A program made the translations under genes and the position numbers. The notes under the pieces were generated by a model. That model saw only the letters and a list, made by a program, of their open reading frames with translations, was not told the DNA's origin and made no database searches. From Streptomyces sp. NBC_00483 (GTDB lineage Bacteria; Actinomycetota; Actinomycetes; Streptomycetales; Streptomycetaceae), in NCBI RefSeq assembly GCF_036013745.1, contig NZ_CP107880.1:7626001-7690000 (forward strand): a stretch of DNA of 64,000 bases. Direction: 5' to 3'. Positions 1 to 64,000 of the stretch are shown here, one piece after another (position 1 is the stretch's first letter; each line of letters starts with the position of its first letter).

Positions 1-1844
1 GAGAGGCAGGACCCGAGACCGCGGTCGTCGTGGCCGCGGTGATGTCGGCCGTGGCGTCGGCGGCCGGTGGTGCGCTGGCCGTCCGGGACGACGACGCGTA
101 CCGCAGGCGCCTGTACCGGCTCGCCGACCGCAGGCGCCGCAGGGGCTCCGACGCCGACGCCACCTGCCCGCCCACCCCCGGCACCGTCTTCATCCAGCTC
201 GACGGCGTCGGCCACGAGGTGCTGCGCCGCGCCGCACGCGACGACGTCATGCCGACGATCAACGGATGGCTGCGCGACGGCGGCCACCGCCTCACCCCGT
301 GGCGCACCGACTGGTCGAGCCAGACCGGCGCCAGCCAGCTCGGCATCCTGCACGGATCCAATGACGACGTCCCGGCCTTCCGCTGGTACGAGAAGGACAC
401 CGGCGAGACCCAGGTGTCCAACCGGCCCACCAGCGCCGCCGAGCTCCAGCGCCGCGCCGTCGCGCACACCGGCGACGGCGGCCTGCTCACCGTCGACGGC
501 GCCAGCCGCGGCAACCTCTTCAGCGGCGGCGCCGAACAGGTCGCGCTCGTACTGTCCGTCGCCGCCCGGCGCGGCAAGGAGAACCGCTCGCGGGCCGGCT
601 ACTTCGCCTACTTCTCCGACCCGGCGAACGCCGTCCGTACCGCGCTGTCGTTCTTCGCCGAGGTCGGCCGCGAGATCGGGCAGTCCACGCGGGCCCGCAT
701 GTGCAAGGTGCGGCCGCGGATCGGGCGCGGTGGCCTGTACCCGTTCATCCGCGCCTTCGCGACCGTCGTCGAGCGGGACGTCGTCGTCGCGGCCGTCATC
801 GGCGACATGCTCGCGGGCCGCAGCGCCGTCTACGCCGACCTCGTGGCCTACGACGAGGTGGCGCACCACTCGGGCCCGTTCGGCCGCGACGCGCAGAAGG
901 TGCTCGAACGCCTCGACCGCTCGCTCGCGCTGCTCGTCAAGGTCGCCGACCACGCGCCGCGCCCGTACCGCATCGTCGTCCTCTCCGACCACGGGCAGAG
1001 CCCCGGCGAGACCTTCCGCGGCCGCTACGGGCTCACCCTTCAGGACCTCGTCCGCGCGGGCTGTGGGCTGCCCGTGCCGCGCAAGGCGGGGCGCACCCGC
1101 AGCGGCGCCGAGGCCCGCGCCGCCGTGCGGGCCGCGCTGCACCGGCCCGTCGAGGAGGGCGCGGGCAAGGGAAAGCGCAGCGAACCGATCGTGCTGGCCT
1201 CCGGCAACCTCGGCCTCGTCTCGTTCCCCGACGTCCCGCACCGCATGACCCGCGAGGAGATCGACGCCCGCAACCCCGCCCTGCTGCCGACCCTCGCCAA
1301 CCACCCCGGCATCGGCTTCCTCCTCGTACGCAGCGAAGAGCACGGCGCGGTCGTGCTCGGGGCGCGGGGCGCGGAGGTGCCGCTGGCCGAGCTGGCCGAC
1401 GGCGAGGGGCCGCTCGCCGACTTCGGTCCCGGCGCCGCCGACGCCGTGCGCCGCACCGACTCCTTCCCGCACACCGCCGACATCATGGTCAACTCCATGT
1501 ACGACCCGGTGGAGGGCGAGGTCCTCGCCTTCGAGGAGCAGATCGGCTCGCACGGCGGGCTCGGCGGCGCCCAGAGCCGGCCGTTCCTGCTCTCGCCCGC
1601 GGAGCTGTCGGAGCCGGTGCCGGAGGTCGAGGCCCTGGTCGGCGCCGAGCAGGTGCACCAGGTGCTGCGCCGCTGGCTGACCGAGGGACACGGACCGCAG
1701 ATCCCGATGCGGGTCGTGCCGCTGTCCCTGGACCCACCTGCGACGAAGCGGCTGGAACGGCCCGTGGAGAATTCCCTACGGCGCGAGCCCGGCGGTGCAT
1801 CATTTGCGGCCACGCCCCCCGAGCCGCAGGACAATTCCGCCTGA
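1..1844 (+). CDS. Alkaline-phosphatase-superfamily phosphodiesterase, 5' end outside window
   Basis: The frame is open to the left edge, so the gene probably begins upstream; the first in-frame start inside the window is GTG at 30. The first visible residues are hydrophobic (AVVVAAVMSAVASAAGGALA), which fits the end of a membrane or holin-like N-terminal region. The rest has type I phosphodiesterase/nucleotide pyrophosphatase hallmarks: FIQLDGVGHE (metal Asp), the TGASQ nucleophile region, VAYDEVAHHSG (Asp/His ligands) and VVLSDHGQ (Asp-His pair). Actinobacterial proteins of this architecture are usually annotated as phage holin family proteins. The natural substrate is unknown; cleavage of a phosphodiester or phosphate monoester at the cell surface is an inference. 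Confidence 0.75.
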   Translation, partial: EAGPETAVVVAAVMSAVASAAGGALAVRDDDAYRRRLYRLADRRRRRGSDADATCPPTPGTVFIQLDGVGHEVLRRAARDDVMPTINGWLRDGGHRLTPWRTDWSSQTGASQLGILHGSNDDVPAFRWYEKDTGETQVSNRPTSAAELQRRAVAHTGDGGLLTVDGASRGNLFSGGAEQVALVLSVAARRGKENRSRAGYFAYFSDPANAVRTALSFFAEVGREIGQSTRARMCKVRPRIGRGGLYPFIRAFATVVERDVVVAAVIGDMLAGRSAVYADLVAYDEVAHHSGPFGRDAQKVLERLDRSLALLVKVADHAPRPYRIVVLSDHGQSPGETFRGRYGLTLQDLVRAGCGLPVPRKAGRTRSGAEARAAVRAALHRPVEEGAGKGKRSEPIVLASGNLGLVSFPDVPHRMTREEIDARNPALLPTLANHPGIGFLLVRSEEHGAVVLGARGAEVPLAELADGEGPLADFGPGAADAVRRTDSFPHTADIMVNSMYDPVEGEVLAFEEQIGSHGGLGGAQSRPFLLSPAELSEPVPEVEALVGAEQVHQVLRRWLTEGHGPQIPMRVVPLSLDPPATKRLERPVENSLRREPGGASFAATPPEPQDNSA

Positions 1845-1934
1845 TTTGGAGCGCGGCGGGAGCCCACCGGACCATGGGCCCCGCCATCCGGCGATCCCGC
1901 GGTGGCCCAGCACAATCGAGAGGCACTTCCCCCC

Positions 1935-3320
1935 ATGCTCGACACCGGGACTGCCCCCGCTCCCGAGACGGCTCCGGCAGCGGACGAGGACCAGAACCAG
2001 GACGGCAAGCACGCCCGCAGGTTCGGTCTTCCCATCGCGACGGCCCTCGTCATGGGCAACATCATCGGCGGCGGCATCTTCCTGCTGCCCGCGTCCGTGG
2101 CCCCGTACGGCACGATCTCGCTGGTCGCCTTCGGCGTCCTGACGGTCGGCGCCATCGCCCTCGCGCTCGTCTTCGGGCGGCTCGCGAAGCGGCATCCGCA
2201 GACCGGCGGCCCCTATGTGTACGCCCGTGAGGCCTTCGGCGACTTCGCCGGGTTCCTCGCCGCGTGGAGCTACTGGATCACCTCGTGGGTGTCGAACGCG
2301 GCGCTCGCCGTCGCGGCCGTCGGCTACCTCAATGTGCTCCTGCCGATCCACGGATCGACGTTCTGGACGATCGTCGCGGCGCTCGCCTGCCAGTGGCTGC
2401 CCGCGCTCGCCAACCTCGCCGGCACCCGCTACGTCGGCGCCGTCCAGCTGGTCTCCACCGTGCTGAAGTTCGCGCCGCTGGTGCTCGTCGCGGTCGGCGG
2501 CCTGTTCTTCTTCGACGCCGACAACCTCGGCCCGTTCCAGACGGGCGGGGAATCCCCGGTCGGCGCGATCTCGGCGTCCGCAGCGATCCTGCTCTTCAGC
2601 TACCTGGGCGTCGAGTCCGCCTCCATGAGCGCGGGCGAGGTCCGCGACCCGGAGCGCAACGTCGGCCGCGCCACCGTCCTCGGCACGGGCCTCGCCGCCC
2701 TCGTCTACCTGCTGTGCACGGTCTCCGTCTTCGGCACCGTCGCCCACGACAAGCTGGTGGACTCCACCGCGCCGATGACCGACTCCGTCAACGTGATGTT
2801 CGGCGGTACGTGGGGCGGCACGGCGGTCGCGATCGCCGCGGTCGTCTCGATCCTCGGCGCGCTCAACGGCTGGACGCTGCTCTCCGCGCAGGCGCCGTAC
2901 GCCCCTGCGAAGGACGGCCTGTTCCCGGCCGCGTTCGCGCGCAAGAAGCGCGGCGTCCCGACGTTCGGCGTGCTCGTCGGCGTCGCGCTCGCCTCGCTCC
3001 TGACCATCTACAACTACACGGCGGGGTCCGAAGGCGTCTTCGAGAGCCTCGTGCTCATCACGACGTTCACGGCGACGGTCCCTTACCTCCTCGCCACCGC
3101 CGCTCAGATCTACTTCCTGCTGTCGGGCCAGGGCCACCGGGTGAGCAAGGGCCGGCTCGCGCGCGACATGACGCTCGCGCTCGCCGCGTTCGGCTTCTCG
3201 ATGTGGCTGGTCGGCGGCGCCGGCTACGCGGCCGTCTACCAGGGCGTCATCTTCCTGTTCGTGGGCGTCCTCGTCTACGCGTGGATGGCGGCCCGCAAGA
3301 AGCGGACCGCCACCACCTGA
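1935..3320 (+). CDS. APC-superfamily amino acid permease/antiporter
   Basis: A protein of about 461 residues with roughly 12 hydrophobic segments. The first helix carries ALVMGNIIGGGIFLLP, matching the GxxIGxGIF substrate-binding loop of APC amino acid transporters, and it is nearest in style to the basic amino acid/polyamine antiporter (APA, AdiC-like) group. ATG at 1935 is preferred over the in-frame GTG at 1902 because GAGAGG lies about 10 bases upstream. The N-terminal 30 residues are acidic and probably cytoplasmic. The substrate cannot be read from the sequence. The 3' end converges on the next gene with only 8 bases between them. Confidence 0.8.
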   Translation: MLDTGTAPAPETAPAADEDQNQDGKHARRFGLPIATALVMGNIIGGGIFLLPASVAPYGTISLVAFGVLTVGAIALALVFGRLAKRHPQTGGPYVYAREAFGDFAGFLAAWSYWITSWVSNAALAVAAVGYLNVLLPIHGSTFWTIVAALACQWLPALANLAGTRYVGAVQLVSTVLKFAPLVLVAVGGLFFFDADNLGPFQTGGESPVGAISASAAILLFSYLGVESASMSAGEVRDPERNVGRATVLGTGLAALVYLLCTVSVFGTVAHDKLVDSTAPMTDSVNVMFGGTWGGTAVAIAAVVSILGALNGWTLLSAQAPYAPAKDGLFPAAFARKKRGVPTFGVLVGVALASLLTIYNYTAGSEGVFESLVLITTFTATVPYLLATAAQIYFLLSGQGHRVSKGRLARDMTLALAAFGFSMWLVGGAGYAAVYQGVIFLFVGVLVYAWMAARKKRTATT

Positions 3321-3328
3321 CGCGTCTG

Positions 3329-4957
3329 TCACCTGGCGATAGGTGCCACCACCCACCGCTGTGTCTTGAACATGCTGTCCCGTGAGCCGATCTCGATCAG
3401 CTTCCGCGCAGCGGGATACGCCTCGTTGCCCTCGATCTCGTAGCCGACCTCGAGGGACCCGGGTACGTCCCTGATCTCCAGCTGCGCCTCGATGTCGGCC
3501 GCCGACCGTTCACCGTCGGCGGCCATCGCGGTCAGATGGGCGATGCGCCGCTGCTGCGCCTCCTCCAGCGCCTGCCGCGGGTCGCGCGACCCGGGCGAGG
3601 CGAGCGCCTGCTGGCCCTTCCCCGACGGGGGCGCGACCGCGGAGGCGGGCGTGCGGGTGTCGCCGGTGGGCGTGCGCGTCGACAGGGTGGCCTGGACGAC
3701 CGTGCCGTCGTTGTCGAGCGCGACCCGGAACTCGCCGCGGCCCGGCGTGATCACCGGTACGCCGTCGAAGACCTGCCGGAACGTGACGTGCGTCTGCAGC
3801 GACACCGGCTCACCGATCTCCGAGCCGTCCTTCTTGCCGCTGTTCTGCATCAGGTCGTGCACGCTGTCCACGACCAGCTCGACGCCCTCCGCGTTCTCCT
3901 GCGCGAACCGTTGCGCGATCTCGACCGCGCGCTCGGTCGGCAGCTGGTGCGTGTTGCGGTGGTTGGCCTCGGCGAGCTTCACCCAGCGCACGGCCTGCGG
4001 CGCCGTCGACACGAACCGGTCGCCCGAGCTCGCGCTGAGCACGCCCTGCCGCTCGACCTGCACCTCTTGCAGCGCCGCAGCCGGGAAGTGTGCGAGACGG
4101 CCCATCGTGGCGAGTTCCTCGCTCGGGTCGCGCGGCGCGAGCTGCACGATCTGCGGGGTCGCCGGCGCCTGCGTCAGCGGGTCGCGCAGGCCCTGGCGCG
4201 CGTAGTACCAGCGCCACACGTACCAGTTGTCCGGAACGTGCTCCCGGTAGAAGTTGCGCTCCGAGTTCAGCCGGTTCTGCGCCTCCGCCTGGGTCGCACC
4301 GGTGGCGCACACCGAGGGCGCCTGACCGTGGTAGATGTCCCAGCTGGCGTTGAGCCACGCGTCGCAGTACGTCTGGCCGGCCCGCCACTTCTCCCAGAAC
4401 TTCTTGCCGTAGTCGCCGCTGTCGATGCTCGTCGTCTCGAAGCCGAAGATCATCCGGGAGCCGAGGTTGGGCCCGGCCCACGTGCGGATGGGGGAGTGCC
4501 CGTCGAGGACGCGCAGCGAGCTGCACGTCGACCAGAACACGTAGTTGGCCTTCTCGTTGCCGAACGCCATCCGGTTGGAGACCGCGTCCGAGCGGTTGTC
4601 CCACTTGGCGCCGAGCGGCGCGAAGAACACTCCGTTGCCGTCCATGCCGCCGTGCCCCGAGTGGTACACCGCGACGACGGCGTCCACTCCGTACCGGTCC
4701 TGCCAGTTGTCGTACGTCTCCTCGTACGCCCACACCTGGGCGCCCGCGTCGGCGAACCAGAAGTTGCGGTCGTAGAACTGCTGCAGATACGCGAGCCAGC
4801 CGGTCGCGTCCTCGTGCGTGTGGGAGAGCGGGTTCTGGTTGACGAACTTCTGGATGCTGAACGCACCCCACCAGCCGAACGTCGAATCCCGGTCGGTCGC
4901 GCCCGGCTTCCCGGTCTCCAGTGGTGACGGACCTTGGTCCGCGTAGATCATGCGCAT
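3329..4957 (-). CDS. DUF6345-like protein with caspase-like His/Cys pattern
   Basis: A 542-residue protein without a clear signal peptide. Residues 93-150 contain VVAVYHSGHGG (His102) followed 43 residues later by VFWSTCSSL (Cys145). Each residue follows a hydrophobic beta-strand-like run, the layout of the catalytic dyad in clan CD peptidases (caspase, legumain, gingipain). The N-terminal half is Trp/Tyr-rich; residues 330-540 look like a separate mixed alpha/beta region with a Pro/Ser/Thr-rich linker near 430-455. It resembles Streptomyces proteins labelled DUF6345, whose function is not established. Peptidase activity is only an inference from the motif spacing. It ends tail-to-tail with the APC transporter. 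Confidence 0.55.
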   Translation of the reverse strand: MRMIYADQGPSPLETGKPGATDRDSTFGWWGAFSIQKFVNQNPLSHTHEDATGWLAYLQQFYDRNFWFADAGAQVWAYEETYDNWQDRYGVDAVVAVYHSGHGGMDGNGVFFAPLGAKWDNRSDAVSNRMAFGNEKANYVFWSTCSSLRVLDGHSPIRTWAGPNLGSRMIFGFETTSIDSGDYGKKFWEKWRAGQTYCDAWLNASWDIYHGQAPSVCATGATQAEAQNRLNSERNFYREHVPDNWYVWRWYYARQGLRDPLTQAPATPQIVQLAPRDPSEELATMGRLAHFPAAALQEVQVERQGVLSASSGDRFVSTAPQAVRWVKLAEANHRNTHQLPTERAVEIAQRFAQENAEGVELVVDSVHDLMQNSGKKDGSEIGEPVSLQTHVTFRQVFDGVPVITPGRGEFRVALDNDGTVVQATLSTRTPTGDTRTPASAVAPPSGKGQQALASPGSRDPRQALEEAQQRRIAHLTAMAADGERSAADIEAQLEIRDVPGSLEVGYEIEGNEAYPAARKLIEIGSRDSMFKTQRWVVAPIAR

Positions 4958-5127
4958 GGTCTGCCCCCCTGCGAAGCCCCCTGAAACCCCCCCTGGGCGG
5001 GAGGCCCCAAACTGTCACCATCGTGCCGACTTGCCCAGTTCGCTTTCCGGCCATGGTGGCGTGCCACGGGCGCGTCGGATGTGGTCGGATAGGAGTCCGA
5101 AGCATCCGGAAACGGAAAGGAACCACC

Positions 5128-5553
5128 GTGGCAACCACGCGCTCCGCACACACCGTGTGGGAAGGCAACCTGTTCGAGGGCAACGGCACCGTCACCTTCG
5201 ACTCGTCGGGCATCGGGCAGCAGCCGGTGTCCTGGCCGTCCCGCGCAGAGGAGGCGAACGGCAAGACCAGCCCGGAGGAGCTGATCGCGGCCGCGCACTC
5301 CTCCTGCTTCTCCATGGCGCTGTCCAACGGTCTGACCGGCGCGGGCACCCCGCCCACCAAGCTGGTCACGTCCGCGGACGTGACGTTCCAGCCGGGCGAG
5401 GGCATCACCGGCATCCACCTCACGGTCGAGGGCACCGTCTCCGGCCTCGACGAGCAGGGCTTCCAGGCGGCCGCGGAGGACGCCAAGAAGAACTGCCCCG
5501 TGAGCCAGGCGCTCACCGGCACGACGATCACCCTGACCGCCAAGCTGGGTTGA
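5128..5553 (+). CDS. osmC: OsmC/Ohr-family peroxidase; 3' end supplied by the integrated element
   Basis: A 141-residue OsmC-family protein that reduces organic hydroperoxides or related oxidants in the cytosol. The two redox cysteines are in AAHSSCFSMALS and KKNCPVSQAL. GTG at 5128 has a good ribosome site (GGAAAGG) about 6 bases upstream. The last 19 codons lie inside the left attachment repeat (5493-5550), so the present C-terminus (TAKLG, stop) comes from the element. The displaced native end, TAKLGG then stop, survives at the right attachment site near 21026. The insertion therefore preserves the gene with loss of one glycine. Confidence 0.9.
   Translation: MATTRSAHTVWEGNLFEGNGTVTFDSSGIGQQPVSWPSRAEEANGKTSPEELIAAAHSSCFSMALSNGLTGAGTPPTKLVTSADVTFQPGEGITGIHLTVEGTVSGLDEQGFQAAAEDAKKNCPVSQALTGTTITLTAKLG
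5493..5550 (+). repeat. Left attachment repeat (attL) in the osmC 3' end
   Basis: 58 bases matching 20969-21026 with a single mismatch (C at 5532, G at 21008). Flanking bases differ on both sides. It lies about 110 bp before the integrase start, as expected for the crossover side of a tyrosine-recombinase element. Confidence 0.93.
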
Positions 5554-5602
5554 CCAGGGAGAACACCGTTCACGGGGTGGGTTGACCAACTCCACACAGG
5601 GA

Positions 5603-5640
5603 GCTAGGCAAGCTGCTCGACAGACAGGGGCTTGCCTAGC
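5603..5640 (+). terminator. Hairpin between osmC and the integrase
   Basis: Perfect 11-bp inverted repeat GCTAGGCAAGC (5603-5613) and GCTTGCCTAGC (5630-5640) with a 16-base loop. It could end osmC transcription or act as an integrase leader element. It has no U-tract. Its position favours the GTG start at 5660 over TTG at 5582. Confidence 0.5.
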
Positions 5641-5659
5641 GACCGGACTGGGATACCCC

Positions 5660-6703
5660 GTGAACGAGCTGAGAAGCCCTCTGCGGACCGCAACGAACCG
5701 TGCCCCTGTAAGGCCCTTGGCGCTGCGCCCCGAGACGGCACAAAGCGACCCATGGAATCAGGCCAGAGCAGCCCAAGTAGATGAGCTGGTCGTGTACTTG
5801 AGTACGACGGTCAACTCGAAGGGGCGACCGTACGCCCCTCGTACCATCACGGCGTACCGGGATGCTGCCGTGTCGTTCAACACCTGGCTGACGCTGGAGG
5901 AACGGCACGAAGGTGACTTCACGACCATCACCACAGACCTGTTGAACAGGTACTTCCTGTGGTATCTGAAGACTCACTCAGGACCGGCAGCAACGAACAC
6001 CAGGCAACGCAACCTCCACCCGCTGTTCTTGTACCTCGTTGAGGACTACGGGCACCCGGACCCCTACTCAGGGCCGTTCCGCTGGTATTCCGGAGAGAGC
6101 AGCACCCCGAAGACTCTCAGCCCGGAGTTCATATCCGCGATGCTGGCTGTCACAGGCGGTGGGTCCGCCAAGATCAGGGACTTTCAGACCGTGCGGGATC
6201 ACGCCATTGTCCGTGTTCTCACAGAGGGGCTACGGGCTGAAGAACTGCTCTCGCTGACTGTGAACTCAGTGGACCTTCCCCGAGGGGTTGTCACCGTGGT
6301 GCCGCTCAAGGAAGCCAGGGCAACCGGTACAGGGCGCATCGTGCCAATCCAACCCCCAACCGTGCAGGCGGTTCGCCGTTACCTCCGTGTCCGTCAAAGC
6401 CACAAGTATTCGGAGGTTGATTGGTTGTGGCTGGGCACCCGAAACCGAGGACACCTGAAGTACAACGGCCTGTGGCGTCTGATCAAGCGTCTCGCAGAGC
6501 AGTGCGGGTATGACCCCTCGTTGTGCTCTCCACACGGGTTTCGGCATTCTTGGGCATCCGATTTGATGGAAGCCGGTATCTCGGACGGAGACATAATGCA
6601 GGCGGCCGGTTGGAAGTCGAGCGACATGCTCAGGACTTACGGCCGGGACGTGGCCGGAGATCGCGCCGTAACGGCCATTCACCGGTTGGGTAGCCGCTAC
6701 TAG
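5660..6703 (+). CDS. int: Tyrosine site-specific integrase
   Basis: A 347-residue phage-type tyrosine recombinase that catalyses insertion of the element into the osmC 3' end. The N-terminal half has a SAM-like core-binding domain (about 30-130: APRTITAYRDAAVSFNTWL, then RQRNLHPLFLYL). The catalytic domain shows the full set: Arg in TEGLRAEELLSL, Lys in VPLKEAR, HGFRHSWA (His-x-x-Arg), Trp in AAGWKSS in place of the second His, and the nucleophile Tyr near residue 327 in MLRTYGR. GTG at 5660 is chosen because an upstream TTG start would run through a stable hairpin; it lacks a strong ribosome site. No excisionase gene is recognisable nearby. Confidence 0.93.
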   Translation: MNELRSPLRTATNRAPVRPLALRPETAQSDPWNQARAAQVDELVVYLSTTVNSKGRPYAPRTITAYRDAAVSFNTWLTLEERHEGDFTTITTDLLNRYFLWYLKTHSGPAATNTRQRNLHPLFLYLVEDYGHPDPYSGPFRWYSGESSTPKTLSPEFISAMLAVTGGGSAKIRDFQTVRDHAIVRVLTEGLRAEELLSLTVNSVDLPRGVVTVVPLKEARATGTGRIVPIQPPTVQAVRRYLRVRQSHKYSEVDWLWLGTRNRGHLKYNGLWRLIKRLAEQCGYDPSLCSPHGFRHSWASDLMEAGISDGDIMQAAGWKSSDMLRTYGRDVAGDRAVTAIHRLGSRY

Positions 6704-6717
6704 CACCGGACAGCAAA

Positions 6718-6745
6718 AAGCCCCTAGACCGGCGTCTGGGGGCTT
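6718..6745. terminator. Bidirectional terminator between int and the HNH gene
   Basis: AAGCCCCTAGAC and GTCTGGGGGCTT form a stem of about 12 bp with a 4-base loop (one G-T pair) and T-rich flank TTGTTGT. It separates convergent genes. Confidence 0.8.
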
Positions 6746-6756
6746 TGTTGTGGCGT

Positions 6757-7230
6757 CTATCGCTGCTGTCGTTGCCGTGCTCCGCGACGGGCGTCAGAGT
6801 CTCTTTTGCATGTGCGGCAGTAGCGGTGACCCGCATCGTTTCGACGGGTGTTCTCATTGTCGTAGGCGTGACCCTGGGGACAGTGCGTTATCGTCCTACT
6901 GTGATGGGTGCCGTGCCGTAGACAGTCGGCCATGTTCTCCGACTTTGAACCCCACCGCAGATTCCACAGGTGGTTGTTCAGCTGATTTCCGTCACCGTGT
7001 AGTACGCACGGCTTGCCGTCCGGAGCGGGCCCGAGGAACGCAAGGGCTACCAAACGATGGACCCTGAGCGTGTATTCCTTGCCGTCCACACAAAGCTTCA
7101 CACGGGGGTACCCCTCGCTAGGTGGTGTCTTCAGCCACCGGCCCGACTTCTCGGACCACACTCGACCGTCATTTGTGATCTTGTATCCGGGCGCCCAAGG
7201 GATCTTTTGCATTCTGAGAATGGTCTCCAT
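6757..7230 (-). CDS. NUMOD4/HNH endonuclease-like protein
   Basis: 157 residues. Residues 12-27 (PWAPGYKITNDGRVWS) are a NUMOD4 signature, and residues 42-100 are HNH_3-like (LRVHRLVALAFLG, then VLHGDGNQLNNHLWNLRW, with His78 and Asn90). The C-terminus adds a small Cys cluster (CPQGHAYDNENT, then YCRTCKRD), the extra zinc knuckle common in actinophage HNH proteins. It could be a free-standing homing endonuclease or a nicking nuclease in packaging or replication. An internal ATG (MQKIPW, 7212) is a possible alternative start. It is convergent with int and reads out of the control region. Confidence 0.82.
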   Translation of the reverse strand: METILRMQKIPWAPGYKITNDGRVWSEKSGRWLKTPPSEGYPRVKLCVDGKEYTLRVHRLVALAFLGPAPDGKPCVLHGDGNQLNNHLWNLRWGSKSENMADCLRHGTHHSRTITHCPQGHAYDNENTRRNDAGHRYCRTCKRDSDARRGARQRQQR

Positions 7231-7387
7231 GCCAGGGATGAACCCTCGGAACGCAACCGAAATGCGACTTCCCTGAAACGCATCCTAAGAACGGCATGAT
7301 CACGACCCACGCAAGACCCACAGCACGTCGAATCCAGGCGAAAAGCCGCAATTAGTGAGCGGGTAACTACGTTGAGAGAGGGCGCAA

Positions 7388-7460
7388 GGTTTTCCCAGGT
7401 GGTCTAGACCACTCATTCCGAGCAAGCAAGATCATTCTCACCTGCATTGACCTGGGAAAA
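7388..7460. repeat. 12-bp inverted repeat flanking the palindrome cluster
   Basis: GTTTTCCCAGGT at 7388-7399 and its exact reverse complement ACCTGGGAAAAC at 7449-7460, arms 49 bases apart, enclosing the DasR-like site and the -35 box. It may be a pair of operator sites that supports looping. Confidence 0.65.
7398..7413. promoter_or_regulatory. DasR (dre)-like / GntR-HutC operator
   Basis: GGTGGTCTAGACCACT; positions 7399-7412 are a perfect 14-bp palindrome. It matches the published dre consensus AGTGGTCTAGACCACT at 15 of 16 bases. It sits about 34 bp upstream of the -35 box at 7447. The element encodes no GntR-type protein, so a host regulator such as DasR would be the reader. Confidence 0.6.
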
Positions 7461-7475
7461 CGTACTCCATACAGT
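7447..7475 (+). promoter_or_regulatory. Promoter-like -35/-10 pair
   Basis: TTGACC, 17 bases, then TACAGT: a good actinobacterial housekeeping match. A transcript would start near 7482, inside the adjacent palindrome, and run rightward with a leader of about 460 bases before the gene at 7943. Confidence 0.5.
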
Positions 7476-7492
7476 GTCAACCCGAGGTTGAC
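7476..7492. promoter_or_regulatory. Palindromic operator at the predicted start site
   Basis: GTCAACC-CGA-GGTTGAC, perfect 7-bp arms immediately after the -10 box. This is a typical position for repressor binding. A related inverted repeat built from the same half-sites in opposite orientation is at 12021-12038. Confidence 0.55.
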
Positions 7493-7576
7493 GACTCCAG
7501 GCTGCTTCGAATACCGCACCTATACCGGAAATGACCCCTGAAAGAGCCCTGGAGGGGCTAGGACCCTTCGACCGGT

Positions 7577-7826
7577 GGGGAAAACCATTTTCCCCGGACC
7601 CCAAGTCTCTGACCTGCGCTTTCCTCTCGTTTTTGGCCTCTGGAAGCAAAAAATGCCATTTTTCAAAAACTTCTCTCCACGACATACCCTCTTCTACATA
7701 TATAGTTTTCTAAATCTTTTTCCCATTTTCCCCTAAGTAGTATTTTTAAGGTTGTTTGTGCAGGTCAGAGGGTGTTTCGAGGTCGGGGAAAATGGCGGGG
7801 AAATGGCGGTGAAATGGGGAAAACGG
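7577..7826. repeat. Iteron-like GGGGAAAATGG repeats
   Basis: Exact GGGGAAAATGG at 7785-7795 (plus), 7585-7595 (minus) and 7723-7733 (minus). Near copies are GGGGAAAACCA at 7577, GGGGAAATGG at 7797-7806, GGTGAAATGG at 7808-7817 and GGGGAAAACGG at 7816-7826. The pair at 7577-7595 forms a perfect 8-bp inverted repeat. The last four copies are nearly contiguous. Confidence 0.65.
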
Positions 7827-7942
7827 ACGTAGAGGGACGCCACGACAGCGTTAAATGTAACGAAACGTGACGGAACGGACGCGCTTCGAGGTCGCCGGCT
7901 GGGGGAGCGCTTTCCAATCACGTACCGGGCGTTGACCCAAGC

Positions 7943-8254
7943 ATGAACACATACAAGAGCACGCTTTTTCAGACCAAGCGCATACCTGGATTCCCCAGCT
8001 ACATCGTCACCGATTCGGGAATCGTATTCGGCCCCAGGAACGGCTTCGACGAGCCCCTGAGTTCCACCCTGCGACCCGACGGGCGCCTGTGGGTCCAACT
8101 AGTCGCCCCGAACGGGACGGGCCGCCACAAGGGCATAGACAGGCTTGTCTGCATGACGTTCAACGGGCCATCGCCTACCCCGCGCACGCGGGTACGGCAT
8201 ATTGACGGAGACCCGAGGAACAACCGGGCCGAGAATCTCGTATGGGCCGCGTAG
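7943..8254 (+). CDS. Short NUMOD4/HNH endonuclease-like protein
   Basis: 103 residues: NUMOD4-like start (IPGFPSYIVTDSGIVFG), then an HNH_3 core (GIDRLVCMTFNGP, RVRHIDGDPRNNRAENLVW with the His and Asn ligands). It stops right after the HNH core, without the C-terminal zinc knuckle of the divergent HNH gene at 6757. No strong ribosome site is visible. The two HNH genes flank and face away from the control region. It could be a homing or nicking enzyme acting at that region, or a solitary selfish gene. Confidence 0.75.
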   Translation: MNTYKSTLFQTKRIPGFPSYIVTDSGIVFGPRNGFDEPLSSTLRPDGRLWVQLVAPNGTGRHKGIDRLVCMTFNGPSPTPRTRVRHIDGDPRNNRAENLVWAA

Positions 8255-8265
8255 CCGCCATGGCA

Positions 8266-8302
8266 AAGCCCCGCTACCGGGTTCGAGGCAGTAGCGGGGC
8301 TT
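8266..8302 (+). terminator. Rho-independent-like terminator
   Basis: AAGCCCCGCTAC (8266-8277) pairs perfectly with GTAGCGGGGCTT (8291-8302), 12 bp with a 13-base loop. It follows the HNH gene by 11 bases. Confidence 0.85.
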
Positions 8303-8611
8303 GACCGCGCGGCCGGGGGAGTTGTTGTGCACCGCATCCCGCGTCCATCGCCATGACTTCCGGCCGCGCAGTCTGATCAACGCACCAGGGCCGGATTGGT
8401 TCCGCACGTGCCCGAAGATCACCCTTGGGTATGAACGGGTATCAGGTGTTGACGCATTCCACCCGCGTACCGGGCGTATTACGCAATCGAGAGACCTTCC
8501 GGACGCTCCTGTTCCCTCAGCCGCCCGGAAGTATCTCCACCTCGGGGGTTGCGGATAGGGCTCCGAGGCCTTTCTGTCCGTTTATCGAACATTCCCGTAT
8601 GTCCGTTTCGC

Positions 8612-8629
8612 GTGGTATCATATAACCAC
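8612..8629 (+). promoter_or_regulatory. -10 region overlapped by a short inverted repeat
   Basis: TATCAT (8616-8621) lies within GTGGT-N8-ACCAC (8612-8629), about 50 bases before the ribbon-helix-helix gene at 8679. The layout suggests autoregulation by that protein. The -35 box is poor. Confidence 0.4.
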
Positions 8630-8678
8630 GGGCTAACTCTAGCCAACAAACCCCTTCTAAACCTCAAGGGATACCCCT

Positions 8679-8861
8679 ATGCCTGAACAGCGATCGAATC
8701 CAGCAAACACCAAACGAACTGTAATGCGATTCCACTGTCCCGCATGGCTACAGGAAGCCATCGTGGAGGCGTGCAACGAATATGAAATGTCCGCTAGCGA
8801 ATACGTCCGCATGGTTCTCACCAAGGACCTGTCCGCCCGAGGGTTCTTCGAGAACAAGTGA
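8679..8861 (+). CDS. Ribbon-helix-helix DNA-binding protein
   Basis: 60 residues. Residues 16-50 (VMRFHCPAWLQEAIVEACNEYEMSASEYVRMVL) give a beta strand followed by two helices, the MetJ/Arc/CopG fold; the strand residues would read the DNA major groove as a dimer. The ribosome site AAGGGA is about 8 bases upstream of ATG. It lies 28 bases before the helicase gene and probably forms an operon with it, so it may control copy number or replication in the way small plasmid CopG proteins do (inference). An antitoxin role is less likely because no toxin gene is adjacent. Confidence 0.7.
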   Translation: MPEQRSNPANTKRTVMRFHCPAWLQEAIVEACNEYEMSASEYVRMVLTKDLSARGFFENK

Positions 8862-8889
8862 TCCTGAGATGCCAGAGGAGGCACAAGGA

Positions 8890-10464
8890 ATGAGTAAGAC
8901 CATCATCACAGTTGGTAAGAATCACGAGTATGACCTGGTCGGGCCGCCGTTGGGTGAAGGTGTACCCGGTGCACTGAACGACCAGGACGTTACTCCAGAG
9001 CAGTTTGAGAAATACCAAAGGATGTTCCCCAACGTCCGCGTCAGGCGCTGGTCTGACAGTGGCCTTGCGGAAAGGGTGATTGATCTTTACGGAGACCGCA
9101 TCCGCTACAACCCCGCCTTCAAGACCCACTACGTGTGGAACGAGGAGACGCGGCTTTGGCAAGAGACCGACCACGGGGCGTTCGTACACCTTGTGGGGAA
9201 GGTCATTACGGAGCACCTCCCTTGTGAGGATCTGTTCTACAGCGAAGCCAAGGTGGAGCGTGGGGGGAAGCTCGTAAGTGAGCGGGACGACTTCCGCAGA
9301 TGGCGTCGAAGCGTGGACACGGAAGCCCGCTTCAACGCAGTGGCGCGGTTCCTAACCAGCTTCCCGGAGCTACGCATAACGTTGGACGATTTCGACAAGG
9401 ACCCTTGGACTCTCAACACCCCGAACGGCGTGATCGATATGCGTGAACGCAGCCGGTCACCGCGCCCCGCCGAGCCCGGAGACATGCTTACCCGTGTGAC
9501 GGGCGTGGGTATCGACGAGGTAGGGACGGAGCCATTCGAGTTTGAGAAGTTCTTGCACCTGGTGCAGCCCAACCCGGAGCACCGCAAGTACCTACAGGTA
9601 CTGCTCGGTATGGCCGCGTATGGCGACCCCGGTGAGCACATGTTCGTGTTCCACCAGGGAGAGGGCGGAAACGGCAAGGGTGTGCTTCTGAGGCTCTTGA
9701 ATATGGTCCTGGGGGACTACTACCGGACGGCCTCACGAACGGGCCTCACAGTGGCAGGTAACACCTTTGAAGAGTCGACGTGGCCCGGTGTTCGTCTACT
9801 CGTCGGGGACGAGATGGGTAACGCGGACCTTGACCAGAACAAGCTCAAGGACCTTACGGGTGGTGGCCAGATCATGGCGAACGCCAAACACAAGCCACAC
9901 GCTCCGTTCACGCCCAGGTTCTCTCTGCACCTCTGTGGGAACGAGTGGCCCACGCTGGCCAACACGGATTCAATCGAGCGCCGCTATCGCCCTGTGGCCT
10001 GGACGGTAAAGCCGTCGAGCGACGAATGGGCGCAGTTCCAGCGGAACGGCCAGAAGGACCCTGCCGACTACCTGTTTGAGGAGGAGGGGGAACAGATCCT
10101 CTCTTGGATTCTGGCCGGATACCTGACGTACAGGGTCCACGGCCTCAACGTGCCTCAAGATCTTCAGGACATGGCCGCCGAACAGTTGCTAGCCAATGAC
10201 TCGGTGACCCTTTTCGCGACATCATGCCTTGTGGCCGATGACGGGTGGGACGACGACAGCGCAGACGGTTGCTTCAAAATCTCGCAGAAGGAGATGTACT
10301 CGCAGTACAAGAGGTGGTGTCGACAGGCTGGACACACTGCGCAGGGGGTTAAGCAGTTCAACCGGGATCTGAGAAAGTGCGCATCCGGGCTTGGTTTCGC
10401 TCACAACGCTTCACGCGGGCGCCCGGCATGGGTCGGCGTGCGGTATGAGGAGTCCGACGACTGA
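8890..10464 (+). CDS. P4/D5-type SF3 replicative helicase (primase-helicase family)
   Basis: 524 residues. Residues about 55-230 fit the D5_N region (LYGDRIRYNPAFKTHYVWNE). The SF3 helicase core follows: Walker A GEGGNGKG at about 256-263, Walker B LLVGDEM near 303, motif C HLCGNEWP near 346 and an Arg-finger region SIERRYRP near 360. The C-terminus (MYSQYKRWCRQAGHTAQGVKQFNRDLRK) is a winged-helix type DNA-binding tail. No archaeo-eukaryotic primase active site is apparent, so it should unwind the origin and may rely on host primase. ATG at 8890 is chosen for GAGGAGG 8 bases upstream. This is the element's replication gene. Confidence 0.9.
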   Translation: MSKTIITVGKNHEYDLVGPPLGEGVPGALNDQDVTPEQFEKYQRMFPNVRVRRWSDSGLAERVIDLYGDRIRYNPAFKTHYVWNEETRLWQETDHGAFVHLVGKVITEHLPCEDLFYSEAKVERGGKLVSERDDFRRWRRSVDTEARFNAVARFLTSFPELRITLDDFDKDPWTLNTPNGVIDMRERSRSPRPAEPGDMLTRVTGVGIDEVGTEPFEFEKFLHLVQPNPEHRKYLQVLLGMAAYGDPGEHMFVFHQGEGGNGKGVLLRLLNMVLGDYYRTASRTGLTVAGNTFEESTWPGVRLLVGDEMGNADLDQNKLKDLTGGGQIMANAKHKPHAPFTPRFSLHLCGNEWPTLANTDSIERRYRPVAWTVKPSSDEWAQFQRNGQKDPADYLFEEEGEQILSWILAGYLTYRVHGLNVPQDLQDMAAEQLLANDSVTLFATSCLVADDGWDDDSADGCFKISQKEMYSQYKRWCRQAGHTAQGVKQFNRDLRKCASGLGFAHNASRGRPAWVGVRYEESDD

Positions 10465-10792
10465 CACCGCCACCACAACTCCCGTACAGAATCCGGGAGT
10501 TGAGGGCACCGGCTGCTCGCCGGCCTCGGGACGCGTCGGTCCTAGATCGGCGCTCCCCAAACCCGGCCACGTTTCCTAGGACTGCTGTCCGTCTGTGTCG
10601 CTCACCGGTGCGGGAGGGTCGTTGTTCAGTTGGTCCATAAATGTCTCTTATGTCCACCAGGGCGTCAAGGGTTTCCGAGGGCATTTCTTTACGTGCCGGT
10701 AACATCACGCAAAGTTTTTCAGGGAATTCCGACAAGTGGGCGTAATCTTAACCATATCAACCAAATTCAATAGAGTAAGGAAGGTGAACGTC
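10465..10792. other. Intergenic region after the helicase gene
   Basis: 328 bases with a terminator (10476-10502) at the start. No supported gene is seen in the rest; a minus-strand open frame here lacks a usable start. Confidence 0.5.
10476..10502 (+). terminator. Terminator after the helicase gene
   Basis: CAACTCCCG (10476-10484) and CGGGAGTTG (10494-10502) form a perfect 9-bp stem with a 9-base loop, 12 bases after the stop codon. Confidence 0.75.
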
Positions 10793-11098
10793 ATGTTCAA
10801 TAAGCAGAACAAGGAAGACAGGAAAGCCGCAAAGGAGACCGTGAAGGACCAGAAGGGGTCGGTAGAAGATCTCTCAATCACGATCATTCGCACCACCCGG
10901 CTGGACGCCGGTTTCGCAGACTGCAAGTGGGGGATAACCAACGGCTACGGCTATCTCGTCAAGGCCGGAGTTTTCCCCGGTTATAACCGGACCCTGACGC
11001 ACGCTAGGAAGGCGGCTGACAAGCTCCGGGCCAAGGCGGGACTAGAGCCCCTGGAGTATGCCGTGAAGACCGTGAACGCGGTTCGTACGGTCTCGTGA
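10793..11098 (+). CDS. Small protein of unknown function
   Basis: 101 residues, not recognised. The first 25 residues are very charged (Lys/Asp/Glu: NKQNKEDRKAAKETVKDQKG), followed by a compact alpha/beta region (ITIIRTTRLDAGFADCKWGI) and a basic helix (HARKAADKLRAKAG). ATG at 10793 has the ribosome site AAGGAAGG upstream; an upstream in-frame start at 10736 would add a tail without such a site. It overlaps the next gene by ATGA, so the two are translationally coupled. A nucleic-acid-binding role is possible but unsupported. Confidence 0.6.
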   Translation: MFNKQNKEDRKAAKETVKDQKGSVEDLSITIIRTTRLDAGFADCKWGITNGYGYLVKAGVFPGYNRTLTHARKAADKLRAKAGLEPLEYAVKTVNAVRTVS

Positions 11099-11250
11099 TG
11101 GACCCGAACCTGAACGCCCGCCTGCGGCACTCAGACGCTTGCCCGAGCTGCGGGCAGCCCCGGCCTGCCAACAAGCCCCCAGGGCCCACAGGGAAGCTGC
11201 TTTACAACTGCTCAGGCTGTCAGCGCCGATGGGCGCGATGGCTTCCCTGA
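11098..11250 (+). CDS. 50-residue zinc-ribbon protein
   Basis: A short gene coupled to its upstream neighbour by an ATGA overlap. Two CxxC pairs (CPSCGQPRP at residues 15-23 and CSGCQRRW at 38-45), 19 residues apart, make a classic zinc ribbon, and the tail is Arg/Trp-rich (CQRRWARWLP). It is probably a DNA- or protein-binding accessory factor. A strong terminator follows 24 bases after the stop, which supports a two-gene transcription unit. Confidence 0.65.
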   Translation: MDPNLNARLRHSDACPSCGQPRPANKPPGPTGKLLYNCSGCQRRWARWLP

Positions 11251-11274
11251 GATACGAGCGAAAAGAATCCCTGT

Positions 11275-11309
11275 AGGCCTCCGAATTTCTCTCCGGAGGC
11301 CTTCTTTGT
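11275..11309 (+). terminator. Terminator
   Basis: AGGCCTCCG (11275-11283) pairs with CGGAGGCCT (11294-11302), followed by TCTTTGT. Confidence 0.85.
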
Positions 11310-11377
11310 GGGAATTCGCAGGTCAAATGCAATTACGCCCTACATACCATCGAGTATGCGAAATGTCAAGCTGGACC

Positions 11378-11386
11378 TGCTATAAT
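11378..11386 (+). promoter_or_regulatory. Extended -10 promoter of the late-type gene block
   Basis: TGCTATAAT: a perfect TATAAT (11381-11386) with the extended -10 TGn. There is no good -35 box. It lies 41 bases ahead of the gene at 11427 and directly after the previous terminator region, so it likely drives 11427-14366 and perhaps the tape-measure gene. Confidence 0.65.
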
Positions 11387-11426
11387 TAATACATGAGTCA
11401 CACTGAATCATGAGAAGGGAGTGAGA

Positions 11427-11588
11427 ATGCAGCGCAAAGAGCTGAAGAAGTACCCCGAGCACCTCAATGGGTATTTCCCAAAAGACCAGGCTGACAGCAT
11501 CCACGCACTCGCCGAGGCGAGAGATGTACCGGCCGCCCACATACTTCGCGAAGCCGTGAAGTTCTATCTCCGAGTACTTGCTGAATAG
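11427..11588 (+). CDS. Second ribbon-helix-helix-like protein
   Basis: 53 residues, starting at ATG 11427 with ribosome site GAAGGGAG. The pattern LNGYFPKDQADSIHALAEARDVPAAHILREAVKFYL is one strand plus two helices with the turn at ARDVPA, as in Arc/CopG proteins. It is the first gene after the TATAAT promoter, so it may be the autoregulator of the structural block. It differs from the first ribbon-helix-helix protein (8679) in sequence, so the element appears to carry two regulatory circuits. Confidence 0.6.
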   Translation: MQRKELKKYPEHLNGYFPKDQADSIHALAEARDVPAAHILREAVKFYLRVLAE

Positions 11589-11609
11589 TTCCTAGAAAGG
11601 AATTTGAAA

Positions 11610-11990
11610 ATGTCGAATGTTGAAGTAACCCCGAACTATCTGACCGTGGACACGTCCACCCCCGAGCCAGCAGGGCAAGCCGTCGGTACCGGTGACACCG
11701 CCGTACTCACTCCCGACGAGCACAAGCCTTTCAAGGGCCGGTATCTGCTCATCCGCATGAAGGAAAGTGGCTCTGTGGCCACCTCTACCGCCACCGTCAA
11801 GGCAGGCGACCGCGCTTCACAGCACGTTCGCGGTGACCGTACCGCCGAGACGTTCACGTCAGGTCAAGTCAAGTATGTACAGGTCGACTTGAACCGGTAC
11901 CTCCAGGCCGATGGAAGCGTCCACATCGACGTGGGCGGCGTCAGCGGATCGGTGACCTTCACGGTCATCCAACTGAGCAACCGCACCTGA
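11610..11990 (+). CDS. Small beta-rich virion-like protein (decoration/capsid-associated?)
   Basis: 126 residues, starting at ATG 11610 with GAAAGG upstream. It is almost all predicted beta: GRYLLIRMKESGSVATSTATVKAGD, then QVKYVQVDLNRYLQADGSVHIDVGG and VTFTVIQL. The TVKAGD ... DLNRYLQADGSVHIDV ... FTVIQL layout resembles small head-decoration or capsid-associated proteins of tailed phages, a resemblance by pattern only. It has no signal peptide or Cys. It is the only candidate head-type protein in the element. A non-structural role cannot be excluded. Confidence 0.45.
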   Translation: MSNVEVTPNYLTVDTSTPEPAGQAVGTGDTAVLTPDEHKPFKGRYLLIRMKESGSVATSTATVKAGDRASQHVRGDRTAETFTSGQVKYVQVDLNRYLQADGSVHIDVGGVSGSVTFTVIQLSNRT

Positions 11991-12020
11991 GCAACACCCC
12001 TTTTTTTTTTGCAGCACAAG

Positions 12021-12038
12021 CGTTGACACGAGTCAACG
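12021..12038. promoter_or_regulatory. Palindrome after a T10 tract
   Basis: CGTTGAC-ACGA-GTCAACG, perfect 7-bp arms. A run of ten T (12001-12010) precedes it. It uses the same GTTGAC/GTCAAC half-sites as 7476-7492 in inverted order, so it may be an operator for the coupled genes beginning at 12133. Confidence 0.5.
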
Positions 12039-12132
12039 AGGCTAGAAGCCACAGCAACACCAAACCCCGGCCAGGTGCCGGAGATTGAGGGCAAGACCAT
12101 GACCAATGACTTCTTAAAAGTGAGGCATCACA

Positions 12133-12504
12133 ATGCAGTTCATCAAAAATCACGAGACCCCGCCCATCTGGCCGGATGAGGTCGCCGCAGCGATCTGCGA
12201 TCCCAACGAGGACTTTGGCGACGGGCCTGCCCCCGCCGACTATGACCCGTACGAGAACTACTTCCTGAACGACGCTTGGGCCAACAAGATCGGATCGTTC
12301 GACTCGCTCTATCTTCAGCAGTTCCGACCGTCCGAACCTTGTGGGTGTGGCCAGGAGTTCGACACAGCGGCCGTGTTCGTGATCCACGCCGAGGACTGTC
12401 TCCAGGCGCCGGAGTACCGCTACGAGCCCGCCTACCGGGCGATCTTCACTCGCAGGTCTTTCCTAGCCTCACAGCGCGCGCTCAGCGCCAAGGTCGGTGA
12501 GTGA
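12133..12504 (+). CDS. Zinc-finger protein, first of a paralogous pair
   Basis: 123 residues. Residues 69-89 (PCGCGQEFDTAAVFVIHAEDC) form a Cys-x-Cys ... His-x3-Cys finger with ligands C70, C72, H85 and C89. The same finger recurs in the next gene. The acidic first half (PDEVAAAICDPNEDFGDGPAP, then YDPYENYFLNDAW) is unlike its partner. It starts a train of five genes joined by 4-bp overlaps. The function is unknown; small zinc fingers of this kind in phage-like elements often bind host polymerase or nucleic acid. Confidence 0.65.
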   Translation: MQFIKNHETPPIWPDEVAAAICDPNEDFGDGPAPADYDPYENYFLNDAWANKIGSFDSLYLQQFRPSEPCGCGQEFDTAAVFVIHAEDCLQAPEYRYEPAYRAIFTRRSFLASQRALSAKVGE

Positions 12505-12794
12505 CCGTGGATTTCATCGTGATCAACCGTGACGCGGTGCTCGACGAGTCGCTGTCCGATATCGAGCTTGCCCACCACTTCAAACCCGCTCGCCCCTGTG
12601 ACGACTGTGGCCAGGCGTTTGAAACGGCGGCCTTGTACATCGCCCATCACGCCGACTGCCCTGGGCTGGCTTTCAGTTCAACACCGTTCGAGTTCCACAG
12701 CGCCACCGAAATTGAGGCCTCCCGCCGCTGGCGAGATGGCGTCGTACGCGCTCTCACAGCACCTGCCACTTTTTGGGGAGGCAACACCAAATGA
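12501..12794 (+). CDS. Zinc-finger protein, second of a paralogous pair
   Basis: 97 residues, GTG start overlapping the previous stop (GTGA). The finger PCDDCGQAFETAALYIAHHADC (residues 32-53: C33, C36, H49, C53) aligns closely with the first paralogue: both read PC..CGQ.F.TAA...H...DC. This points to tandem duplication followed by divergence outside the finger. Here the first pair is CxxC, whereas the upstream copy has CxC. Unknown function. Confidence 0.62.
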   Translation: MTVDFIVINRDAVLDESLSDIELAHHFKPARPCDDCGQAFETAALYIAHHADCPGLAFSSTPFEFHSATEIEASRRWRDGVVRALTAPATFWGGNTK

Positions 12795-13147
12795 AGAACA
12801 CAGAAAACCACCGCAAGCACCCCGTACATGACCTGTCTGTAGACATCACCACTGGTGACATGACGACCGGCTTCTACTACGCCTTTTACAACGTCGACAC
12901 CAAGCGGAAGTACGTGACGATCGACTTCGTCCAGCACGAGCTTTCTCGACTTGTCGTCGAGTGCTTCCTGGACCGGGAGTTGACTGCCGACGAGCACGTC
13001 CACCACCTCAACGGACAGACCGCCCAGGACAGCATCGCGAACCTGGAAGTCCGCGACTACGCCGAGGAACTTCCTCCCGTCGGCACTGTGCCGACGCCGA
13101 CGTTCAACTTCAACAAGTCACCCAAGAAGCTGGGGGTTTGGTCATGA
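12791..13147 (+). CDS. HNH-like protein (third in the element)
   Basis: 118 residues, ATGA overlap with the previous gene. Residues 67-87 (ADEHVHHLNGQTAQDSIANLE) match the HNH_3 core, with H71/H72, N74 and N84 as candidate metal and catalytic residues. No NUMOD4 domain is present; the N-terminal part (YYAFYNVDTKRKYVTIDFVQHELSRLVV) supplies the strand and helix that precede such cores. It may be a nuclease or nickase, and its place inside a coupled operon argues against a freshly inserted homing gene. Confidence 0.6.
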   Translation: MKNTENHRKHPVHDLSVDITTGDMTTGFYYAFYNVDTKRKYVTIDFVQHELSRLVVECFLDRELTADEHVHHLNGQTAQDSIANLEVRDYAEELPPVGTVPTPTFNFNKSPKKLGVWS

Positions 13148-14049
13148 CCGACGTTTTCGATTCTCTACGAAAGGCCGACCCCGAGCGCGAGGCGACCGAA
13201 GCGGCAAGGGCAGCCGGTCGACAGAGCAAGCTCGCAAAGGCCGGAGCGCTCGCCCAGGGTGATCTGGAAGCCGCCGCGATAATCGAAGTCGACCGTATCG
13301 AGGCGCAGTTGAAGGCCGCGGAGGAGGCGGAAGGTGAGATGCTGTTCCGGCTCACATCGGGGACCGGCGCCCCTGTGAAGCGGGAGGCTCTTGAACAAGC
13401 CCGGCGTGACGTCGACTTCTTCGCGAAGCAACTCGTCGGCGCGGGTGCCAAGCTCGACCGTGCCAGGGACGAGATGCGTCGCCGCGAACTGGCGCAACTG
13501 GCCAAGGAAGTCGCGGAGTTCGCCGACAGCCCCAGCTCGCCGGCTCGCCGCGCAAGCAAGGCGTACAGGGCCGCTGACGAAGCCCTCCGAGAAGCCCTTG
13601 CTGCTGTGGAGGAGCACAACAGTGCAGTAGCAGCCTTCAAGCTCCGTGCACGCGAGCTGGACGCCAAGGAGAGCCGAGGGCCCGCCTATCCGGCTGAGCC
13701 TGTGGCGTTCGACTTCAGCAAGCTGGTCAGTGGTCCATACGTCCTTGACCGGGTCGATGGGCGCCAAATGGCCGCGTACGTGGTGAACATCGTGAACCCG
13801 GACATCGACACTCGCCCCCACGGACGGGCCGTCACGCACCCGTACAAGGACGTTGGCGCTCTGGCGTCCGTTGTCTCGGGGGTCTGCAACCGGAAGATGC
13901 CTGACGCCGAGCGCCTCTACTACCGCGACGCAGACGGCTATAGCTTCGCGTTCGACCAGGCGCCCGGCCTAGTCGAGGTCGCTAACAAGGGCCTGTCGAA
14001 GATCTCCCACGATGACGTCTGGGACTGGAACCGGAAGGCTCGCCGATGA
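13144..14049 (+). CDS. Coiled-coil protein of unknown function
   Basis: 301 residues, ATGA overlap on both sides. Residues 1-190 are a long charged helix (EREATEAARAAGRQSKLAKAGA, RIEAQLKAAEEAEGEMLF, LDRARDEMRRRELAQLAKEVAEF) rich in Ala/Glu/Arg, probably a coiled coil. Residues about 200-301 are a globular domain (FDFSKLVSGPYVLDRVDGRQ, then NRKMPDAERLYYRDADGYSF). It is placed just before the tape-measure gene, where tail-assembly chaperones or scaffold-like proteins often lie, so an assembly role is plausible. No frameshift slippery site links it to the next gene. Confidence 0.55.
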   Translation: MTDVFDSLRKADPEREATEAARAAGRQSKLAKAGALAQGDLEAAAIIEVDRIEAQLKAAEEAEGEMLFRLTSGTGAPVKREALEQARRDVDFFAKQLVGAGAKLDRARDEMRRRELAQLAKEVAEFADSPSSPARRASKAYRAADEALREALAAVEEHNSAVAAFKLRARELDAKESRGPAYPAEPVAFDFSKLVSGPYVLDRVDGRQMAAYVVNIVNPDIDTRPHGRAVTHPYKDVGALASVVSGVCNRKMPDAERLYYRDADGYSFAFDQAPGLVEVANKGLSKISHDDVWDWNRKARR

Positions 14050-14366
14050 GTGAGATCAACGTCTACAACGTCGGCGACGACGACACGGGCTATCAACCGC
14101 CAAAAATTCCCGATGTGGTCACACAGGAATGGATCAACGAGGCCAGTCCGGCCGAGATGATGCTAGCGGCGAGTCAGGGCAAGCTCCGAGGGTCCGGCGC
14201 CTACGCGGTGCCGGTCGACCCCAACGAGAAGCCCCAGAAGCCGTTCCGGCCGTTCGCTCCCGAGCCTACGGGCCCGACGATTACGCGAGATGACCTCAAG
14301 CGCATGAGCACCGAGGACATCAACCGCGCGTACGCCGAGGGCCTACTCGACGATCTCCTCTACTGA
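14046..14366 (+). CDS. Small phage-type protein
   Basis: 106 residues, coupled to the coiled-coil gene by ATGA. The C-terminus ITRDDLKRMSTEDINRAYAEG, ending DDLLY, is a motif type seen at the C-termini of many actinophage structural-region proteins (xDLKxMxxExIxxAxxxGxLDDLL). The middle is proline-rich (KPQKPFRPFAPEPTGP). It is the last gene of the train; a terminator begins 5 bases after the stop. The exact role is unknown. Confidence 0.55.
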   Translation: MSEINVYNVGDDDTGYQPPKIPDVVTQEWINEASPAEMMLAASQGKLRGSGAYAVPVDPNEKPQKPFRPFAPEPTGPTITRDDLKRMSTEDINRAYAEGLLDDLLY

Positions 14367-14370
14367 TACC

Positions 14371-14406
14371 AGCCTCCGCCTCTTACGACCTTTCGAAGCG
14401 GAGGCT
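14371..14406 (+). terminator. Terminator ending the coupled gene train
   Basis: AGCCTCCGC (14371-14379) and GCGGAGGCT (14398-14406), 9-bp perfect stem, T following. A second hairpin CCCTGTGG/CCACAGGG lies at 14420-14452. Confidence 0.75.
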
Positions 14407-14530
14407 TCAAGACCCAACTCCCTGTGGATACACCACATTTCGCGCCACAGGGGGTTGCACCACCCGATAACTCCCGCTGATCGCACCACACACACACAGC
14501 TCTGGCCAGCGCTTCCTGTGATCAGCAACC

Positions 14531-14561
14531 AAGGGCAATCGACGATGTGTCGATTGCCCTT
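14531..14561 (+). terminator. Strong hairpin before the tape-measure gene
   Basis: AAGGGCAATCGAC (14531-14543) and GTCGATTGCCCTT (14549-14561): 13-bp perfect stem, 5-base loop, then TGTCGT. It is the third hairpin in 200 bases, and suggests that tape-measure expression is separated or attenuated. Confidence 0.8.
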
Positions 14562-14607
14562 TGTCGTATCCGAAATCAATTTGCTTACTACACCGAAAGG
14601 ACTTCAC

Positions 14608-17600
14608 ATGAGCGAAGTAGCCAGGCTCTCGATAACCGTAAATGCCAATACCCGAAGGGCCGTCACTGAACTCGCCTCACTGGACGCCGTTGTCAGGCGA
14701 ACCGGTGACTCGATGTCCCGTCACTCGGCCGTCATGGACCGTCAGCGCGACACCATCAACCGGCTTTCACAGAGCCACAGTCGACTGTCCGGGGTTACCC
14801 GTCGGAATTCCGGCGACATGGACCGCCTCGGGAACGCCACAGACAACAGCTCTGGCCACATGGGGCGATTCGCCAAGATAGTTGTGGCTACGTCCGTAGC
14901 CGCTACTGCACTGTTCCCTGTGATGCAGGGTGGTCTCGCCGTCATAGGTGGTCTGACCAGCGCCTTTACCCTCGCCGGCTCGGCGGCAACAGTGTTCGGC
15001 ATAGCCGTTACGTCCTACCTGAAGAACACGAAACAGGGACAGGCCGAACTCACCCGGTTGAGCCAGGCATTCGACAAGTTCGGGAAGTCGACTGCCGGGT
15101 TCGTATCCCAGCCGGTTCACACGTTCTTCTCGGGCCTGGTTCGATCTCTCCGTAACCTTGTACCCCTTGTGGCCGCAGTAGCCCCGGTAGCCAACAAGGT
15201 TGCTGAGGCCTTCCACAAGTGGTCCGGTACGCGACTTCAGCAATGGGTCTCGTTCATTGCATCCAAGGGCGTCCCTATCCTCGCGCACTTCGTGTCTATA
15301 GGTAGGTCCCTGGGCAAGACGTTCGGCGCGGCTGTAATTCAGTTCCAGCCGTTCGGTACAACGATCCTGAGCGTCCTGGACAAGGGCGCTGCTGCAATGG
15401 CCCGTTGGGCCCAAGGCGGCGGTTTCTCGGCCTTCATGCAGACTGTCCATGCGAACGGTCCCATGGTCGCCAACTTCTTCAAGACCCTGTGGCAGGCCCT
15501 TAGCAACATCACACAGGCAATGAGCATTCTCGGCCCGCTCGGGCTCGGCCTTACGACGATGTTCCTGAAGCTGATCGCGGTTCTGCCTCCGCAAGTCCTC
15601 GCCCTGATGGCTGTGGGAATCAGCGCTATTGCTATCGCCACAAAGCTTTGGAAGATCCAACAGCAGGGTCTGAACCTGACGATGCTGGCTTCCCCGTTCT
15701 TCTGGGTCGTTGCAGCAATCGTCGGACTGGTAGCGGCAATTGTGTGGGTGGCTACCAAAACGACTTGGTTCCAGACGGCATGGAAGTACACGTGGAATGC
15801 CATCAAGGCCGCTACTAGCGCCACGCTGAACTTCCTGAAATCCATATTCCACACAGTGATCAACTTCCTCACTGGTAAGTGGGGTTGGCTGATTGCAGTG
15901 ATCGGCCCTGTGGGTTGGCTGATTGCCCTCGGGGCTCACTGGCGTCAAGTCTGGGGCTTTGTAAAGGCCGTTGGCCAGGCAATCTGGAATTTCCTTAAGC
16001 GTGCCTGGTCCGGAACGGTCAACTTCTTCCGCAATGCAGCGAACGCGCTGAGCGGAGCCGTCCACCGTATTTGGTCCTCTCTGTGGAACTGGGCCAAATC
16101 AAAAGCCTCTGCTGTTTGGAACTGGCTAAAGGGTGCGTGGTCTCGGACCACAGGCGCTCTCCGTAATTCAGCCCGCTGGGTTAGCGGCGCCGTGACCGGA
16201 ATTTGGCGCGGCCTGTGGAACTGGGTCGGAGATAAGGCCAAGGCGGTCTGGAACTGGGTTCTGGACAGGGCCAAGAGTTTCGGCAAATCCATCATCAGCC
16301 GGTTCAAGGACATCAAAGACAAGATCGGCGATGCCTGGAACAAGCTGAAGTCTATCTTCAAGGCGCCGGTCAAATTCCTGATCGATGTTGTCATCAACAA
16401 GGGAATTATCGGCTCGGCTAACTGGCTGATCGATAAGCTTGGTGGCGGTAAGAACACCATTAAGCCGGTCAAGTCCCCCAAGGGGTTCGCCACTGGTGGT
16501 TACACCGGTAATGGCGGGAAGTACACCCCCGCCGGTGTTGTTCACCGTGGCGAGTACGTTCTGAACAAGGAATCTACTGCCAAGATCGGTGTTAACCGAC
16601 TTCACCACATGAACCGTACCGGTCAGGTGCCTGGCTACGCCAAGGGCGGATTTGCCGGAATGGAGCAGAGTTTCCCGAAGATTGCGTCTCTAAAGAGCAC
16701 CATCTCTGCAAACAAGAAGAGCGAAGGCAACGTCGAGAAGTTTCTCGACTTCGGGGCCAGCGCTCTAGGCTTCGGTGCAGCCGTCGATATCAAGGACGTT
16801 CTTAAGGGGGCCGGTAAGTGGATCGGCAACGTCAAGGGCGCGGCGGGTAGTCTCGGCGGCATCATGGGTCCGATCTTCAAAGGACTTGTCGGCAAGCTGT
16901 GGCCGCTTCTGAAGGAAGTGTTCAAGTCCGTCTTTGAAGCTAACCAGGCGACCGGTAACGGCTATGTTGCGGGTCCGGACTGGAAGGGGGGAGACGGAAA
17001 CCGGGTTTCGTACCATGGCGCCACCATGGACGCGTACACGATGCGTCTGCTCAAAAAGGCCGAGAGCATTTACGGTGCGCTGTTCAGTATCTCGCAGGGC
17101 TCGTTCCACGCGGGCGTGGGCGCCTCTGCGGGTACCCACGATGGTGGTGGTGTCGTTGACATCGCGCAGCATTCCAACAAGGTTGTTGGCGCTCTGCGCG
17201 CGTCAGGCTTCGCGGCCTGGGCACGTACACCGTCTGAAGGTTTCTCACCCCACACGCACGCTGTAGCTGTGAAGGACAAGCTTCTTTCTCCGCAGGCGCG
17301 TAACCAGGTATCGGACTTCTTCAAGGGTCGCAACGGCTTGGCGGACAACGGTCCTGACACCTACACCCCTCCGGGTGGTGGCAAGGGTTCGTCCAAGGGT
17401 TCCAACCGTTCCATCGTGTCCCGAGTTCTGGCCGAGCTTCACCAAAGTCAGAGCAACATCGACAACGTGATGCGGGCCATCAACAAGGAGTCTGGCGGCA
17501 ACCCTCGGGTTGTCAACAACTGGGACAGCAACGCCCGACGGGGAACCCCCTCAAAGGGCCTCCTACAGGTCATTGACCCGACGTTCAAGGCTTACGCAGG

Positions 17601-17967
17601 TAAGTACAAGAACCGTTCGATCTTTGACCCGTACGCCAATATCTACGCAGCTATCAACTACGCCATGCACACATATGGCTCAGGTTGGTCCGCTCGTATG
17701 GCCCGGCCGGGAGGCTATGCAACCGGCGTTCGCAACGCCCCTCGCGGGCTCGCGTGGGTCGGCGAGAATGGTCCGGAGCTGATGAACTTCCGAGGCGGGG
17801 AGAGCGTTACTCCGAACCGGCAGTCACTGGCTATCGCAGGGTCCGGTGGAGGAGACATCATCGTGAACATCAGTCTCAACGGTGCGAACCTCGCTAGCTC
17901 ACGACAGATAGAAGACGCTGTGGTTGCCGCTATTGAGTCAGCTAAGCGAAAGGGTCGGAGGATCTAA
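14608..17967 (+). CDS. Tail tape-measure protein with two peptidoglycan-hydrolase domains
   Basis: 1,119 residues; ATG 14608 with AAAGGA upstream. The first 90 residues are a polar helix (LSRLSGVTRRNSG). Hydrophobic segments lie at about 88-137, 365-390 and 425-445, as in siphophage tape measures that insert in the host membrane. Trp-rich repeats (WNWLKGAWSR, LWNWVGDKAKAVWNWV) follow, then the typical FATGGYTGNGGKYTPAGVVHRGEYVL. About 820-885 is an M15-like peptidase (AGTHDGGGVVDI ... SPHTHAVAV), and about 945-1040 a lytic transglycosylase (INKESGGNP with catalytic Glu, KGLLQVIDPTF, NIYAAINY). In a complete phage it sets tail length and opens the cell wall. Here no other tail gene is present. 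Confidence 0.92.
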   Translation: MSEVARLSITVNANTRRAVTELASLDAVVRRTGDSMSRHSAVMDRQRDTINRLSQSHSRLSGVTRRNSGDMDRLGNATDNSSGHMGRFAKIVVATSVAATALFPVMQGGLAVIGGLTSAFTLAGSAATVFGIAVTSYLKNTKQGQAELTRLSQAFDKFGKSTAGFVSQPVHTFFSGLVRSLRNLVPLVAAVAPVANKVAEAFHKWSGTRLQQWVSFIASKGVPILAHFVSIGRSLGKTFGAAVIQFQPFGTTILSVLDKGAAAMARWAQGGGFSAFMQTVHANGPMVANFFKTLWQALSNITQAMSILGPLGLGLTTMFLKLIAVLPPQVLALMAVGISAIAIATKLWKIQQQGLNLTMLASPFFWVVAAIVGLVAAIVWVATKTTWFQTAWKYTWNAIKAATSATLNFLKSIFHTVINFLTGKWGWLIAVIGPVGWLIALGAHWRQVWGFVKAVGQAIWNFLKRAWSGTVNFFRNAANALSGAVHRIWSSLWNWAKSKASAVWNWLKGAWSRTTGALRNSARWVSGAVTGIWRGLWNWVGDKAKAVWNWVLDRAKSFGKSIISRFKDIKDKIGDAWNKLKSIFKAPVKFLIDVVINKGIIGSANWLIDKLGGGKNTIKPVKSPKGFATGGYTGNGGKYTPAGVVHRGEYVLNKESTAKIGVNRLHHMNRTGQVPGYAKGGFAGMEQSFPKIASLKSTISANKKSEGNVEKFLDFGASALGFGAAVDIKDVLKGAGKWIGNVKGAAGSLGGIMGPIFKGLVGKLWPLLKEVFKSVFEANQATGNGYVAGPDWKGGDGNRVSYHGATMDAYTMRLLKKAESIYGALFSISQGSFHAGVGASAGTHDGGGVVDIAQHSNKVVGALRASGFAAWARTPSEGFSPHTHAVAVKDKLLSPQARNQVSDFFKGRNGLADNGPDTYTPPGGGKGSSKGSNRSIVSRVLAELHQSQSNIDNVMRAINKESGGNPRVVNNWDSNARRGTPSKGLLQVIDPTFKAYAGKYKNRSIFDPYANIYAAINYAMHTYGSGWSARMARPGGYATGVRNAPRGLAWVGENGPELMNFRGGESVTPNRQSLAIAGSGGGDIIVNISLNGANLASSRQIEDAVVAAIESAKRKGRRI

Positions 17968-17976
17968 AAAGCGCGA

Positions 17977-18024
17977 AAAACCCGTCTCTCCTGTGGAAGC
18001 CATCCACAGTGGGGCGCGGGTTTT
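17977..18024 (+). terminator. Nested-hairpin terminator
   Basis: AAAACCCG (17977-17984) pairs with CGGGTTTT (18017-18024), enclosing CTGTGGA/TCCACAG. It follows the tape-measure stop by 10 bases. Confidence 0.8.
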
Positions 18025-18259
18025 GCCGTTTAAAGGGGCCTGTACGGCCGCCTGAGCGCCTTTAAGGGGTCGGTGCGTGTAGTTGGTCGCGCGGCGCGTA
18101 CGCGGCCTGCTAGCGGGCTCACAGAGGACAAGGGGTATCCCTCTGTGAACCCGCCGCTTGTGATCCGGACGCCCGAGGCTTCGCCGTCGTCACCCGGGCG
18201 CCCGGAATCCTTGGGCCGTGGCGGCAAGCTAGTGCCTTGTGGACTGATCGGGCCGAGCG

Positions 18260-18460
18260 TCAAGCCGCCTTGCCGGGGCATTCGCCGTAGTGGCGGTATG
18301 GCCCTGGTGCCGGTGGCCCCGAGGGGCGGTCGACAGCCAGTCGCCACACGCGGTCGAGAGCCTTGATCTCCTGTCGACAGAAGGCGCATTTCTCGCCCGC
18401 TGGCGCGAACGTCACGTACTCGCCCTGCCTGGCGTCTGTGGTGTCTGTGGTTGCAGCCAT
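18260..18460 (-). CDS. 66-residue Cys-rich protein
   Basis: Start ATG at 18460 with AGGAG about 9 bases upstream. Residues 20-60 hold EKCAFCRQEIKALDRVWRLAV then YRHYGECPGKAA, a CxxC ... His ... Cys zinc-binding pattern. It is oriented opposite to the tape-measure gene and divergent from the XRE gene at 18572, with a 111-base promoter region between them. Similar short zinc proteins accompany XRE/NUDIX pairs in some Streptomyces elements, but I cannot name a family. Confidence 0.55.
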   Translation of the reverse strand: MAATTDTTDARQGEYVTFAPAGEKCAFCRQEIKALDRVWRLAVDRPSGPPAPGPYRHYGECPGKAA

Positions 18461-18537
18461 GTCCCCGACTCCTCTTGCTCCCTGGGGGTCCAGGGTGTGG
18501 CCGGTCGCTGGGACGGGGGTACCTCGTACGTTTCCCA

Positions 18538-18554
18538 CTTGGGGACGTCCCAAG
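18538..18554. promoter_or_regulatory. Operator-like inverted repeat before the XRE gene
   Basis: CTTGGG-GACGT-CCCAAG, with further ACGTCCC copies at 18545-18551 and 18564-18570. It sits 17 bases before the ATG at 18572, which has no ribosome site, so that gene is probably transcribed leaderless. Confidence 0.45.
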
Positions 18555-18571
18555 GGTGCTAGAACGTCCCT

Positions 18572-19343
18572 ATGGCTGCTAACGAACGCCTCCGGGCATC
18601 CATGACCGGTGGGGGGTGGACCCATGCCACGCTCGCCGAGCAAGTCGGCATAGATCCCAAGAGCGTTGAGCGTTGAGCGTTGGGTGAATCTGGGCCGGGT
18701 ACCGCGACGGACCACAGCCCACAGAGCCTCGGAGATCCTGGGCGAGGACGTACACGCCCTCTGGCCCTCACTCCGTCAGGCGCGTAACGCTAGGGCCGTG
18801 AGTCCAGAACTGGTCGCCCTGTACGAGCGTCGCGCCGATCTGCCCGTGTCGGCGTTCATTGACCTCATCTCGGCCGCTCGCTCGCGGGTGGACATCCTCG
18901 TCTACGCGGGGGTGTTCTTGCATGAGGCGTATCCGGGCCTGAACGATCTTCTGGCGCGGGTCGCCGGCTCGGGTGGCCAGGTGCGCATCGCGGTGGGGGA
19001 CGCCGACTCAACGAACGTCCGAGCGCGTGGACTTGAAGAAAAGTTCGGGCATGGCATCGAGTCGCGTTGCCGACTGGCCCTCATGCACTACATGCCGCTT
19101 GTCGGGACTCCGGGGGTCGAGGTCCGGACGCATTCGACCACCCTCTACAACTCGCTCTATCGCGTCGATGACCAGATGTTCGTCAATGCCCACGTGTGGG
19201 GCGTGAACGCCTACGGTGCCCCCGTCTGGCACCTGCGGCGAGCCGAGGGCGGGACCATGTTCGCCACGTACTCCGATTCATTCGATGCCGTCTGGGCAAC
19301 CGGAACCCCCACCCCTGTGGCTACGACTACGGAGGTCAGCTAA
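18572..19343 (+). pseudogene. XRE/DUF5919-like regulator, frameshifted by a heptamer repeat
   Basis: Frame one starts at 18572 (MAANERLRASMT, then THATLAEQVGIDPKSVER) and stops at TGA 18674-18676. Frame two continues the same protein (SVERWVNLGRVPRRTTAHRA, then ILGEDVHALWPSLRQAR) from 18666 to 19343. The cause is visible: GAGCGTT occurs three times in tandem (18661-18681), where two copies would read KSVERW without a break. The C-terminal part (LISAARSRVDILVYAGVFLHE, HVWGVNAYGAPVWHLRR) is DUF5919-like, a ligand or effector domain next to an HTH. It could be off by phase variation rather than dead; TTG 18666 could also give a form without its HTH. It overlaps the NUDIX start by TAATG. Confidence 0.75.
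18661..18681 (+). repeat. Tandem heptamer GAGCGTT x3
   Basis: Three exact copies of GAGCGTT. Two copies restore the reading frame of the overlapping regulator. Confidence 0.9.
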
Positions 19344-19813
19344 TGGCGCGCACGGAGTACTACGACGACCCGGACGCCCCGAAGCCGAACAGCATGGTTG
19401 TGGCGGCCTCTGCGGTCGTGCTCGACGAGCAAGGCCGGGTGCTGCTCCAGAGGCGCGCAGACAGCGGCCTGTGGGCCTTGCCGGGCGGCGGGATGGAACT
19501 GGGGGAGTCCCTGCCGGGGTGTGCCGTCCGGGAGGTCAAGGAAGAGACCGGGCTCGACGTCGAGATCACAGGGCTTGTCGGCACCTACACCGATCCGCGA
19601 CACATCATCGCTTACACCGATGGCGAGGTGCGGCGGCAGTTCAACATCTGTTTTACGGCCCAGATCGTCGGCGGGTCCCTTGCGATTTCCGATGAATCCA
19701 CAGAGCTGCGGTTCGTCGCTGTGGGCTCGATTCCCTCGCTCGACATGCACCACACACAGCGTCTACGCCTTGAGCACTACGCCGCCCGCCGTTCCGGGCC
19801 GTATCTCGGGTGA
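19343..19813 (+). CDS. NUDIX hydrolase, possibly a Pif-like immunity protein
   Basis: 156 residues, start ATG coupled to the XRE gene through TAATG. The NUDIX box is complete: GGMELGES, then REVKEETGLDV (G-x5-E-x7-REUxEExGU). It should bind Mg and hydrolyse a nucleoside diphosphate linked to some moiety; the substrate is unknown. In the Streptomyces integrative element pSAM2, the NUDIX-motif protein Pif gives immunity against redundant transfer. The location of this gene near the right end of an integrated element, beside a regulator, fits an exclusion role, but that is inference. Metabolic housekeeping is the alternative. Confidence 0.85.
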   Translation: MARTEYYDDPDAPKPNSMVVAASAVVLDEQGRVLLQRRADSGLWALPGGGMELGESLPGCAVREVKEETGLDVEITGLVGTYTDPRHIIAYTDGEVRRQFNICFTAQIVGGSLAISDESTELRFVAVGSIPSLDMHHTQRLRLEHYAARRSGPYLG

Positions 19814-20020
19814 TTTTCGGAATGTGGACTTCCCCGCGCGGTGAGGTCACCTAGACTTCAGCTTCTGTGAGGCCGTGGACCCACCGGAGTGGCGGGTACC
19901 TAGTCGCAGAGTTCAGGCCCCGGACCTTGTGGCCGTCCTGATGAACGAGCGGCGGTCTAACGGTGCCGAGGGAACTTCTTCAGGGCGAATTACCCTTGGC
20001 ACCCCTACTCGTGAACGCAA

Positions 20021-20074
20021 AAATACCCGCCTTCCACAGAGAGAGTATGGGCTCTCCGTGAATTGCGGGTATTT
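20021..20074 (+). terminator. Terminator of the XRE/NUDIX unit
   Basis: AAATACCCGC (20021-20030) and GCGGGTATTT (20065-20074), 10-bp stem enclosing a smaller GAGAG/CTCTC hairpin. Confidence 0.7.
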
Positions 20075-20637
20075 CTGTTTAGGGCGAGGCATCGTCCTAG
20101 AAAGGGTTCCCAACGGCCAGCCGTGAAGTGAGCCATTGTGAACTAGTTCCCATTCTATCAGCCGCTAAGCCATTTCCTTCAAGATCATTTAGGAATTGGT
20201 CTCTGGGATTTTATTCGACCTCGCCTTTGTGTGATCTGTGTCACATTCACCTTTTGAGGCTTGGGTTTAACGAGGTGTCACCGCGCAATATACCCAGGGG
20301 GGCCATTTAGGACTTATTAACTATCGACCTGGGGTCTCGATAACCACATGAGCGACTCAATCTGTGGAATGTCGACGTAATCGAGACGAGATCTCTGATC
20401 TCTCATCGACCGACAGTCGCGCTCGTCGAGTCGCGAATCAATCATGTCGTGACCAGGAAGAACGTCCGAACGGTGCGCTTCAGGATTCCTACGTTTCAAA
20501 GACGAGACATCCGAAACACCTTGGAATCGTATGACCTAAGCTCGCGTTTCCGCAGTAAACGTTCCGCGCTGCCTGTGAGACAGGTACGTGAACTGATCAC
20601 ATAGATGATGTGAACTCAATCGAGAATCGATCAACGA

Positions 20638-20830
20638 CATGACATGACGAACACAACACGATGAACATGATGATGACGAACATGAATGATTGAACGCGAT
20701 GATGAATGAATGAGATCACGAACAACTCAACACGAATGAACCAAAGAGAACTGTGAACGAACTGAACGAATGAACTAACTCAACGAACCTGAATCAACAC
20801 AACGAGTAAGAACAACTGAGACAACAACAA
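20638..20830. repeat. Low-complexity ATGA/GAAC-rich tract
   Basis: About 14 copies of ATGA in the first 150 bases plus many GAAC and CAAC words. TGA stops occur in several frames. The plus strand is A-rich with few self-complementary runs, so an RNA copy would be nearly unstructured. Confidence 0.7.
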
Positions 20831-20968
20831 CGCGTAACTGTGTGGATACACAGAACCAACAGCGCCATTGCGTGTCAGACCACAGTGAGCCTGAGCAACA
20901 TGAGGGTCACCAAAGGTAGGGGTGTCTGTACGTGGGTATGTCCGAGTAATGTGGGGGTTGCACGCAAC

Positions 20969-21026
20969 CTGCCCCGTGAGCCAGGCGCTCACCGGCACGA
21001 CGATCACGCTGACCGCCAAGCTGGGT
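20969..21026 (+). repeat. Right attachment repeat (attR)
   Basis: 58 bases matching 5493-5550 with one mismatch at 21008. It is followed by GGCTAG, completing the displaced native OsmC C-terminus (TAKLGG, stop). No start codon or promoter serves this remnant. Confidence 0.93.
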
Positions 21027-21033
21027 GGCTAGA

Positions 21034-21239
21034 CCTAGGGTCTGTCGTTTGGATCAGGCCGGATCAGGGAGCGGGGTAGTGGGGCCTCCCCTGCTCGAGC
21101 GAAGCCGAGAGCTTGGGGAAGCGTGCGATCGCAAGGCGGAGGGGGGAGTCGACGCGGAGCGTCGGCGACCGACGACAACGCCGCGAGCGTGCGTGCCGGG
21201 CCCCGCGAGCCCGGACTGATCCAAACGACAGGCCCTAGG
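21034..21239. repeat. 206-bp MITE-like inverted-repeat element
   Basis: The ends are imperfect inverted repeats: CCTAGGGTCTGTCGTTTGGA at the left and TCCAAACGACAGGCCCTAGG at the right, with the match continuing to about 24-26 bases and 1-2 mismatches. The GC-rich interior codes for nothing visible. Terminal inverted repeats plus small size fit a non-autonomous insertion or a repeated intergenic element. It begins 7 bases after attR. Confidence 0.6.
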
Positions 21240-21323
21240 CGTCCGCGCTCTTGACGTAGGCCCGCTCACGCCCTGTGCTGGATCCGGACGTGGGCGGGCC
21301 TTCGCATGGAATGGGGACGTGTC

Positions 21324-23204
<1,881 letters not shown>

Positions 23205-23243
23205 GTGGACGACGACAGGCCCGAGTCGGTCACTGCCGGCCGG

Positions 23244-24107
23244 TCATCCGAGGGCTGCCCGCTCCCGCTCCAGGATCTCCACCGTCCGCTCGGCCCCGGC
23301 CGCCTGTGCCACCAGGTGGTCGAGCACCTCCAGGTGCATGCCGACCTCGTCCCGGGCGTCCAGGTACAGGGCCCCGGTCACGTACTCGCTGTAGACCATG
23401 TCCGGCAGCTCCCTGACCGGGAACCGGAACAGCGTGAACGGGCCGAACGTGCCGGGGTGCGGCCCCGACGCGAACTCGGCTATCTGGAGCGTCACGTTGG
23501 GGCGCCGCGTCACTTCGATGAGCCGGTCCAGCTGGCCGCGCAGCACCTCGGGGCCGCCGGGCGGGCGCCGCAGCACCGTCTCGTCCATGACGACCCACAG
23601 GTGCGGCGAGTCCTCCCGGTCGAGCAGCGACTGGCGGGCCATGCGCAGGTCGATGTGCCGGTCGACCTCCTCGGGCCGGGAGCGGCCCACCGTGCCGGCG
23701 TCGAAGACGGCCCGCGCGTACGCCTCCGTCTGCAACAGGCCTGGCACGAAGTGCGGTTCGTAGGCGCGGATCATCGAGGCCGCGCCCTCAAGGCTGACGT
23801 ACAGGCTGAACCAGTCGGGGAGCACATCGTGGAACCGCTGCCACCAACCCGGCAGATTCGCGTCCTCGGCGAGCGCCACGAAGGCCTCGATCTCCCGCTC
23901 CGGCACCTCGTACAGCTCCAACAGCATCTGCACGTAGGGGATCTTGAGCGCGACCTCCGCGGTCTCCATCCTGCGGATCGTCGCGCTCGCCACGCGCAGC
24001 GGCCTGGCCGCCTCCTCGCGCTTGAGTCCGCGGGCCTCGCGCAGATCACGCAGGCGGCGACCGAGGACGACCTGGCCCACGGTGGGCGCGGGCCGACGTT
24101 CACTCAC
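23244..24107 (-). CDS. XRE-family regulator with DUF5753 domain
   Basis: 287 residues. The N-terminal helix-turn-helix is at about 14-70 (LGRRLRDLREARGLKREEAA, ATIRRMETAE). From about 95 on it has the DUF5753 layout (MIRAYEPHFVPGLLQTEAYA, DRHIDLRMARQSLL, VTLQIAEFASGPHPGTFGPF). This regulator family is abundant in Streptomyces and is often paired with small DUF397 proteins; no such partner is visible beside it here. It lies between dnaK and the nar operon, 21 bases after narI on the same strand, so read-through is possible. Target unknown. Confidence 0.88.
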   Translation of the reverse strand: MSERRPAPTVGQVVLGRRLRDLREARGLKREEAARPLRVASATIRRMETAEVALKIPYVQMLLELYEVPEREIEAFVALAEDANLPGWWQRFHDVLPDWFSLYVSLEGAASMIRAYEPHFVPGLLQTEAYARAVFDAGTVGRSRPEEVDRHIDLRMARQSLLDREDSPHLWVVMDETVLRRPPGGPEVLRGQLDRLIEVTRRPNVTLQIAEFASGPHPGTFGPFTLFRFPVRELPDMVYSEYVTGALYLDARDEVGMHLEVLDHLVAQAAGAERTVEILERERAALG

Positions 24108-24128
24108 CTTGGTACGTCTCCCCAGGAG

Positions 24129-24851
24129 TTAGGAGCCGGTGCGCTCCCACCCCCGACGCTCCGGCCGCGCGCCGAGACGCCGCGGATCGCGGCTGCGGTA
24201 AACGACGTACGGGCGGAACAGGTACTGCACCGGCGCGCTGAACATATGCACGAGCCGGGTGAACGGTACCAGCGCAATCAGTAGCATGCCCACTACTGCG
24301 TGGATCTGATAGAGCGTAGGCACCCCGTCCATGAGCACCACATCGGGGCTCAGCGTGAACAGGCTGCGCGACCAAGGGGCGATGGTCTGCCGGTAGTCGT
24401 AGCCGTTGCCGCCCGAGTGCGTGAGCTTGGCCGTCATGCCGAGGACGATCGCGCCGAGCAGGAACACGTACATGGTCTTGTCGTTGCGCGTCGTGGCCAG
24501 CAGCACCGGGGCCTTGGTGCGGCGCCGGTAGACCAGCATCGCGATCCCGACCACCGCGAGCACGCCCGCGAAGGTGCCGCCGATCAGCGAGAACATGTGG
24601 TACGTGTGCTCGCTGACGCCGACCTTCTCGGTCCACGACTCCGGGATGAACAGGCCGACGATGTGGCCCACGAGCACGAAGAGGATGCCGTAGTGGAACA
24701 TCGGCGACGCGATGTTGAGCAGCTTCGACTCGTAGACCTGCGACGAGCGCGTCGTCCAGCCGAACTTGTCGTAGCGGTAGCGCCAGATGGTGCCGGCGAT
24801 CAGCAGGACGAACGCCACGTAGGGCAGGACACCGAAGAGCGCTGTGTTCAC
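24129..24851 (-). CDS. narI: Respiratory nitrate reductase gamma subunit
   Basis: 240 residues, GTG start overlapping narJ by 4 bases. Five hydrophobic helices (FGVLPYVAFVLLIAGTIWRYR, MFHYGILFVLVGHIVGLFIP, MFSLIGGTFAGVLAVVGIAM, VFLLGAIVLGMTAKLTHSGG, LYQIHAVVGMLLIALVPFTR). His residues in FHYGILFVLVGH and YQIHAVVG are candidate haem b ligands. It takes electrons from the quinol pool on the outer face and passes them to NarH. Last gene of the operon. Confidence 0.93.
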   Translation of the reverse strand: MNTALFGVLPYVAFVLLIAGTIWRYRYDKFGWTTRSSQVYESKLLNIASPMFHYGILFVLVGHIVGLFIPESWTEKVGVSEHTYHMFSLIGGTFAGVLAVVGIAMLVYRRRTKAPVLLATTRNDKTMYVFLLGAIVLGMTAKLTHSGGNGYDYRQTIAPWSRSLFTLSPDVVLMDGVPTLYQIHAVVGMLLIALVPFTRLVHMFSAPVQYLFRPYVVYRSRDPRRLGARPERRGWERTGS

Positions 24852-25435
24852 CGCGCGTGCTCCTTCTCGAGGAGGGGAAGTGCGAAGGGTTCGAGACCGA
24901 CGTCCTCTTGGGGCGGTCCCGACCGGGCGAGCGCCTGTGCCTCTGCACGGTCCTTGGGGGAGGGCCCCGGCAGGGCGGCGCACACCGCGTTGAGGACGGT
25001 CGCGTACGGGGTGCCGTGGTCGGTGAGGGCGAACCGCAGCAGTTCGAGGCCCGCGCGGTTGTCCTCCAGCAGGAACGTGCCCTCCTGCGCGGAGAATTCG
25101 AGGACGGCGGGCAGGAAGTCCGGGAGTTCCTCGCCGGTGAACTCCATGCCGTGCTCCCGGTAGACCTCCTTCATCCGCACCAGGGACATGCCGCGCCTGC
25201 GGGTGTCGCCGTCGCGCCACCACGTCAGATACAGGCTGTGCCGGTTCTTGAAGTCGAAGACCTGGACGTAGTGGGCCGCCAGATCCTGCATCGGCGTGGC
25301 CTCGGCGTGCTCGACGAAGGGGGCGAGCGGCGGCGCGGCCGCGCGGATCAGCGGAAGCCGCTGGTAGAACTCCTCGTCCGGGTACGTGAGACAGAGCGCG
25401 GAAGCCTGAAGGAGCAGGGAGGTCCGGTCGGTCAT
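24848..25435 (-). CDS. narJ: Nitrate reductase assembly chaperone
   Basis: 195 residues, all-helical TorD/NarJ-type protein (LLLQASALCLTYPDEEFYQRL; FDFKNRHSLYLTWW; LPDFLPAVLEF). NarJ binds apo-NarG and is needed for insertion of the molybdenum cofactor before membrane attachment. ATG overlaps the narH stop (ATGA) and the end overlaps narI, which indicates translational coupling across the operon. Confidence 0.93.
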   Translation of the reverse strand: MTDRTSLLLQASALCLTYPDEEFYQRLPLIRAAAPPLAPFVEHAEATPMQDLAAHYVQVFDFKNRHSLYLTWWRDGDTRRRGMSLVRMKEVYREHGMEFTGEELPDFLPAVLEFSAQEGTFLLEDNRAGLELLRFALTDHGTPYATVLNAVCAALPGPSPKDRAEAQALARSGPPQEDVGLEPFALPLLEKEHAR

Positions 25436-27057
25436 CAGCTGTCCTCCTTGTCGGTGCTGTCTGCTGTCTGCCGTTCCTTGCTGAGCTGGAAGTTCTCGAC
25501 GGAGACGACGGGCAGCAGCTTGCGGCCGTCGGCGACGGTCGTCCCGGAGTCGCCGCCGAAGGGGCCCTCGCCGCCCATGCCGGGGCCGCCCTCGTGGTCG
25601 AGCGAGCAGGTGTCCGACGGCAGTGCGGACTCCTCCAGGCGCTGCGCGTCGCCGACCGCCGCGGTCGGGATCACGTAGCGGTCCTCGTACTTGGCGATGG
25701 CGAGCAGCCGGTACATCTCCTCGATCTCGTGCGGTGACATGCCGATGGACTCGGCGATCGAACTGTCGGGCAGGTCACCGAGGTTGATGGCCCGCATGTG
25801 CGAGCGCATCGCGGCCAGCTTCTCCAGCGAGGCACGTACGGGCTTGGTGTCGCCCGCCGTGAAGATCTCCGCCAGGTATTCGAGGGGGATGCGCAGTGTG
25901 TCGATCGCGCCGAACAGGTTCGAGTGGTCCTCGCCGTCGTGCCCGGTCTCGGTGAGCGCGTCGACGACGGGGGAGAGCGGCGGGATGTACCAGACCATCG
26001 GCATCGTCCGGTACTCCGGGTGCAGCGGCAGCGCCACCTTGTACTTGCTGATGAGCGCGTGCACGGGGGAGCGCCGCGCGGCCTCCATCCAGTCGTACGG
26101 GATGCCCGCCTCCTCGGCGGCCCGCTGCACCGCGGGGTCCTCGGGGTCGAGGAAGATGCCCAACTGCTCCTCGTACAAGTCGTGTTCGTTCTTCGAGGAG
26201 GCGGCCTCCGTCACCTTGTCGGCGTCGTAGAGCATCACGCCGAGATAGCGGAGCCGGCCCACGCAGGTCTCCGAGCAGACCGTCGGCAGACCCACCTCCA
26301 GGCGCGGATAGCAGAGCGTGCACTTCTCGGCCTTGCCGGTGCGGTGGTTGAAGTACACCTTCTTGTACGGGCAGCCGGTGACACACATCCGCCAGCCGCG
26401 GCAGGAGTCCTGGTCGACGAGGACGATGCCGTCCTCGACGCGCTTGTACATCGCGCCCGAGGGGCAGGACGAGACGCACGACGGGTTGAGGCAGTGCTCG
26501 CAGATCCGCGGCAGATAGAACATGAAGGTCTGCTCGAACTGGAACTTGACCTTCTCCGCGGCCTGTTCGCGGGTCTTCTCCACCATCGGGTCGAGATCGC
26601 CGTACTGGGCGGAGCCGCCGAGGTTGTCGTCCCAGTTGGAGGACCACTCGATCTTCATCGGCTTGCCGCTGATCAGGGAGCGGGGCTCCGCGACGGGATA
26701 GTCGTCGCCGAGCGGGGCGTTGGTGAGGTTCTTGTAGTCGTACGTCCAGGGCTCGTAGTAGTCCTTGATCTCCGGCAGCTTCGGGTTGGAGAAGATGCCG
26801 AGGAGCTTCTTGAACCGGCCGCCGCCCTTCAGCTTCAGGGCGCCCTTCTTGTTGAGCTCCCAGCCGCCGCGCCACTTCTCCTGGTCCTCGTAGCGGCGCG
26901 GATAGCCCTGCCCGGGGCGGGTCTCGACGTTGTTGAACCAGACGTACTCCATGCCGTTGCGGTTGGTCCACGCCTGCTTGCAGGTGACCGAGCAGGTGTG
27001 GCAGCCGATGCACTTGTCGAGGTTCATGACCATCGCGACCTGAGCCATGATGCGCAT
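25435..27057 (-). CDS. narH: Respiratory nitrate reductase beta subunit
   Basis: 540 residues. Cys groups for four Fe-S clusters are visible: CIGCHTCSVTC (residues 16-26), CEHCLNPSCVSSCPSGAMYK, CRGWRMCVTGCPYKK and CTLCYPRLEVG with a later CSETC. The Trp in CRGWRMC replaces one Cys, as in the [3Fe-4S] cluster of NarH. It transfers electrons from NarI to NarG at the cytoplasmic face. The start codon shares one base with the narG stop (TGATG). A second ATG lies three codons in. Confidence 0.95.
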   Translation of the reverse strand: MRIMAQVAMVMNLDKCIGCHTCSVTCKQAWTNRNGMEYVWFNNVETRPGQGYPRRYEDQEKWRGGWELNKKGALKLKGGGRFKKLLGIFSNPKLPEIKDYYEPWTYDYKNLTNAPLGDDYPVAEPRSLISGKPMKIEWSSNWDDNLGGSAQYGDLDPMVEKTREQAAEKVKFQFEQTFMFYLPRICEHCLNPSCVSSCPSGAMYKRVEDGIVLVDQDSCRGWRMCVTGCPYKKVYFNHRTGKAEKCTLCYPRLEVGLPTVCSETCVGRLRYLGVMLYDADKVTEAASSKNEHDLYEEQLGIFLDPEDPAVQRAAEEAGIPYDWMEAARRSPVHALISKYKVALPLHPEYRTMPMVWYIPPLSPVVDALTETGHDGEDHSNLFGAIDTLRIPLEYLAEIFTAGDTKPVRASLEKLAAMRSHMRAINLGDLPDSSIAESIGMSPHEIEEMYRLLAIAKYEDRYVIPTAAVGDAQRLEESALPSDTCSLDHEGGPGMGGEGPFGGDSGTTVADGRKLLPVVSVENFQLSKERQTADSTDKEDS

Positions 27058-30000
27058 CAGTACTGGACCTCCTGGGAGCGGCGGCGGATGACCGTGACCT
27101 CGTCGCGCTGGTTGCCCGTCGGGCCGAGGTAGTTGAACGCCCAGCTCAACTGGGCGTAGCCGCCGATGAGATGGGACGGCTTGAGGATGAGTCGGGTGAG
27201 CGAGTTGTGGATGCCGCCGCGCTTTCCGGTCGTCTCCGCCTTGGGCACGTTGACGGTGCGTTCCTGCGCGTGGTGCATGTAGACCGTGCCGGCCGGCATG
27301 CGGTGGGAGACGATCGCGCGGGCGACGACGACGCCGTTGCGGTTCACGGCCTCGATCCAGTCGTTGTCCTTGACGCCGATCGAGTCGGCGTCCTGCGGGG
27401 ACATCCAGATGGACTGGCCGCCGCGGGACAGCGCCAGCATGAACAGGTTGTCCTGGTACTCGGAGTGGATGGACCACTTGTTGTGCGGGGTGAGGTAACG
27501 GACCGTCACTTCCTTCTCGCCGTCCGGCCCGAGCCGTGGCTCACCGAACAGCCGGTTCATGTCGAGTGGTGGCCGGTAGACGGGCATCGCCTCGCCCAGC
27601 TCGTGCATCCAGTCGTGGTCGATGAAGAAGTGCTGGCGACCGGTGAGGGTGTGCCACGGCTTGAGGTGCTCGGTGTTGAGGGTGAACGCCGTGTAGCGGC
27701 GCCCGCCGGACTCGCTGCCCGACCACTCGGGCGAGGTGATGACCGGTACGGGCGCGGCCTGCGTGTCCGCGTACGTGATGCGCTTGCCCTCGTGCTCGGC
27801 GGAGAGGTGCGCCATCTCCTGGCCCGTACGGGCTTCAAGGGTGTGGAAGCCCTGCGTGGCGAGGCGGCCGTTGGTGGTGCCGGACAGGGCGAGGATGGTG
27901 TTCGCCGCCTTGACCGCCGTGTCGAGCGACGGCCGGCCGTCGGCGGGGCCGCCGCGCACGGCGCCGTTGCGCTCGCGCAGCTCCGTGACCTCCTGGTCGG
28001 GCTTGAGGGCGATTCCCTTGGCGGGCAGGCCGAGTTGCTCGACGAGCGGGCCGAGCGCGGTGAACTTGGCGCCGATCGCCGTGTAGTCCCGCTCGACGAC
28101 CGTGAGGTTCGGCATGGTCTTGCCCGGCACCGGCTCGCACTCGCCCTTGTGCCAGTCCAGGACGATGCCGCCGGGCTGCGCGATCTCACCGGGAGTGTCG
28201 TGCTGGAGCGGCGTCGCCACCAAGTCCTTGCGTACGCCCAGGTGTTGGGCGGACAGCTCGCTGAGCTTGTGGGCGAGCGCCTTGAACGTGTCGAAGTCGC
28301 TGCGCGCCTGCCACGGCGGGTCCACGGCGGGCGTGAACGAGTGCACGTAGGGGTGCATGTCCGTGGAGGCGATGTCGTGCTTCTCGTACCAGGTCGCGGC
28401 GGGCAGCACGACGTCGGACAGGAGCGTGGAGGACGTCTGCCGGAAGTCGAGGGACGTCAGCAGGTCGATCTTGCCCTCGGGTGCCTCGTCGTGCCAGGTC
28501 ACCGTCGAGGGGCGCTCCTCGGGGGAGGCCTCCTCGGCGCGCAGCGAGGAGTGCGTGCCCAGCAGGTGCTTGGTGAAGTACTCGGCGCCCTTCGCGGACG
28601 AGCCGAGCAGGTTCGCCCGCCACAGGGTCATCACGCGCGGCCAGTTCTCGGGCGCGTCCGGGTCCTCGCACGCGAACTTCAGCGAGCCCGCCTTGAGTTC
28701 GGAGACCGTGTCCTCCACGGACTGCTCACCGAGCGCGAGCGAGCTCCGGTCGAACGTCGGATACGACGGCATCCAGCCCGAACGGGCCGACAGGGACAGC
28801 ACATCGGCGCCCGTCATGCCCTCGAAGGCGCCCTTGCCGAGCGGGGACGCGAGCACGTCGGCGCTGAACCTGTCGTAGCGCCACTGGTCGGTGTTGAGGA
28901 AGAAGAACCCGGTACCGATCATCTGCCGCGGCGGCCGCGACCAGTCGTTGGCGGAGGCGAGCGAGGCCCAGCCGGTGACCGGGCGGCACTTCTCCTGGCC
29001 GACGTAGTGGGCCCAGCCGCCGCCGTTCCTGCCCTGGCAGCCGGTGAGCTGAAGGAGGGACAGGAAGCCACGGTAGGTGGTCTCGGAGTGGAACCAGTGG
29101 TTCGTGCCGGCGCCCATCAGGATCATGCAGCGCCCGCGCGACTTCTCGGCGGTCTGCGCGAACTCCCGTGCAATCTTTACGCACTTGGCGGCCGGTACGG
29201 AGGTGTGCATCTCTTGCCAGGCCGGTGTGCCGGGCGTCTCCGCGTCGTCGTACGAGGCGGGCCACTGGCCCGGGAGGCCGTCGCGCCCGACGCCGTACTG
29301 CGCGAGCAGCAGGTCGAACACGGTCGTCACCAGCGGGCCGCCCTGCCCGCCGAGCCGGGTCGCCGGCACACCGCGCCGCACGACCTCGCCGCGGCCCTGC
29401 CCGTGCGTGCCGCCGTCGGTGTCGAAGCGGGGGAGCAGCACCTCCACGCCACCGGCGATGTCCGAGTCGTGCAGGCTCAACTTCGGCTGGATATTGCCCA
29501 GTTCGAGGTTCCACTTGCCCTTGCCGGACTCGGTCCAGCGAAAGCCGAGGGAGCCGTTCGGAACGACCGGCTGGCCCGTCGCCTCGTCGAGCACGGCGGT
29601 CTTCCACTCGGCGCCCTCGCCGCCCTGACCGAGATCGGTGGCGCGCAGGAACTTCGACGGCACGTACGCCCCGTCGCGCTCCTCAAGTGTCACCAGGAAC
29701 GGCAGGTCGGTGAACTTCTTGACGTAGTCCGTGAAGAACGGCGTCTGCCGGTCGACGAAGAACTCCTTGAGGATCACATGCCCCATGGAGAGCGCGAGCG
29801 CGCCGTCGGTCCCGGGGTGCGGGTGCAGCCACTCGTCGGCGAACTTCGCGTTGTCCGCGTAGTCGGGCGCGACGACGACGACCTTCTGGCCGCGATAGCG
29901 CGCCTCCGCCATCCAGTGCGCGTCGGGCGTCCTGGTGACCGGGACGTTCGAGCCCCACATCATCAGGTACGCGGCGTCCCACCAGTCACCCGACTCGGGG

Positions 30001-30743
30001 ACGTCGGTCTGGTCGCCGAACACCTGCGGCGAGGCCACCGGCAGGTCCGCGTACCAGTCGTAGAACGACAGCATCGGGGCGCCGATCAGCGAGTGGAACC
30101 GGGCCCCCGCCGCGTGCGACACCATCGACATCGCGGGAATGGGGGAGAAGCCGGCGATCCGGTCGGGCCCGTACGTCTTGATGGTGTGCACGTGCGCCGC
30201 GGCGATGATCTCCACGGCCTCGTCCCAGGTGGCACGCACCAGGCCGCCCTTGCCGCGGGCCTGCTGGTACCTGCGGCGCCGCTCGGGGTCGGCCTGGATG
30301 TCGGCCCACGCGAGCACCGGATCGTGCAGCCGCGCCTTCGCCTCCCGGTACATCTCCACGAGGACGCCCCGGATGTACGGGTAGCGCACCCGGGTCGGCG
30401 AGTACGTGTACCAGGAGAACGCGGCGCCGCGTGGGCAGCCACGTGGCTCGTACTCCGGCCGGTCGGGGCCCACGCTCGGATAGTCCGTCTGCTGGGTCTC
30501 CCAGGTGATGATGCCGTCCTTGACGTACACCTTCCACCGGCACGAGCCGGTGCAGTTCACGCCGTGCGTGGAGTTCACGACCTTGTCGTGGCTCCAGCGG
30601 TCCCGATAGAAGACGTCCCCGTCCCGGCCGCCCTTGATCTGCACGCTGTGCAGGTCCTCGGAGGCCGTCCCCCTCCGGAAGAACCGCCCCGCGCGCAGCA
30701 GCGCGGCGTCCGGCTCGGTCGGGGTGCGTGTCGTATCCGTCAC
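27057..30743 (-). CDS. narG: Respiratory nitrate reductase alpha (molybdenum) subunit
   Basis: 1,228 residues, usual length for NarG. The FS0 [4Fe-4S] site is HGVNCTGSCRW with His60, Cys64, Cys68 and Cys103 (GCPRGAAFSW). The Mo ligand Asp lies in DWYADLPVASPQ. Further MGD-binding blocks include MWGSNVPVTRTPDAHW and GAGTNHWFHSE, and the C-terminal MopB domain has HNKWSIHSEYQDN. It reduces nitrate to nitrite in the cytosol with quinol electrons from NarHI. The gene leads a tight narGHJI operon. No transporter gene (narK) lies nearby. The 183-bp upstream region showed no clear regulator box. Confidence 0.96.
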   Translation of the reverse strand: MTDTTRTPTEPDAALLRAGRFFRRGTASEDLHSVQIKGGRDGDVFYRDRWSHDKVVNSTHGVNCTGSCRWKVYVKDGIITWETQQTDYPSVGPDRPEYEPRGCPRGAAFSWYTYSPTRVRYPYIRGVLVEMYREAKARLHDPVLAWADIQADPERRRRYQQARGKGGLVRATWDEAVEIIAAAHVHTIKTYGPDRIAGFSPIPAMSMVSHAAGARFHSLIGAPMLSFYDWYADLPVASPQVFGDQTDVPESGDWWDAAYLMMWGSNVPVTRTPDAHWMAEARYRGQKVVVVAPDYADNAKFADEWLHPHPGTDGALALSMGHVILKEFFVDRQTPFFTDYVKKFTDLPFLVTLEERDGAYVPSKFLRATDLGQGGEGAEWKTAVLDEATGQPVVPNGSLGFRWTESGKGKWNLELGNIQPKLSLHDSDIAGGVEVLLPRFDTDGGTHGQGRGEVVRRGVPATRLGGQGGPLVTTVFDLLLAQYGVGRDGLPGQWPASYDDAETPGTPAWQEMHTSVPAAKCVKIAREFAQTAEKSRGRCMILMGAGTNHWFHSETTYRGFLSLLQLTGCQGRNGGGWAHYVGQEKCRPVTGWASLASANDWSRPPRQMIGTGFFFLNTDQWRYDRFSADVLASPLGKGAFEGMTGADVLSLSARSGWMPSYPTFDRSSLALGEQSVEDTVSELKAGSLKFACEDPDAPENWPRVMTLWRANLLGSSAKGAEYFTKHLLGTHSSLRAEEASPEERPSTVTWHDEAPEGKIDLLTSLDFRQTSSTLLSDVVLPAATWYEKHDIASTDMHPYVHSFTPAVDPPWQARSDFDTFKALAHKLSELSAQHLGVRKDLVATPLQHDTPGEIAQPGGIVLDWHKGECEPVPGKTMPNLTVVERDYTAIGAKFTALGPLVEQLGLPAKGIALKPDQEVTELRERNGAVRGGPADGRPSLDTAVKAANTILALSGTTNGRLATQGFHTLEARTGQEMAHLSAEHEGKRITYADTQAAPVPVITSPEWSGSESGGRRYTAFTLNTEHLKPWHTLTGRQHFFIDHDWMHELGEAMPVYRPPLDMNRLFGEPRLGPDGEKEVTVRYLTPHNKWSIHSEYQDNLFMLALSRGGQSIWMSPQDADSIGVKDNDWIEAVNRNGVVVARAIVSHRMPAGTVYMHHAQERTVNVPKAETTGKRGGIHNSLTRLILKPSHLIGGYAQLSWAFNYLGPTGNQRDEVTVIRRRSQEVQY

Positions 30744-30926
30744 CGTTTGCTCCCTCGATGTCCCGTTCTGGGCACGCTAAGGGTCGTGCGGCGGGGGCAC
30801 ACGTCGGCCGGGGCCGTACGAGTCGGGCGCGGGGCCGGCGGCCGGGCATTACCCCGGACGTAATCGACCCGCCATCCGGGCACGGGCAGGGTGGTGTCAC
30901 CGACCCGATGACGGAGGGTGATCCCC

Positions 30927-31346
30927 ATGTCCGCCACCACGCTCACCAGCACCCCGGTCCAGGCCCGTCGCACCTGGCTGCGCCGCCTGCTCGGTGCCGA
31001 CGCGCTGGGCACCGGCCTCAACGGCCTCGCCTACGTCGCCGCCTCCGGGCCGATCGGCCGCTTCCTCGGCATCGATCCGGGGCTGCTGCTCGGACTGGGC
31101 GCCGGACTGATCGTCTACGCCGCCGCGGTCGCGGCGCTCGCCGCGCGCAGCAGCCCGCCCGCGCTCGGCGTGCGCACCGTGGTCGAGGTCAACCTCGCCT
31201 GGACGGTGCTCAGCTTCGTCGCGCTGTTCGCCTGGCTGGAGCCGAGCACGGCCGGGATGGTGTACGGGTCGCTGCAGGCCGTGGTGGTGGCGGCGTTCGC
31301 GGGGCTCCAGTACGCCGCGCTGCGGGGTCAGCCCAGCGCGGAGTGA
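30927..31346 (+). CDS. Small integral membrane protein
   Basis: 139 residues from ATG 30927 (GGAGGG 8 bases upstream). Four hydrophobic stretches: LGTGLNGLAYVAASGPIGRF, LLLGLGAGLIVYAAAVAALA, VVEVNLAWTVLSFVALFAWL and MVYGSLQAVVVAAFAGLQYA. It is typical of uncharacterised actinobacterial four-helix membrane proteins. It is divergent from narG and overlaps the 3' end of the next gene by 19 bases. Function unknown. Confidence 0.7.
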   Translation: MSATTLTSTPVQARRTWLRRLLGADALGTGLNGLAYVAASGPIGRFLGIDPGLLLGLGAGLIVYAAAVAALAARSSPPALGVRTVVEVNLAWTVLSFVALFAWLEPSTAGMVYGSLQAVVVAAFAGLQYAALRGQPSAE

Positions 31347-32140
31347 AGGTATTTCGCCGTCGCCGGGTCGGCCGGGAGCAGCGTCTCCACGGCCAGCTCG
31401 GCGACCGTCACGTCCATCGGCGTATTGAACGTCGAGATCGACGACACGAACGACAACAGGTGCCCCTCGTGCTCGATCACCATCGGCAGCGCGAAGTACG
31501 GCAGCAGGGGCGCGACCGGCTCGTTCCCGGCCGGGCGGCCAGGCGGCAGCGGATACGCGGACACCTCCTCGTACAGCTCCCGCAGCGGCTGCGACCCGGT
31601 CAGCGCGATCTGCTGCTCCATCTGTGCCAGCAGATGCCCCCGCCACTCGCGCAGATTCCTGATCCGCGGCGCGAGGCCCTCCGGGTGCAGGGTGAGCCGC
31701 ATCGCGTTCAGCGGCTCGGTGAGCAGGTGCGCGGGCGCCGAGGACATCAGCAGGGCGATGCCGCCGTTCGCCGCGATCACGTTGAACGTCGCGTCGACGA
31801 TGAACGCCGGGTACGGCTCGTAGCCGCGCAGCAGCGTTTCGAGCCCTTCCCGCAGCACGCCGAGCGAGGGATCGTCGAGCGGGGTCTCCTTGAACCGCGG
31901 CGCGTAACCCGCCGCAAGGAGAAGGGCGTTGCGCTCCCTCATCGGTACGTCGAGATGCTCGGCGAGCCGCAGCACGAGGTCCTGGCTCGGCCGCGAACGC
32001 CCCGTCTCCACGAAACTGATGTGCCGCGCCGAGGAGCCCGCCCGCAGCGCGAGCTCCAGCTGGCTGACCCGCCGCCGCTCGCGCCAGCCGCGCAGCAGGG
32101 CGCCCACTTCTGACGTGTTCTTGCGCGCTGCGGCAGTCAT
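31328..32140 (-). CDS. XRE regulator with MmyB-like ligand-binding domain
   Basis: 270 residues. The HTH is at about 10-65 (LLRGWRERRRVSQLELALRA, ARHISFVETGRSRPS). The rest matches MmyB-like transcription regulator ligand-binding domains (ETLLRGYEPYPAFIVDATFN, then LRLTLHPEGLAPRI, LLPYFALPMVIEHEG), a PAS-like fold in which some members bind fatty-acid-type ligands. It points toward narG and converges with the membrane-protein gene. These regulators often control a divergent dehydrogenase; here the divergent neighbour is the pterin dehydratase gene. Confidence 0.85.
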   Translation of the reverse strand: MTAAARKNTSEVGALLRGWRERRRVSQLELALRAGSSARHISFVETGRSRPSQDLVLRLAEHLDVPMRERNALLLAAGYAPRFKETPLDDPSLGVLREGLETLLRGYEPYPAFIVDATFNVIAANGGIALLMSSAPAHLLTEPLNAMRLTLHPEGLAPRIRNLREWRGHLLAQMEQQIALTGSQPLRELYEEVSAYPLPPGRPAGNEPVAPLLPYFALPMVIEHEGHLLSFVSSISTFNTPMDVTVAELAVETLLPADPATAKYLHSALG

Positions 32141-32178
32141 GGGAAGACCGTAGCCGGATCCGGTGGCACGCTGGAGGC

Positions 32179-32478
32179 ATGCCTACTGAACCGCTCTCCC
32201 AGAAGGACATCGAGGACCGCCTCACCGAACTGCCGGGCTGGTCCGTGGAAGACGGCGCGCTCACGCGCACGTACCGCCTGGACTCGCACTTCGCGGCGGC
32301 GGCACTCGTCATGCACATCGCGCAGACCCAGGAGGCCCTGAACCACCACTCGAACCTGACGCTCGGCTATAACACGGTGACCCTCGCGGTGAACACGCAC
32401 GACGCGGGCGGCGCCCTCACGGCGAAGGACTTCGCGCTGGCGGAGCGGGTCGAGAAGCTGGCTGGGGGACATCTTTAA
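32179..32478 (+). CDS. Pterin-4a-carbinolamine dehydratase
   Basis: 99 residues, the usual length. The motif EALNHHSNLTLGYNTVTLAV then THDAGGALTAKDFALA carries the conserved HH..N...Y..V and THDAGG..T..D..LA active-site pattern. It dehydrates 4a-hydroxytetrahydrobiopterin to quinonoid dihydrobiopterin after aromatic amino acid hydroxylation. No phenylalanine hydroxylase gene is in the window. A few actinobacterial members serve other pterin roles. Confidence 0.9.
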   Translation: MPTEPLSQKDIEDRLTELPGWSVEDGALTRTYRLDSHFAAAALVMHIAQTQEALNHHSNLTLGYNTVTLAVNTHDAGGALTAKDFALAERVEKLAGGHL

Positions 32479-32606
32479 GCCCCGCCCTGGGACGAGAGCC
32501 AGCGGGGTCCGGGGCGGAGCCCCGGTTTCGGGAAGGGGCGGGGTGGGGGAGATCCGCCCACCGCAACCACCCCACCCGACGGACCGCGCAGCTTAAGGTG
32601 TCGGTC

Positions 32607-33146
32607 ATGTTCAAGTCAGGGGTGGGGTTCCTCGCACTGTTCGGGCTCGGTTGGTGGTTACTGGCCACGAGCACATTCGAGAGTTCGGCGCGGCTGATCG
32701 CGATGGTGGTCGGCTGCGCCGCCGCGATCGGGCTGATGCTCGCCGCGCGGCGTCTTCTTCCCGCGTCGGCCAGCGAACCGTTCCCCGCCGACCTGCGTCG
32801 GCGGTTCCTCCAGGTCAACGGCATCCAGTGGCTGCTGATCCTGGTCGTCTCCCAGGTGTGCGTCAGGACCGGTACGGCCGTGCTCATTCCGCCGCTGGTC
32901 GCGGTCGTCGTGGGGTTGCACTTCCTGCCGCTCGCGGCGATGTTCGAGCAGCCCCGACTGCGCGTGCCTGCCGCCCTGTTGACCGCGGCCGGAGTCGCGG
33001 GCGTGGCGGTGTGGTTCCTGAACGGCCCGGACCCGGTCGTCCGTCTCGTCGTGGGCCTCGTCTCGGCGCTCTCCCTGTGGGGCATGGCCGTCTGGACGGT
33101 CACGGAGGCGGCGTCGTCCGCCGCCGTTCAAGTCGTGCCGGAGTAA
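32607..33146 (+). CDS. Membrane protein of unknown function
   Basis: 179 residues from ATG 32607; a GTG at 32598 in the same frame is also possible. Five hydrophobic helices (VGFLALFGLGWWLLA, LIAMVVGCAAAIGLMLAARR, VNGIQWLLILVVSQV, LIPPLVAVVVGLHFLPLAAM, LVVGLVSALSLWGMAVWTV). No conserved motif is recognised; it may be a small multi-helix sensor or transporter part. It stands between the pterin dehydratase and the lyase gene with no sign of an operon. Confidence 0.7.
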   Translation: MFKSGVGFLALFGLGWWLLATSTFESSARLIAMVVGCAAAIGLMLAARRLLPASASEPFPADLRRRFLQVNGIQWLLILVVSQVCVRTGTAVLIPPLVAVVVGLHFLPLAAMFEQPRLRVPAALLTAAGVAGVAVWFLNGPDPVVRLVVGLVSALSLWGMAVWTVTEAASSAAVQVVPE

Positions 33147-33239
33147 GTCGTGTGGGAGTAAGGGGCAACCTCGACCGGCCCGGCGGCGACAGATGTACGC
33201 ACACATCTCACCCGCACGCCTTCACCGAGGAGACCCCCG

Positions 33240-35117
33240 ATGCCCCGCCGCCCCCGCCCCCACCGAAGACGCCGTCGTCTGTTCCTCGCCGCCGCCACGG
33301 CCGCCGCCTTGGCCGGAACGGGGCTGACGCTCCTGCCCGGCGACGACGCGTCCGCCGCCACCGCCCGGCAGGCCGAGAAGCTGGACCGCGGACTGGTCAG
33401 CGTGCACACCGACGCCGGCAACCTGGTCAGCTGGCGGTGGCTCGGCACCGACCCGGACGACGTGGCGTTCAACGTCTACCGCGCCGGTACGAAGGTCAAC
33501 TCCGCCCCGATCACCGGCTCCACGAACTTCTTTATCGACGGCGCGCCCAGCTCCGCCGACTACACGGTCCGCTCCGTCGTGAACGGCACGGAACAGCCCG
33601 ATTCGGCGCACGCGATCCAGCTCCGCAGCGGCTACGCGGACGTACCGATCACACCACCGGCAGGGGGCACGACCCCCGACGGCGTCGCCTACACCTATGA
33701 GGCCAACGACGCCTCTGTCGGTGACCTCGACGGCGACGGCGTCCTCGAGTTCATCCTCAAGTGGCAGCCCACCAACGCCAAGGACAACTCCCAGTCCGGC
33801 TACACGGGCAACACCGTCGTCGACGCGGTGAAGCTCGACGGCACGCGGCTGTGGCGCGTCGACCTCGGCAAGAACATCCGTTCCGGCGCGCACTACACCC
33901 AGTTCCAGGTGTACGACTACGACGGCGACGGCAAGGCCGAGGTCGCCATGAAGACGTCGGACGGGACGAAGGACGGCAAGGGCACGGTGATAGGAAGCTC
34001 GTCGGCCGACCACCGCAACTCCAGCGGTTACGTGCTCTCCGGGCCCGAGTACCTGACCATGTTCAACGGGCAGACCGGCGCCGCCATGGGCTCCGTCGAC
34101 TACGTTCCCGCGCGCGGCACGGTGTCGTCGTGGGGCGACTCGTACGGGAACAGGGTGGACCGCTTCCTGGCCGGGACCGCCTACCTCGACGGCACCCGGC
34201 CATCGCTCATCATGGCGCGCGGGTACTACACGCGGAGCGTCATCGCGGCGTGGGACTGGCGCGACGGAAAGTTCACGCGCCGCTGGACCTTCGACACCAA
34301 CGCCTCCACCAACTCCGGTAAGGGGTACGACGGTCAGGGAAATCACCAGCTGTCCGTCGCGGACGTCGACGGCGACGGCAAGGACGAGATCATCTACGGC
34401 GCGATGGCCGTCGACGACAACGGCTCCGGGCTGTGGACGACGAAGAACGGGCACGGAGACGCCATGCACGTCGGCGACCTCGACCCGTCGCGGTCCGGAC
34501 TCGAAGAGTTCAAGGTCGACGAGGACAGCTCCAAGCCGTCGTCCTGGATGGCCGACGCGAAGACCGGCAGTGTCATCTGGAAGACGGGCACCAATGGTGA
34601 CAACGGCCGTGGTGTCTCCGCCGACATCTGGTCCGGCAGCGCGGGCGCCGAGTCCTGGTCCTCGGCGGAGTCGGGCGTCCGCGACCCCAAGGGCACGGTC
34701 GTGAACTCGCACAAGCCGTCGTCCACCAACTTCTTGTCCTGGTGGGACGGTGACACCACCCGCGAACTCCTCGACGGCACCCACATCGACAAGTACGGCA
34801 CATCCGCCGACACCCGCCTTCTGACGGGCTCCGGCGTCCACTCCAACAACGGCACGAAGTCCACCCCGGCGCTCTCCGGTGACATCCTCGGCGACTGGCG
34901 CGAGGAGGTCGTCTGGCCGACCACGAACAACACGGCGCTGCGGATCTACTCGACGCCGGTCCAGACGTCGACCCGCATCACGACGCTCCTCCAGGACACG
35001 CAGTACCGCACGGCCCTGGCCTGGCAGAACACCGCGTACAACCAGCCGCCGCACCCGAGCTTCTTCATCGGCGACGGCATGGCGAAGGCGCCGCGACCGA
35101 CGATCACGACGCCGTAA
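33240..35117 (+). CDS. Secreted rhamnogalacturonan lyase (PL11-type)
   Basis: 625 residues. The signal peptide at 1-40 has a strongly basic n-region (PRRPRPHRRRRR) and cleavage near ASAAT. The mature protein is an eight-bladed propeller type with repeated Ca-binding loops (VGDLDGDGVLEF, YDYDGDGKAEVAMKTSDGT, VADVDGDGKDEIIYGAM), the hallmark of PL11 rhamnogalacturonan endolyases. It cleaves the rhamnose-galacturonate backbone of pectin by beta-elimination. No carbohydrate-binding module is attached. GAGGAG lies about 8 bases before ATG. It belongs with the cellulase cluster downstream as a plant-cell-wall module. Confidence 0.9.
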   Translation: MPRRPRPHRRRRRLFLAAATAAALAGTGLTLLPGDDASAATARQAEKLDRGLVSVHTDAGNLVSWRWLGTDPDDVAFNVYRAGTKVNSAPITGSTNFFIDGAPSSADYTVRSVVNGTEQPDSAHAIQLRSGYADVPITPPAGGTTPDGVAYTYEANDASVGDLDGDGVLEFILKWQPTNAKDNSQSGYTGNTVVDAVKLDGTRLWRVDLGKNIRSGAHYTQFQVYDYDGDGKAEVAMKTSDGTKDGKGTVIGSSSADHRNSSGYVLSGPEYLTMFNGQTGAAMGSVDYVPARGTVSSWGDSYGNRVDRFLAGTAYLDGTRPSLIMARGYYTRSVIAAWDWRDGKFTRRWTFDTNASTNSGKGYDGQGNHQLSVADVDGDGKDEIIYGAMAVDDNGSGLWTTKNGHGDAMHVGDLDPSRSGLEEFKVDEDSSKPSSWMADAKTGSVIWKTGTNGDNGRGVSADIWSGSAGAESWSSAESGVRDPKGTVVNSHKPSSTNFLSWWDGDTTRELLDGTHIDKYGTSADTRLLTGSGVHSNNGTKSTPALSGDILGDWREEVVWPTTNNTALRIYSTPVQTSTRITTLLQDTQYRTALAWQNTAYNQPPHPSFFIGDGMAKAPRPTITTP

Positions 35118-35135
35118 CCGGCTTGCACCGACCAC

Positions 35136-35169
35136 GGCGCCCCACGACCCGTCCGGGCCGTGGGGCGCC
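35136..35169. terminator. Terminator between convergent genes
   Basis: GGCGCCCCACG (35136-35146) and CGTGGGGCGCC (35159-35169): 11-bp perfect stem. Confidence 0.8.
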
Positions 35170-35177
35170 ACGCTCTC

Positions 35178-35567
35178 TCAGTGCCGGAACAGCCAGACCA
35201 CCCGGTCCCACGACAGGGCGTGGAAGACGACGAGCACACCCACCAGCGTCGTGGCGACGGCATGCGAGCCGGCCGCGTACAACGCCGCCGCGCCCCCGAA
35301 GAAGACGCCCAGCTCCAGCAGGAACCGCAGCGGTCCGGGCGTCGCGATCACCGTGTCGCCCGACCGCGACTCGTCACCCGGCGTGGCGAACACCCCCCAC
35401 AGCACGGCCACCGCCAACGGCACCGCCACCACCAGGACGTAGCGCAGCGCGCCGTTCGCGGTGGCCCACGCCCACACGCCGAAACACACGAGAGCCGTCA
35501 GCTCCAGCGCGAACCGCACGCCGAGAACCAATGGGTGAAAGCCGAATCCGTACGCGGACGACGACAT
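35178..35567 (-). CDS. YrdB/DUF2568-family membrane protein
   Basis: 129 residues with four helices (LVLGVRFALELTALVCFGVW, LRYVLVVAVPLAVAVLWGVF, LRFLLELGVFFGGAAALYAA, AVATTLVGVLVVFHALSW). The central FATPGDESR and the LRFLLELGVFFGGAAAL pattern match the DUF2568 (YrdB) family of uncharacterised inner-membrane proteins. Converges with the lyase gene across a terminator. Confidence 0.8.
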   Translation of the reverse strand: MSSSAYGFGFHPLVLGVRFALELTALVCFGVWAWATANGALRYVLVVAVPLAVAVLWGVFATPGDESRSGDTVIATPGPLRFLLELGVFFGGAAALYAAGSHAVATTLVGVLVVFHALSWDRVVWLFRH

Positions 35568-35628
35568 GACTGAGTTCCCCTCCCCAGTACCCCTCCGCGG
35601 GCGAACGCCGCGCGGCGGGGTCAGTGTG

Positions 35629-37947
35629 TCAGTCCCCGTGCGTCCGCCGTGCCTTCGCGGTGTCGCCGTAGATGACACCGCGCCCGTTCGTCGACACGTA
35701 CACGCGGCCGTACACCCGCGGGTCGCCCGTGATTGCCGCGCCCGTCCAACCCCACTGGTGGGCAGCGTCGTTGATGCGGGTCCACGAGGCCCCCGCGTCG
35801 GTCGAGCGGAAGATGCCGCGTACGCCGGCGATCTTCGCGCTCGCGTACAGGGTCTGGTACGTCGCGCCCGGTGCCGCCTTGCCGAAGCCGATGGTGTCCG
35901 CCTGCTCGACGCCCGACACCTTGGTGAACGTGGCGCCGCCGTCCTTCGAGTGCCACAGGCCGTACGCGCCCTTCGTCGAGCCGCCCGCGAGCCAGATGTC
36001 ACCCTTGGCACCCGGCACCGCCTTGAAGCGGACAGGCCCGTCCGCGGGGAGGCCGGTCGACGCCTTCGCCGTGAAGGTCGCTCCGGCGTCCGAACTGGCG
36101 TAGAACGTACCGGACTTGAAGGCGTAGAAGGTTGACGGGTCCGTGCGGTCCGACTCGACCGTCGCGCCCGCGGGGACCCCGCTCGACGCCGTCCACGACG
36201 AACCCGTTCCCGTCTGCACGCCCGCGCCGTCCGGGCTCCACACATACCGGGACCCGTCCGCGGACACCGCCACCGTGCCGCCGCCCGTGACACCCGACGG
36301 ATCGGCGCCCGCCGCATACCAGTTGGCGCCGTTGTCGTTCGAGAGTGCGACGTGTGCGCCCGAGTCGACGTTGCCGGCGCGCACCACCACGTCCGGCTTG
36401 GACTCGGCGAAGTCCAGGCTCGTCGACGACGTGAAGTTGGGGGAGGTGAACATCATCGACGGGACCTTCGTCAGGTCCGTGTGCCGAAAGCCGTCGATGT
36501 CACCGAGGGCGCTCAGGAGCGGGGCGCCGGAGGGTGGGGATGCGATGTCGTTGACTGCCGTCTCCTCAAGTCCCTTCACCATGGGGGTGATTGAGAACTT
36601 GCCGCCCGTGTCCCATTTCCCGAGGTCCTCGGTTCCGTAGATCGTCGCGCTCGTCCCGTACATCATCCGGTCCGAGTCGAACGGGTCGATCTCCAGCGCC
36701 TCCGTCATCCAACCCAGCTTCGGCGACTGCTCGGGCGGGGTGGGGTTCGCGCCCCAGGACAGCCATGGCACGGACGACACGTCCATGGTGTACCGGTTCT
36801 CCCGGGTGGGGTACGAGGAGTAGTCCCACGCCTTCGTCCATGTGCCGCCGCTGTCCGTGGAGCGGAAGATCAGTGTGTCGGGCCACCAGGAGCTGTAGCC
36901 GGACACCATGACCGTGCCGGGGTGCTGCCGGTCGAGCGTCAGGCCGCTGTAGCCGTAGTACGTGTCCGCGTCGGCCGCCGGGCTGATGTTCTTCCACTCG
37001 CCGGTCTTCGTCGCGTACCGCCACACCTGGCCCTTACCGCCGTCGTACGGGCCGCCGGTGTCGCTGTACGCCACGTACAGGTAGCCGTTCTCGGCGTCGA
37101 GGACGCTCTTGTGCGGGAGGTAGCCGGTGGGCTGGCCGGCCACCCGCTCCCAGGTCGCGCCCGCGTCCGTCGACCGGTAGACCGAATTCTCCTTGTCGGC
37201 GACCCCGGCGTAGAGCGTCTTCGTACGGCCGGTCCCGGTGCTCGTCGACTCGTCGAACGTCACCCACGCCACGCCCTGGTTGTCGGACGAGTAGCCGGAG
37301 GTGTCGGACGGGTCCGCCGCGTAGTTGCCGGGGTTCGGGAAGGCCGTGACCTGCGACCACGTAGCGCCCGCGTCCGTCGAGCGCCACAGGCCCTTGCCGC
37401 TGGGCGCGCCCAGGTAGAGCACCTTGTTGTCGTGCGGGTCGATCGCGAGGCGCTCACCCATGCCGCGGCCCGGCATGTTGCCGCCGAGCTTGAAGGGGAG
37501 GTCGGCCTTCTTCCACGTCGCGCCCCGGTCCGCGGAGCGCAGGATCGCGCCGTTCCCGGGGTCCCAGTCGTTCGTGTACGTGCCGACGGCCGCGTACACC
37601 TTGTCCGGGTCGACGGAGTCGGTGGCGAGCGAGGCCACGCCTGTGTGACCCCAGTCGTCCCAGCCGACCGAATCGAGCAGCGGAGTCCAGGACTTGGTGC
37701 CTTGCTCCCAGCGGTAGGCGCCGCCGATGTCGGTGCGGGCGTAGGCGAGGTTCTTCTCGCTGCGGTTGAAGACGATGCCGGGGACGAAGCCGCCGCCGTC
37801 GATCCGGGCGTTCTTCCAGGTGTAGGTGTCGGCGGCGACTCGCGTCCGCTCGGGCGGATCCGCCTGCGCCGCCTGAGAGTGTGTCAACAGGCTTGCGGTC
37901 AGGGCGAGTACGGCTGCCGTGAGCAGCCGGGTGCGTGGTCTTCGCAT
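35629..37947 (-). CDS. Secreted GH74 xyloglucanase
   Basis: 772 residues from ATG 37947 (MRRPRTRLLTAAVLALTASL, signal peptide ending near AAQA). The two seven-bladed propeller halves of GH74 are shown by many repeats of the type RSTDAGATW, RSADRGATWKK and YASSDAGATFTAK. The candidate catalytic Asp is in AYARTDIGGAYRW, near the start of mature protein, with the second acid in the C-terminal half. It cuts xyloglucan chains. No CBM2 or CBM3 module follows the catalytic unit, unlike many actinobacterial GH74 enzymes. It lies 111 bp after the GH48 gene, same strand. Confidence 0.9.
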   Translation of the reverse strand: MRRPRTRLLTAAVLALTASLLTHSQAAQADPPERTRVAADTYTWKNARIDGGGFVPGIVFNRSEKNLAYARTDIGGAYRWEQGTKSWTPLLDSVGWDDWGHTGVASLATDSVDPDKVYAAVGTYTNDWDPGNGAILRSADRGATWKKADLPFKLGGNMPGRGMGERLAIDPHDNKVLYLGAPSGKGLWRSTDAGATWSQVTAFPNPGNYAADPSDTSGYSSDNQGVAWVTFDESTSTGTGRTKTLYAGVADKENSVYRSTDAGATWERVAGQPTGYLPHKSVLDAENGYLYVAYSDTGGPYDGGKGQVWRYATKTGEWKNISPAADADTYYGYSGLTLDRQHPGTVMVSGYSSWWPDTLIFRSTDSGGTWTKAWDYSSYPTRENRYTMDVSSVPWLSWGANPTPPEQSPKLGWMTEALEIDPFDSDRMMYGTSATIYGTEDLGKWDTGGKFSITPMVKGLEETAVNDIASPPSGAPLLSALGDIDGFRHTDLTKVPSMMFTSPNFTSSTSLDFAESKPDVVVRAGNVDSGAHVALSNDNGANWYAAGADPSGVTGGGTVAVSADGSRYVWSPDGAGVQTGTGSSWTASSGVPAGATVESDRTDPSTFYAFKSGTFYASSDAGATFTAKASTGLPADGPVRFKAVPGAKGDIWLAGGSTKGAYGLWHSKDGGATFTKVSGVEQADTIGFGKAAPGATYQTLYASAKIAGVRGIFRSTDAGASWTRINDAAHQWGWTGAAITGDPRVYGRVYVSTNGRGVIYGDTAKARRTHGD

Positions 37948-38058
37948 AGGGGGATCCCAGGGGTGGGTCGTCGGAAACAGGGGTGCGGGCCGGGCGGCCC
38001 TCGGGGAGGAGGAAGCCACCCGGCCCGGTGGTGACACGGAGCCGCCTTCAGCGGGTCG

Positions 38059-40083
38059 CTATTCGAGCAACTCCGCATACGAACCCATGGCGAGCGCGAT
38101 GTCCGCCTGGGCCCAGAACCGGTGGTACGTGAACGTGGGCGCCTCGCCGCCGGCCAGGTACGCCTCGACCTTCGCCCAGTCGGGGTCGTCCCGGTAGAAG
38201 GAGCGGATCGAGGAGAAGGTGGACGTCGAGTCGATCGTGTCGCCGTTCGGCATGGTTCCCGTCCAGCCGCTCGGCACGTACACGGCGTCGTCGAACCGGT
38301 TGTAGTCGGCGCGCTTCTCCGGCAGTGCGATGCCCAGGTCGTCCTGGTGGTCGTTCCACATCCCGTCGAGGAGGGCCTTCGCGGTCGTCTTCGACTCGGC
38401 GTGGCCGGACTTGGCGGCGTAGTACGTGAGGGTCTTGGCGTACGCCGCGGCCACCCCCACGTCGTTGGTGCGATCGACCACGGATACGTGAAGTCCCGCG
38501 TTGGCACCGGGACTTGAGGCATCCCAGCTGTCCGGGGCGCCCGACCAGCTCAGCGTCGAAGGGAACGTGAACGAACCGTCCGCGGCGATCTCCGTCTCGG
38601 ACAGCGCCCATGCCACCCACTTGTCGAGCACGGCCTTCGCGTCCGCGTCGCCCGTCTCGTGGTAGTACTCGGCGACGCGCTCCATGGACCATGCCTGGAA
38701 GCCGAACCACTGGTTCGACGGCGGGTCGTGGTAGACCGGCGCCTCGTCGTAGTACATGCCGTAGAAGGTCGGGGTGCCGGCCGGCGGTTCGGCGTACCGG
38801 CCCTTCCAGCTGTTGGTCGCGCCGCCCGCGATGGCACCCTCGTCCGACTGGAGCCAGCGGTAGAACTCCACCTGCCGCTTCAGGCTCGTCGCCCAGTCCG
38901 CCTTGCCCGTAGCCGACTTGGGGGCCAGCGCGGCGTACGAGGACAGGGCGTGCGCGGCGAGCGGGTTCTGGTAGCCGCCGTGCGTGTGGCTGCACCCGAT
39001 GCGCCAGGCCCAGCCCGCCGAGGTGTCGGTGGCGCCGCCCCAGGCGTAGTACCAGGACACCAGGTAGTGCGCGCTGTCCTTGCCGCCACCCGGCGCGCAG
39101 CCCGACGGCGAGGTGCACTCGCCGACCTTCTTAAAGTACTTGTCGAACAGGGCGTAGCGCAGGTAGTCGCCCATCTTCGCGGCCTTCGCGACGGTCGCCG
39201 CGACATCGGCCTCCTTGCCCTGCGCCGACGCCCACACATGAGCCCAGTACGCGGCCTGCACGGCGCGGGCGTCGGCGTCCGGGGCGTTGGTGTACTTCCA
39301 CTGTTTCGTGTACGACGCGTCACCGGTGAACAGGTCGAGGTACCCGTTCTTGCCGCCGTATGCGAACTCGTCGCGGCACGGCTGCGGGACGGTCTCCCAG
39401 ACGGACTCCTGGGCGCCGCGCTGGAAGGTGTTGATGTACGTCGGGGTGGTGCCGTCGCCGCCGTAGCCGTACGTGTTGTCGACGTCCTGGAGCCAGTGCA
39501 TGCCGTACAGGTCGTCGGTGCCGTACGCGCTCTTCAGCTCGGCCGCGATCGGGTCGGCGCCCGCCGTGATCGACGGGTCCAACTGCGCGGGATACTGCGA
39601 GGGTTCGTCCCATTCCGGCGCGTAGGTCGCCGGTTTGGCCGCGGAATAGAAGCTGTTCGTGGGCTGATCGTCATGGGTGGGAATCATGAATTTCTCCATG
39701 GTTTCCCAGGCCGCGTTGAACGGCCCCCAATCGCCGTTGACCTTGCCGTACATGGCCTGTAGCCAAATCAGATAGCTATAGGCCTCCGAGGTCGTCTCGT
39801 GTCCGTGGTCCGGGGCTTCGCAGATGAGGGTCTCGACCGAGTGGTACGGGATCCCCTCGGGGGAGAGATAGCCGTTCGCCGTGGCGGTGATCTTCGCGTA
39901 GAGGTCGAGGAAGCGCTGTTCGTACTCGGTGGCGGCGGCCGCCGCGGGGGCCGCGAACCCCTTCTGAGCTGCGGTGGTGAGCGTGATGCCGGCGGGTGCC
40001 GCCACGGTGGCGACCGCTATGGCGAGCAGTTTGCGACGGCTGAGCCCGTCGCGGGCGTGCTGGGGATGGGCTCTGGAGGACAT
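38059..40083 (-). CDS. Secreted GH48 cellobiohydrolase (reducing-end exocellulase)
   Basis: 674 residues. A twin-arginine type signal ([20 protein letters not shown]) suggests folded export by Tat. The whole mature chain is a GH48 catalytic domain: the general acid Glu lies in [21 protein letters not shown], and the tunnel-wall blocks [30 protein letters not shown] and [20 protein letters not shown] are recognisable. It releases cellobiose processively from chain reducing ends, complementing GH6 which acts from the other end. No cellulose-binding domain is present. A perfect CebR box lies 59 bp upstream. Confidence 0.93.
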
Positions 40084-40141
40084 GCGGGTGTCCCTCCTGT
40101 CGGTTCGGTTGGGGGAGCTCCGTGCGGAGGGCCGGAACCTG

Positions 40142-40155
40142 TGGGAGCGCTCCCA
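40142..40155. promoter_or_regulatory. CebR operator
   Basis: TGGGAGCGCTCCCA, the exact 14-bp consensus for the LacI-family repressor CebR, which is released by cellobiose or other cello-oligosaccharides. It is 59 bp upstream of the GH48 start and 180 bp upstream of the GH5 start, in the divergent intergenic region. It is the only copy seen in the window. Confidence 0.92.
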
Positions 40156-40205
40156 AGAAACAGGCGGGGCGGAATGATGTCAAGGGGGCCGACGGGTATT
40201 CGGCT

Positions 40206-40221
40206 GTCGAATCAATTCGAC
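40206..40221. promoter_or_regulatory. Second palindrome in the cellulase intergenic region
   Basis: GTCGAAT-CA-ATTCGAC, perfect 7-bp arms. The sequence is unlike a CebR box and suggests a second regulator for the divergent cellulase promoters. Confidence 0.5.
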
Positions 40222-40335
40222 TGAGAATTTCTGGGACGGGCGGCAACCTCCCTTACGGCAGTGGCGACTTGTAGGCGGCATCCACCCGTACAGGGCGCCC
40301 ATTCATGGGGCGTCGAGACCGGTTAGGACTTGCTC

Positions 40336-41514
40336 ATGCGTCACCCTTCCCACAGCAGAAAACGCAGGAAGAGACGGTTCGCCGTCCTCGCGGGCGCCCT
40401 GCTCGCGGCCGTCGGACTGGCGGTCTCCGTACCCTCCCTCCTCCCGGCGGCGGACGCCGCGCCGGCCGCCGCTGCCGCCCCACCCGCCCTGCACGTCGAG
40501 GGCAACAAGCTCGTCGACGCGGACGGCGCGAACCATCGCCTCCTCGGAGTCAACCGCTCGGGCGGCGAGTACATGTGCGTCCAGGGCCACGGCATCTTCG
40601 ACGGCCCCGTCGACGACGCCTCCGTCCAGGCCATCGCGGACTGGAAGGCCAACACGGTCCGCATCCCCCTCAACGAGGAGTGCTGGCTCGGCACCGACAA
40701 CATCGAACCGGAGTACGCGGGCGCCAACTACCGTTCCGCGGTCGAAGAGTTGGTGCAGCGCGTACTGGACCACGGGATGACCCCGGTCGTGGAAATGCAC
40801 TGGTCCTACGGCCAGTACACCGGCAACAGCTCCGGCTGCTCCGACGTCCACGCCAGCTGCCAGAAACCGATGCCGGACGCCCGGTACGCGCCGGACTTCT
40901 GGTCGTCGGTCGCGAGCACCTTCAAGGGCCGACCGGAGGTCGCCCTCGACCTCTTCAACGAGCCGTATCCGGACCGTGCGACCTCCAACACGGCCGACGC
41001 GTGGGCCTGTTGGAAGGACGGCGGGACCTGCCCCGGCATCGACTACGAAGTTGCCGGCATGCAGGACCTCGTCGACGCGGTGCGCGACACCGGCGCCGAG
41101 AACCTGATCCTGGCGGGCGGCATCGCGTACTCCAACGACGTCAGCCAGTGGCTCACGTACAAGCCCGATGACCCGACCGGCAATCTCGCCGCAGCCTGGC
41201 ACGTCTACAACTTCAACACCTGTGCCAGTGAAGCGTGTTGGGACTCCCAGCTCGCGCCCGTCGCGGCCGAGGTGCCGCTCGTCGCGGGCGAGATCGGCGA
41301 GAACGACTGCTCCCACGGCTTCATCGACACCGTCATGGCGTGGCTCGACGAGCACGACGCCTCCTACCTCGGCTGGACCTGGAACACCTGGGACTGCTCC
41401 TCGGGTCCGGCCCTGATCTCCGACTACACCGGCACCCCCACGGGCTTCGGCGCGGGCCTGCGCGACCACTTGGGCGCGCTCGCCACCGCCCGACCCACCG
41501 CCACCACCGACTGA
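40336..41514 (+). CDS. Secreted GH5 endoglucanase
   Basis: 392 residues from ATG 40336. Basic n-region (SRKRRKRRFAVL) and a signal peptide ending near DAAPA. The GH5 (beta/alpha)8 barrel has NTVRIPLNEECWLG, the acid/base Glu in LDLFNEPYP and the nucleophile Glu in VAGEIGEND. Four Cys near CSDVHASC and CASEAC probably form disulfides. It makes internal cuts in cellulose or related beta-glucans. No CBM. Fourteen bases before the GH6 gene, same strand, so a two-gene operon. Confidence 0.9.
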   Translation: MRHPSHSRKRRKRRFAVLAGALLAAVGLAVSVPSLLPAADAAPAAAAAPPALHVEGNKLVDADGANHRLLGVNRSGGEYMCVQGHGIFDGPVDDASVQAIADWKANTVRIPLNEECWLGTDNIEPEYAGANYRSAVEELVQRVLDHGMTPVVEMHWSYGQYTGNSSGCSDVHASCQKPMPDARYAPDFWSSVASTFKGRPEVALDLFNEPYPDRATSNTADAWACWKDGGTCPGIDYEVAGMQDLVDAVRDTGAENLILAGGIAYSNDVSQWLTYKPDDPTGNLAAAWHVYNFNTCASEACWDSQLAPVAAEVPLVAGEIGENDCSHGFIDTVMAWLDEHDASYLGWTWNTWDCSSGPALISDYTGTPTGFGAGLRDHLGALATARPTATTD

Positions 41515-41528
41515 AGGGCACCCCCACC

Positions 41529-42890
41529 ATGAGCCGCAACACCCACCGCAAGCGCCGCAGCCTGCTCCTCGCCCTGTCCACCCTCGTGGCGGCGGGCACC
41601 GCGACGGCCGGCCTCGCCCTGGCCGGAAGCGGCAGCGCCCAGGCCGCCGAGCGCGTCGACAATCCGTACGAGGGCGCCAAGGTCTACGTCAATCCGGAGT
41701 GGTCGGCGAAGGCCGCCGCCGAGCCGGGCGGCGACAAGATCGCCGACCAGCCCACCGCCGTCTGGCTGGACCGCACCGCCGCCATCGAGGGCGTCGGCGA
41801 CGGCATGGGCCTGCGCGACCACCTCGACGCCGCCCTCGAACAGGGCGCGGACGTCGTGCAGTTGGTCATCTACAACCTGCCGGGCCGTGACTGCTCCGCG
41901 CTCGCCTCCAACGGCGAACTCGGCCCGACGGACATCGACAAGTACAAGACCGACTACATCGACCCGATCGCCGCGATCCTCGCCGACGCGAAGTACGCGG
42001 ACCTGCGGATCGTGAACACGGTGGAGATCGACTCGCTGCCCAACCTGGTCACCAACACCGGAAGCCGCCCCACCGCCACTCCCGAGTGCGACACGATGAA
42101 GGCCAACGGGAACTACGTGAAGGGCGTCGGCTACGCCCTGAACAAGCTCGGCGACGCCCCGAACGTCTACAACTACGTGGACGCGGGCCACCACGGCTGG
42201 ATCGGCTGGGACGACAACTTCGCCTCGACCGCGCAGGTACTGCACGAGGCGGCCACCGCCGAGGGCGCCACGGTCGACGACGTCGCGGGCTTCATCACCA
42301 ACACCGCCAACTACAGCGCCCTGAAGGAGGAGAACTTCAAGATCGGCGACACCGTCGCGGGCAAGTCGGTGCGCGAGTCGAAGTGGGTCGACTGGAACCG
42401 CTACACGGACGAACTCTCCTTCGCCCAGGGGTTCCGCGAGCAGCTCGTCACGGCCGGCTTCGACTCCGGCGTCGGCATGCTGATCGACACCTCCCGCAAC
42501 GGCTGGGGCGGCTCGGAGCGGCCCACGGGTCCGGGCGCGAGTACAGATGTCGACACGTACGTGGACGGCGGGCGCTACGACCGTCGGATCCACCTCGGCA
42601 ACTGGTGCAACCAGAGCGGGGCGGGTCTCGGCGAGCGGCCGCAGGCCTCTCCGGAAGCGGGGATCGACGCGTACGTGTGGGTCAAGCCGCCGGGTGAGTC
42701 GGACGGGTCGAGCGAGGCCATCGACAACGACGAGGGCAAGGGCTTCGACCGCATGTGCGACCCGACGTACACCGGTAACCCGCGGAACAACAACAACCTG
42801 TCCGGTGCGCTGCCGAACGCCCCAGTGTCCGGGCACTGGTTCTCCGCCCAGTTCCAGGAGCTCATGAAGAACGCCCACCCGGCGCTGTAG
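41529..42890 (+). CDS. Secreted GH6 cellobiohydrolase/cellulase
   Basis: 453 residues; signal peptide about 1-38 (RRSLLLALSTLVAAGTATAG, cleaved near AQAAE). GH6 signatures: VVQLVIYNLPGRDCSALASN (general acid Asp region), NVYNYVDAGHHGWIGW, and KWVDWNRY. The C-terminal SGALPNAPVSGHWFSAQFQE closes the barrel. GH6 exoenzymes act from non-reducing ends, so it pairs functionally with the divergent GH48 enzyme. No CBM2 or linker. Length of the catalytic unit suggests an exo-type enzyme with tunnel loops. Confidence 0.92.
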   Translation: MSRNTHRKRRSLLLALSTLVAAGTATAGLALAGSGSAQAAERVDNPYEGAKVYVNPEWSAKAAAEPGGDKIADQPTAVWLDRTAAIEGVGDGMGLRDHLDAALEQGADVVQLVIYNLPGRDCSALASNGELGPTDIDKYKTDYIDPIAAILADAKYADLRIVNTVEIDSLPNLVTNTGSRPTATPECDTMKANGNYVKGVGYALNKLGDAPNVYNYVDAGHHGWIGWDDNFASTAQVLHEAATAEGATVDDVAGFITNTANYSALKEENFKIGDTVAGKSVRESKWVDWNRYTDELSFAQGFREQLVTAGFDSGVGMLIDTSRNGWGGSERPTGPGASTDVDTYVDGGRYDRRIHLGNWCNQSGAGLGERPQASPEAGIDAYVWVKPPGESDGSSEAIDNDEGKGFDRMCDPTYTGNPRNNNNLSGALPNAPVSGHWFSAQFQELMKNAHPAL

Positions 42891-43008
42891 CCCGGCTGCC
42901 GCAGCCGGAAATTGCCGACTCGGCAACGTGGCTTGCCTGCCCGTATGCCGTCCGCGCACCCTGAGGGCGACGGACGACATACGGGCACGAAGGGCGGCGA
43001 CACCCGAC

Positions 43009-43938
43009 ATGGCACACGGCCACCACCAGCACGAAGAGCACGGTCAGCACCAGCACGGTCAGCACGGCGGGCACGGTCAGCACGACCACACGGACATCGA
43101 CTGGGCCGACATGATCCCCATGCTGGAGCGCAACGCCTCCGTGTACGAGCCGCTCTACACGCAGGCCCTCGACTGGCTGCGCGCCTCCCGCCCCGTCGGC
43201 ACCGACACCGGCCTGATCGTCGACGCGGGCGCGGGCCCCGGGGCCGTCTCGCTGCACCTCGCCGAGGCCTTCCCCGAGGCCCGCGTCATCGCGGCCGACC
43301 CGGAGGAGAAGCTGCTCGCCCGCGCCACGGAACGGTTCGCGCAGCAGGGGATCGCCGACCGTACGAGCACGCTGCGCGTCGAACTCCCGGACGCCATCGA
43401 CGAGTTGCCGCACGCCGACCTCATCTGGGCCGCCCGCTCCCTGCACCACGTGGGCGACCAGCGGGCCGCGGTCTCCGCGCTCGCGGGGCGGCTCGCGCCC
43501 GGCGGCACCCTCGCGCTCGTCGAGGGCGGACTGCCGCAGCGCTGCCTGCCGCGCGACTTCGGCCTCGGCAAGCCCGGCCTGCAGGCGCGGGCCGACGCCA
43601 TCGAGGAGGAGTGGTTCGGCGACATGCGCGCGAAGCTCCCCGGCGCCAAGCAGGACACGGAGAATTGGACGGAGCTGCTGACCGACGCGGGACTGACGAA
43701 CGCCGTCAGCCGCACCTTCCTGCTCGACCTGCCCGCGCCGCTGTCGGGCGAGGCCCGCGAGACCGTCATCGACCTGTGGAAGCGCCGTCTGGATGTCTTC
43801 GCCGAGGCGCTCCCGGCCGAGGACATCGCCACGATGGAGCGGCTGATGGACCCGAAGGACCCGCAGGGCCTGTACCGCCGCGACGACCTCTTCCTGCTGA
43901 CCGCGCACACCGTGCACACGGCGGTCAAGGAGGCCTGA
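43009..43938 (+). CDS. SAM-dependent methyltransferase with a His-rich N-terminus
   Basis: 309 residues from ATG 43009. Residues 2-27 are dominated by His, Gln, Gly and Glu, with about 11 His in 26 positions, resembling metal-storage tails. The class I methyltransferase fold follows: motif I VDAGAGPGAVSLHLA (about 70), the acidic end of strand two VIAADPEEKLL, and LIWAARSLHHVGD. Substrate not deducible. The His tract suggests binding of Ni, Co, Zn or Cu, or a sensor role. No metal transporter is adjacent. Confidence 0.78.
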   Translation: MAHGHHQHEEHGQHQHGQHGGHGQHDHTDIDWADMIPMLERNASVYEPLYTQALDWLRASRPVGTDTGLIVDAGAGPGAVSLHLAEAFPEARVIAADPEEKLLARATERFAQQGIADRTSTLRVELPDAIDELPHADLIWAARSLHHVGDQRAAVSALAGRLAPGGTLALVEGGLPQRCLPRDFGLGKPGLQARADAIEEEWFGDMRAKLPGAKQDTENWTELLTDAGLTNAVSRTFLLDLPAPLSGEARETVIDLWKRRLDVFAEALPAEDIATMERLMDPKDPQGLYRRDDLFLLTAHTVHTAVKEA

Positions 43939-43954
43939 GCCAGTCCTGGCATGG

Positions 43955-43985
43955 GAAAGGGGGCCCCCGGTCGGGGCCCCCTTTC
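43955..43985. terminator. Strong bidirectional terminator
   Basis: GAAAGGGGGCCCC (43955-43967) and GGGGCCCCCTTTC (43973-43985): 13-bp perfect stem, 5-base loop, between convergent genes. Confidence 0.88.
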
Positions 43986-44006
43986 ACGTACGAGTACGCC
44001 TACGCG

Positions 44007-44840
44007 TCACGCCACGTCGAACGTCGCCGGGTCCGGGCCGAGCCGCCGGTCCTCGTTGAGCGCGGAGATCGCGCCGAGGTCCTCGGTGTCGAGCTCGAAG
44101 CTGAACACGTCGATGTTCTCCTTGATCCGCGACGGCGTCACGGACTTCGGGATCACCACGTTGCCCAGCTGGACGTGCCAGCGCAGCACGACCTGCGCGG
44201 GCGTACGGCCGTGCTTCTGCGCGATCGCGACGATGGCCGGGACCTCCAGGAGGCCCTTGCCCTGGCCGAGCGGCGACCAGGCCTCGGTCGCGATGCCCAG
44301 CTCCGCGTGCTTCTCGCGGGAGGCGCGCTGCTGCAGCTGCGGGTGCAGCTCGATCTGGTTGACGGCCGGGATCACGGAGGTCTCGGCGGTCAGCTGGTCC
44401 AGGTGCTCCGGCAGGAAGTTGGAGACGCCGATGGACTTGGCGCGCCCGTCGGCGTGGATCTTCTCGAAGGCCTTGTACGTGTCCACGGCCAGGCCCTTGG
44501 ACGGCAGCGGCCAGTGGATCAGGTACAGGTCGACGTAGTCGAGACCCAGCTTCTCCAGGGAGGTGTCGAAGGCGCGCAGCGTGGAGTCGTAGCCCTGGTC
44601 GGCGTTCCACAGCTTCGTCGTGACGAACAGCTCCTCGCGGGGGACGCCGGACTTGGCGATGGCCTTGCCGGTGCCCTCCTCGTTGCCGTAGATCGCGGCG
44701 GTGTCGATGCTGCGGTACCCGGCCTCCAGCGCCGTCGTGACGGCCGTCTGGGCCTCGTCGTCCGGCACCTGCCACACGCCGAAGCCGAGCTGGGGCATCT
44801 CGACGCCGTTGTTCAGGATGATCGGGGGAACCTTGCTCAC
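44007..44840 (-). CDS. Aldo/keto reductase
   Basis: 277 residues from GTG 44840, AAAGGA about 9 bases upstream. The AKR catalytic tetrad is visible: Asp and Tyr in SIDTAAIYGNE, Lys in VTTKLW and His in YLIHWP. NADPH-binding VIPKSVTPSRIKENIDVF is at the C-terminus. It is close to the AKR5 group (2,5-diketo-gluconate reductase type), but such enzymes are promiscuous carbonyl reductases and no substrate is inferred from neighbours. Confidence 0.9.
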   Translation of the reverse strand: MSKVPPIILNNGVEMPQLGFGVWQVPDDEAQTAVTTALEAGYRSIDTAAIYGNEEGTGKAIAKSGVPREELFVTTKLWNADQGYDSTLRAFDTSLEKLGLDYVDLYLIHWPLPSKGLAVDTYKAFEKIHADGRAKSIGVSNFLPEHLDQLTAETSVIPAVNQIELHPQLQQRASREKHAELGIATEAWSPLGQGKGLLEVPAIVAIAQKHGRTPAQVVLRWHVQLGNVVIPKSVTPSRIKENIDVFSFELDTEDLGAISALNEDRRLGPDPATFDVA

Positions 44841-44952
44841 GAGGTGTCGATCCTTTTTCGTCCGGTGATGGGTGGCACTGCACAATGCGGTACCCCCATG
44901 GTCAACGATCACGGGCGTACGCGCATTCCTGTGGGTGACACCAGCATGACAG

Positions 44953-45693
44953 TCAGGTATGAGAGCTTTGCGCCGGGGGCTGTGACCCCAGGTACGCCTC
45001 GCGTACCCGTGTGTCCGCCCGAATCACCTCAGGAGTCCCCTCGGCGAGCACGGATCCCAGGTCGAGCACCACGACCCGGGAGCACAGCTCCATCACGAAG
45101 GCCACGTTGTGCTCGACGAGCAGCACCGCGCAGCCGTCCCCGGCGAGGCGTCGCACCGTCGCCGCGAGCAGCTCGCGCTCCTGGGCCGTCATGCCGGACG
45201 CGGGCTCGTCGAGCAGCAGCACGCGCGGCCGGTCGGCGGCCGCCCGCGCCAGCTCCAGCATCCGGGCCCGGCCGACCGGCAGCGTTCCCGCGTACGTACC
45301 GGAGAGGCCGTCGAGGCCGCAGTCGCGCAGCAGGCCGTGGGAGCGGTCCGGATCGGCGCCGCCGCGCCGCCACTCCTGCGCGACCAGCAGGTTGTCGGCG
45401 ACCGTGAGCTGCCCGAACAGCTGCTGGCGCTGGAACGTGCGGCGCATTCCGTGGCGTGCCCGCCAGACGGGGGAGCGGCGGGTGATGTCCGCGCCGTCGA
45501 GCAGCACCCGGCCCGCGTCGGGCCGTCGGATCCCGGAGACGACGTCGAAGAGCGTCGTCTTGCCCGCGCCGTTCGGCCCGATGAGCCCGCACACCTCGCC
45601 GGCCGTGAGGCGCAGGTCCACCCCGCCGAGGGCCCGTACGCCGCCGAAGCGCACGCCGACGTCCTCGGCCTCCAGTACGTAGGTGTCGCTCAT
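44953..45693 (-). CDS. Liv-type ABC transporter ATPase
   Basis: 246 residues: Walker A GLIGPNGAGKTTLF, signature region LPVGRARMLELARAAADRP in place of the canonical LSGGQ, Walker B VLLLDEPASGM and switch His in LLVEHNVAFVMEL. It belongs to the LivG class of branched-chain-amino-acid-type importers. Its ATG overlaps the stop of the upstream fusion gene (ATGA). The weak signature motif (LPVG for LSGG) is common in this class. Confidence 0.9.
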   Translation of the reverse strand: MSDTYVLEAEDVGVRFGGVRALGGVDLRLTAGEVCGLIGPNGAGKTTLFDVVSGIRRPDAGRVLLDGADITRRSPVWRARHGMRRTFQRQQLFGQLTVADNLLVAQEWRRGGADPDRSHGLLRDCGLDGLSGTYAGTLPVGRARMLELARAAADRPRVLLLDEPASGMTAQERELLAATVRRLAGDGCAVLLVEHNVAFVMELCSRVVVLDLGSVLAEGTPEVIRADTRVREAYLGSQPPAQSSHT

Positions 45694-48359
45694 GACCGGG
45701 CCTCCTCGGTGCTGGTCGCCGCGATGCCGAGGTAGGCCTCCGTGAGCCGTTCGGCCTCCACCTTCTCGCGCGGCCCGCACCACGTGACGCGGCCCTGCGC
45801 GAGGTACGCCACGGTGTCCGCGACGCCGAGGATCTCGGATGCCTTCTCCTCGACGAGCAGCAGCCCGGTTCCCGCGTCGCGGAGTTCGGCGAGCAGCCGG
45901 TACACCTCGTCGGCGACGCGCGGCGCGAGGCCGAGCGAGGGCTCGTCGGCGATGAGGACGCGGGGCGGGCGATGCAGCAGCGCGGCCAGCGCCAGGAGCT
46001 GCTGTTCGCCGCCGGAGAGCGAACCCGCGGTGACGTCGCGCCGTGCGGCGAGCCCGGTGAACCGCTCGTACACCGCCAACCGGTCTTTGGCGTCCGGGAG
46101 TTGGAGCGCAAGGTTCTCGTCGACCGTGAGGGACGGGAAGATGCCGCGCCCCTCCGGCGCGAGCACCACCCCGGCCCGCGCCCGGCGGACCGCGCCTTGC
46201 CGGCCCGCCGGGTCCCCGGCGACGTACACCTCGCCCTGGAGCGGTGTCATGAGGCCGGCCGCGACCTTGCAGGTCGTCGACTTTCCGGCGCCGTTGGGGC
46301 CGAGGAGCGCCACGATCTCGCCGGGGCGGACGGTGAGATCGACGCCCTGGAGGACGCGGGCGCCGTCGTATCCGGCCTGTACGCCCGCGAGTTGGAGCGT
46401 GGCATCGGGGTCGGGCGCCGAAGCCGGTGCGTCGTCGACGACCTGCGTCGTGGCGGTCTTCCGGCGGTGGCGGCGGGCCGGGATCGCCGCGCAGTAGCCG
46501 TCCGGATCGTTGGCGAGCGCGAGGCCCGCGAGGCCGAAGAGGATCACCGGGAGCTGCACCGACTCGGTCAGGTAGTCGCTGATGAGATGCGGGACGACAG
46601 CGAACGTCAGCCCCGCGATCACCGCGAACTGCGGCCGCCGCACACCCGCCGCGACCACCACCGCGAGCCAGATCAGCCCGGTCATCGCCGTGAAGTCGGT
46701 CGCGGTGATACGGGTGTTGTACGACGCGTACATCACGCCGCCGAACCCGGCGAGCCCCGCCGAGATCGTGAACAGCAGCAGCTTCGTACGGATCACGGAG
46801 ACCCCGGACGCCATCGCCGCGGCCGGCGCCGAGCGCACGGCGAGCATGGCCCGCCCGGCCCGCGAGTTCCGTAGCGCGCTCAGTCCGGCCACGGCCGCCG
46901 TGCACAGGACGACCATGGCCACGCCCATCGCCCGGTCGTCGCCGAGGTCGACGGGGCCCGCGACGGCGCGCGGGATCTCCCAGCCGGTGTCGCCGTTCCT
47001 CAACCAGCCGAGCTGGAACAGGACTTGGTCCGCGAGGAAGGCGAGCGCGAGCGTGGCGAGGGCCAGCGAGCGGCCGCCGAGCCGCAGCGCGGGCAGCGCC
47101 ACGAGCGCGCCGAGCATCGCGGCCGCGCACGTCCCGGCCAGCGCCGCCCAGATGAACGGCACACCGTGGCTCATCAGCAGTCCCGTGACGAGCGCCGCGC
47201 CCGTCACGAACGCGGCCTGCGCGAGCGACACCATCGCGCCGAGCCCGGTGACGACGGTGAAGGACAGGAACACGAGGGAGATCGCGAGCCCTTGGGCGAG
47301 GATCCCGCTCCAGAACGGCGTCGTCACCGTGTAGAAGGCGACCGCCATCAGCACGGCGGCTGTTGCCCACGGTCCCCAACGCCGCGCCCACGACCGCCCC
47401 GCCAGATAGTCCACCGGTGGCGCGTCGCTCGCCACCGTGCCCGCCGTGCGCTGCCGCCGCGTGAGCAGCAGAAGCCCGGCGAACAGGATCAGGAACGGGA
47501 CCGCCGTACGGAACCCGGTGATCTTCTCGGCGAACGTGGCGTACCCCGCGACCAGGTTCTGGAGCACCCCGAGCCCGAGCCCGCCCGCGAAGGCCAGCGG
47601 GATCGACATGAAGCGGCCGAGCACGGCGGCCGTCGCCGACACGAACAGGAACAGCGTGAAGTCGTGCGAGGAGAGCCCGAGCAGGGGAGTGGCCAGCACA
47701 CCGGCCAGGCCCGCGAGTACCGAGGACAGCATCCACGCCACCGACGAGAGCCGGTCCGCGCTGATCCCGCGCAGCTCGACGAGCGAACGGTTGTCGACGG
47801 CCGCCCGCAGCTTGAGCCCAAGTGCCGTGTGGCGCAGCAGAATCCACAGCCCGAGCGCGACGACAGCGGTCGTCACCCACGTGATCAGCTGATCGGAGTC
47901 GATGCCGACGCCGTCCATCAACTGCCAGTTCTTCGCCGGACTCGGCCCGACCCCGGGAAGACCGAACTGGTTCTCCGCAGGCTTGACCGGAGCCCCCGCG
48001 TCCTCCAACAGCTCGACGATCCACAGCCCCAGCGCGGGCAGCGCGACGAGCAGCCCGATCGTCGCCACGATCTGCGCGGTCTCGCCGACCCGCGCCAGTT
48101 TTCGGAACATCATGCGGTCAAGTCCCCAGCCCAGCAGGGGAGCCACGACGAGGACGAGCAGCAGCGCCGTCGGCACGGCGGGCCAGCCGAAGCCGGAGTG
48201 CAGCTCGTAGAAGGCGAGCGCGCAGAGGTAAGCGGTCGCGCCGTGCGCGAAGTTGAAGAGACCGGAGGCCGAGTAGGAGAGCACGAGCCCCGTGGCGAGC
48301 AGCGCGTACAGCGCACCCGACACGAGCCCGCTCAGCACGAAGGCAAGAAGATCCGTCAC
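45690..48359 (-). CDS. Fused LivH-LivM-LivF: two permease domains plus ATPase
   Basis: 889 residues in one frame. Residues 1-300 are a LivH-like permease (LSGLVSGALYALLATGLVLS; LGLKLRAAVDNRSLVELRGI with the EAA-like loop). About 330-610 are a LivM-like permease (FTVVTGLGAMVSLAQAAFVT; AMLAVRSAPAAAMASGVSVI). About 650-885 are a LivF-like ATPase (LLGPNGAGKSTTCK, GSLSGGEQQLLAL, VLIADEPSLGLAPRV). In most genomes these are three genes. With the LivG gene and the binding protein it forms a complete importer; the substrate may be an amino acid, amide or urea-like compound. Confidence 0.9.
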   Translation of the reverse strand: MTDLLAFVLSGLVSGALYALLATGLVLSYSASGLFNFAHGATAYLCALAFYELHSGFGWPAVPTALLLVLVVAPLLGWGLDRMMFRKLARVGETAQIVATIGLLVALPALGLWIVELLEDAGAPVKPAENQFGLPGVGPSPAKNWQLMDGVGIDSDQLITWVTTAVVALGLWILLRHTALGLKLRAAVDNRSLVELRGISADRLSSVAWMLSSVLAGLAGVLATPLLGLSSHDFTLFLFVSATAAVLGRFMSIPLAFAGGLGLGVLQNLVAGYATFAEKITGFRTAVPFLILFAGLLLLTRRQRTAGTVASDAPPVDYLAGRSWARRWGPWATAAVLMAVAFYTVTTPFWSGILAQGLAISLVFLSFTVVTGLGAMVSLAQAAFVTGAALVTGLLMSHGVPFIWAALAGTCAAAMLGALVALPALRLGGRSLALATLALAFLADQVLFQLGWLRNGDTGWEIPRAVAGPVDLGDDRAMGVAMVVLCTAAVAGLSALRNSRAGRAMLAVRSAPAAAMASGVSVIRTKLLLFTISAGLAGFGGVMYASYNTRITATDFTAMTGLIWLAVVVAAGVRRPQFAVIAGLTFAVVPHLISDYLTESVQLPVILFGLAGLALANDPDGYCAAIPARRHRRKTATTQVVDDAPASAPDPDATLQLAGVQAGYDGARVLQGVDLTVRPGEIVALLGPNGAGKSTTCKVAAGLMTPLQGEVYVAGDPAGRQGAVRRARAGVVLAPEGRGIFPSLTVDENLALQLPDAKDRLAVYERFTGLAARRDVTAGSLSGGEQQLLALAALLHRPPRVLIADEPSLGLAPRVADEVYRLLAELRDAGTGLLLVEEKASEILGVADTVAYLAQGRVTWCGPREKVEAERLTEAYLGIAATSTEEARS

Positions 48360-48381
48360 GTGAACAGCCCTTCTCTCAGGC

Positions 48382-49644
48382 CTACTTGAAGGGGATCGGC
48401 GGATAGCACTTGAACGCGGACGACACCCGGTACGCCCCGTCCTTGAGCTGCGCGAGCGCCCCGCAGCCGAACGACTCGGTGCGCCCGCGCGGCAGCGCCC
48501 GGTCGCCGACGAGCGTGCCGGTGTCGGAGAAGCCGTTCGCCGCCTTCTGGAACGACGCGACCGTCAGGTCCTTGCCCGCCTTCTTCGCGATGGAGAGGAA
48601 CAGGTCGGCGCTCATGTAGCCCGTCATCATGTGCATGTTGAGGGGGATCTCCTTGCCCCCGGACGCCTTCTTGATGTCGGCCTTGAACTGCTTCATCTCG
48701 GGCGTGTGAGCCTCGAACGGCTCGAAGGACAGCAGCACGTGCACCCCGTCGAGCGCCTGCTTCGTCGCCTTCTTGGCGAGAAGCCCGGGGTCGTAGTCCG
48801 TCGGGTCGGTGAGCACGCCCTTGTACCCGGTGCGCTTGACCGCCGTGAACAGGCCGATGTTGTACGGCGTCTGCATCACGGAGACGACCACGTCCGGCGC
48901 CTTCCCGCCGTCGCTGCGCAGCAGTTCCTTCGTGTAGGCCGACCAGTCGCTCGGCACCGCGGTCGCCGGCACGGTCGCCTTCGCGTACGAGACCTTGTAG
49001 CCGGCCGACTTGAAGGACTGCTTGTACGTGCGGATGGCGAAGGTACCCGCGTCGTTGTCGTTGGCGAGGATCGCGACGGTCTTCCCCTGCGCCCCGCCCG
49101 TGACCTTCTTCAGACCCTCCGGCCAGGTCTGCGAGATGGTGCCGCCCGGCATCGGCACCATGCAGCCGCCGTAGCCGTAGATGTACGTCGGTCCGCAGAA
49201 CGAGGGGAGCGTGCCCCAGCCGAACGTCGGCACCTTCTGCTTCTGCAGGAAGTCCGCGCCGGAGAACGTCACCGAACTCATCGGCGAGATCGCGAACACC
49301 TTGTCCTGCTGCACGAGTTTGCGGGCCGCCGCGAGGTTCTTCGCCGGGTCCTGGCCGTCGTCCTCCGCGCCCAGGTAGTCGATCGTGCGGCCGCTCACGC
49401 CGCCCTCGGCGTTGGCCCGGTCGAAGCGGGCCTTCGCGCCGAGGTCGGTGTCCTTCTTGCTGTAGCCGCTCGACGTCGTCATGGAGACGATGCCGCCCAC
49501 CTTGATGCTGTCGTCGGTCACACCTCGGACCGAACTCCCCTGCCCACCGGCGGAGTTGTTCCCGCTGTTGGCCGTGGAGTTGCAGGCGGTGGCGAGCAGG
49601 AGTGCCGCCACGGTGGCGGTGATGGCGCGGATCGGTCGCGACAC
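48382..49644 (-). CDS. Periplasmic-type substrate-binding lipoprotein (LivK family)
   Basis: 420 residues. Signal with lipobox ALLLATACNST, so Cys21 is lipid-anchored on the outer face of the membrane. The type I periplasmic binding fold (GGIVSMTTSSGYSKKDTDLG, GKTVAILANDNDAG, DLFLSIAKKAGKDLTVASFQ) matches leucine/amide-binding proteins. Four Cys in the FCGPTYIYGYGGC and FGCGAL ... FKCYPP parts may form disulfides. It delivers the ligand to the fused permease; first gene of the operon, behind a palindromic operator. Confidence 0.9.
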   Translation of the reverse strand: MSRPIRAITATVAALLLATACNSTANSGNNSAGGQGSSVRGVTDDSIKVGGIVSMTTSSGYSKKDTDLGAKARFDRANAEGGVSGRTIDYLGAEDDGQDPAKNLAAARKLVQQDKVFAISPMSSVTFSGADFLQKQKVPTFGWGTLPSFCGPTYIYGYGGCMVPMPGGTISQTWPEGLKKVTGGAQGKTVAILANDNDAGTFAIRTYKQSFKSAGYKVSYAKATVPATAVPSDWSAYTKELLRSDGGKAPDVVVSVMQTPYNIGLFTAVKRTGYKGVLTDPTDYDPGLLAKKATKQALDGVHVLLSFEPFEAHTPEMKQFKADIKKASGGKEIPLNMHMMTGYMSADLFLSIAKKAGKDLTVASFQKAANGFSDTGTLVGDRALPRGRTESFGCGALAQLKDGAYRVSSAFKCYPPIPFK

Positions 49645-49705
49645 GGTCGGTCCCCCTCCGTCGGAGTGAGGGTGATTCTGTGTCCGACCTGATGAACCGT
49701 CAATA

Positions 49706-49719
49706 ACTGACGCGTCAGT
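49706..49719. promoter_or_regulatory. TetR-type palindrome upstream of the Liv operon
   Basis: ACTGACGCGTCAGT, a perfect 14-bp palindrome 62 bp before the binding-protein start. Half-sites recur as CGTCAGTTA at 49731 and CCGTCAATAA at 49698. No TetR gene is adjacent. Confidence 0.55.
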
Positions 49720-49776
49720 AATTGATGACCCGTCAGTTACCGGCGGCCGCTCGATCGCCGCGGGAGCTTAAGTGGG

Positions 49777-51606
49777 CTACAGCGTCCCGTACAGCGCGTC
49801 GACCTCCGCCGAGTACGCCTGCTCGATCGCCTTGCGCTTCAGCTTCAGGGACGGCGTGAGCAGCCCGTGCTCCTCGGTGAACTGGTGCGCGAGGATCCGG
49901 AACGTACGGATCGACTCGGCCTGCGAGACCAGCGTGTTGGCGGCCACCACCGCGCGCCGCACCTCCGTCTCCAGGTCCGGATCGCGCACCAGGTCCGCCG
50001 GGGACATCGACTGCTTGCCGCGCATGCCGAGCCAGTGGTCGACGGCCTCCGTGTCGAGGGTGACGAGCGCCGCGATGTACGGGCGGTCGTTGCCGACGAC
50101 CAGGCACTGCGCGATCAGCGGGTGGTCGCGCACCCGCTCCTCCAGCTGCTGCGGCGAGACGCTCTTGCCGCCGGAGGTCACGAGGATCTCCTTCTTGCGG
50201 CCCGTGATGGTGAGGTAGCCGTCCTCGTCGAGGGAGCCAAGGTCACCCGTGGCGAGCCAGCCGTCGTACAGGGAGGAGTCGGTGGCCTTCGGGTCGTTGA
50301 GGTAACCCTGGAAGATGTTGCCGCCGTAGACCCACACCTCGCCGTCGTCGGCTATGTGCACGCTGGAGCCGGGTATCGCCTGGCCGACCGTGCCGTAGCG
50401 GGTCTGCTCCGGCGGGTTCGCGGTCGCGGCGGCCGTCGACTCGGTGAGGCCGTAGCCCTCGTAGATCGTGACGCCCGCACCCGCGAAGAACAGGCCGAGC
50501 CGCCGGTCCATGCCACTGCCACCGGACATCGCGTGCCGGACCCGGCCGCCCAGCGCCGCGCGCACCTTGGAGTAGACGAGCTTCTCGAAGACCGAGTGCT
50601 GCATGCGCAGCGAGGCGGAGGGTCCTGGACCCGTGCCGAATGCTTTCGCCTCCTGCGCGTCCGCGTACTTCACGGCGCACTCGATGGCCTTTTCGAACGG
50701 TCCCGACTTGCCCTCGTTCTCGGCCTTCCTGCGGGCCGCGTTGAACACCTTCTCGAAGATGTACGGCACGGCGAGGATGAACGTCGGCTGGAACGACTGA
50801 AGGTCGGGCATGAGCGCGGACGCGCGCAGCTCCGGCTGGTGGGCCAGCTTCACGCCGCCGCGGATCGTCGCGATCTCCACCATCCGCCCGAAGACATGGG
50901 CGAGCGGCAGGAAGAGCAGCGTCGACGGGGTGCGGTCGCGCTTGGAGGAGAACACCGGCTCCCAGCGCGTGATCATCGTGTCGGCCTCGTACATGAAGTT
51001 GCCGTGCGAGATCACGCAGCCCTTGGGCCGGCCCGTGGTGCCGGAGGTGTAGATGATCGTGGCCGTCGACTCGGGGGTGATCGCGCGGCGGTGCCTGTGC
51101 ACCGTCTCGTCGTCGATGTGGGTGCCGGACGCGGTGATCTCGTCGGCGGCACCGCCGTCGAGCTGCCACAGGCGGTGCAGATGGGGCAGCCGCCCGATGA
51201 CCGTGGCGACGGTCATCGCGTGGTCCTCGTGCTCCACGATCGCCGCCGACACCTCGGCGTCGTACAGCATCCAGAAGACCTGCTCGGCCGAGGACGTCGG
51301 GTAGATGGGGACGACCTGGGCGCCGATGGTCCACAGCGCGAAGTCGAACAGCGTCCACTCGTAACGGGTGCGCGACATGATCGCGACCCGGTCGCCGAAC
51401 CGGATGCCCTGCGCGAGCAGCCCCTTGGCAAGGGCCATCACCTCGTCGCAGAACTGGGCAGACGTGACGTCCTGCCACTTGTCGTGCCGGTCCTTACGGG
51501 CCAGGGCTATATGCCCCGGTGTGTCCAGGGCATGGTCGAACACGGCGTCGGCCAGGCCGCCGACGAGCGGCGCCGACGCCACAGGGGGGTTGGTGAACTC
51601 ACGCAA
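49777..51606 (-). CDS. Long-chain fatty acid-CoA ligase (FadD family)
   Basis: 609 residues. TTG 51606 is chosen because AAGGAG lies 5 bases upstream; no ATG nearby has such a site. AMP-binding signatures: TIIYTSGTTGRPKG (P-loop), YEGYGLTESTA and LATGDLGSLDEDGYLTITGR followed by the KEILVTSGGKSVSP lysine region. It activates fatty acids to acyl-CoA through an acyl-AMP. The length and the EHED... insert fit the eukaryote-like FadD15 type. It lies upstream of the Liv operon on the same strand, 132 bp apart with a palindrome between them. Confidence 0.92.
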   Translation of the reverse strand: MREFTNPPVASAPLVGGLADAVFDHALDTPGHIALARKDRHDKWQDVTSAQFCDEVMALAKGLLAQGIRFGDRVAIMSRTRYEWTLFDFALWTIGAQVVPIYPTSSAEQVFWMLYDAEVSAAIVEHEDHAMTVATVIGRLPHLHRLWQLDGGAADEITASGTHIDDETVHRHRRAITPESTATIIYTSGTTGRPKGCVISHGNFMYEADTMITRWEPVFSSKRDRTPSTLLFLPLAHVFGRMVEIATIRGGVKLAHQPELRASALMPDLQSFQPTFILAVPYIFEKVFNAARRKAENEGKSGPFEKAIECAVKYADAQEAKAFGTGPGPSASLRMQHSVFEKLVYSKVRAALGGRVRHAMSGGSGMDRRLGLFFAGAGVTIYEGYGLTESTAAATANPPEQTRYGTVGQAIPGSSVHIADDGEVWVYGGNIFQGYLNDPKATDSSLYDGWLATGDLGSLDEDGYLTITGRKKEILVTSGGKSVSPQQLEERVRDHPLIAQCLVVGNDRPYIAALVTLDTEAVDHWLGMRGKQSMSPADLVRDPDLETEVRRAVVAANTLVSQAESIRTFRILAHQFTEEHGLLTPSLKLKRKAIEQAYSAEVDALYGTL

Positions 51607-51917
51607 AGTTGCTCCTTGTGGCGCTCCGCACAGCGTCGGTGACGGTACCCGACCTCGGGCCCTGGCGGGAGTGCCTGCAACGAGCAGAAGGTGCGCGGAA
51701 TTTGCACAGGTCAGACGTTTATAACGGGCCACATCGGGTGGAGCTGGGCAGAATACTTACGCCACAGTAAGTTTCGGGAGCGTAATCTCCCGGCCCTCTT
51801 CACGGGCCTCCATTGGATCTATGCAAAGAGGTCACCGTCGACCGGCGTCCGAGTTTTTAGACGGAGTAGTCGGTTCCGGGGACGGTACCACTGCGACCAG
51901 CACGCACTCCGATGCGC
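51607..51917. other. Intergenic region with fadD control sequences
   Basis: 311 bases without a gene. It holds the ribosome site for TTG 51606, the inverted repeat at 51755-51772, and a repeated GCACTCCGATGC word near 51904 and 51923. Confidence 0.5.
51755..51772. promoter_or_regulatory. Inverted repeat upstream of fadD
   Basis: ACTTAC-GCCACA-GTAAGT, perfect 6-bp arms about 150 bp before the fadD start. Reverse reading gives ACTTACTGTGGCGTAAGT, a TetR-type operator layout. Confidence 0.5.
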
Positions 51918-52781
51918 CTAACGCGCACTCCGATGCAGCCGGTCCCCGCCCGCCAGGACCGCCTGCGCGAGCGCCCGCGCGGGCTCGCTCTCGTCCCGGG
52001 CCGCGCTGCGCACCACGAAGTCGACCTCGCCCAGCTCCGGAAGGCCCACCCGGTCCGGCACCCGCACGAGGCCCGGCGGAATGAGGCCGCGCGAGTGGGC
52101 CATCACGCCGAGCCCGGCCCGCGCCGCCGCGACGAGACCGTTCAGCGAGCCGCTCGTGCAGGCGATCCGCCACGCCCGCCCGTGCCGCTCCAGCGCCTCA
52201 AGGGCCAGGGCGCGCGAGATCCCCGGCGGCGGGTAGACGATCAGCGGAACGGGCCGGTCCTGGTCGATGCGGAGCCGCTCCGAGCCGATCCACACCAGCC
52301 GGTCGTGCCACACCGACTCGCCGCGCGGATCCTCGGGGCGCCGCTTCGCGAGCACCAGATCCAGCTTCCCCGCGTCCAGCTGGGCGTGCAGCGTCCCCGA
52401 CAGCTCGACCGTCAACTCCAGGTCCACCTCGGGGTGTTCGGCCCGGAACGACTCCAGGATCTCGGGCAGCCGGGTCACCACGAAGTCCTCCGACGCGCCG
52501 AACCTGAGCCGGCCGCGCAGCCGCGTCCCCGTGAAGAACGACGCCGCCTGCTCGTGCACCTCCAGAATTCGCCGGGCGAATCCGAGCATCGCCTCCCCGT
52601 CCTCCGTCAGCTCCACGGAGTGCGTATCGCGCGTGAACAACGTGCGCCCGGTCGCGTCCTCCAGGCGCCGCACATGCTGGCTCACCGTCGATTGCCGCAG
52701 GCCGAGGCGGCGCGCGGCCTGCGTGAAGCTCAGCGTCTGCGCGACGGCGAGCAGGGTCCTGAGCTGTCCGGGGTCGTACAT
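51918..52781 (-). CDS. LysR-family regulator
   Basis: 287 residues from ATG 52781; an in-frame ATG at 52808 would add nine residues. N-terminal winged HTH (LRTLLAVAQTLSFTQAARRL, then RQSTVSQHVRRLE) and a LysR substrate-binding domain (FGASEDFVVTRLPEILESFR; DLVLAKRRPEDPRGE). It is divergent from the symporter gene at 52907 with a 125-bp shared promoter region, the usual arrangement for a LysR regulator and its target. Inducer unknown. Confidence 0.92.
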   Translation of the reverse strand: MYDPGQLRTLLAVAQTLSFTQAARRLGLRQSTVSQHVRRLEDATGRTLFTRDTHSVELTEDGEAMLGFARRILEVHEQAASFFTGTRLRGRLRFGASEDFVVTRLPEILESFRAEHPEVDLELTVELSGTLHAQLDAGKLDLVLAKRRPEDPRGESVWHDRLVWIGSERLRIDQDRPVPLIVYPPPGISRALALEALERHGRAWRIACTSGSLNGLVAAARAGLGVMAHSRGLIPPGLVRVPDRVGLPELGEVDFVVRSAARDESEPARALAQAVLAGGDRLHRSAR

Positions 52782-52906
52782 GCCACGAACCGTACCCCCG
52801 CTCATCACGCGACGCGATCACAGTCAGAGCGGTATGCAGGATTCCCGATCACGGCCCGGAGGTGGACGATGGAGAGGGCACGACCTGAACCGAGAGCAAG
52901 GATCCA

Positions 52907-53965
52907 ATGAAACGCCTGACCTGGCCGAGCTGGATGCCGATCGACCCGTACATCCTGGCGTTGATCGCAACAGTGGGCCTCGCCGCACTGCTCCCGGCCC
53001 GAGGGGCCGCCGCCGATGTCGCATCCGGCGCCTCCACAGCAGCCGTCGCCTTCCTCTTCTTCCTCTACGGGGCGCGCCTGTCGACCCGTGAGGCGATGGA
53101 CGGACTGCGCCACTGGCGGCTCCACGTCACCGTTCTCGCCTGTACGTTCATCGTGTTCCCGCTGCTCGGCCTCGCGGCCCGCGGCCTGGTCCCCGTACTG
53201 CTGCCGCAGAACCTCTTCGAGGGCCTGCTCTTCCTCACCCTCGTCCCGTCGACGATCCAGTCGTCGATCGCGTTCACCTCGATCGCGCGTGGCAACGTAC
53301 CGGCGGCGATCTGCGCGGGCTCCTTCTCGTCGCTCGCCGGCATCGTCCTCACGCCGCTGCTCGCGGCGGGGCTGCTCGGCAACAGCGGCGGCGGCTTCTC
53401 CGCCGACTCGCTCGTCAAGATCGTGCTGCAGCTCCTGGTGCCGTTCCTCGCGGGCCAGTTGCTGCGCCGCTGGGTCGGCGGCTTCATCACCCGCCACAAG
53501 AAGATCCTCGGCTACGTCGACCGCGGCTCGATCCTGCTCGTCGTCTACACCGCGTTCAGCGAGGGCATGGTGCAGGGCATCTGGCACCAGGTCAGCGCGG
53601 TCCGCCTCGCCGGACTCCTGGTCGTGGAGGCGGTGCTGCTCGCGATCATGCTGGCGGTCACCTGGTACGGCGCGAAGGCCCTCGGCTTCAACCGCGCCGA
53701 CCGCGTCGCCATCCAGTTCGCGGGCTCGAAGAAGTCCCTCGCCTCGGGACTCCCCATGGCGAGCGTGCTGTTCGGCGCGCACGCCTCGCTCGCCGTGCTG
53801 CCGCTGATGCTCTTCCACCAGATGCAGCTGATGGTGTGCGCGGTCATCGCCAAGCGCCGCTCGAGGGACGCCGACGACACGGTGGAACCCGAGCTCACCG
53901 CTCCCGCAGAGGGCCGAGTCGAAGAGACACGAACCGCGGTCGGTACAGCGACACGTTCCGGCTGA
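52907..53965 (+). CDS. Bile acid:sodium symporter-like transporter (SBF-like family)
   Basis: 352 residues with about ten helices. The FLFFLYGARLSTREAMDGL, PLLGLAARGLVP and LFLTLVPSTIQSSIAFTSIARGN blocks match the SBF-like (putative Na-dependent bicarboxylate/bile acid) family; the Pro-Ser-Thr-rich crossover STIQSSIAF and FAGSKKSLASGLPMA correspond to the sodium-binding crossing helices. Substrate unknown, probably an organic anion. It faces the LysR gene and its 3' end overlaps the next gene tail-to-tail by 71 bases. Confidence 0.88.
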   Translation: MKRLTWPSWMPIDPYILALIATVGLAALLPARGAAADVASGASTAAVAFLFFLYGARLSTREAMDGLRHWRLHVTVLACTFIVFPLLGLAARGLVPVLLPQNLFEGLLFLTLVPSTIQSSIAFTSIARGNVPAAICAGSFSSLAGIVLTPLLAAGLLGNSGGGFSADSLVKIVLQLLVPFLAGQLLRRWVGGFITRHKKILGYVDRGSILLVVYTAFSEGMVQGIWHQVSAVRLAGLLVVEAVLLAIMLAVTWYGAKALGFNRADRVAIQFAGSKKSLASGLPMASVLFGAHASLAVLPLMLFHQMQLMVCAVIAKRRSRDADDTVEPELTAPAEGRVEETRTAVGTATRSG

Positions 53966-55139
53966 GCTCGGCCTGCGCGGCGGCGGGCGCGGCGTCCAGC
54001 CAGTTGACGTCATAGCTCAGGACGAGCCGGCCGCCGCCGCTCAGCGCCGGGTGCGCCTGCGGGTTGTACGCCGCCGTGCGCGAGGGCGTCGCACCGTCGC
54101 GGGCGTCGCGGGGGAGCGGCGGCGTGAAGGCCTTCGCGGGGCCGTGCCAGGGCCCGGACGGCGAACAGGCCCAGTACGAAGTGACCTTCGTCAGCCCCTC
54201 CGCGCCCGCCGCCGTCGTGAACAGGACGTACGTGCCCGCGTCCCGCACCACCGTGAAGGCGGTGCCCACGCCGCGCTGTTTGCCGTCGCCCAGGACCGGC
54301 GCGGCGCGCGTGCCCCACCGCTCGCCGTCCCAGTACCGCCACGCCTCGGGGGAGCTGAACCGGCCGACCGGGACTCGCGCCACGTACGCGCGATGCACGG
54401 CCTTCTCCCCGTCGTCGGCCCCGAAGACGTACGTCCAGCCCTGGTGATCCACGGCCGTCGTCCCGTACAGCACGCGCCGCGCCGGATCCCCGACCTGCCG
54501 CTGGTCGAGGACCTGGGTGATGCCTTCGAGGCGCAGGTCCGGCAGCGACAGGGTGGCCACCTCGGTCGCGTTCGGCACCCCGTAGACGTACGGCCCCGCG
54601 CCCTTGGCCCGCGTCCACAGCAGCACCCGTACGACCTTCTCGCCGCCGCTCTCCTCGACGCGCGCCGCGACCGGCCAGCGCCACTCGCCCGCGGCGGTGT
54701 CCGGGAACAGCGGCGCCGCGAGCGTCAGGTCGAGGCGCCCCGAACGGTCCGTCACCACCGCGGAGTTACGGACGAAGGGCGCGTCGGCGGTCCGCCAGGG
54801 ATGCGACTGCCCTGCCGGGTTCGGGGGCCGGTTCACGGCGCCCAGATACGTGTCGGAGAACAGCCACAGCAGTCGCCCGTCCGGCAGCCGCACGGAGTGC
54901 GTGCCGTCGCCGCCGGTCCAGTCGTCGACCCGCTCGGAGTCGTCGCCGTAGCGGGCGAACTCGCCGGTGAGCCGGGTGTCCGCGGACCACGAGGTGACAC
55001 CACGGGGCCCGCAACGCTCGTCGCCCTCCCGGTCGGGGAGGGCGACGAGCGTGATCAGTATGAGGACGAGCGCGGCGAGCAGGGCGATCCACGGCCCCCG
55101 TCGGCTGCGCCGCGTCGACTCCCGCTCATGACCCCGCAT
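53895..55139 (-). CDS. Membrane-anchored beta-propeller protein (DUF4185/DUF5005-like)
   Basis: 414 residues. A single N-terminal helix (GPWIALLAALVLILITLVAL, about 16-35) after a basic start may be a signal anchor. The remainder is beta-rich with WLFSDTYLGAVNRPP, TYVFGADDGEKAVHRAYVAR and FTTAAGAEGLTKVTSYWACSPSGPW, which resemble blades of five-bladed propellers found in DUF4185 and glycosidase-like proteins. The enzyme activity, if any, is unknown. The gene lies beside the sialidase gene on the same strand, 114 bp apart, so the two may act on extracellular glycans. Confidence 0.65.
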   Translation of the reverse strand: MRGHERESTRRSRRGPWIALLAALVLILITLVALPDREGDERCGPRGVTSWSADTRLTGEFARYGDDSERVDDWTGGDGTHSVRLPDGRLLWLFSDTYLGAVNRPPNPAGQSHPWRTADAPFVRNSAVVTDRSGRLDLTLAAPLFPDTAAGEWRWPVAARVEESGGEKVVRVLLWTRAKGAGPYVYGVPNATEVATLSLPDLRLEGITQVLDQRQVGDPARRVLYGTTAVDHQGWTYVFGADDGEKAVHRAYVARVPVGRFSSPEAWRYWDGERWGTRAAPVLGDGKQRGVGTAFTVVRDAGTYVLFTTAAGAEGLTKVTSYWACSPSGPWHGPAKAFTPPLPRDARDGATPSRTAAYNPQAHPALSGGGRLVLSYDVNWLDAAPAAAQAELSRNVSLYRPRFVSLRLGPLRER

Positions 55140-55253
55140 GCGAGGCGACGTTAATGTGCGCGGTGCGGTTGGTCCACAATCAAGCCCGCCCTTCGAACGA
55201 GAGCCTGCGGAGTCCGGAGTGGAGCCCCGTCATGTGAACCTCGTGGTGCCGGC

Positions 55254-57113
55254 TCACGAACCGTCCGCGACGCCGGATCCGATCCGGTCCAGCGGCAGCC
55301 ACAGCACGTCGTCCCCGCCGGAGGTGACCCGGACGTCGTCGATGGATCCGGTGAAGTACGCCCGGCTGTCCATGCGTTGGCCGATGTGGGCGCCGAACGG
55401 CGAGTTCCGGCTCACCGATCCGGGGACGTCGGCGGCTTCGGCGACCTGTGCGTCGTCGACGGAGAGGGTCAATCGGCCGTCTGCGCGCCGGAGTTGGATC
55501 CGGTGCCAGTTGCCGTCGTTGTACGCGGACGCGGACTGCACCGTCACCGTGCTGGGGGCCGCGGCCCCGTCCCGGGCGGTGATCAGGCCGGTGATCCGGT
55601 CGGCGGCGGGCTCGGCGCGCAGGGTCACCTGGGGCTGCGAGGCCCCGGTGCCGCCCAGTGAGAGCAGTGGCTGCTCACCGCTCGTCGCGCTGTAGCGGAA
55701 CCACAGGGAGACGCTGAACTCCCTTGTGCCCAGGCGTAGTCGGTCGCTGTAGAGGCGGACCGCGTCGTCCGTGCCGTCGAAGGAGAGTGCCCGCCCGGTA
55801 GGCCCGTCGGTTGCGGTGGGGCCGCCGAGCACGGCCGCGTCGCGCGCCCCCGGCGCCCGGTCGTCCGTCGTCGGGTCGGGGCCGCGCCGGTCCTTCAGCC
55901 AGTCGAGCGTGAACCGGGCGAAGCGGATCTCGTCGCGGGCGTCCACGGCCCCGCCCTCGTACAGCAGCCCCACGTGCCCGCGGTCGGCCTGCACCAGGTC
56001 CGAGTAGCCCGACCAGTCCGTGGTCACGACGGTGCCCCGGTCGAAGCTCTCCCAGGTGCGTCCGCCGTCGTACGAGGAGCGGATCATCATGGTCCGCCGC
56101 CGGTCGGGGTCGCCGGGGCAGGCGAGCAGCAGCCGGTCGCCGTCCTTGCCCACGGGCAGGGTCGAGCCCTGGACCTGCGGCGCGTAGAGGTCCGGGAGCG
56201 CCGCGAACGGGCGGGCGAAGGAGTCGCCGCCGTCCCGGCTGACGGCCTGCGTGCGGTGCCCGAGGTCGCTGCCGTCCTGCTCGTGCCCGCTGACGTGGAC
56301 CGTGCCGTCGGGCAGCTCGGCGAGCGCCATCTCGGAGGGCTTCTGCCGGAACGTGCCGTCGTCGGCGACCGGCCAGGAGTCCTTCGCCCCGGCCCGCCAG
56401 TGGTCGCCGCCGTCGTCGCTGACCATGAGGGCGGCGTGGTTCGCCGAAACTCGACTGCCGTTCCATGTCTCGGCGTTGACGGCGAAGACGAGGCGGCCGC
56501 GGTGGTGTCCCCGCGTCAGCTGGATGCCGTGCGAGGGGCCGGTCGCGTACCAGGAGTTGAAGTCGTCGGGCAGCAGCTCGTCGCTCAGGTCGCGCGGCGT
56601 CGACCACGTGCGGCCGTCGTCGTCGCTGTGCTGCATGTGCGGGGTCCGGTCGCACGGCACGTCGCAGTTCTTGCCGTCCGTGCGGCCCGTGTTGTACGTC
56701 TCCGCCAGCAGGACGCGGCCCGTCCTGCGGTCCACGACCGGCGAGGGGTTGCCGTGGGTGTCGCCCGCGCCCTCGTTGACGACCTGGAGCGGCGACCAGG
56801 TGCGGCCGCCGTCCTCCGACCGCTTGACGACGATGTCGATGTCGCCCGCGTCGGAGCAGTCGTTCCTGCGCCCCTCGGCGAAGGCGAGGAGGGTGCCGCG
56901 CACCGTCTTCACGACGGACGGGATCCGGTAACAGGCGTACCCGGGATCCTGTCCGGGCTTGAACAACACCTGCTGTTCAAAAGGAGGTTGAGGCTTCGGT
57001 GCCGCCTGCGCGGAGGCCTGTACGGGGAGCGCGGCGGCGACCGCGAGCGCCGCCACCATCAGGGATCGAGTCCCTGTCGACCTCGGACCGGTACGGACGG
57101 ATCTTCTGTGCAT
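55254..57113 (-). CDS. Secreted exo-sialidase with C-terminal LamG-like domain
   Basis: 619 residues from ATG 57113. Signal peptide about 1-37 (TRSLMVAALAVAAALPVQAS). The sialidase six-bladed propeller has the FRIP-like YRIPSVVKT (Arg), the Asp in AEGRRNDCSDAGDIDIV, Asp-box repeats (SEDGGRTWSPL, SDDDGRTWST, SYDGGRTWES) and the C-terminal Tyr/Glu region (GLLYEGG). Residues about 450-610 are a concanavalin-like LamG_3 domain (GRALSFDGTDDAVRL, FSVSLWFRYSA), likely for glycan binding. It would release terminal sialic acids from host or environmental glycoconjugates. No sialic acid uptake genes are adjacent. Confidence 0.92.
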   Translation of the reverse strand: MHRRSVRTGPRSTGTRSLMVAALAVAAALPVQASAQAAPKPQPPFEQQVLFKPGQDPGYACYRIPSVVKTVRGTLLAFAEGRRNDCSDAGDIDIVVKRSEDGGRTWSPLQVVNEGAGDTHGNPSPVVDRRTGRVLLAETYNTGRTDGKNCDVPCDRTPHMQHSDDDGRTWSTPRDLSDELLPDDFNSWYATGPSHGIQLTRGHHRGRLVFAVNAETWNGSRVSANHAALMVSDDGGDHWRAGAKDSWPVADDGTFRQKPSEMALAELPDGTVHVSGHEQDGSDLGHRTQAVSRDGGDSFARPFAALPDLYAPQVQGSTLPVGKDGDRLLLACPGDPDRRRTMMIRSSYDGGRTWESFDRGTVVTTDWSGYSDLVQADRGHVGLLYEGGAVDARDEIRFARFTLDWLKDRRGPDPTTDDRAPGARDAAVLGGPTATDGPTGRALSFDGTDDAVRLYSDRLRLGTREFSVSLWFRYSATSGEQPLLSLGGTGASQPQVTLRAEPAADRITGLITARDGAAAPSTVTVQSASAYNDGNWHRIQLRRADGRLTLSVDDAQVAEAADVPGSVSRNSPFGAHIGQRMDSRAYFTGSIDDVRVTSGGDDVLWLPLDRIGSGVADGS

Positions 57114-57158
57114 GGCGCGGCCCACCCTTCGGGTCGTCCGGAGAACCGGACATCCGAC

Positions 57159-57179
57159 GTCCAATGTCCAACGTCCAAC
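57159..57179. repeat. Three tandem GTCCAAY heptamers upstream of the sialidase
   Basis: GTCCAAT (57159-57165), GTCCAAC (57166-57172) and GTCCAAC (57173-57179), 46 bp before the sialidase start. Tandem short repeats resemble direct-repeat operators such as those of E. coli NanR. Confidence 0.6.
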
Positions 57180-57253
57180 ATGTGCGGCACAGACGCTACT
57201 TGGGCGTCCCGGGCCCCACAAGGACCGCGACAGTGCGCGACAGCGACCGCACG

Positions 57254-58177
57254 TCAGGGGACGAGTACGACCTTCCCGAGGTTGGCCCGACCCTCGATCA
57301 CGGCATGGGCCCGCGCCGCGTCCTCCAGCGCGAACTCCCCGTGAACCACCGGCTTCAGAGCGCCCGTCAGAAACAGCTCCCACAGCTCCGTACGCCACCG
57401 CTCGTACGTCTGCGGCCGTCCCCGCGCGATGAGCGCCATCTGGAAGCCGATCACCGACTTCGCGCCCACCAGCAGGTCGTACGCCTCCACGGTGCCGCCG
57501 CCCGAGCTGTACGCCACGAGCCGGCCGTGCGGCGCGAGCGCGGCCACGGCCGGCTTCAGCAGTGCGCCGCCGACCGCGTCGAGCGCATAGTCGACGGGCT
57601 CGCCCCAGGACCCGGCGTCGTACGTCACCACGTCGTCGGCCCCGAGCGTGCGCACGAAGTCGGCCTTGCCGGCGTCGGAGACCGCGGCCACGACCCGCCG
57701 CGCGCCCCTCAACCCGGCCAGCTGCAGGGCGAGATGACCCACCCCGCTCGCCGCCGCGGTCACCAGCGCGGACTCGCCCGGCTCGGGACGCGCCGCGTGC
57801 AGCGCCCCGTACGCGACGAGCCCGCTGCGCACGAGCGCCACCGCGTCGACCGCGCTCGCGCCGTCCGGCACCGGCGAGGCCATCGCGGTGTGCAGCAGCG
57901 CGTAGTCGGCGTAGCCGTGGCCGAAGACGAGACCGGTGACCCGGTCCCCGGTCGCGTATCCGGTCACGCCCTCGCCGAGCGCGACCACCTCGCCCGCGAT
58001 CTCGCCGCCGAGCGCGATCGGCTCGGGCGCCTCGCGGACCTTGCGGACGACGGGTAGCGTGACCCCGACCGCCTCGGCGCGCACGAGGAGTTCGCCGGGG
58101 CCCGGCGCGGGGACGGGCGCCTCCTCCAGGAACAGGACCTCGGGCCCGCCGCTGTGCTCGTACCGGACGCGACGCAT
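57254..58177 (-). CDS. Zinc-type alcohol dehydrogenase/quinone oxidoreductase
   Basis: 307 residues from ATG 58177, GGAGGT upstream. MDR fold: N-terminal GroES-like part (LVRAEAVGVTLPVVRK; GEIAGEVVALGEGVTGYATG) and NADPH-binding AAASGVGHLALQLAGLRGA. It lacks the zinc-binding Cys array, so it is a quinone-oxidoreductase type. C-terminal ANLGKVVLVP is typical. It faces the MarR gene across a shared operator and is likely its target, in an electrophile or quinone response. Confidence 0.9.
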   Translation of the reverse strand: MRRVRYEHSGGPEVLFLEEAPVPAPGPGELLVRAEAVGVTLPVVRKVREAPEPIALGGEIAGEVVALGEGVTGYATGDRVTGLVFGHGYADYALLHTAMASPVPDGASAVDAVALVRSGLVAYGALHAARPEPGESALVTAAASGVGHLALQLAGLRGARRVVAAVSDAGKADFVRTLGADDVVTYDAGSWGEPVDYALDAVGGALLKPAVAALAPHGRLVAYSSGGGTVEAYDLLVGAKSVIGFQMALIARGRPQTYERWRTELWELFLTGALKPVVHGEFALEDAARAHAVIEGRANLGKVVLVP

Positions 58178-58218
58178 GGACGTGACCACCTCCGCGTACT
58201 GTCGGACGTTGCTGGATT

Positions 58219-58235
58219 CGTTGGGATTCCCAACG
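58219..58235. promoter_or_regulatory. MarR-type operator in the divergent promoter region
   Basis: CGTTGGGA-T-TCCCAACG, a perfect 8-bp palindrome between the dehydrogenase and MarR genes, with related half-sites CCAACGT at 58278 and ATCCCAACAG at 58237. Confidence 0.7.
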
Positions 58236-58303
58236 GATCCCAACAGGATCGACGATACGCAGGTTTCATTGGGGAGGCCAACGTTTTTCGGTACGGTGAC
58301 CGC

Positions 58304-58798
58304 ATGAGTGCACCGAGCCCGCCACCCACCGCCCCCGGCACCATCCGTGATCTGCCCAGCTGGCTGCTCGGTCGGGCCGCCGCGCGCGGGCGTGCGCTCG
58401 TCGCCGACGCGCTCGCCGAGCAGGGGCTGAAGATGTGGCACCACGTGGTGCTCAGCGCGGTGTCCGACTGGGGGCCGGTCGCTCAGGCCGACCTCGTGCG
58501 CGGCGTGGGGCTCGACCCCAAGGGCATGGTCGGCGTCCTCAACGACCTGGAGGCCGCGGGCCTCGTCGAGCGCGCGCCCGACCGCAGGGACCGGCGCAAG
58601 AACGCGGTCACGATCACGGCCGAGGGTGTGCGCCTCGTCGGCACCTGCGAGGCGGCGGCGCGCGCCGCGAACGCCGAGCTTCTCGCCCCGCTTTCGGCAC
58701 GGGAGCGGGATCGGTTCATGGACATGCTGCGGAGAGTGTCGGGCGTGCCCGCCGCAGAGGACGGAAAAGCGGAGGACCACCGAAACGCGGAGGACTGA
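58304..58798 (+). CDS. MarR-family regulator
   Basis: 164 residues from ATG 58304. Winged-helix core (MWHHVVLSAVSDWGPVAQAD; DPKGMVGVLNDLEAAGLVER; DRRDRRKNAVTITAEG, the DxRxxxxxxTxxG wing). A family member would dimerise on the palindrome at 58219 and leave it on ligand binding. It probably represses itself and the divergent dehydrogenase. Ends 14 bp before the convergent fdhD. Confidence 0.92.
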   Translation: MSAPSPPPTAPGTIRDLPSWLLGRAAARGRALVADALAEQGLKMWHHVVLSAVSDWGPVAQADLVRGVGLDPKGMVGVLNDLEAAGLVERAPDRRDRRKNAVTITAEGVRLVGTCEAAARAANAELLAPLSARERDRFMDMLRRVSGVPAAEDGKAEDHRNAED

Positions 58799-58812
58799 AA
58801 GGGGTCGCCGGG

Positions 58813-59661
58813 TCAGCCGTGTGCGACCGCGGTCTCCAGGGCGATCCGCTCCTCACCCGCGTACACGTTCATGGAACTGCCCCGCAGGAAGCCGACCAGC
58901 GTCAGGCCCGTCTCGGCCGCGAGGTCCACCGCGAGGGACGAGGGCGCCGACACCGCCGCGAGCATGGGGATGCCCGCCATCACGGCCTTCTGCGCCAGCT
59001 CGAACGAGGCGCGGCCCGAGACCATCAGGATCGAGCGGGACAGCGGCAGCTCCCCGTTCTGCAGGGCCCGGCCGACGAGCTTGTCGACCGCGTTGTGCCG
59101 CCCCACGTCCTCCCGGATGTCGACGAGTCGACCTTCCTCGTCGAAGAGCGCCGCCGCGTGCAGCCCCCCGGTCCGGTCGAAGACGCGCTGGGCCTCACGC
59201 AGCCGGTCGGGGAGCGAGGCGAGCAGTTCGGGTGTGATCCGGACGGGGGGAGTGTCGGCGATCGGGAACCGGGCCGTGGTGCGCACCGCGTCGAGGCTCG
59301 CCTTGCCGCACAGTCCGCACGACGAGGTCGTGTAGACGTTGCGCTCCAGGGTGATGTCGGGCAGCTCGACGCCCGGCGTGGTCCGCACGTCGACCACGTT
59401 GTAGGTATTGCTGCCGTCCTCCGTGGCGCCCGCGCAGTACACGATGTTCTGCAGGTCGTCGGCGGTGCCCAGGACGCCCTCGCTGACCAGGAAGCCGGCC
59501 GCGAGCGGGAAGTCGTCGCCGGGGGTGCGCATGGTGATGGCGAGCGGCTTGCCGTTCAGCCGGATCTCCAGCGGTTCCTCGGCGACCAGGGTGTCGGGTC
59601 GCGTGGAGACGTGCCCGTCCCGTATCCGGATCACCTTGCGTCGTTCCGTGACTCGTCCCAT
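58813..59661 (-). CDS. fdhD: Formate dehydrogenase accessory sulfurtransferase
   Basis: 282 residues; ATG 59661 chosen, ATG 59670 possible but too near AGGAG. FdhD signatures: EEPLEIRLNGKPLAITMRTP, FLVSEGVLG, the active CxxC in TTSSCGLCGK, and DVGRHNAVDKLVG. It carries sulfur from IscS-type desulfurase to the molybdenum cofactor of formate dehydrogenase. No fdh structural gene is in the window, but the divergent transporter at 59821 is of the oxalate/formate (OFA) type. Confidence 0.95.
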   Translation of the reverse strand: MGRVTERRKVIRIRDGHVSTRPDTLVAEEPLEIRLNGKPLAITMRTPGDDFPLAAGFLVSEGVLGTADDLQNIVYCAGATEDGSNTYNVVDVRTTPGVELPDITLERNVYTTSSCGLCGKASLDAVRTTARFPIADTPPVRITPELLASLPDRLREAQRVFDRTGGLHAAALFDEEGRLVDIREDVGRHNAVDKLVGRALQNGELPLSRSILMVSGRASFELAQKAVMAGIPMLAAVSAPSSLAVDLAAETGLTLVGFLRGSSMNVYAGEERIALETAVAHG

Positions 59662-59820
59662 GGCACCCATTCTCCTGCACCGGTGGCACGCGGTCGTCGC
59701 CGACCTCCGTCCCCGGCGCGACGGGATATTGCCTACAGTATGGAAGCGGTCGGGTTCGTCGACAAGGGGGAGGCCGAAAGGGCTTCCCAACTCCCTTGTC
59801 ACTCCCTTACGTTCGGGATC

Positions 59821-61173
59821 ATGAGGCCCCCCGTCGCGCCGGCCGGCTGGAGCCGCTGGCTCGTTCCCCCCGCCGCGCTCTCCGTCCATCTCTCCATCGG
59901 CCAGGCCTACGCCTGGAGCGTCTTCAAACCGCCCCTGGAGTCGGCGCTGGGGCTGAGCGGCACGCAAAGCGCGCTGCCGTTCCAACTCGCCATCGTGATG
60001 CTCGGCCTGTCGGCCGCCTTCGGCGGCACGCTCGTCGAGCGCAACGGGCCGCGCTGGGCGATGACCGTCGCGCTCGTCTGCTTCTCCTCCGGCTTCCTGA
60101 TCTCCTCGCTGGGCGCCGCCACCGAGCAGTACTGGCTGATCGTGTTCGGCTACGGCTTCGTCGGCGGCATCGGCCTCGGCATCGGCTACATCTCGCCGGT
60201 CTCCACGCTGATCAAGTGGTTCCCCGACCGGCCCGGCATGGCCACCGGCATCGCGATCATGGGCTTCGGCGGCGGCGCGCTCATCGCGTCCCCGTGGAGC
60301 GCCCAGATGCTGGAGTCCTTCGGCGCGGACAACGACGGCATCGCGTTCGCGTTCCTCGTCCACGGGCTCGCGTACGCGGTGTTCATGACGCTCGGCGTGC
60401 TGCTCATCCGGGTGCCTCGGCCGCAAGTCCAGCAGGGTGAGCGCAGCGAAGAGGCCGTCGTGAGCGGCCCGCAGGTCTCCGCGAAACAGGCGATCCGCAC
60501 GCCCCAGTTCTGGTGCCTGTGGGTCGTCCTGACCATGAACGTGACCGCGGGCATCGGCATCCTGGAGAAGGCCGCGCCGATGATCACGGACTTCTTCTCC
60601 GACACCAGCACCCCGGTGTCCGTCTCCGCGGCCGCGGGCTTCGTGGCGCTGCTCTCCGCGGCGAACATGGCGGGCCGCATCGGCTGGTCCTCCACCTCCG
60701 ACCTCATCGGCCGCAAGAACATCTACCGCGTCTACCTCGGCGTGGGCGCGCTGATGTACCTGTTCATCGTCCTGTGGGGCGACTCGTCGAAGCCCCTCTT
60801 CGTGCTGTGCGCCCTCGTGATCCTCTCCTTCTACGGAGGCGGCTTCGCGACGATCCCCGCGTATCTGAAGGACCTCTTCGGGACGTACCAGGTCGGCGCC
60901 ATCCACGGCCGGCTGCTCACCGCCTGGTCCACGGCGGGCGTCCTCGGCCCGCTCATCGTCAACCGGGTCGCCGACAGCCAGGAGAGCGCGGGCAAGGACG
61001 GCGCCAGTCTGTACGGCCTCTCGCTCATGATCATGATCGGCCTGCTGGTCGTCGGCTTCGTCGCCAATGAACTGGTACGTCCCGTGCACGCCCGCCACCA
61101 CGTAGTCCCCGCCCCCAGGGAGCCCGCAGATGACATCGACACCGCCGCCGGAGACCGCAAGGAGCGCGCCTGA
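59821..61173 (+). CDS. MFS transporter, OFA (oxalate/formate antiporter-like) family
   Basis: 450 residues, 12 helices. ATG 59821 starts MRPPVAPAGWSRWLVPPAAL; an upstream ATG at 59740 is unlikely. Helix 1 (LSVHLSIGQAYAWSVFKPPL) and GGIGLGIGYISPVSTLIKWFPDRPG are typical of the OFA family (OxlT, YhjX); QAIRTPQFWCLWVVLTMNV starts the second half. Candidate substrates are small carboxylates such as oxalate, formate, pyruvate or lactate. The 48-residue gene at 61130 overlaps its 3' end by 44 bases. Confidence 0.9.
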   Translation: MRPPVAPAGWSRWLVPPAALSVHLSIGQAYAWSVFKPPLESALGLSGTQSALPFQLAIVMLGLSAAFGGTLVERNGPRWAMTVALVCFSSGFLISSLGAATEQYWLIVFGYGFVGGIGLGIGYISPVSTLIKWFPDRPGMATGIAIMGFGGGALIASPWSAQMLESFGADNDGIAFAFLVHGLAYAVFMTLGVLLIRVPRPQVQQGERSEEAVVSGPQVSAKQAIRTPQFWCLWVVLTMNVTAGIGILEKAAPMITDFFSDTSTPVSVSAAAGFVALLSAANMAGRIGWSSTSDLIGRKNIYRVYLGVGALMYLFIVLWGDSSKPLFVLCALVILSFYGGGFATIPAYLKDLFGTYQVGAIHGRLLTAWSTAGVLGPLIVNRVADSQESAGKDGASLYGLSLMIMIGLLVVGFVANELVRPVHARHHVVPAPREPADDIDTAAGDRKERA

Positions 61174-61276
61174 GCGGCGCGGACTGATCGCCTTTGCCTG
61201 GCTGTGGGTCGGGCTGCCGCTCGCGTACGGAGTGTACGAACTGGTGCAAAAGGCCACACAACTGTTCACCGGGTGA
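61130..61276 (+). CDS. 48-residue MFS transporter small subunit
   Basis: A real gene overlapping the MFS frame by 44 bases, with AGGGAG about 8 bases before ATG. It has an N-terminal basic segment (TARSAPERRGL) and one helix (LIAFAWLWVGLPLAYGVYEL), ending VQKATQLFTG. The AWLWVGLPLAYGVYEL motif is that of short one-helix proteins repeatedly found directly after OFA transporter genes and labelled MFS transporter small subunit. It probably associates with the carrier in the membrane; role unproven. Confidence 0.82.
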   Translation: MTSTPPPETARSAPERRGLIAFAWLWVGLPLAYGVYELVQKATQLFTG

Positions 61277-61429
61277 ATCTCCGTGACCGGCCCGGCGGCT
61301 CCATCGGAACTCTCCGCGACTCCAGCAGAACTCTCCAAGTGAAACGGCACTTTCCTGTCACTGGCCGCATCCGGTTACTCGTGAGTCGCTGACCAGACTG
61401 GAGGATCCGCAGCTCACGAGGGGGCCTCC

Positions 61430-62377
61430 ATGGTCGGTTCGCGCATTGTCGGCATCGGGCACCACCAGCCCGCCAAAATCCTCACCAACGAGGAACTGGC
61501 GGGCATGGTCGACACCAATGACGAGTGGATCCGCAGTCGCGTCGGCATCCGCACTCGCCACATCGCGGGCCCCGACGAACCGGTCGACGAGCTCGCCGCG
61601 CACGCCGCCGCCAAGGCGCTGGCCGCGGCGGGCCTGGCCGCGGACGAGATCGACCTGGTCGTCGTCGCGACCTCCACGGCCGTGGACCGCTCGCCGAACA
61701 CGGCGGCCCGCGTCGCCCACCGCCTGGGCGTCCCGTCACCGGCCGCGCTCGACCTGAACGTGGTGTGCGCGGGCTTCACGCACGCCCTCGCCACCGCCGA
61801 CCACACGCTGCGCGCCGGGGCCGCGACGCGCGCCCTGGTCATCGGCGCCGACAAGATGTCCGCCGTCACCGACTGGACGGACCGCTCGACGTGCGTCCTG
61901 GTCGGCGACGGGGCGGGCGCCGTGGTCGTCGAGCCCTGCGCCGAGGGCGAGGAGCCGGGGATCGGCCCGGTCCTGTGGGGCTCGGTCCCCGAGATGGGCG
62001 ACGCCGTACGCATCGAGGGCGAGCCGGCCCGCTTCGCCCAGGAGGGCCAGTCCGTCTACCGCTGGGCCACCCGCTCGCTGCCGCCACTGGCCCGCGAGGC
62101 CTGCGCGAAGGCGGGACTCGCCCCGGCGGACCTCGCCGCGGTCGTCCTCCACCAGGCCAACCTGCGCATCATCGAGCCCCTCGCGGAGAAGATCGGCGCC
62201 GTGAACGCGGTCATCGCCCGGGACGTCGTCGACTCCGGCAACACCTCGGCCGCGAGCGTGCCGATCGCCCTCTCGAAGCTCGTCGAGCGCGGCGAACTGG
62301 TCAGCGGGGCGCCCGCGTTGCTCTTCGGCTTCGGAGGCAACCTCTCGTACGCGGGCCAGGTGATCCGCTGCCCGTGA
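61430..62377 (+). CDS. Beta-ketoacyl-ACP synthase III family protein
   Basis: 315 residues. Thiolase-fold KAS III with catalytic Cys in LNVVCAGFTHAL, His in AVVLHQANLRI and Asn in DSGNTSAASVP; LVGDGAGAVVVEP is the conserved GDGAGA block. It condenses an acyl-CoA with malonyl-ACP. It stands alone, away from any fabD/acpP/fabF cluster, so it is a second copy, possibly used for specialised primers or an N-acyl or ester-forming role. Confidence 0.9.
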   Translation: MVGSRIVGIGHHQPAKILTNEELAGMVDTNDEWIRSRVGIRTRHIAGPDEPVDELAAHAAAKALAAAGLAADEIDLVVVATSTAVDRSPNTAARVAHRLGVPSPAALDLNVVCAGFTHALATADHTLRAGAATRALVIGADKMSAVTDWTDRSTCVLVGDGAGAVVVEPCAEGEEPGIGPVLWGSVPEMGDAVRIEGEPARFAQEGQSVYRWATRSLPPLAREACAKAGLAPADLAAVVLHQANLRIIEPLAEKIGAVNAVIARDVVDSGNTSAASVPIALSKLVERGELVSGAPALLFGFGGNLSYAGQVIRCP

Positions 62378-62526
62378 CCCGCTCGCGTACATCCGGCACA
62401 CAGAGTGTGACGAGGCCAACTCGCCCTAGCCGTGGCGATTGCGCTCGGTAAACTGTATTCCAAAGCCAATCCGGCAATCGTCGGAGCCGGCCTGCCGGAT
62501 GTTCGAAGCCCAGGAGGGGGACCGCG

Positions 62527-63204
62527 ATGTTGTCCACAGGACTGCCGCAGGGGGCGGTGCCCAAGCTGGAGCGCCCCGGACCGCTGCGCGAGCGGGTCTA
62601 CGAGGCGCTGCTCGAACTGATCACGACGCGGGCCCTGCAGCCCGGCCAGCACCTGGTCGAGAGCGAACTCGCCGGTCACCTCGGGGTCTCCCGCCAGCCG
62701 GTGCGCGAGGCGCTGCAGCGGCTGAACACCGAGGGCTGGGTGGACCTGCGCCCCGCGCAGGGCGCGTTCGTGCACGAGCCGACCGAGGAGGAGGCCGACC
62801 AACTCCTCAGTGTCCGTACGCTGTTGGAGGCCGAGGCCGCCCGGCTCGCGGCGGCCAACGCGGGCAAGACCGGCATCGGCGAGCTCGAGGCGCTCTGCGC
62901 CAAGGGCGAGCAGGCCGTCGCCGACGGGGACGTGGATCTGGTCGTCGCCACCAACGCGGAGTTCCACGCCAAGGTCATGGAACTCGCGGGCAATGTGGTC
63001 CTCGGCGAACTCGCGGGCCAGGTCGACCGCCGCGTCCGCTGGTACTACCAGCCCGTCGCCCGGCAGCGCGGCGAGCAGTCCTGGATCGAGCACCGCCAGC
63101 TGATCGCCGCGATCTCCGCGCGCGACGAGGCGAAGGCCACGGCGGTGATGCGGACGCACACCGAGCACACCCGCGAGACGTACCACCACCGCGACGAGGC
63201 CTGA
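62527..63204 (+). CDS. GntR-family regulator (FadR/FCD type)
   Basis: 225 residues. The winged HTH is at about 18-80 (LRERVYEALLELITTRALQP, ELAGHLGVSRQPVREALQRL, GWVDLRPAQGAFVHEP). The FCD ligand domain follows (VRTLLEAEAARLAAAN; EFHAKVMELAGN with Asp/His metal ligands; WIEHRQLIAAISARDEAKAT). FCD proteins respond to small carboxylates. Target unknown. The last 30 bases are duplicated just after the stop codon (63212-63241). Confidence 0.92.
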   Translation: MLSTGLPQGAVPKLERPGPLRERVYEALLELITTRALQPGQHLVESELAGHLGVSRQPVREALQRLNTEGWVDLRPAQGAFVHEPTEEEADQLLSVRTLLEAEAARLAAANAGKTGIGELEALCAKGEQAVADGDVDLVVATNAEFHAKVMELAGNVVLGELAGQVDRRVRWYYQPVARQRGEQSWIEHRQLIAAISARDEAKATAVMRTHTEHTRETYHHRDEA

Positions 63205-63241
63205 CTCCCCGGAGACGTACCACCACCGCGACGAGGCCTGA
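63175..63241 (+). repeat. Tandem duplication of the GntR gene 3' end
   Basis: 63175-63204 and 63212-63241 are identical 30-mers, starting GAGACGTACCACCACC and ending with the stop codon, period 37. The second copy is outside the frame. Confidence 0.9.
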
Positions 63242-63362
63242 CACCGGCGGCAGTTCGCCGTTCCCGGTGATCCGGTCCCAACCCACCTGCGTCTAGGCTG
63301 CTCGCGGGGACCGACGGTCAGGGGGCCGGCGGCATGGGGTGAAGGCGTGGGGGCCAGTACCG

Positions 63363-64000
63363 GTGGACGGCGTGCACGAAGTGTTCCAGCCGCTGCGGGC
63401 GGACGATCCGAGGACGGTGGGCGGATACCGCCTGGCGGCCCGGCTCGGCGCGGGCGGCATGGGCCGGGTCTATCTGTCGCACACCAGGGGAGGCCGGCCG
63501 GTCGCCCTGAAGGTGGTGCGACCCGAACTGGCCGACGACCCCGCGTTCCGGCGGCGGTTCGCCCGGGAGATCAAGGCGGCCCGGCGGGTACGGGGCGCCT
63601 ACACCGCCGAGCTGATCGACGCCGACGCCGAGGCGGCACCGCCCTGGCTGGCCACGCTCTACGTGCCCGGCCCGTCCCTCGCGGCGGCGGTGGCCCGGCA
63701 CGGACCGCTCCCGGTGCCCGCGGTGCTGTGGCTGATGGCCGCGGTGGCCGAGGCGTTGCAGGCCATCCACGGCGTGGGCATCGTGCACCGGGACCTCAAG
63801 CCGTCGAACGTCCTGCTCGCCGCGGACGGGCCGCGGGTCATCGACTTCGGCATCTCCGTCGCCGCCGACCTGACGTCGAGCACGGTCACCGGATCCGCCG
63901 TCGGCACGCCCCAGTTCATGGCGCCGGAGCAGGCCGTGGCGGGACAAGTGGGCCCGGCGACCGATGTGTTCGCGCTGGGGCAGACCGCGGCGTTCGCGGC
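63363..64000 (+). CDS. Serine/threonine protein kinase, 3' end outside window
   Basis: A frame open to the right edge, from GTG 63363 (other GTG starts are possible; no strong ribosome site). The kinase domain has Gly-rich loop LGAGGMGRVYLSH, Lys in VALKVV, catalytic HRDLKPSNVLL, DFGIS and the activation segment VGTPQFMAPEQ. It resembles the Hanks-type kinases of Streptomyces (PknB/AfsK class). Whether it carries a C-terminal sensor or transmembrane part cannot be seen. Confidence 0.88.
   Translation, partial: MDGVHEVFQPLRADDPRTVGGYRLAARLGAGGMGRVYLSHTRGGRPVALKVVRPELADDPAFRRRFAREIKAARRVRGAYTAELIDADAEAAPPWLATLYVPGPSLAAAVARHGPLPVPAVLWLMAAVAEALQAIHGVGIVHRDLKPSNVLLAADGPRVIDFGISVAADLTSSTVTGSAVGTPQFMAPEQAVAGQVGPATDVFALGQTAAFA

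Follow-up and report, generated by a model that had tools for sequence, protein, structure and literature searches.

A Streptomyces element with its own tape-measure protein and candidate head-assembly factors is probably a phage satellite

What might an integrated element do with a phage tape-measure protein (TMP) when the rest of the tail is absent? The question is raised by a window of 64,000 nt from Streptomyces sp. NBC_00483 (GCF_036013745.1, NZ_CP107880.1 positions 7,626,001–7,690,000), within which all coordinates below are counted. The original prediction, made from the same DNA, was that 5493–21026 is a self-integrating and self-replicating element that may re-size or re-specify the tail of a helper phage. 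Our analysis indicates that the element is probably an integrated phage satellite that reprograms both the head and the tail of a helper siphophage.

Results

A discrete element at the 3′ end of osmC

The element is discrete, spans 15.5 kb, and carries at both outer ends a 58-bp direct repeat (57/58 identical) that corresponds to the 3′ end of osmC, which is the insertion site. Among the relatives' loci that were fetched and read, osmC adjoins dnaK without the element in six of nine. The following features were assigned.

5493–5550, + strand: attL core, the osmC 3′ end; 57/58 identical to 20969–21026; gene matches OsmC PF02566 (E 1.4e-18)
5582–6703, + strand: tyrosine integrase; PF00589 (E 2.4e-23); start may be 5660
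6757–7230, − strand: HNH homing endonuclease; phrog_1492 (E 1.2e-49); PADLOC HEase
7943–8254, + strand: HNH_3 protein; PF13392 (E 2.8e-10)
8679–8861, + strand: possible DNA-binding regulator, 60 aa; weak matches to phrog_25971 (E 0.0063) and repressor phrog_876 (E 0.038)
8890–10464, + strand: SF3 helicase, P4 family; TIGR01613 over cut-off; phrog_1156 (E 1.3e-75)
10793–11098, + strand: g6; sub-threshold Pfam match only, no family in NCBIfam
11610–11990, + strand: g7, probable head auxiliary (decoration-like) beta protein; capsid-adjacent relatives, beta model, viral-library matches
12133–12504, + strand: g8; Cys/His pattern by eye, no Pfam, PHROGs, or NCBIfam family
12501–12794, + strand: g9; sub-threshold zf-C2H2 match (E 0.021)
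12791–13147, + strand: g10, HNH-like, weak; phrog_959 (E 8.4e-5)
13144–14049, + strand: g11, 301 aa; relatives at 89% and 63%, clear ones in two other Streptomyces strains only
14046–14366, + strand: g12, 106 aa, with a phage-scaffold-like C-terminus; HMM 29.7 bits (E 8.8e-9)
14608–17967, + strand: TMP of 1,119 aa that has an SLT domain and, judged by eye, an M15-like one; phrog_167 (E 2.1e-70)
17968–18030, + strand: terminator-like hairpin directly 3′ of the TMP gene; −31.5 kcal/mol, z −4.1, 0/200 shuffles as good
18666–19343, + strand: g14, cargo-like; matched at 26–28% near related integrases, in 4 of the 12 regions
19343–19813, + strand: NUDIX hydrolase, cargo-like; PF00293 (E 1.9e-20)
20969–21026, + strand: attR core; 58-bp repeat

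The repeat, PF00589, TIGR01613, and the phrog_167 TMP together bear out the description of a self-integrating, self-replicating element. The helicase scores 134.1 bits against TIGR01613 (P4-family primase/helicase; cut-off 108.7) and matches D5_N (E 1.6e-22); its alignment to phrog_1156 begins at profile position 365, and a primase domain was not seen. Integrase kin were found in 12 of 246 other genomes, in regions that lack the rest of the element, and the whole element was seen in one genome. The five ORFs from g8 to g12 overlap stop to start in four steps of 4 bases each. The homing endonuclease at 6757–7230 is probably a selfish passenger. Noncoding gaps of 698 and 1,155 bp lie inside the element and could mean partial decay, and g14 is possibly shortened. 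The hairpin after the TMP gene was not listed by a consensus scan.

A complete set of virion and packaging genes is absent

As originally predicted, no terminase, portal, capsid, tail-tube, lysis, or conjugation family was found among the called genes by Pfam and PHROGs, or among ten proteins in NCBIfam, and no capsid, portal, or terminase gene emerged that the prediction might have missed. Tube or tip genes were not recognised. A portal-profile match proved to be a NUDIX stretch within the profile, and an endolysin match (phrog_971) on the TMP does not denote a lysis gene; both are domain overlaps. Only the integrase, the helicase, and the TMP exceed 301 aa among the called genes, and no unassigned called gene is longer than this, which is too short for a large terminase or a portal. 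A 432-aa frame antisense to the TMP gene (14767–16065) and nine other antisense frames have no PHROG match, and five also have no Pfam match.

Neither a small terminase nor a PICI packaging module has a family match in Pfam, PHROGs, or NCBIfam, small terminases being divergent, and no packaging signal was recognised. The FtsK/TraB-type translocase or relaxase that would mark an AICE or a conjugative element likewise has no match in the three collections. Judged by Pfam, PHROGs, NCBIfam, antisense frames, and gene size, the virion and packaging genes do not add up to a complete set; the element sits at a defined site and brings genes for integration and replication itself, which is the general make-up of a satellite.

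The TMP is intact and is accompanied by candidate head-assembly proteins

The TMP frame opens with an ATG at 14608 and encodes 1,119 aa with zero internal stops. Relatives with 99% and 63% identity are present in two other Streptomyces strains (NBC_00006 and SDT5-1), and the TMPs of the three strains form a single clade in a quick tree (SH-aLRT 100). Relatives of the TMP and g11 co-occur in both of these strains, where what was seen covers these two genes only. Both genes are open and full-length in the three strains (63–99% identity for the TMP, 63–89% for g11), and they have diverged equally (63% each).

All 26 matches to the g7 family in phage contigs sit 15 to 373 bp 3′ of a major capsid gene, including those in the five of five fetched loci retrieved with g7 only. 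The predicted structure is a beta model (pLDDT 87), and four matches at E ≤ 0.001 were obtained in a viral library; position, model, and matches point to g7 as a probable head-coat, decoration-like protein. A TMP relative lies further on in two of the five loci, matching at both ends in L030 and over residues 1–76 only in L029. The gene order in L030 is terminase, portal, scaffold, capsid, g7, tail tube, chaperone, and TMP. A search under the name SDT5-1 did not turn up g7.

An HMM of the phage-scaffold C-terminus scored g12 at 29.7 bits, compared with 6.6 for the runner-up among 387 ORFs of the window and 7.4 for the best of 2,000 shuffles. The best scaffold match of g12 is in Streptomyces phage phiSASD1, and ten scaffolds that were checked match PHROGs head scaffolding families. 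The segment in this self-standing ORF is LTRxDLKxMS-like and, by eye, lacks the RIIK of SaPI/PICI CpmB proteins. From its sequence, g12 looks like a scaffold-like head-binding protein. In SaPI, CpmB and the scaffold are described as having a coat-binding C-terminus in common (PMC5644958), and CpmB without CpmA is reported to give normal heads (PMC6893505). The predicted structure of g11 is helical, with low confidence, and no link to CpmA was seen. g11 overlaps g10 at its start and g12 at its stop, and it may be a g12 partner. The TMP stands as the only clear tail gene, as had been predicted, but not as the sole virion-assembly gene, since g7 and g12 had been missed.

Discussion

Its own tail ruler, probable head-coat protein, and scaffold-like head-binding protein make it probable that the element rebuilds the head and tail of another phage as a vehicle for its own DNA. 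The predicted re-specification of a helper tail fits the data and has an experimental precedent in the PLEs (PMC12987554) that the prediction did not cite, but the presence of head-assembly parts makes the head a likely target as well. Infection by a helper siphophage with a phiSASD1/L030-type head would trigger excision, and the excised element would replicate using its own SF3 helicase. g12 would then present a helper-scaffold-like C-terminal hook to the coat protein and redirect head assembly in the manner of SaPI1 CpmB, possibly with g11 as its partner (CpmB needs CpmA), and g7 would decorate the head. Replacement of the helper TMP would yield chimeric tails, in which the tube, chaperone, and tip of the helper surround a ruler from the satellite; this ruler would determine tail length and contribute a wall-cutting domain of its own. 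The advantage would be preferential loading of satellite DNA and tails independent of the helper's TMP.

The helper, the packaging, and the particle make-up are what we infer, with phiSASD1-like heads as the likely helper type. Against this reading, a search of the host genome for these two gene types found zero capsid genes of the g7-associated type (2/2 other genomes positive) and zero phiSASD1-type terminases (4/4 other genomes positive). Also counting against it are the lack of a recognised packaging signal, small terminase, or chaperone, the sighting of the whole element in one genome, the normal heads reported for SaPI1 CpmB without CpmA together with the missing link between g11 and CpmA, the integrase kin in regions that lack the rest of the element, and the long gaps.

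The element might instead be a decayed prophage that lost most structural genes and kept the TMP, g7, and a scaffold piece by chance. The resemblance of all three to one phage module type, the two long gaps, and the possible shortening of g14 would suit this explanation, which we nevertheless regard as unlikely. The TMP and g11 have stayed open and full-length in three strains, g8–g12 overlap tightly, g12 is self-standing, and a strong hairpin follows the TMP gene. Moreover, deletions from the phage order (scaffold, capsid, g7, tail tube, TMP) would not produce the order found (g7, g8–g11, g12, TMP), and the original prediction is thereby spared its other pitfall, a remnant of a complete prophage. 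The TMP, g7, and g12 of a satellite or defence island could also be decoys that spoil the assembly of an infecting phage, rather than particle parts, but this explanation has only a slim chance of being correct. Tail-assembly interference is described as a phage defence (PMC11364771), also for Rta of PLE11 (PMC12987554), a scaffold hook by itself could poison head assembly, and no resident helper of the expected type was found. However, a decoy would not require a full-length TMP retaining both ends and an SLT domain, the element has integration and replication genes, and PADLOC yielded from ten proteins homing-endonuclease models and the NUDIX candidate PDC-S07, nothing else. That g6, g8, g9, and g11 have no assignment might even suggest a minimal phage that is autonomous and whose capsid and packaging proteins went unrecognised, but this is extremely improbable given that the unassigned genes, all of 301 aa or fewer, are too small for a large terminase or portal and that tube and tip genes were not recognised.

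The favored reading, a satellite that reprograms its helper, can be placed among known elements. MulchRoom and MiniFlayer are also Streptomyces satellites of siphophages, but their gene content is reversed: they are described as encoding terminase, portal, capsid, and scaffold and as lacking key replication genes, and the word "tape" has zero occurrences in the paper (PMC10690885). Some cf-PICIs have a predicted tmp (Extended Data Fig. 10 legend, PMC12987554) but build their own heads and packaging, according to PMC10690885, whereas none of capsid, portal, or terminase was recognised in our element. To SaPI1 it is likened by a small protein with the scaffold's coat-binding C-terminus and a neighboring second gene (PMC5644958, PMC6893505); the g12 segment matches another type of scaffold, no CpmA-like character is known for g11, and the hosts and helpers are not the same. 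P4 is similar in that a single satellite is described as combining an SF3 helicase of the P4 family with a factor for head size, its size scaffold, and a protein that decorates the head (PMC7552001). Our element differs in that its helicase has no visible primase domain and that Sid, Psu, and Delta have no Pfam match at E 0.1, although Pfam may not hold a model for each. P4 is not known to carry a TMP.

The original prediction did not count a TMP without the rest of the tail among the typical patterns of satellites, but there is now a precedent in Vibrio cholerae PLEs that form chimeric tails, published in March 2026 (PMC12987554). The principle of a satellite TMP is thus already known, and the element is best read, from its gene content, as an example from Streptomyces that is built from other parts. 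By description, PLE1, PLE4, and PLE11 are likewise integrated, with their own TMP and most of the tail absent; deletion of tmp is reported to lower transduction by 96 to 99.9%, and PLE11 virions to contain the satellite TMP in place of the helper's and to have modified heads (PMC12987554). Of the PLE tmp and tac pair, tmp is present here, and a tail chaperone has no family match among the called genes in Pfam or PHROGs, which short chaperones can escape; nor was the baseplate hub protein that PLE11 also has recognised. The PLE helper tail is contractile, whereas this TMP belongs to siphophage-type families. The PLE integrase is a large serine recombinase, and that of our element is a PF00589 tyrosine recombinase. 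The scaffold-C-terminus protein, the decoration-like protein, and the Streptomyces host further set the element apart.

Tentatively, the element might represent a separate Streptomyces satellite lineage, with a minimal three-part kit (scaffold hook, head decoration, tail ruler) and a private partner protein g11, in which both ends of the virion are reprogrammed. If so, the PLE strategy would have arisen independently in satellites of siphophages that infect a Gram-positive host, and the supply of nucleating and measuring proteins would be suggested as a general satellite principle. Whether satellites take over through such proteins, and not through shells and tubes, is a testable question. Satellite-made TMPs would extend from Vibrio to Streptomyces siphophages, here accompanied, within one element, by a decoration-like protein and a CpmB-like mimic of the scaffold.

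Insertion site of the element

The host genome is a single contig of 10.2 Mb, in which 15.5 kb (5493–21026) lies between two direct copies of a 58-bp repeat that differ at one position. The repeat is the 3′ end of osmC, and the stop codon of the left osmC copy is now supplied by element sequence. A query made from the joined flanks fetched ten loci, the host's own genome among them. An Hsp70/dnaK gene follows osmC in six of the nine others (L162–L166 and L170, with a gap of ~1 kb in L165), and the same gene lies to the right of the element here (Hsp70 PF00012, E 1.8e-239); in L167–L169, dnaK was not seen within the stretch available. GC content is ~0.70 outside the element and 0.50–0.67 inside. 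Given the bounding repeat, the osmC–dnaK order in relatives, and this drop in GC, the 15.5-kb element is a discrete insertion. Directly right of attR lies a dispersed repeat (21035–21226); a 401-base right-flank query has 26 matches in its own genome, several of them 96–97% identical over ~100 bases.

Gene content

The element carries, in order:

Tyrosine integrase
Two HNH proteins
Small possible regulator
P4-family SF3 helicase (TIGR01613, above cut-off)
g6, then g7 (11610–11990)
g8–g12 block, every start overlapping the preceding stop by four bases (g11, 13144–14049; g12, 14046–14366)
Tape-measure protein (TMP, 14608–17967), then a strong hairpin
g14/NUDIX pair, cargo-like (g14, 18666–19343)

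Family searches recognised no terminase, portal, capsid, tail-tube, lysis, or conjugation genes in the element. Apart from the integrase, helicase, and TMP, the largest called gene product is ≤301 aa, and none of ten antisense frames (432 aa in one case) has a PHROG match. Relatives of g14 (26–28%) lie close to tyrosine integrases at four other Streptomyces loci (L151, L153, L154, and L158), so this gene may be cargo that recurs; a shortened N terminus is possible. Several exact inverted copies (11–12 bp) of CCATTTTCCCC / GGGGAAAATGG occur at 7389–7826, a candidate origin or operator region, with an 11-bp tandem array of three copies at 7784–7817. Positions 19814–20968 (1,155 bp, GC 0.51) hold no convincing genes and include a T-poor stretch rich in GAACGAAC (~20640–20800) and weak direct repeats adjoining attR.

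Two putative head genes, g7 and g12

The original prediction named the TMP as the sole clear tail gene. The TMP is confirmed (phrog_167, E 2.1e-70, plus an SLT domain), but the head genes g7 and g12 had been missed. There are 40 relatives of g7 besides itself. A tblastn search of named phage records gave no g7 match at E ≤ 0.01, though g7 does match a distant PHROGs family of unassigned function (phrog_24894, E 4.3e-6). In five viral loci fetched via g7 alone, the gene lies 66–373 bp behind the major capsid gene; L029 and L033 have a small frame between the two. Among 86 loci with this type of capsid gene, 26 of 26 g7 matches (E ≤ 1e-3) lie 15–373 bp behind it, or 22 once two contigs counted already (L052 and L054) and two apparent copies of L115 (L116 and L118) are removed. 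Note that for the 81 loci not fetched via g7, the capsid gene is present by construction, whereas g7 adjacency is not. The full phage module of contig L030 runs terminase, portal, scaffold, capsid, g7, tail tube, chaperone, TMP; a small ORF, HNH-like by eye, sits between its chaperone and TMP (14273–14755). The predicted g7 structure is confidently beta (pLDDT 87) and has four matches at E ≤ 0.001 in a viral library, all uncharacterised phage proteins of 115–129 aa. From position and modelled fold, we infer that g7 is a decoration-like head protein.

The C terminus of g12 (106 aa) gives a marginal PHROGs scaffold match (phrog_2592, E 0.049). When its last 40 residues were searched against all ORFs of 43 loci, the best non-self matches were the C termini of four scaffold genes: gp26 of the Streptomyces phage phiSASD1, the closest single match (E 2.2e-5), and those of L033, L032, and L030 (E 0.024, 0.071, and 0.28; none significant singly). 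We then took the ORF directly before the capsid gene as scaffold (picked in 83 of 86 loci), dropped two plainly wrong picks (L100 and L113), and built a profile, leaving g12 out, from 65 non-identical C termini of the remaining 81. Against this profile g12 scored 29.7 bits, which gives E 8.8e-9 when all 387 ORFs of the window are searched; the runner-up reached 6.6 bits, and the top score from 2,000 shuffles was 7.4 bits. Only three others exceeded 9 bits among 5,651 ORFs not labelled scaffold (L129, L100, and L113); all three match PHROGs head scaffolding families, the third weakly, as do 10 of 10 tested scaffolds (L030 and nine others).

Relatives of the TMP and g11, and points against a satellite

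Among 7,999 candidates scored, 51 proteins matched the TMP at E ≤ 1e-60. The nearest are 99% identical (1,119 aa; assigned to Streptomyces sp. NBC_00006) and 63% identical (1,174 aa; SDT5-1), and the third best of the 51 is at 43%. A quick tree built from 26 TMPs, its thorough search being incomplete, places these three in one clade (SH-aLRT 100). Relatives of g11 (89% and 63%, among 8,000 candidates scored) occur in only these two strains. Because relatives of both come from the same strains, the TMP and g11 apparently travelled together as intact genes.

Several points count against a satellite. The complete element is known from one genome, with only g11 and TMP seen in NBC_00006 and SDT5-1. 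Related integrases lie in regions without the rest of the element and not beside osmC, and some intergenic gaps are long. Searches of the element recognised no packaging signal, small terminase, or tail chaperone. We consider decay of a prophage improbable, though not negligibly so, and favour a phage satellite.

Proposed mechanism and comparison with known satellites

A search of the host genome for phiSASD1-type capsid and terminase indicated no resident helper with this head: the capsid profile had no match (versus two of two other genomes), nor did the phiSASD1 terminase (versus four of four). The helper would therefore be an infecting phage. Counting that of the element, the host genome contains 11 integrase matches. 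Candidate helper relatives are phiSASD1-type-head prophages in two other Streptomyces genomes (L172 and L173; terminase 59–63%, portal 65–67%); in each of them, a weak match resembling g7 follows the capsid gene at short distance.

With the insertion site, gene content, relationships, and conservation of TMP and g11 as observed, we propose that helper infection would lead the element to excise and replicate. Next, g12, possibly with g11 as partner, would redirect head assembly, g7 would decorate the head, and the satellite TMP would take the place of that of the helper. For head redirection, the last 16 residues of the 80alpha scaffold are described as binding the coat protein, and SaPI1 CpmB as employing the same segment (PMC5644958); CpmA is reported to be required for small heads as well (PMC6893505).

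No TMP-carrying Streptomyces satellite was found in the literature searched, whose scope left out most subscription papers and bioRxiv preprints, and the earlier-known Streptomyces satellites, as described in PMC10690885, have the opposite gene content. The precedent for TMP replacement is strong. PLEs likewise rely on an infecting helper, as proposed here. In PLE11 virions, the account in PMC12987554 has the satellite TMP replacing that of the helper, with tails ~10 nm shorter; tmp deletion lowers transduction by ~99.9% for PLE11, 96% for PLE1, and 99% for PLE4, and predicted tmp genes are noted in cf-PICIs.
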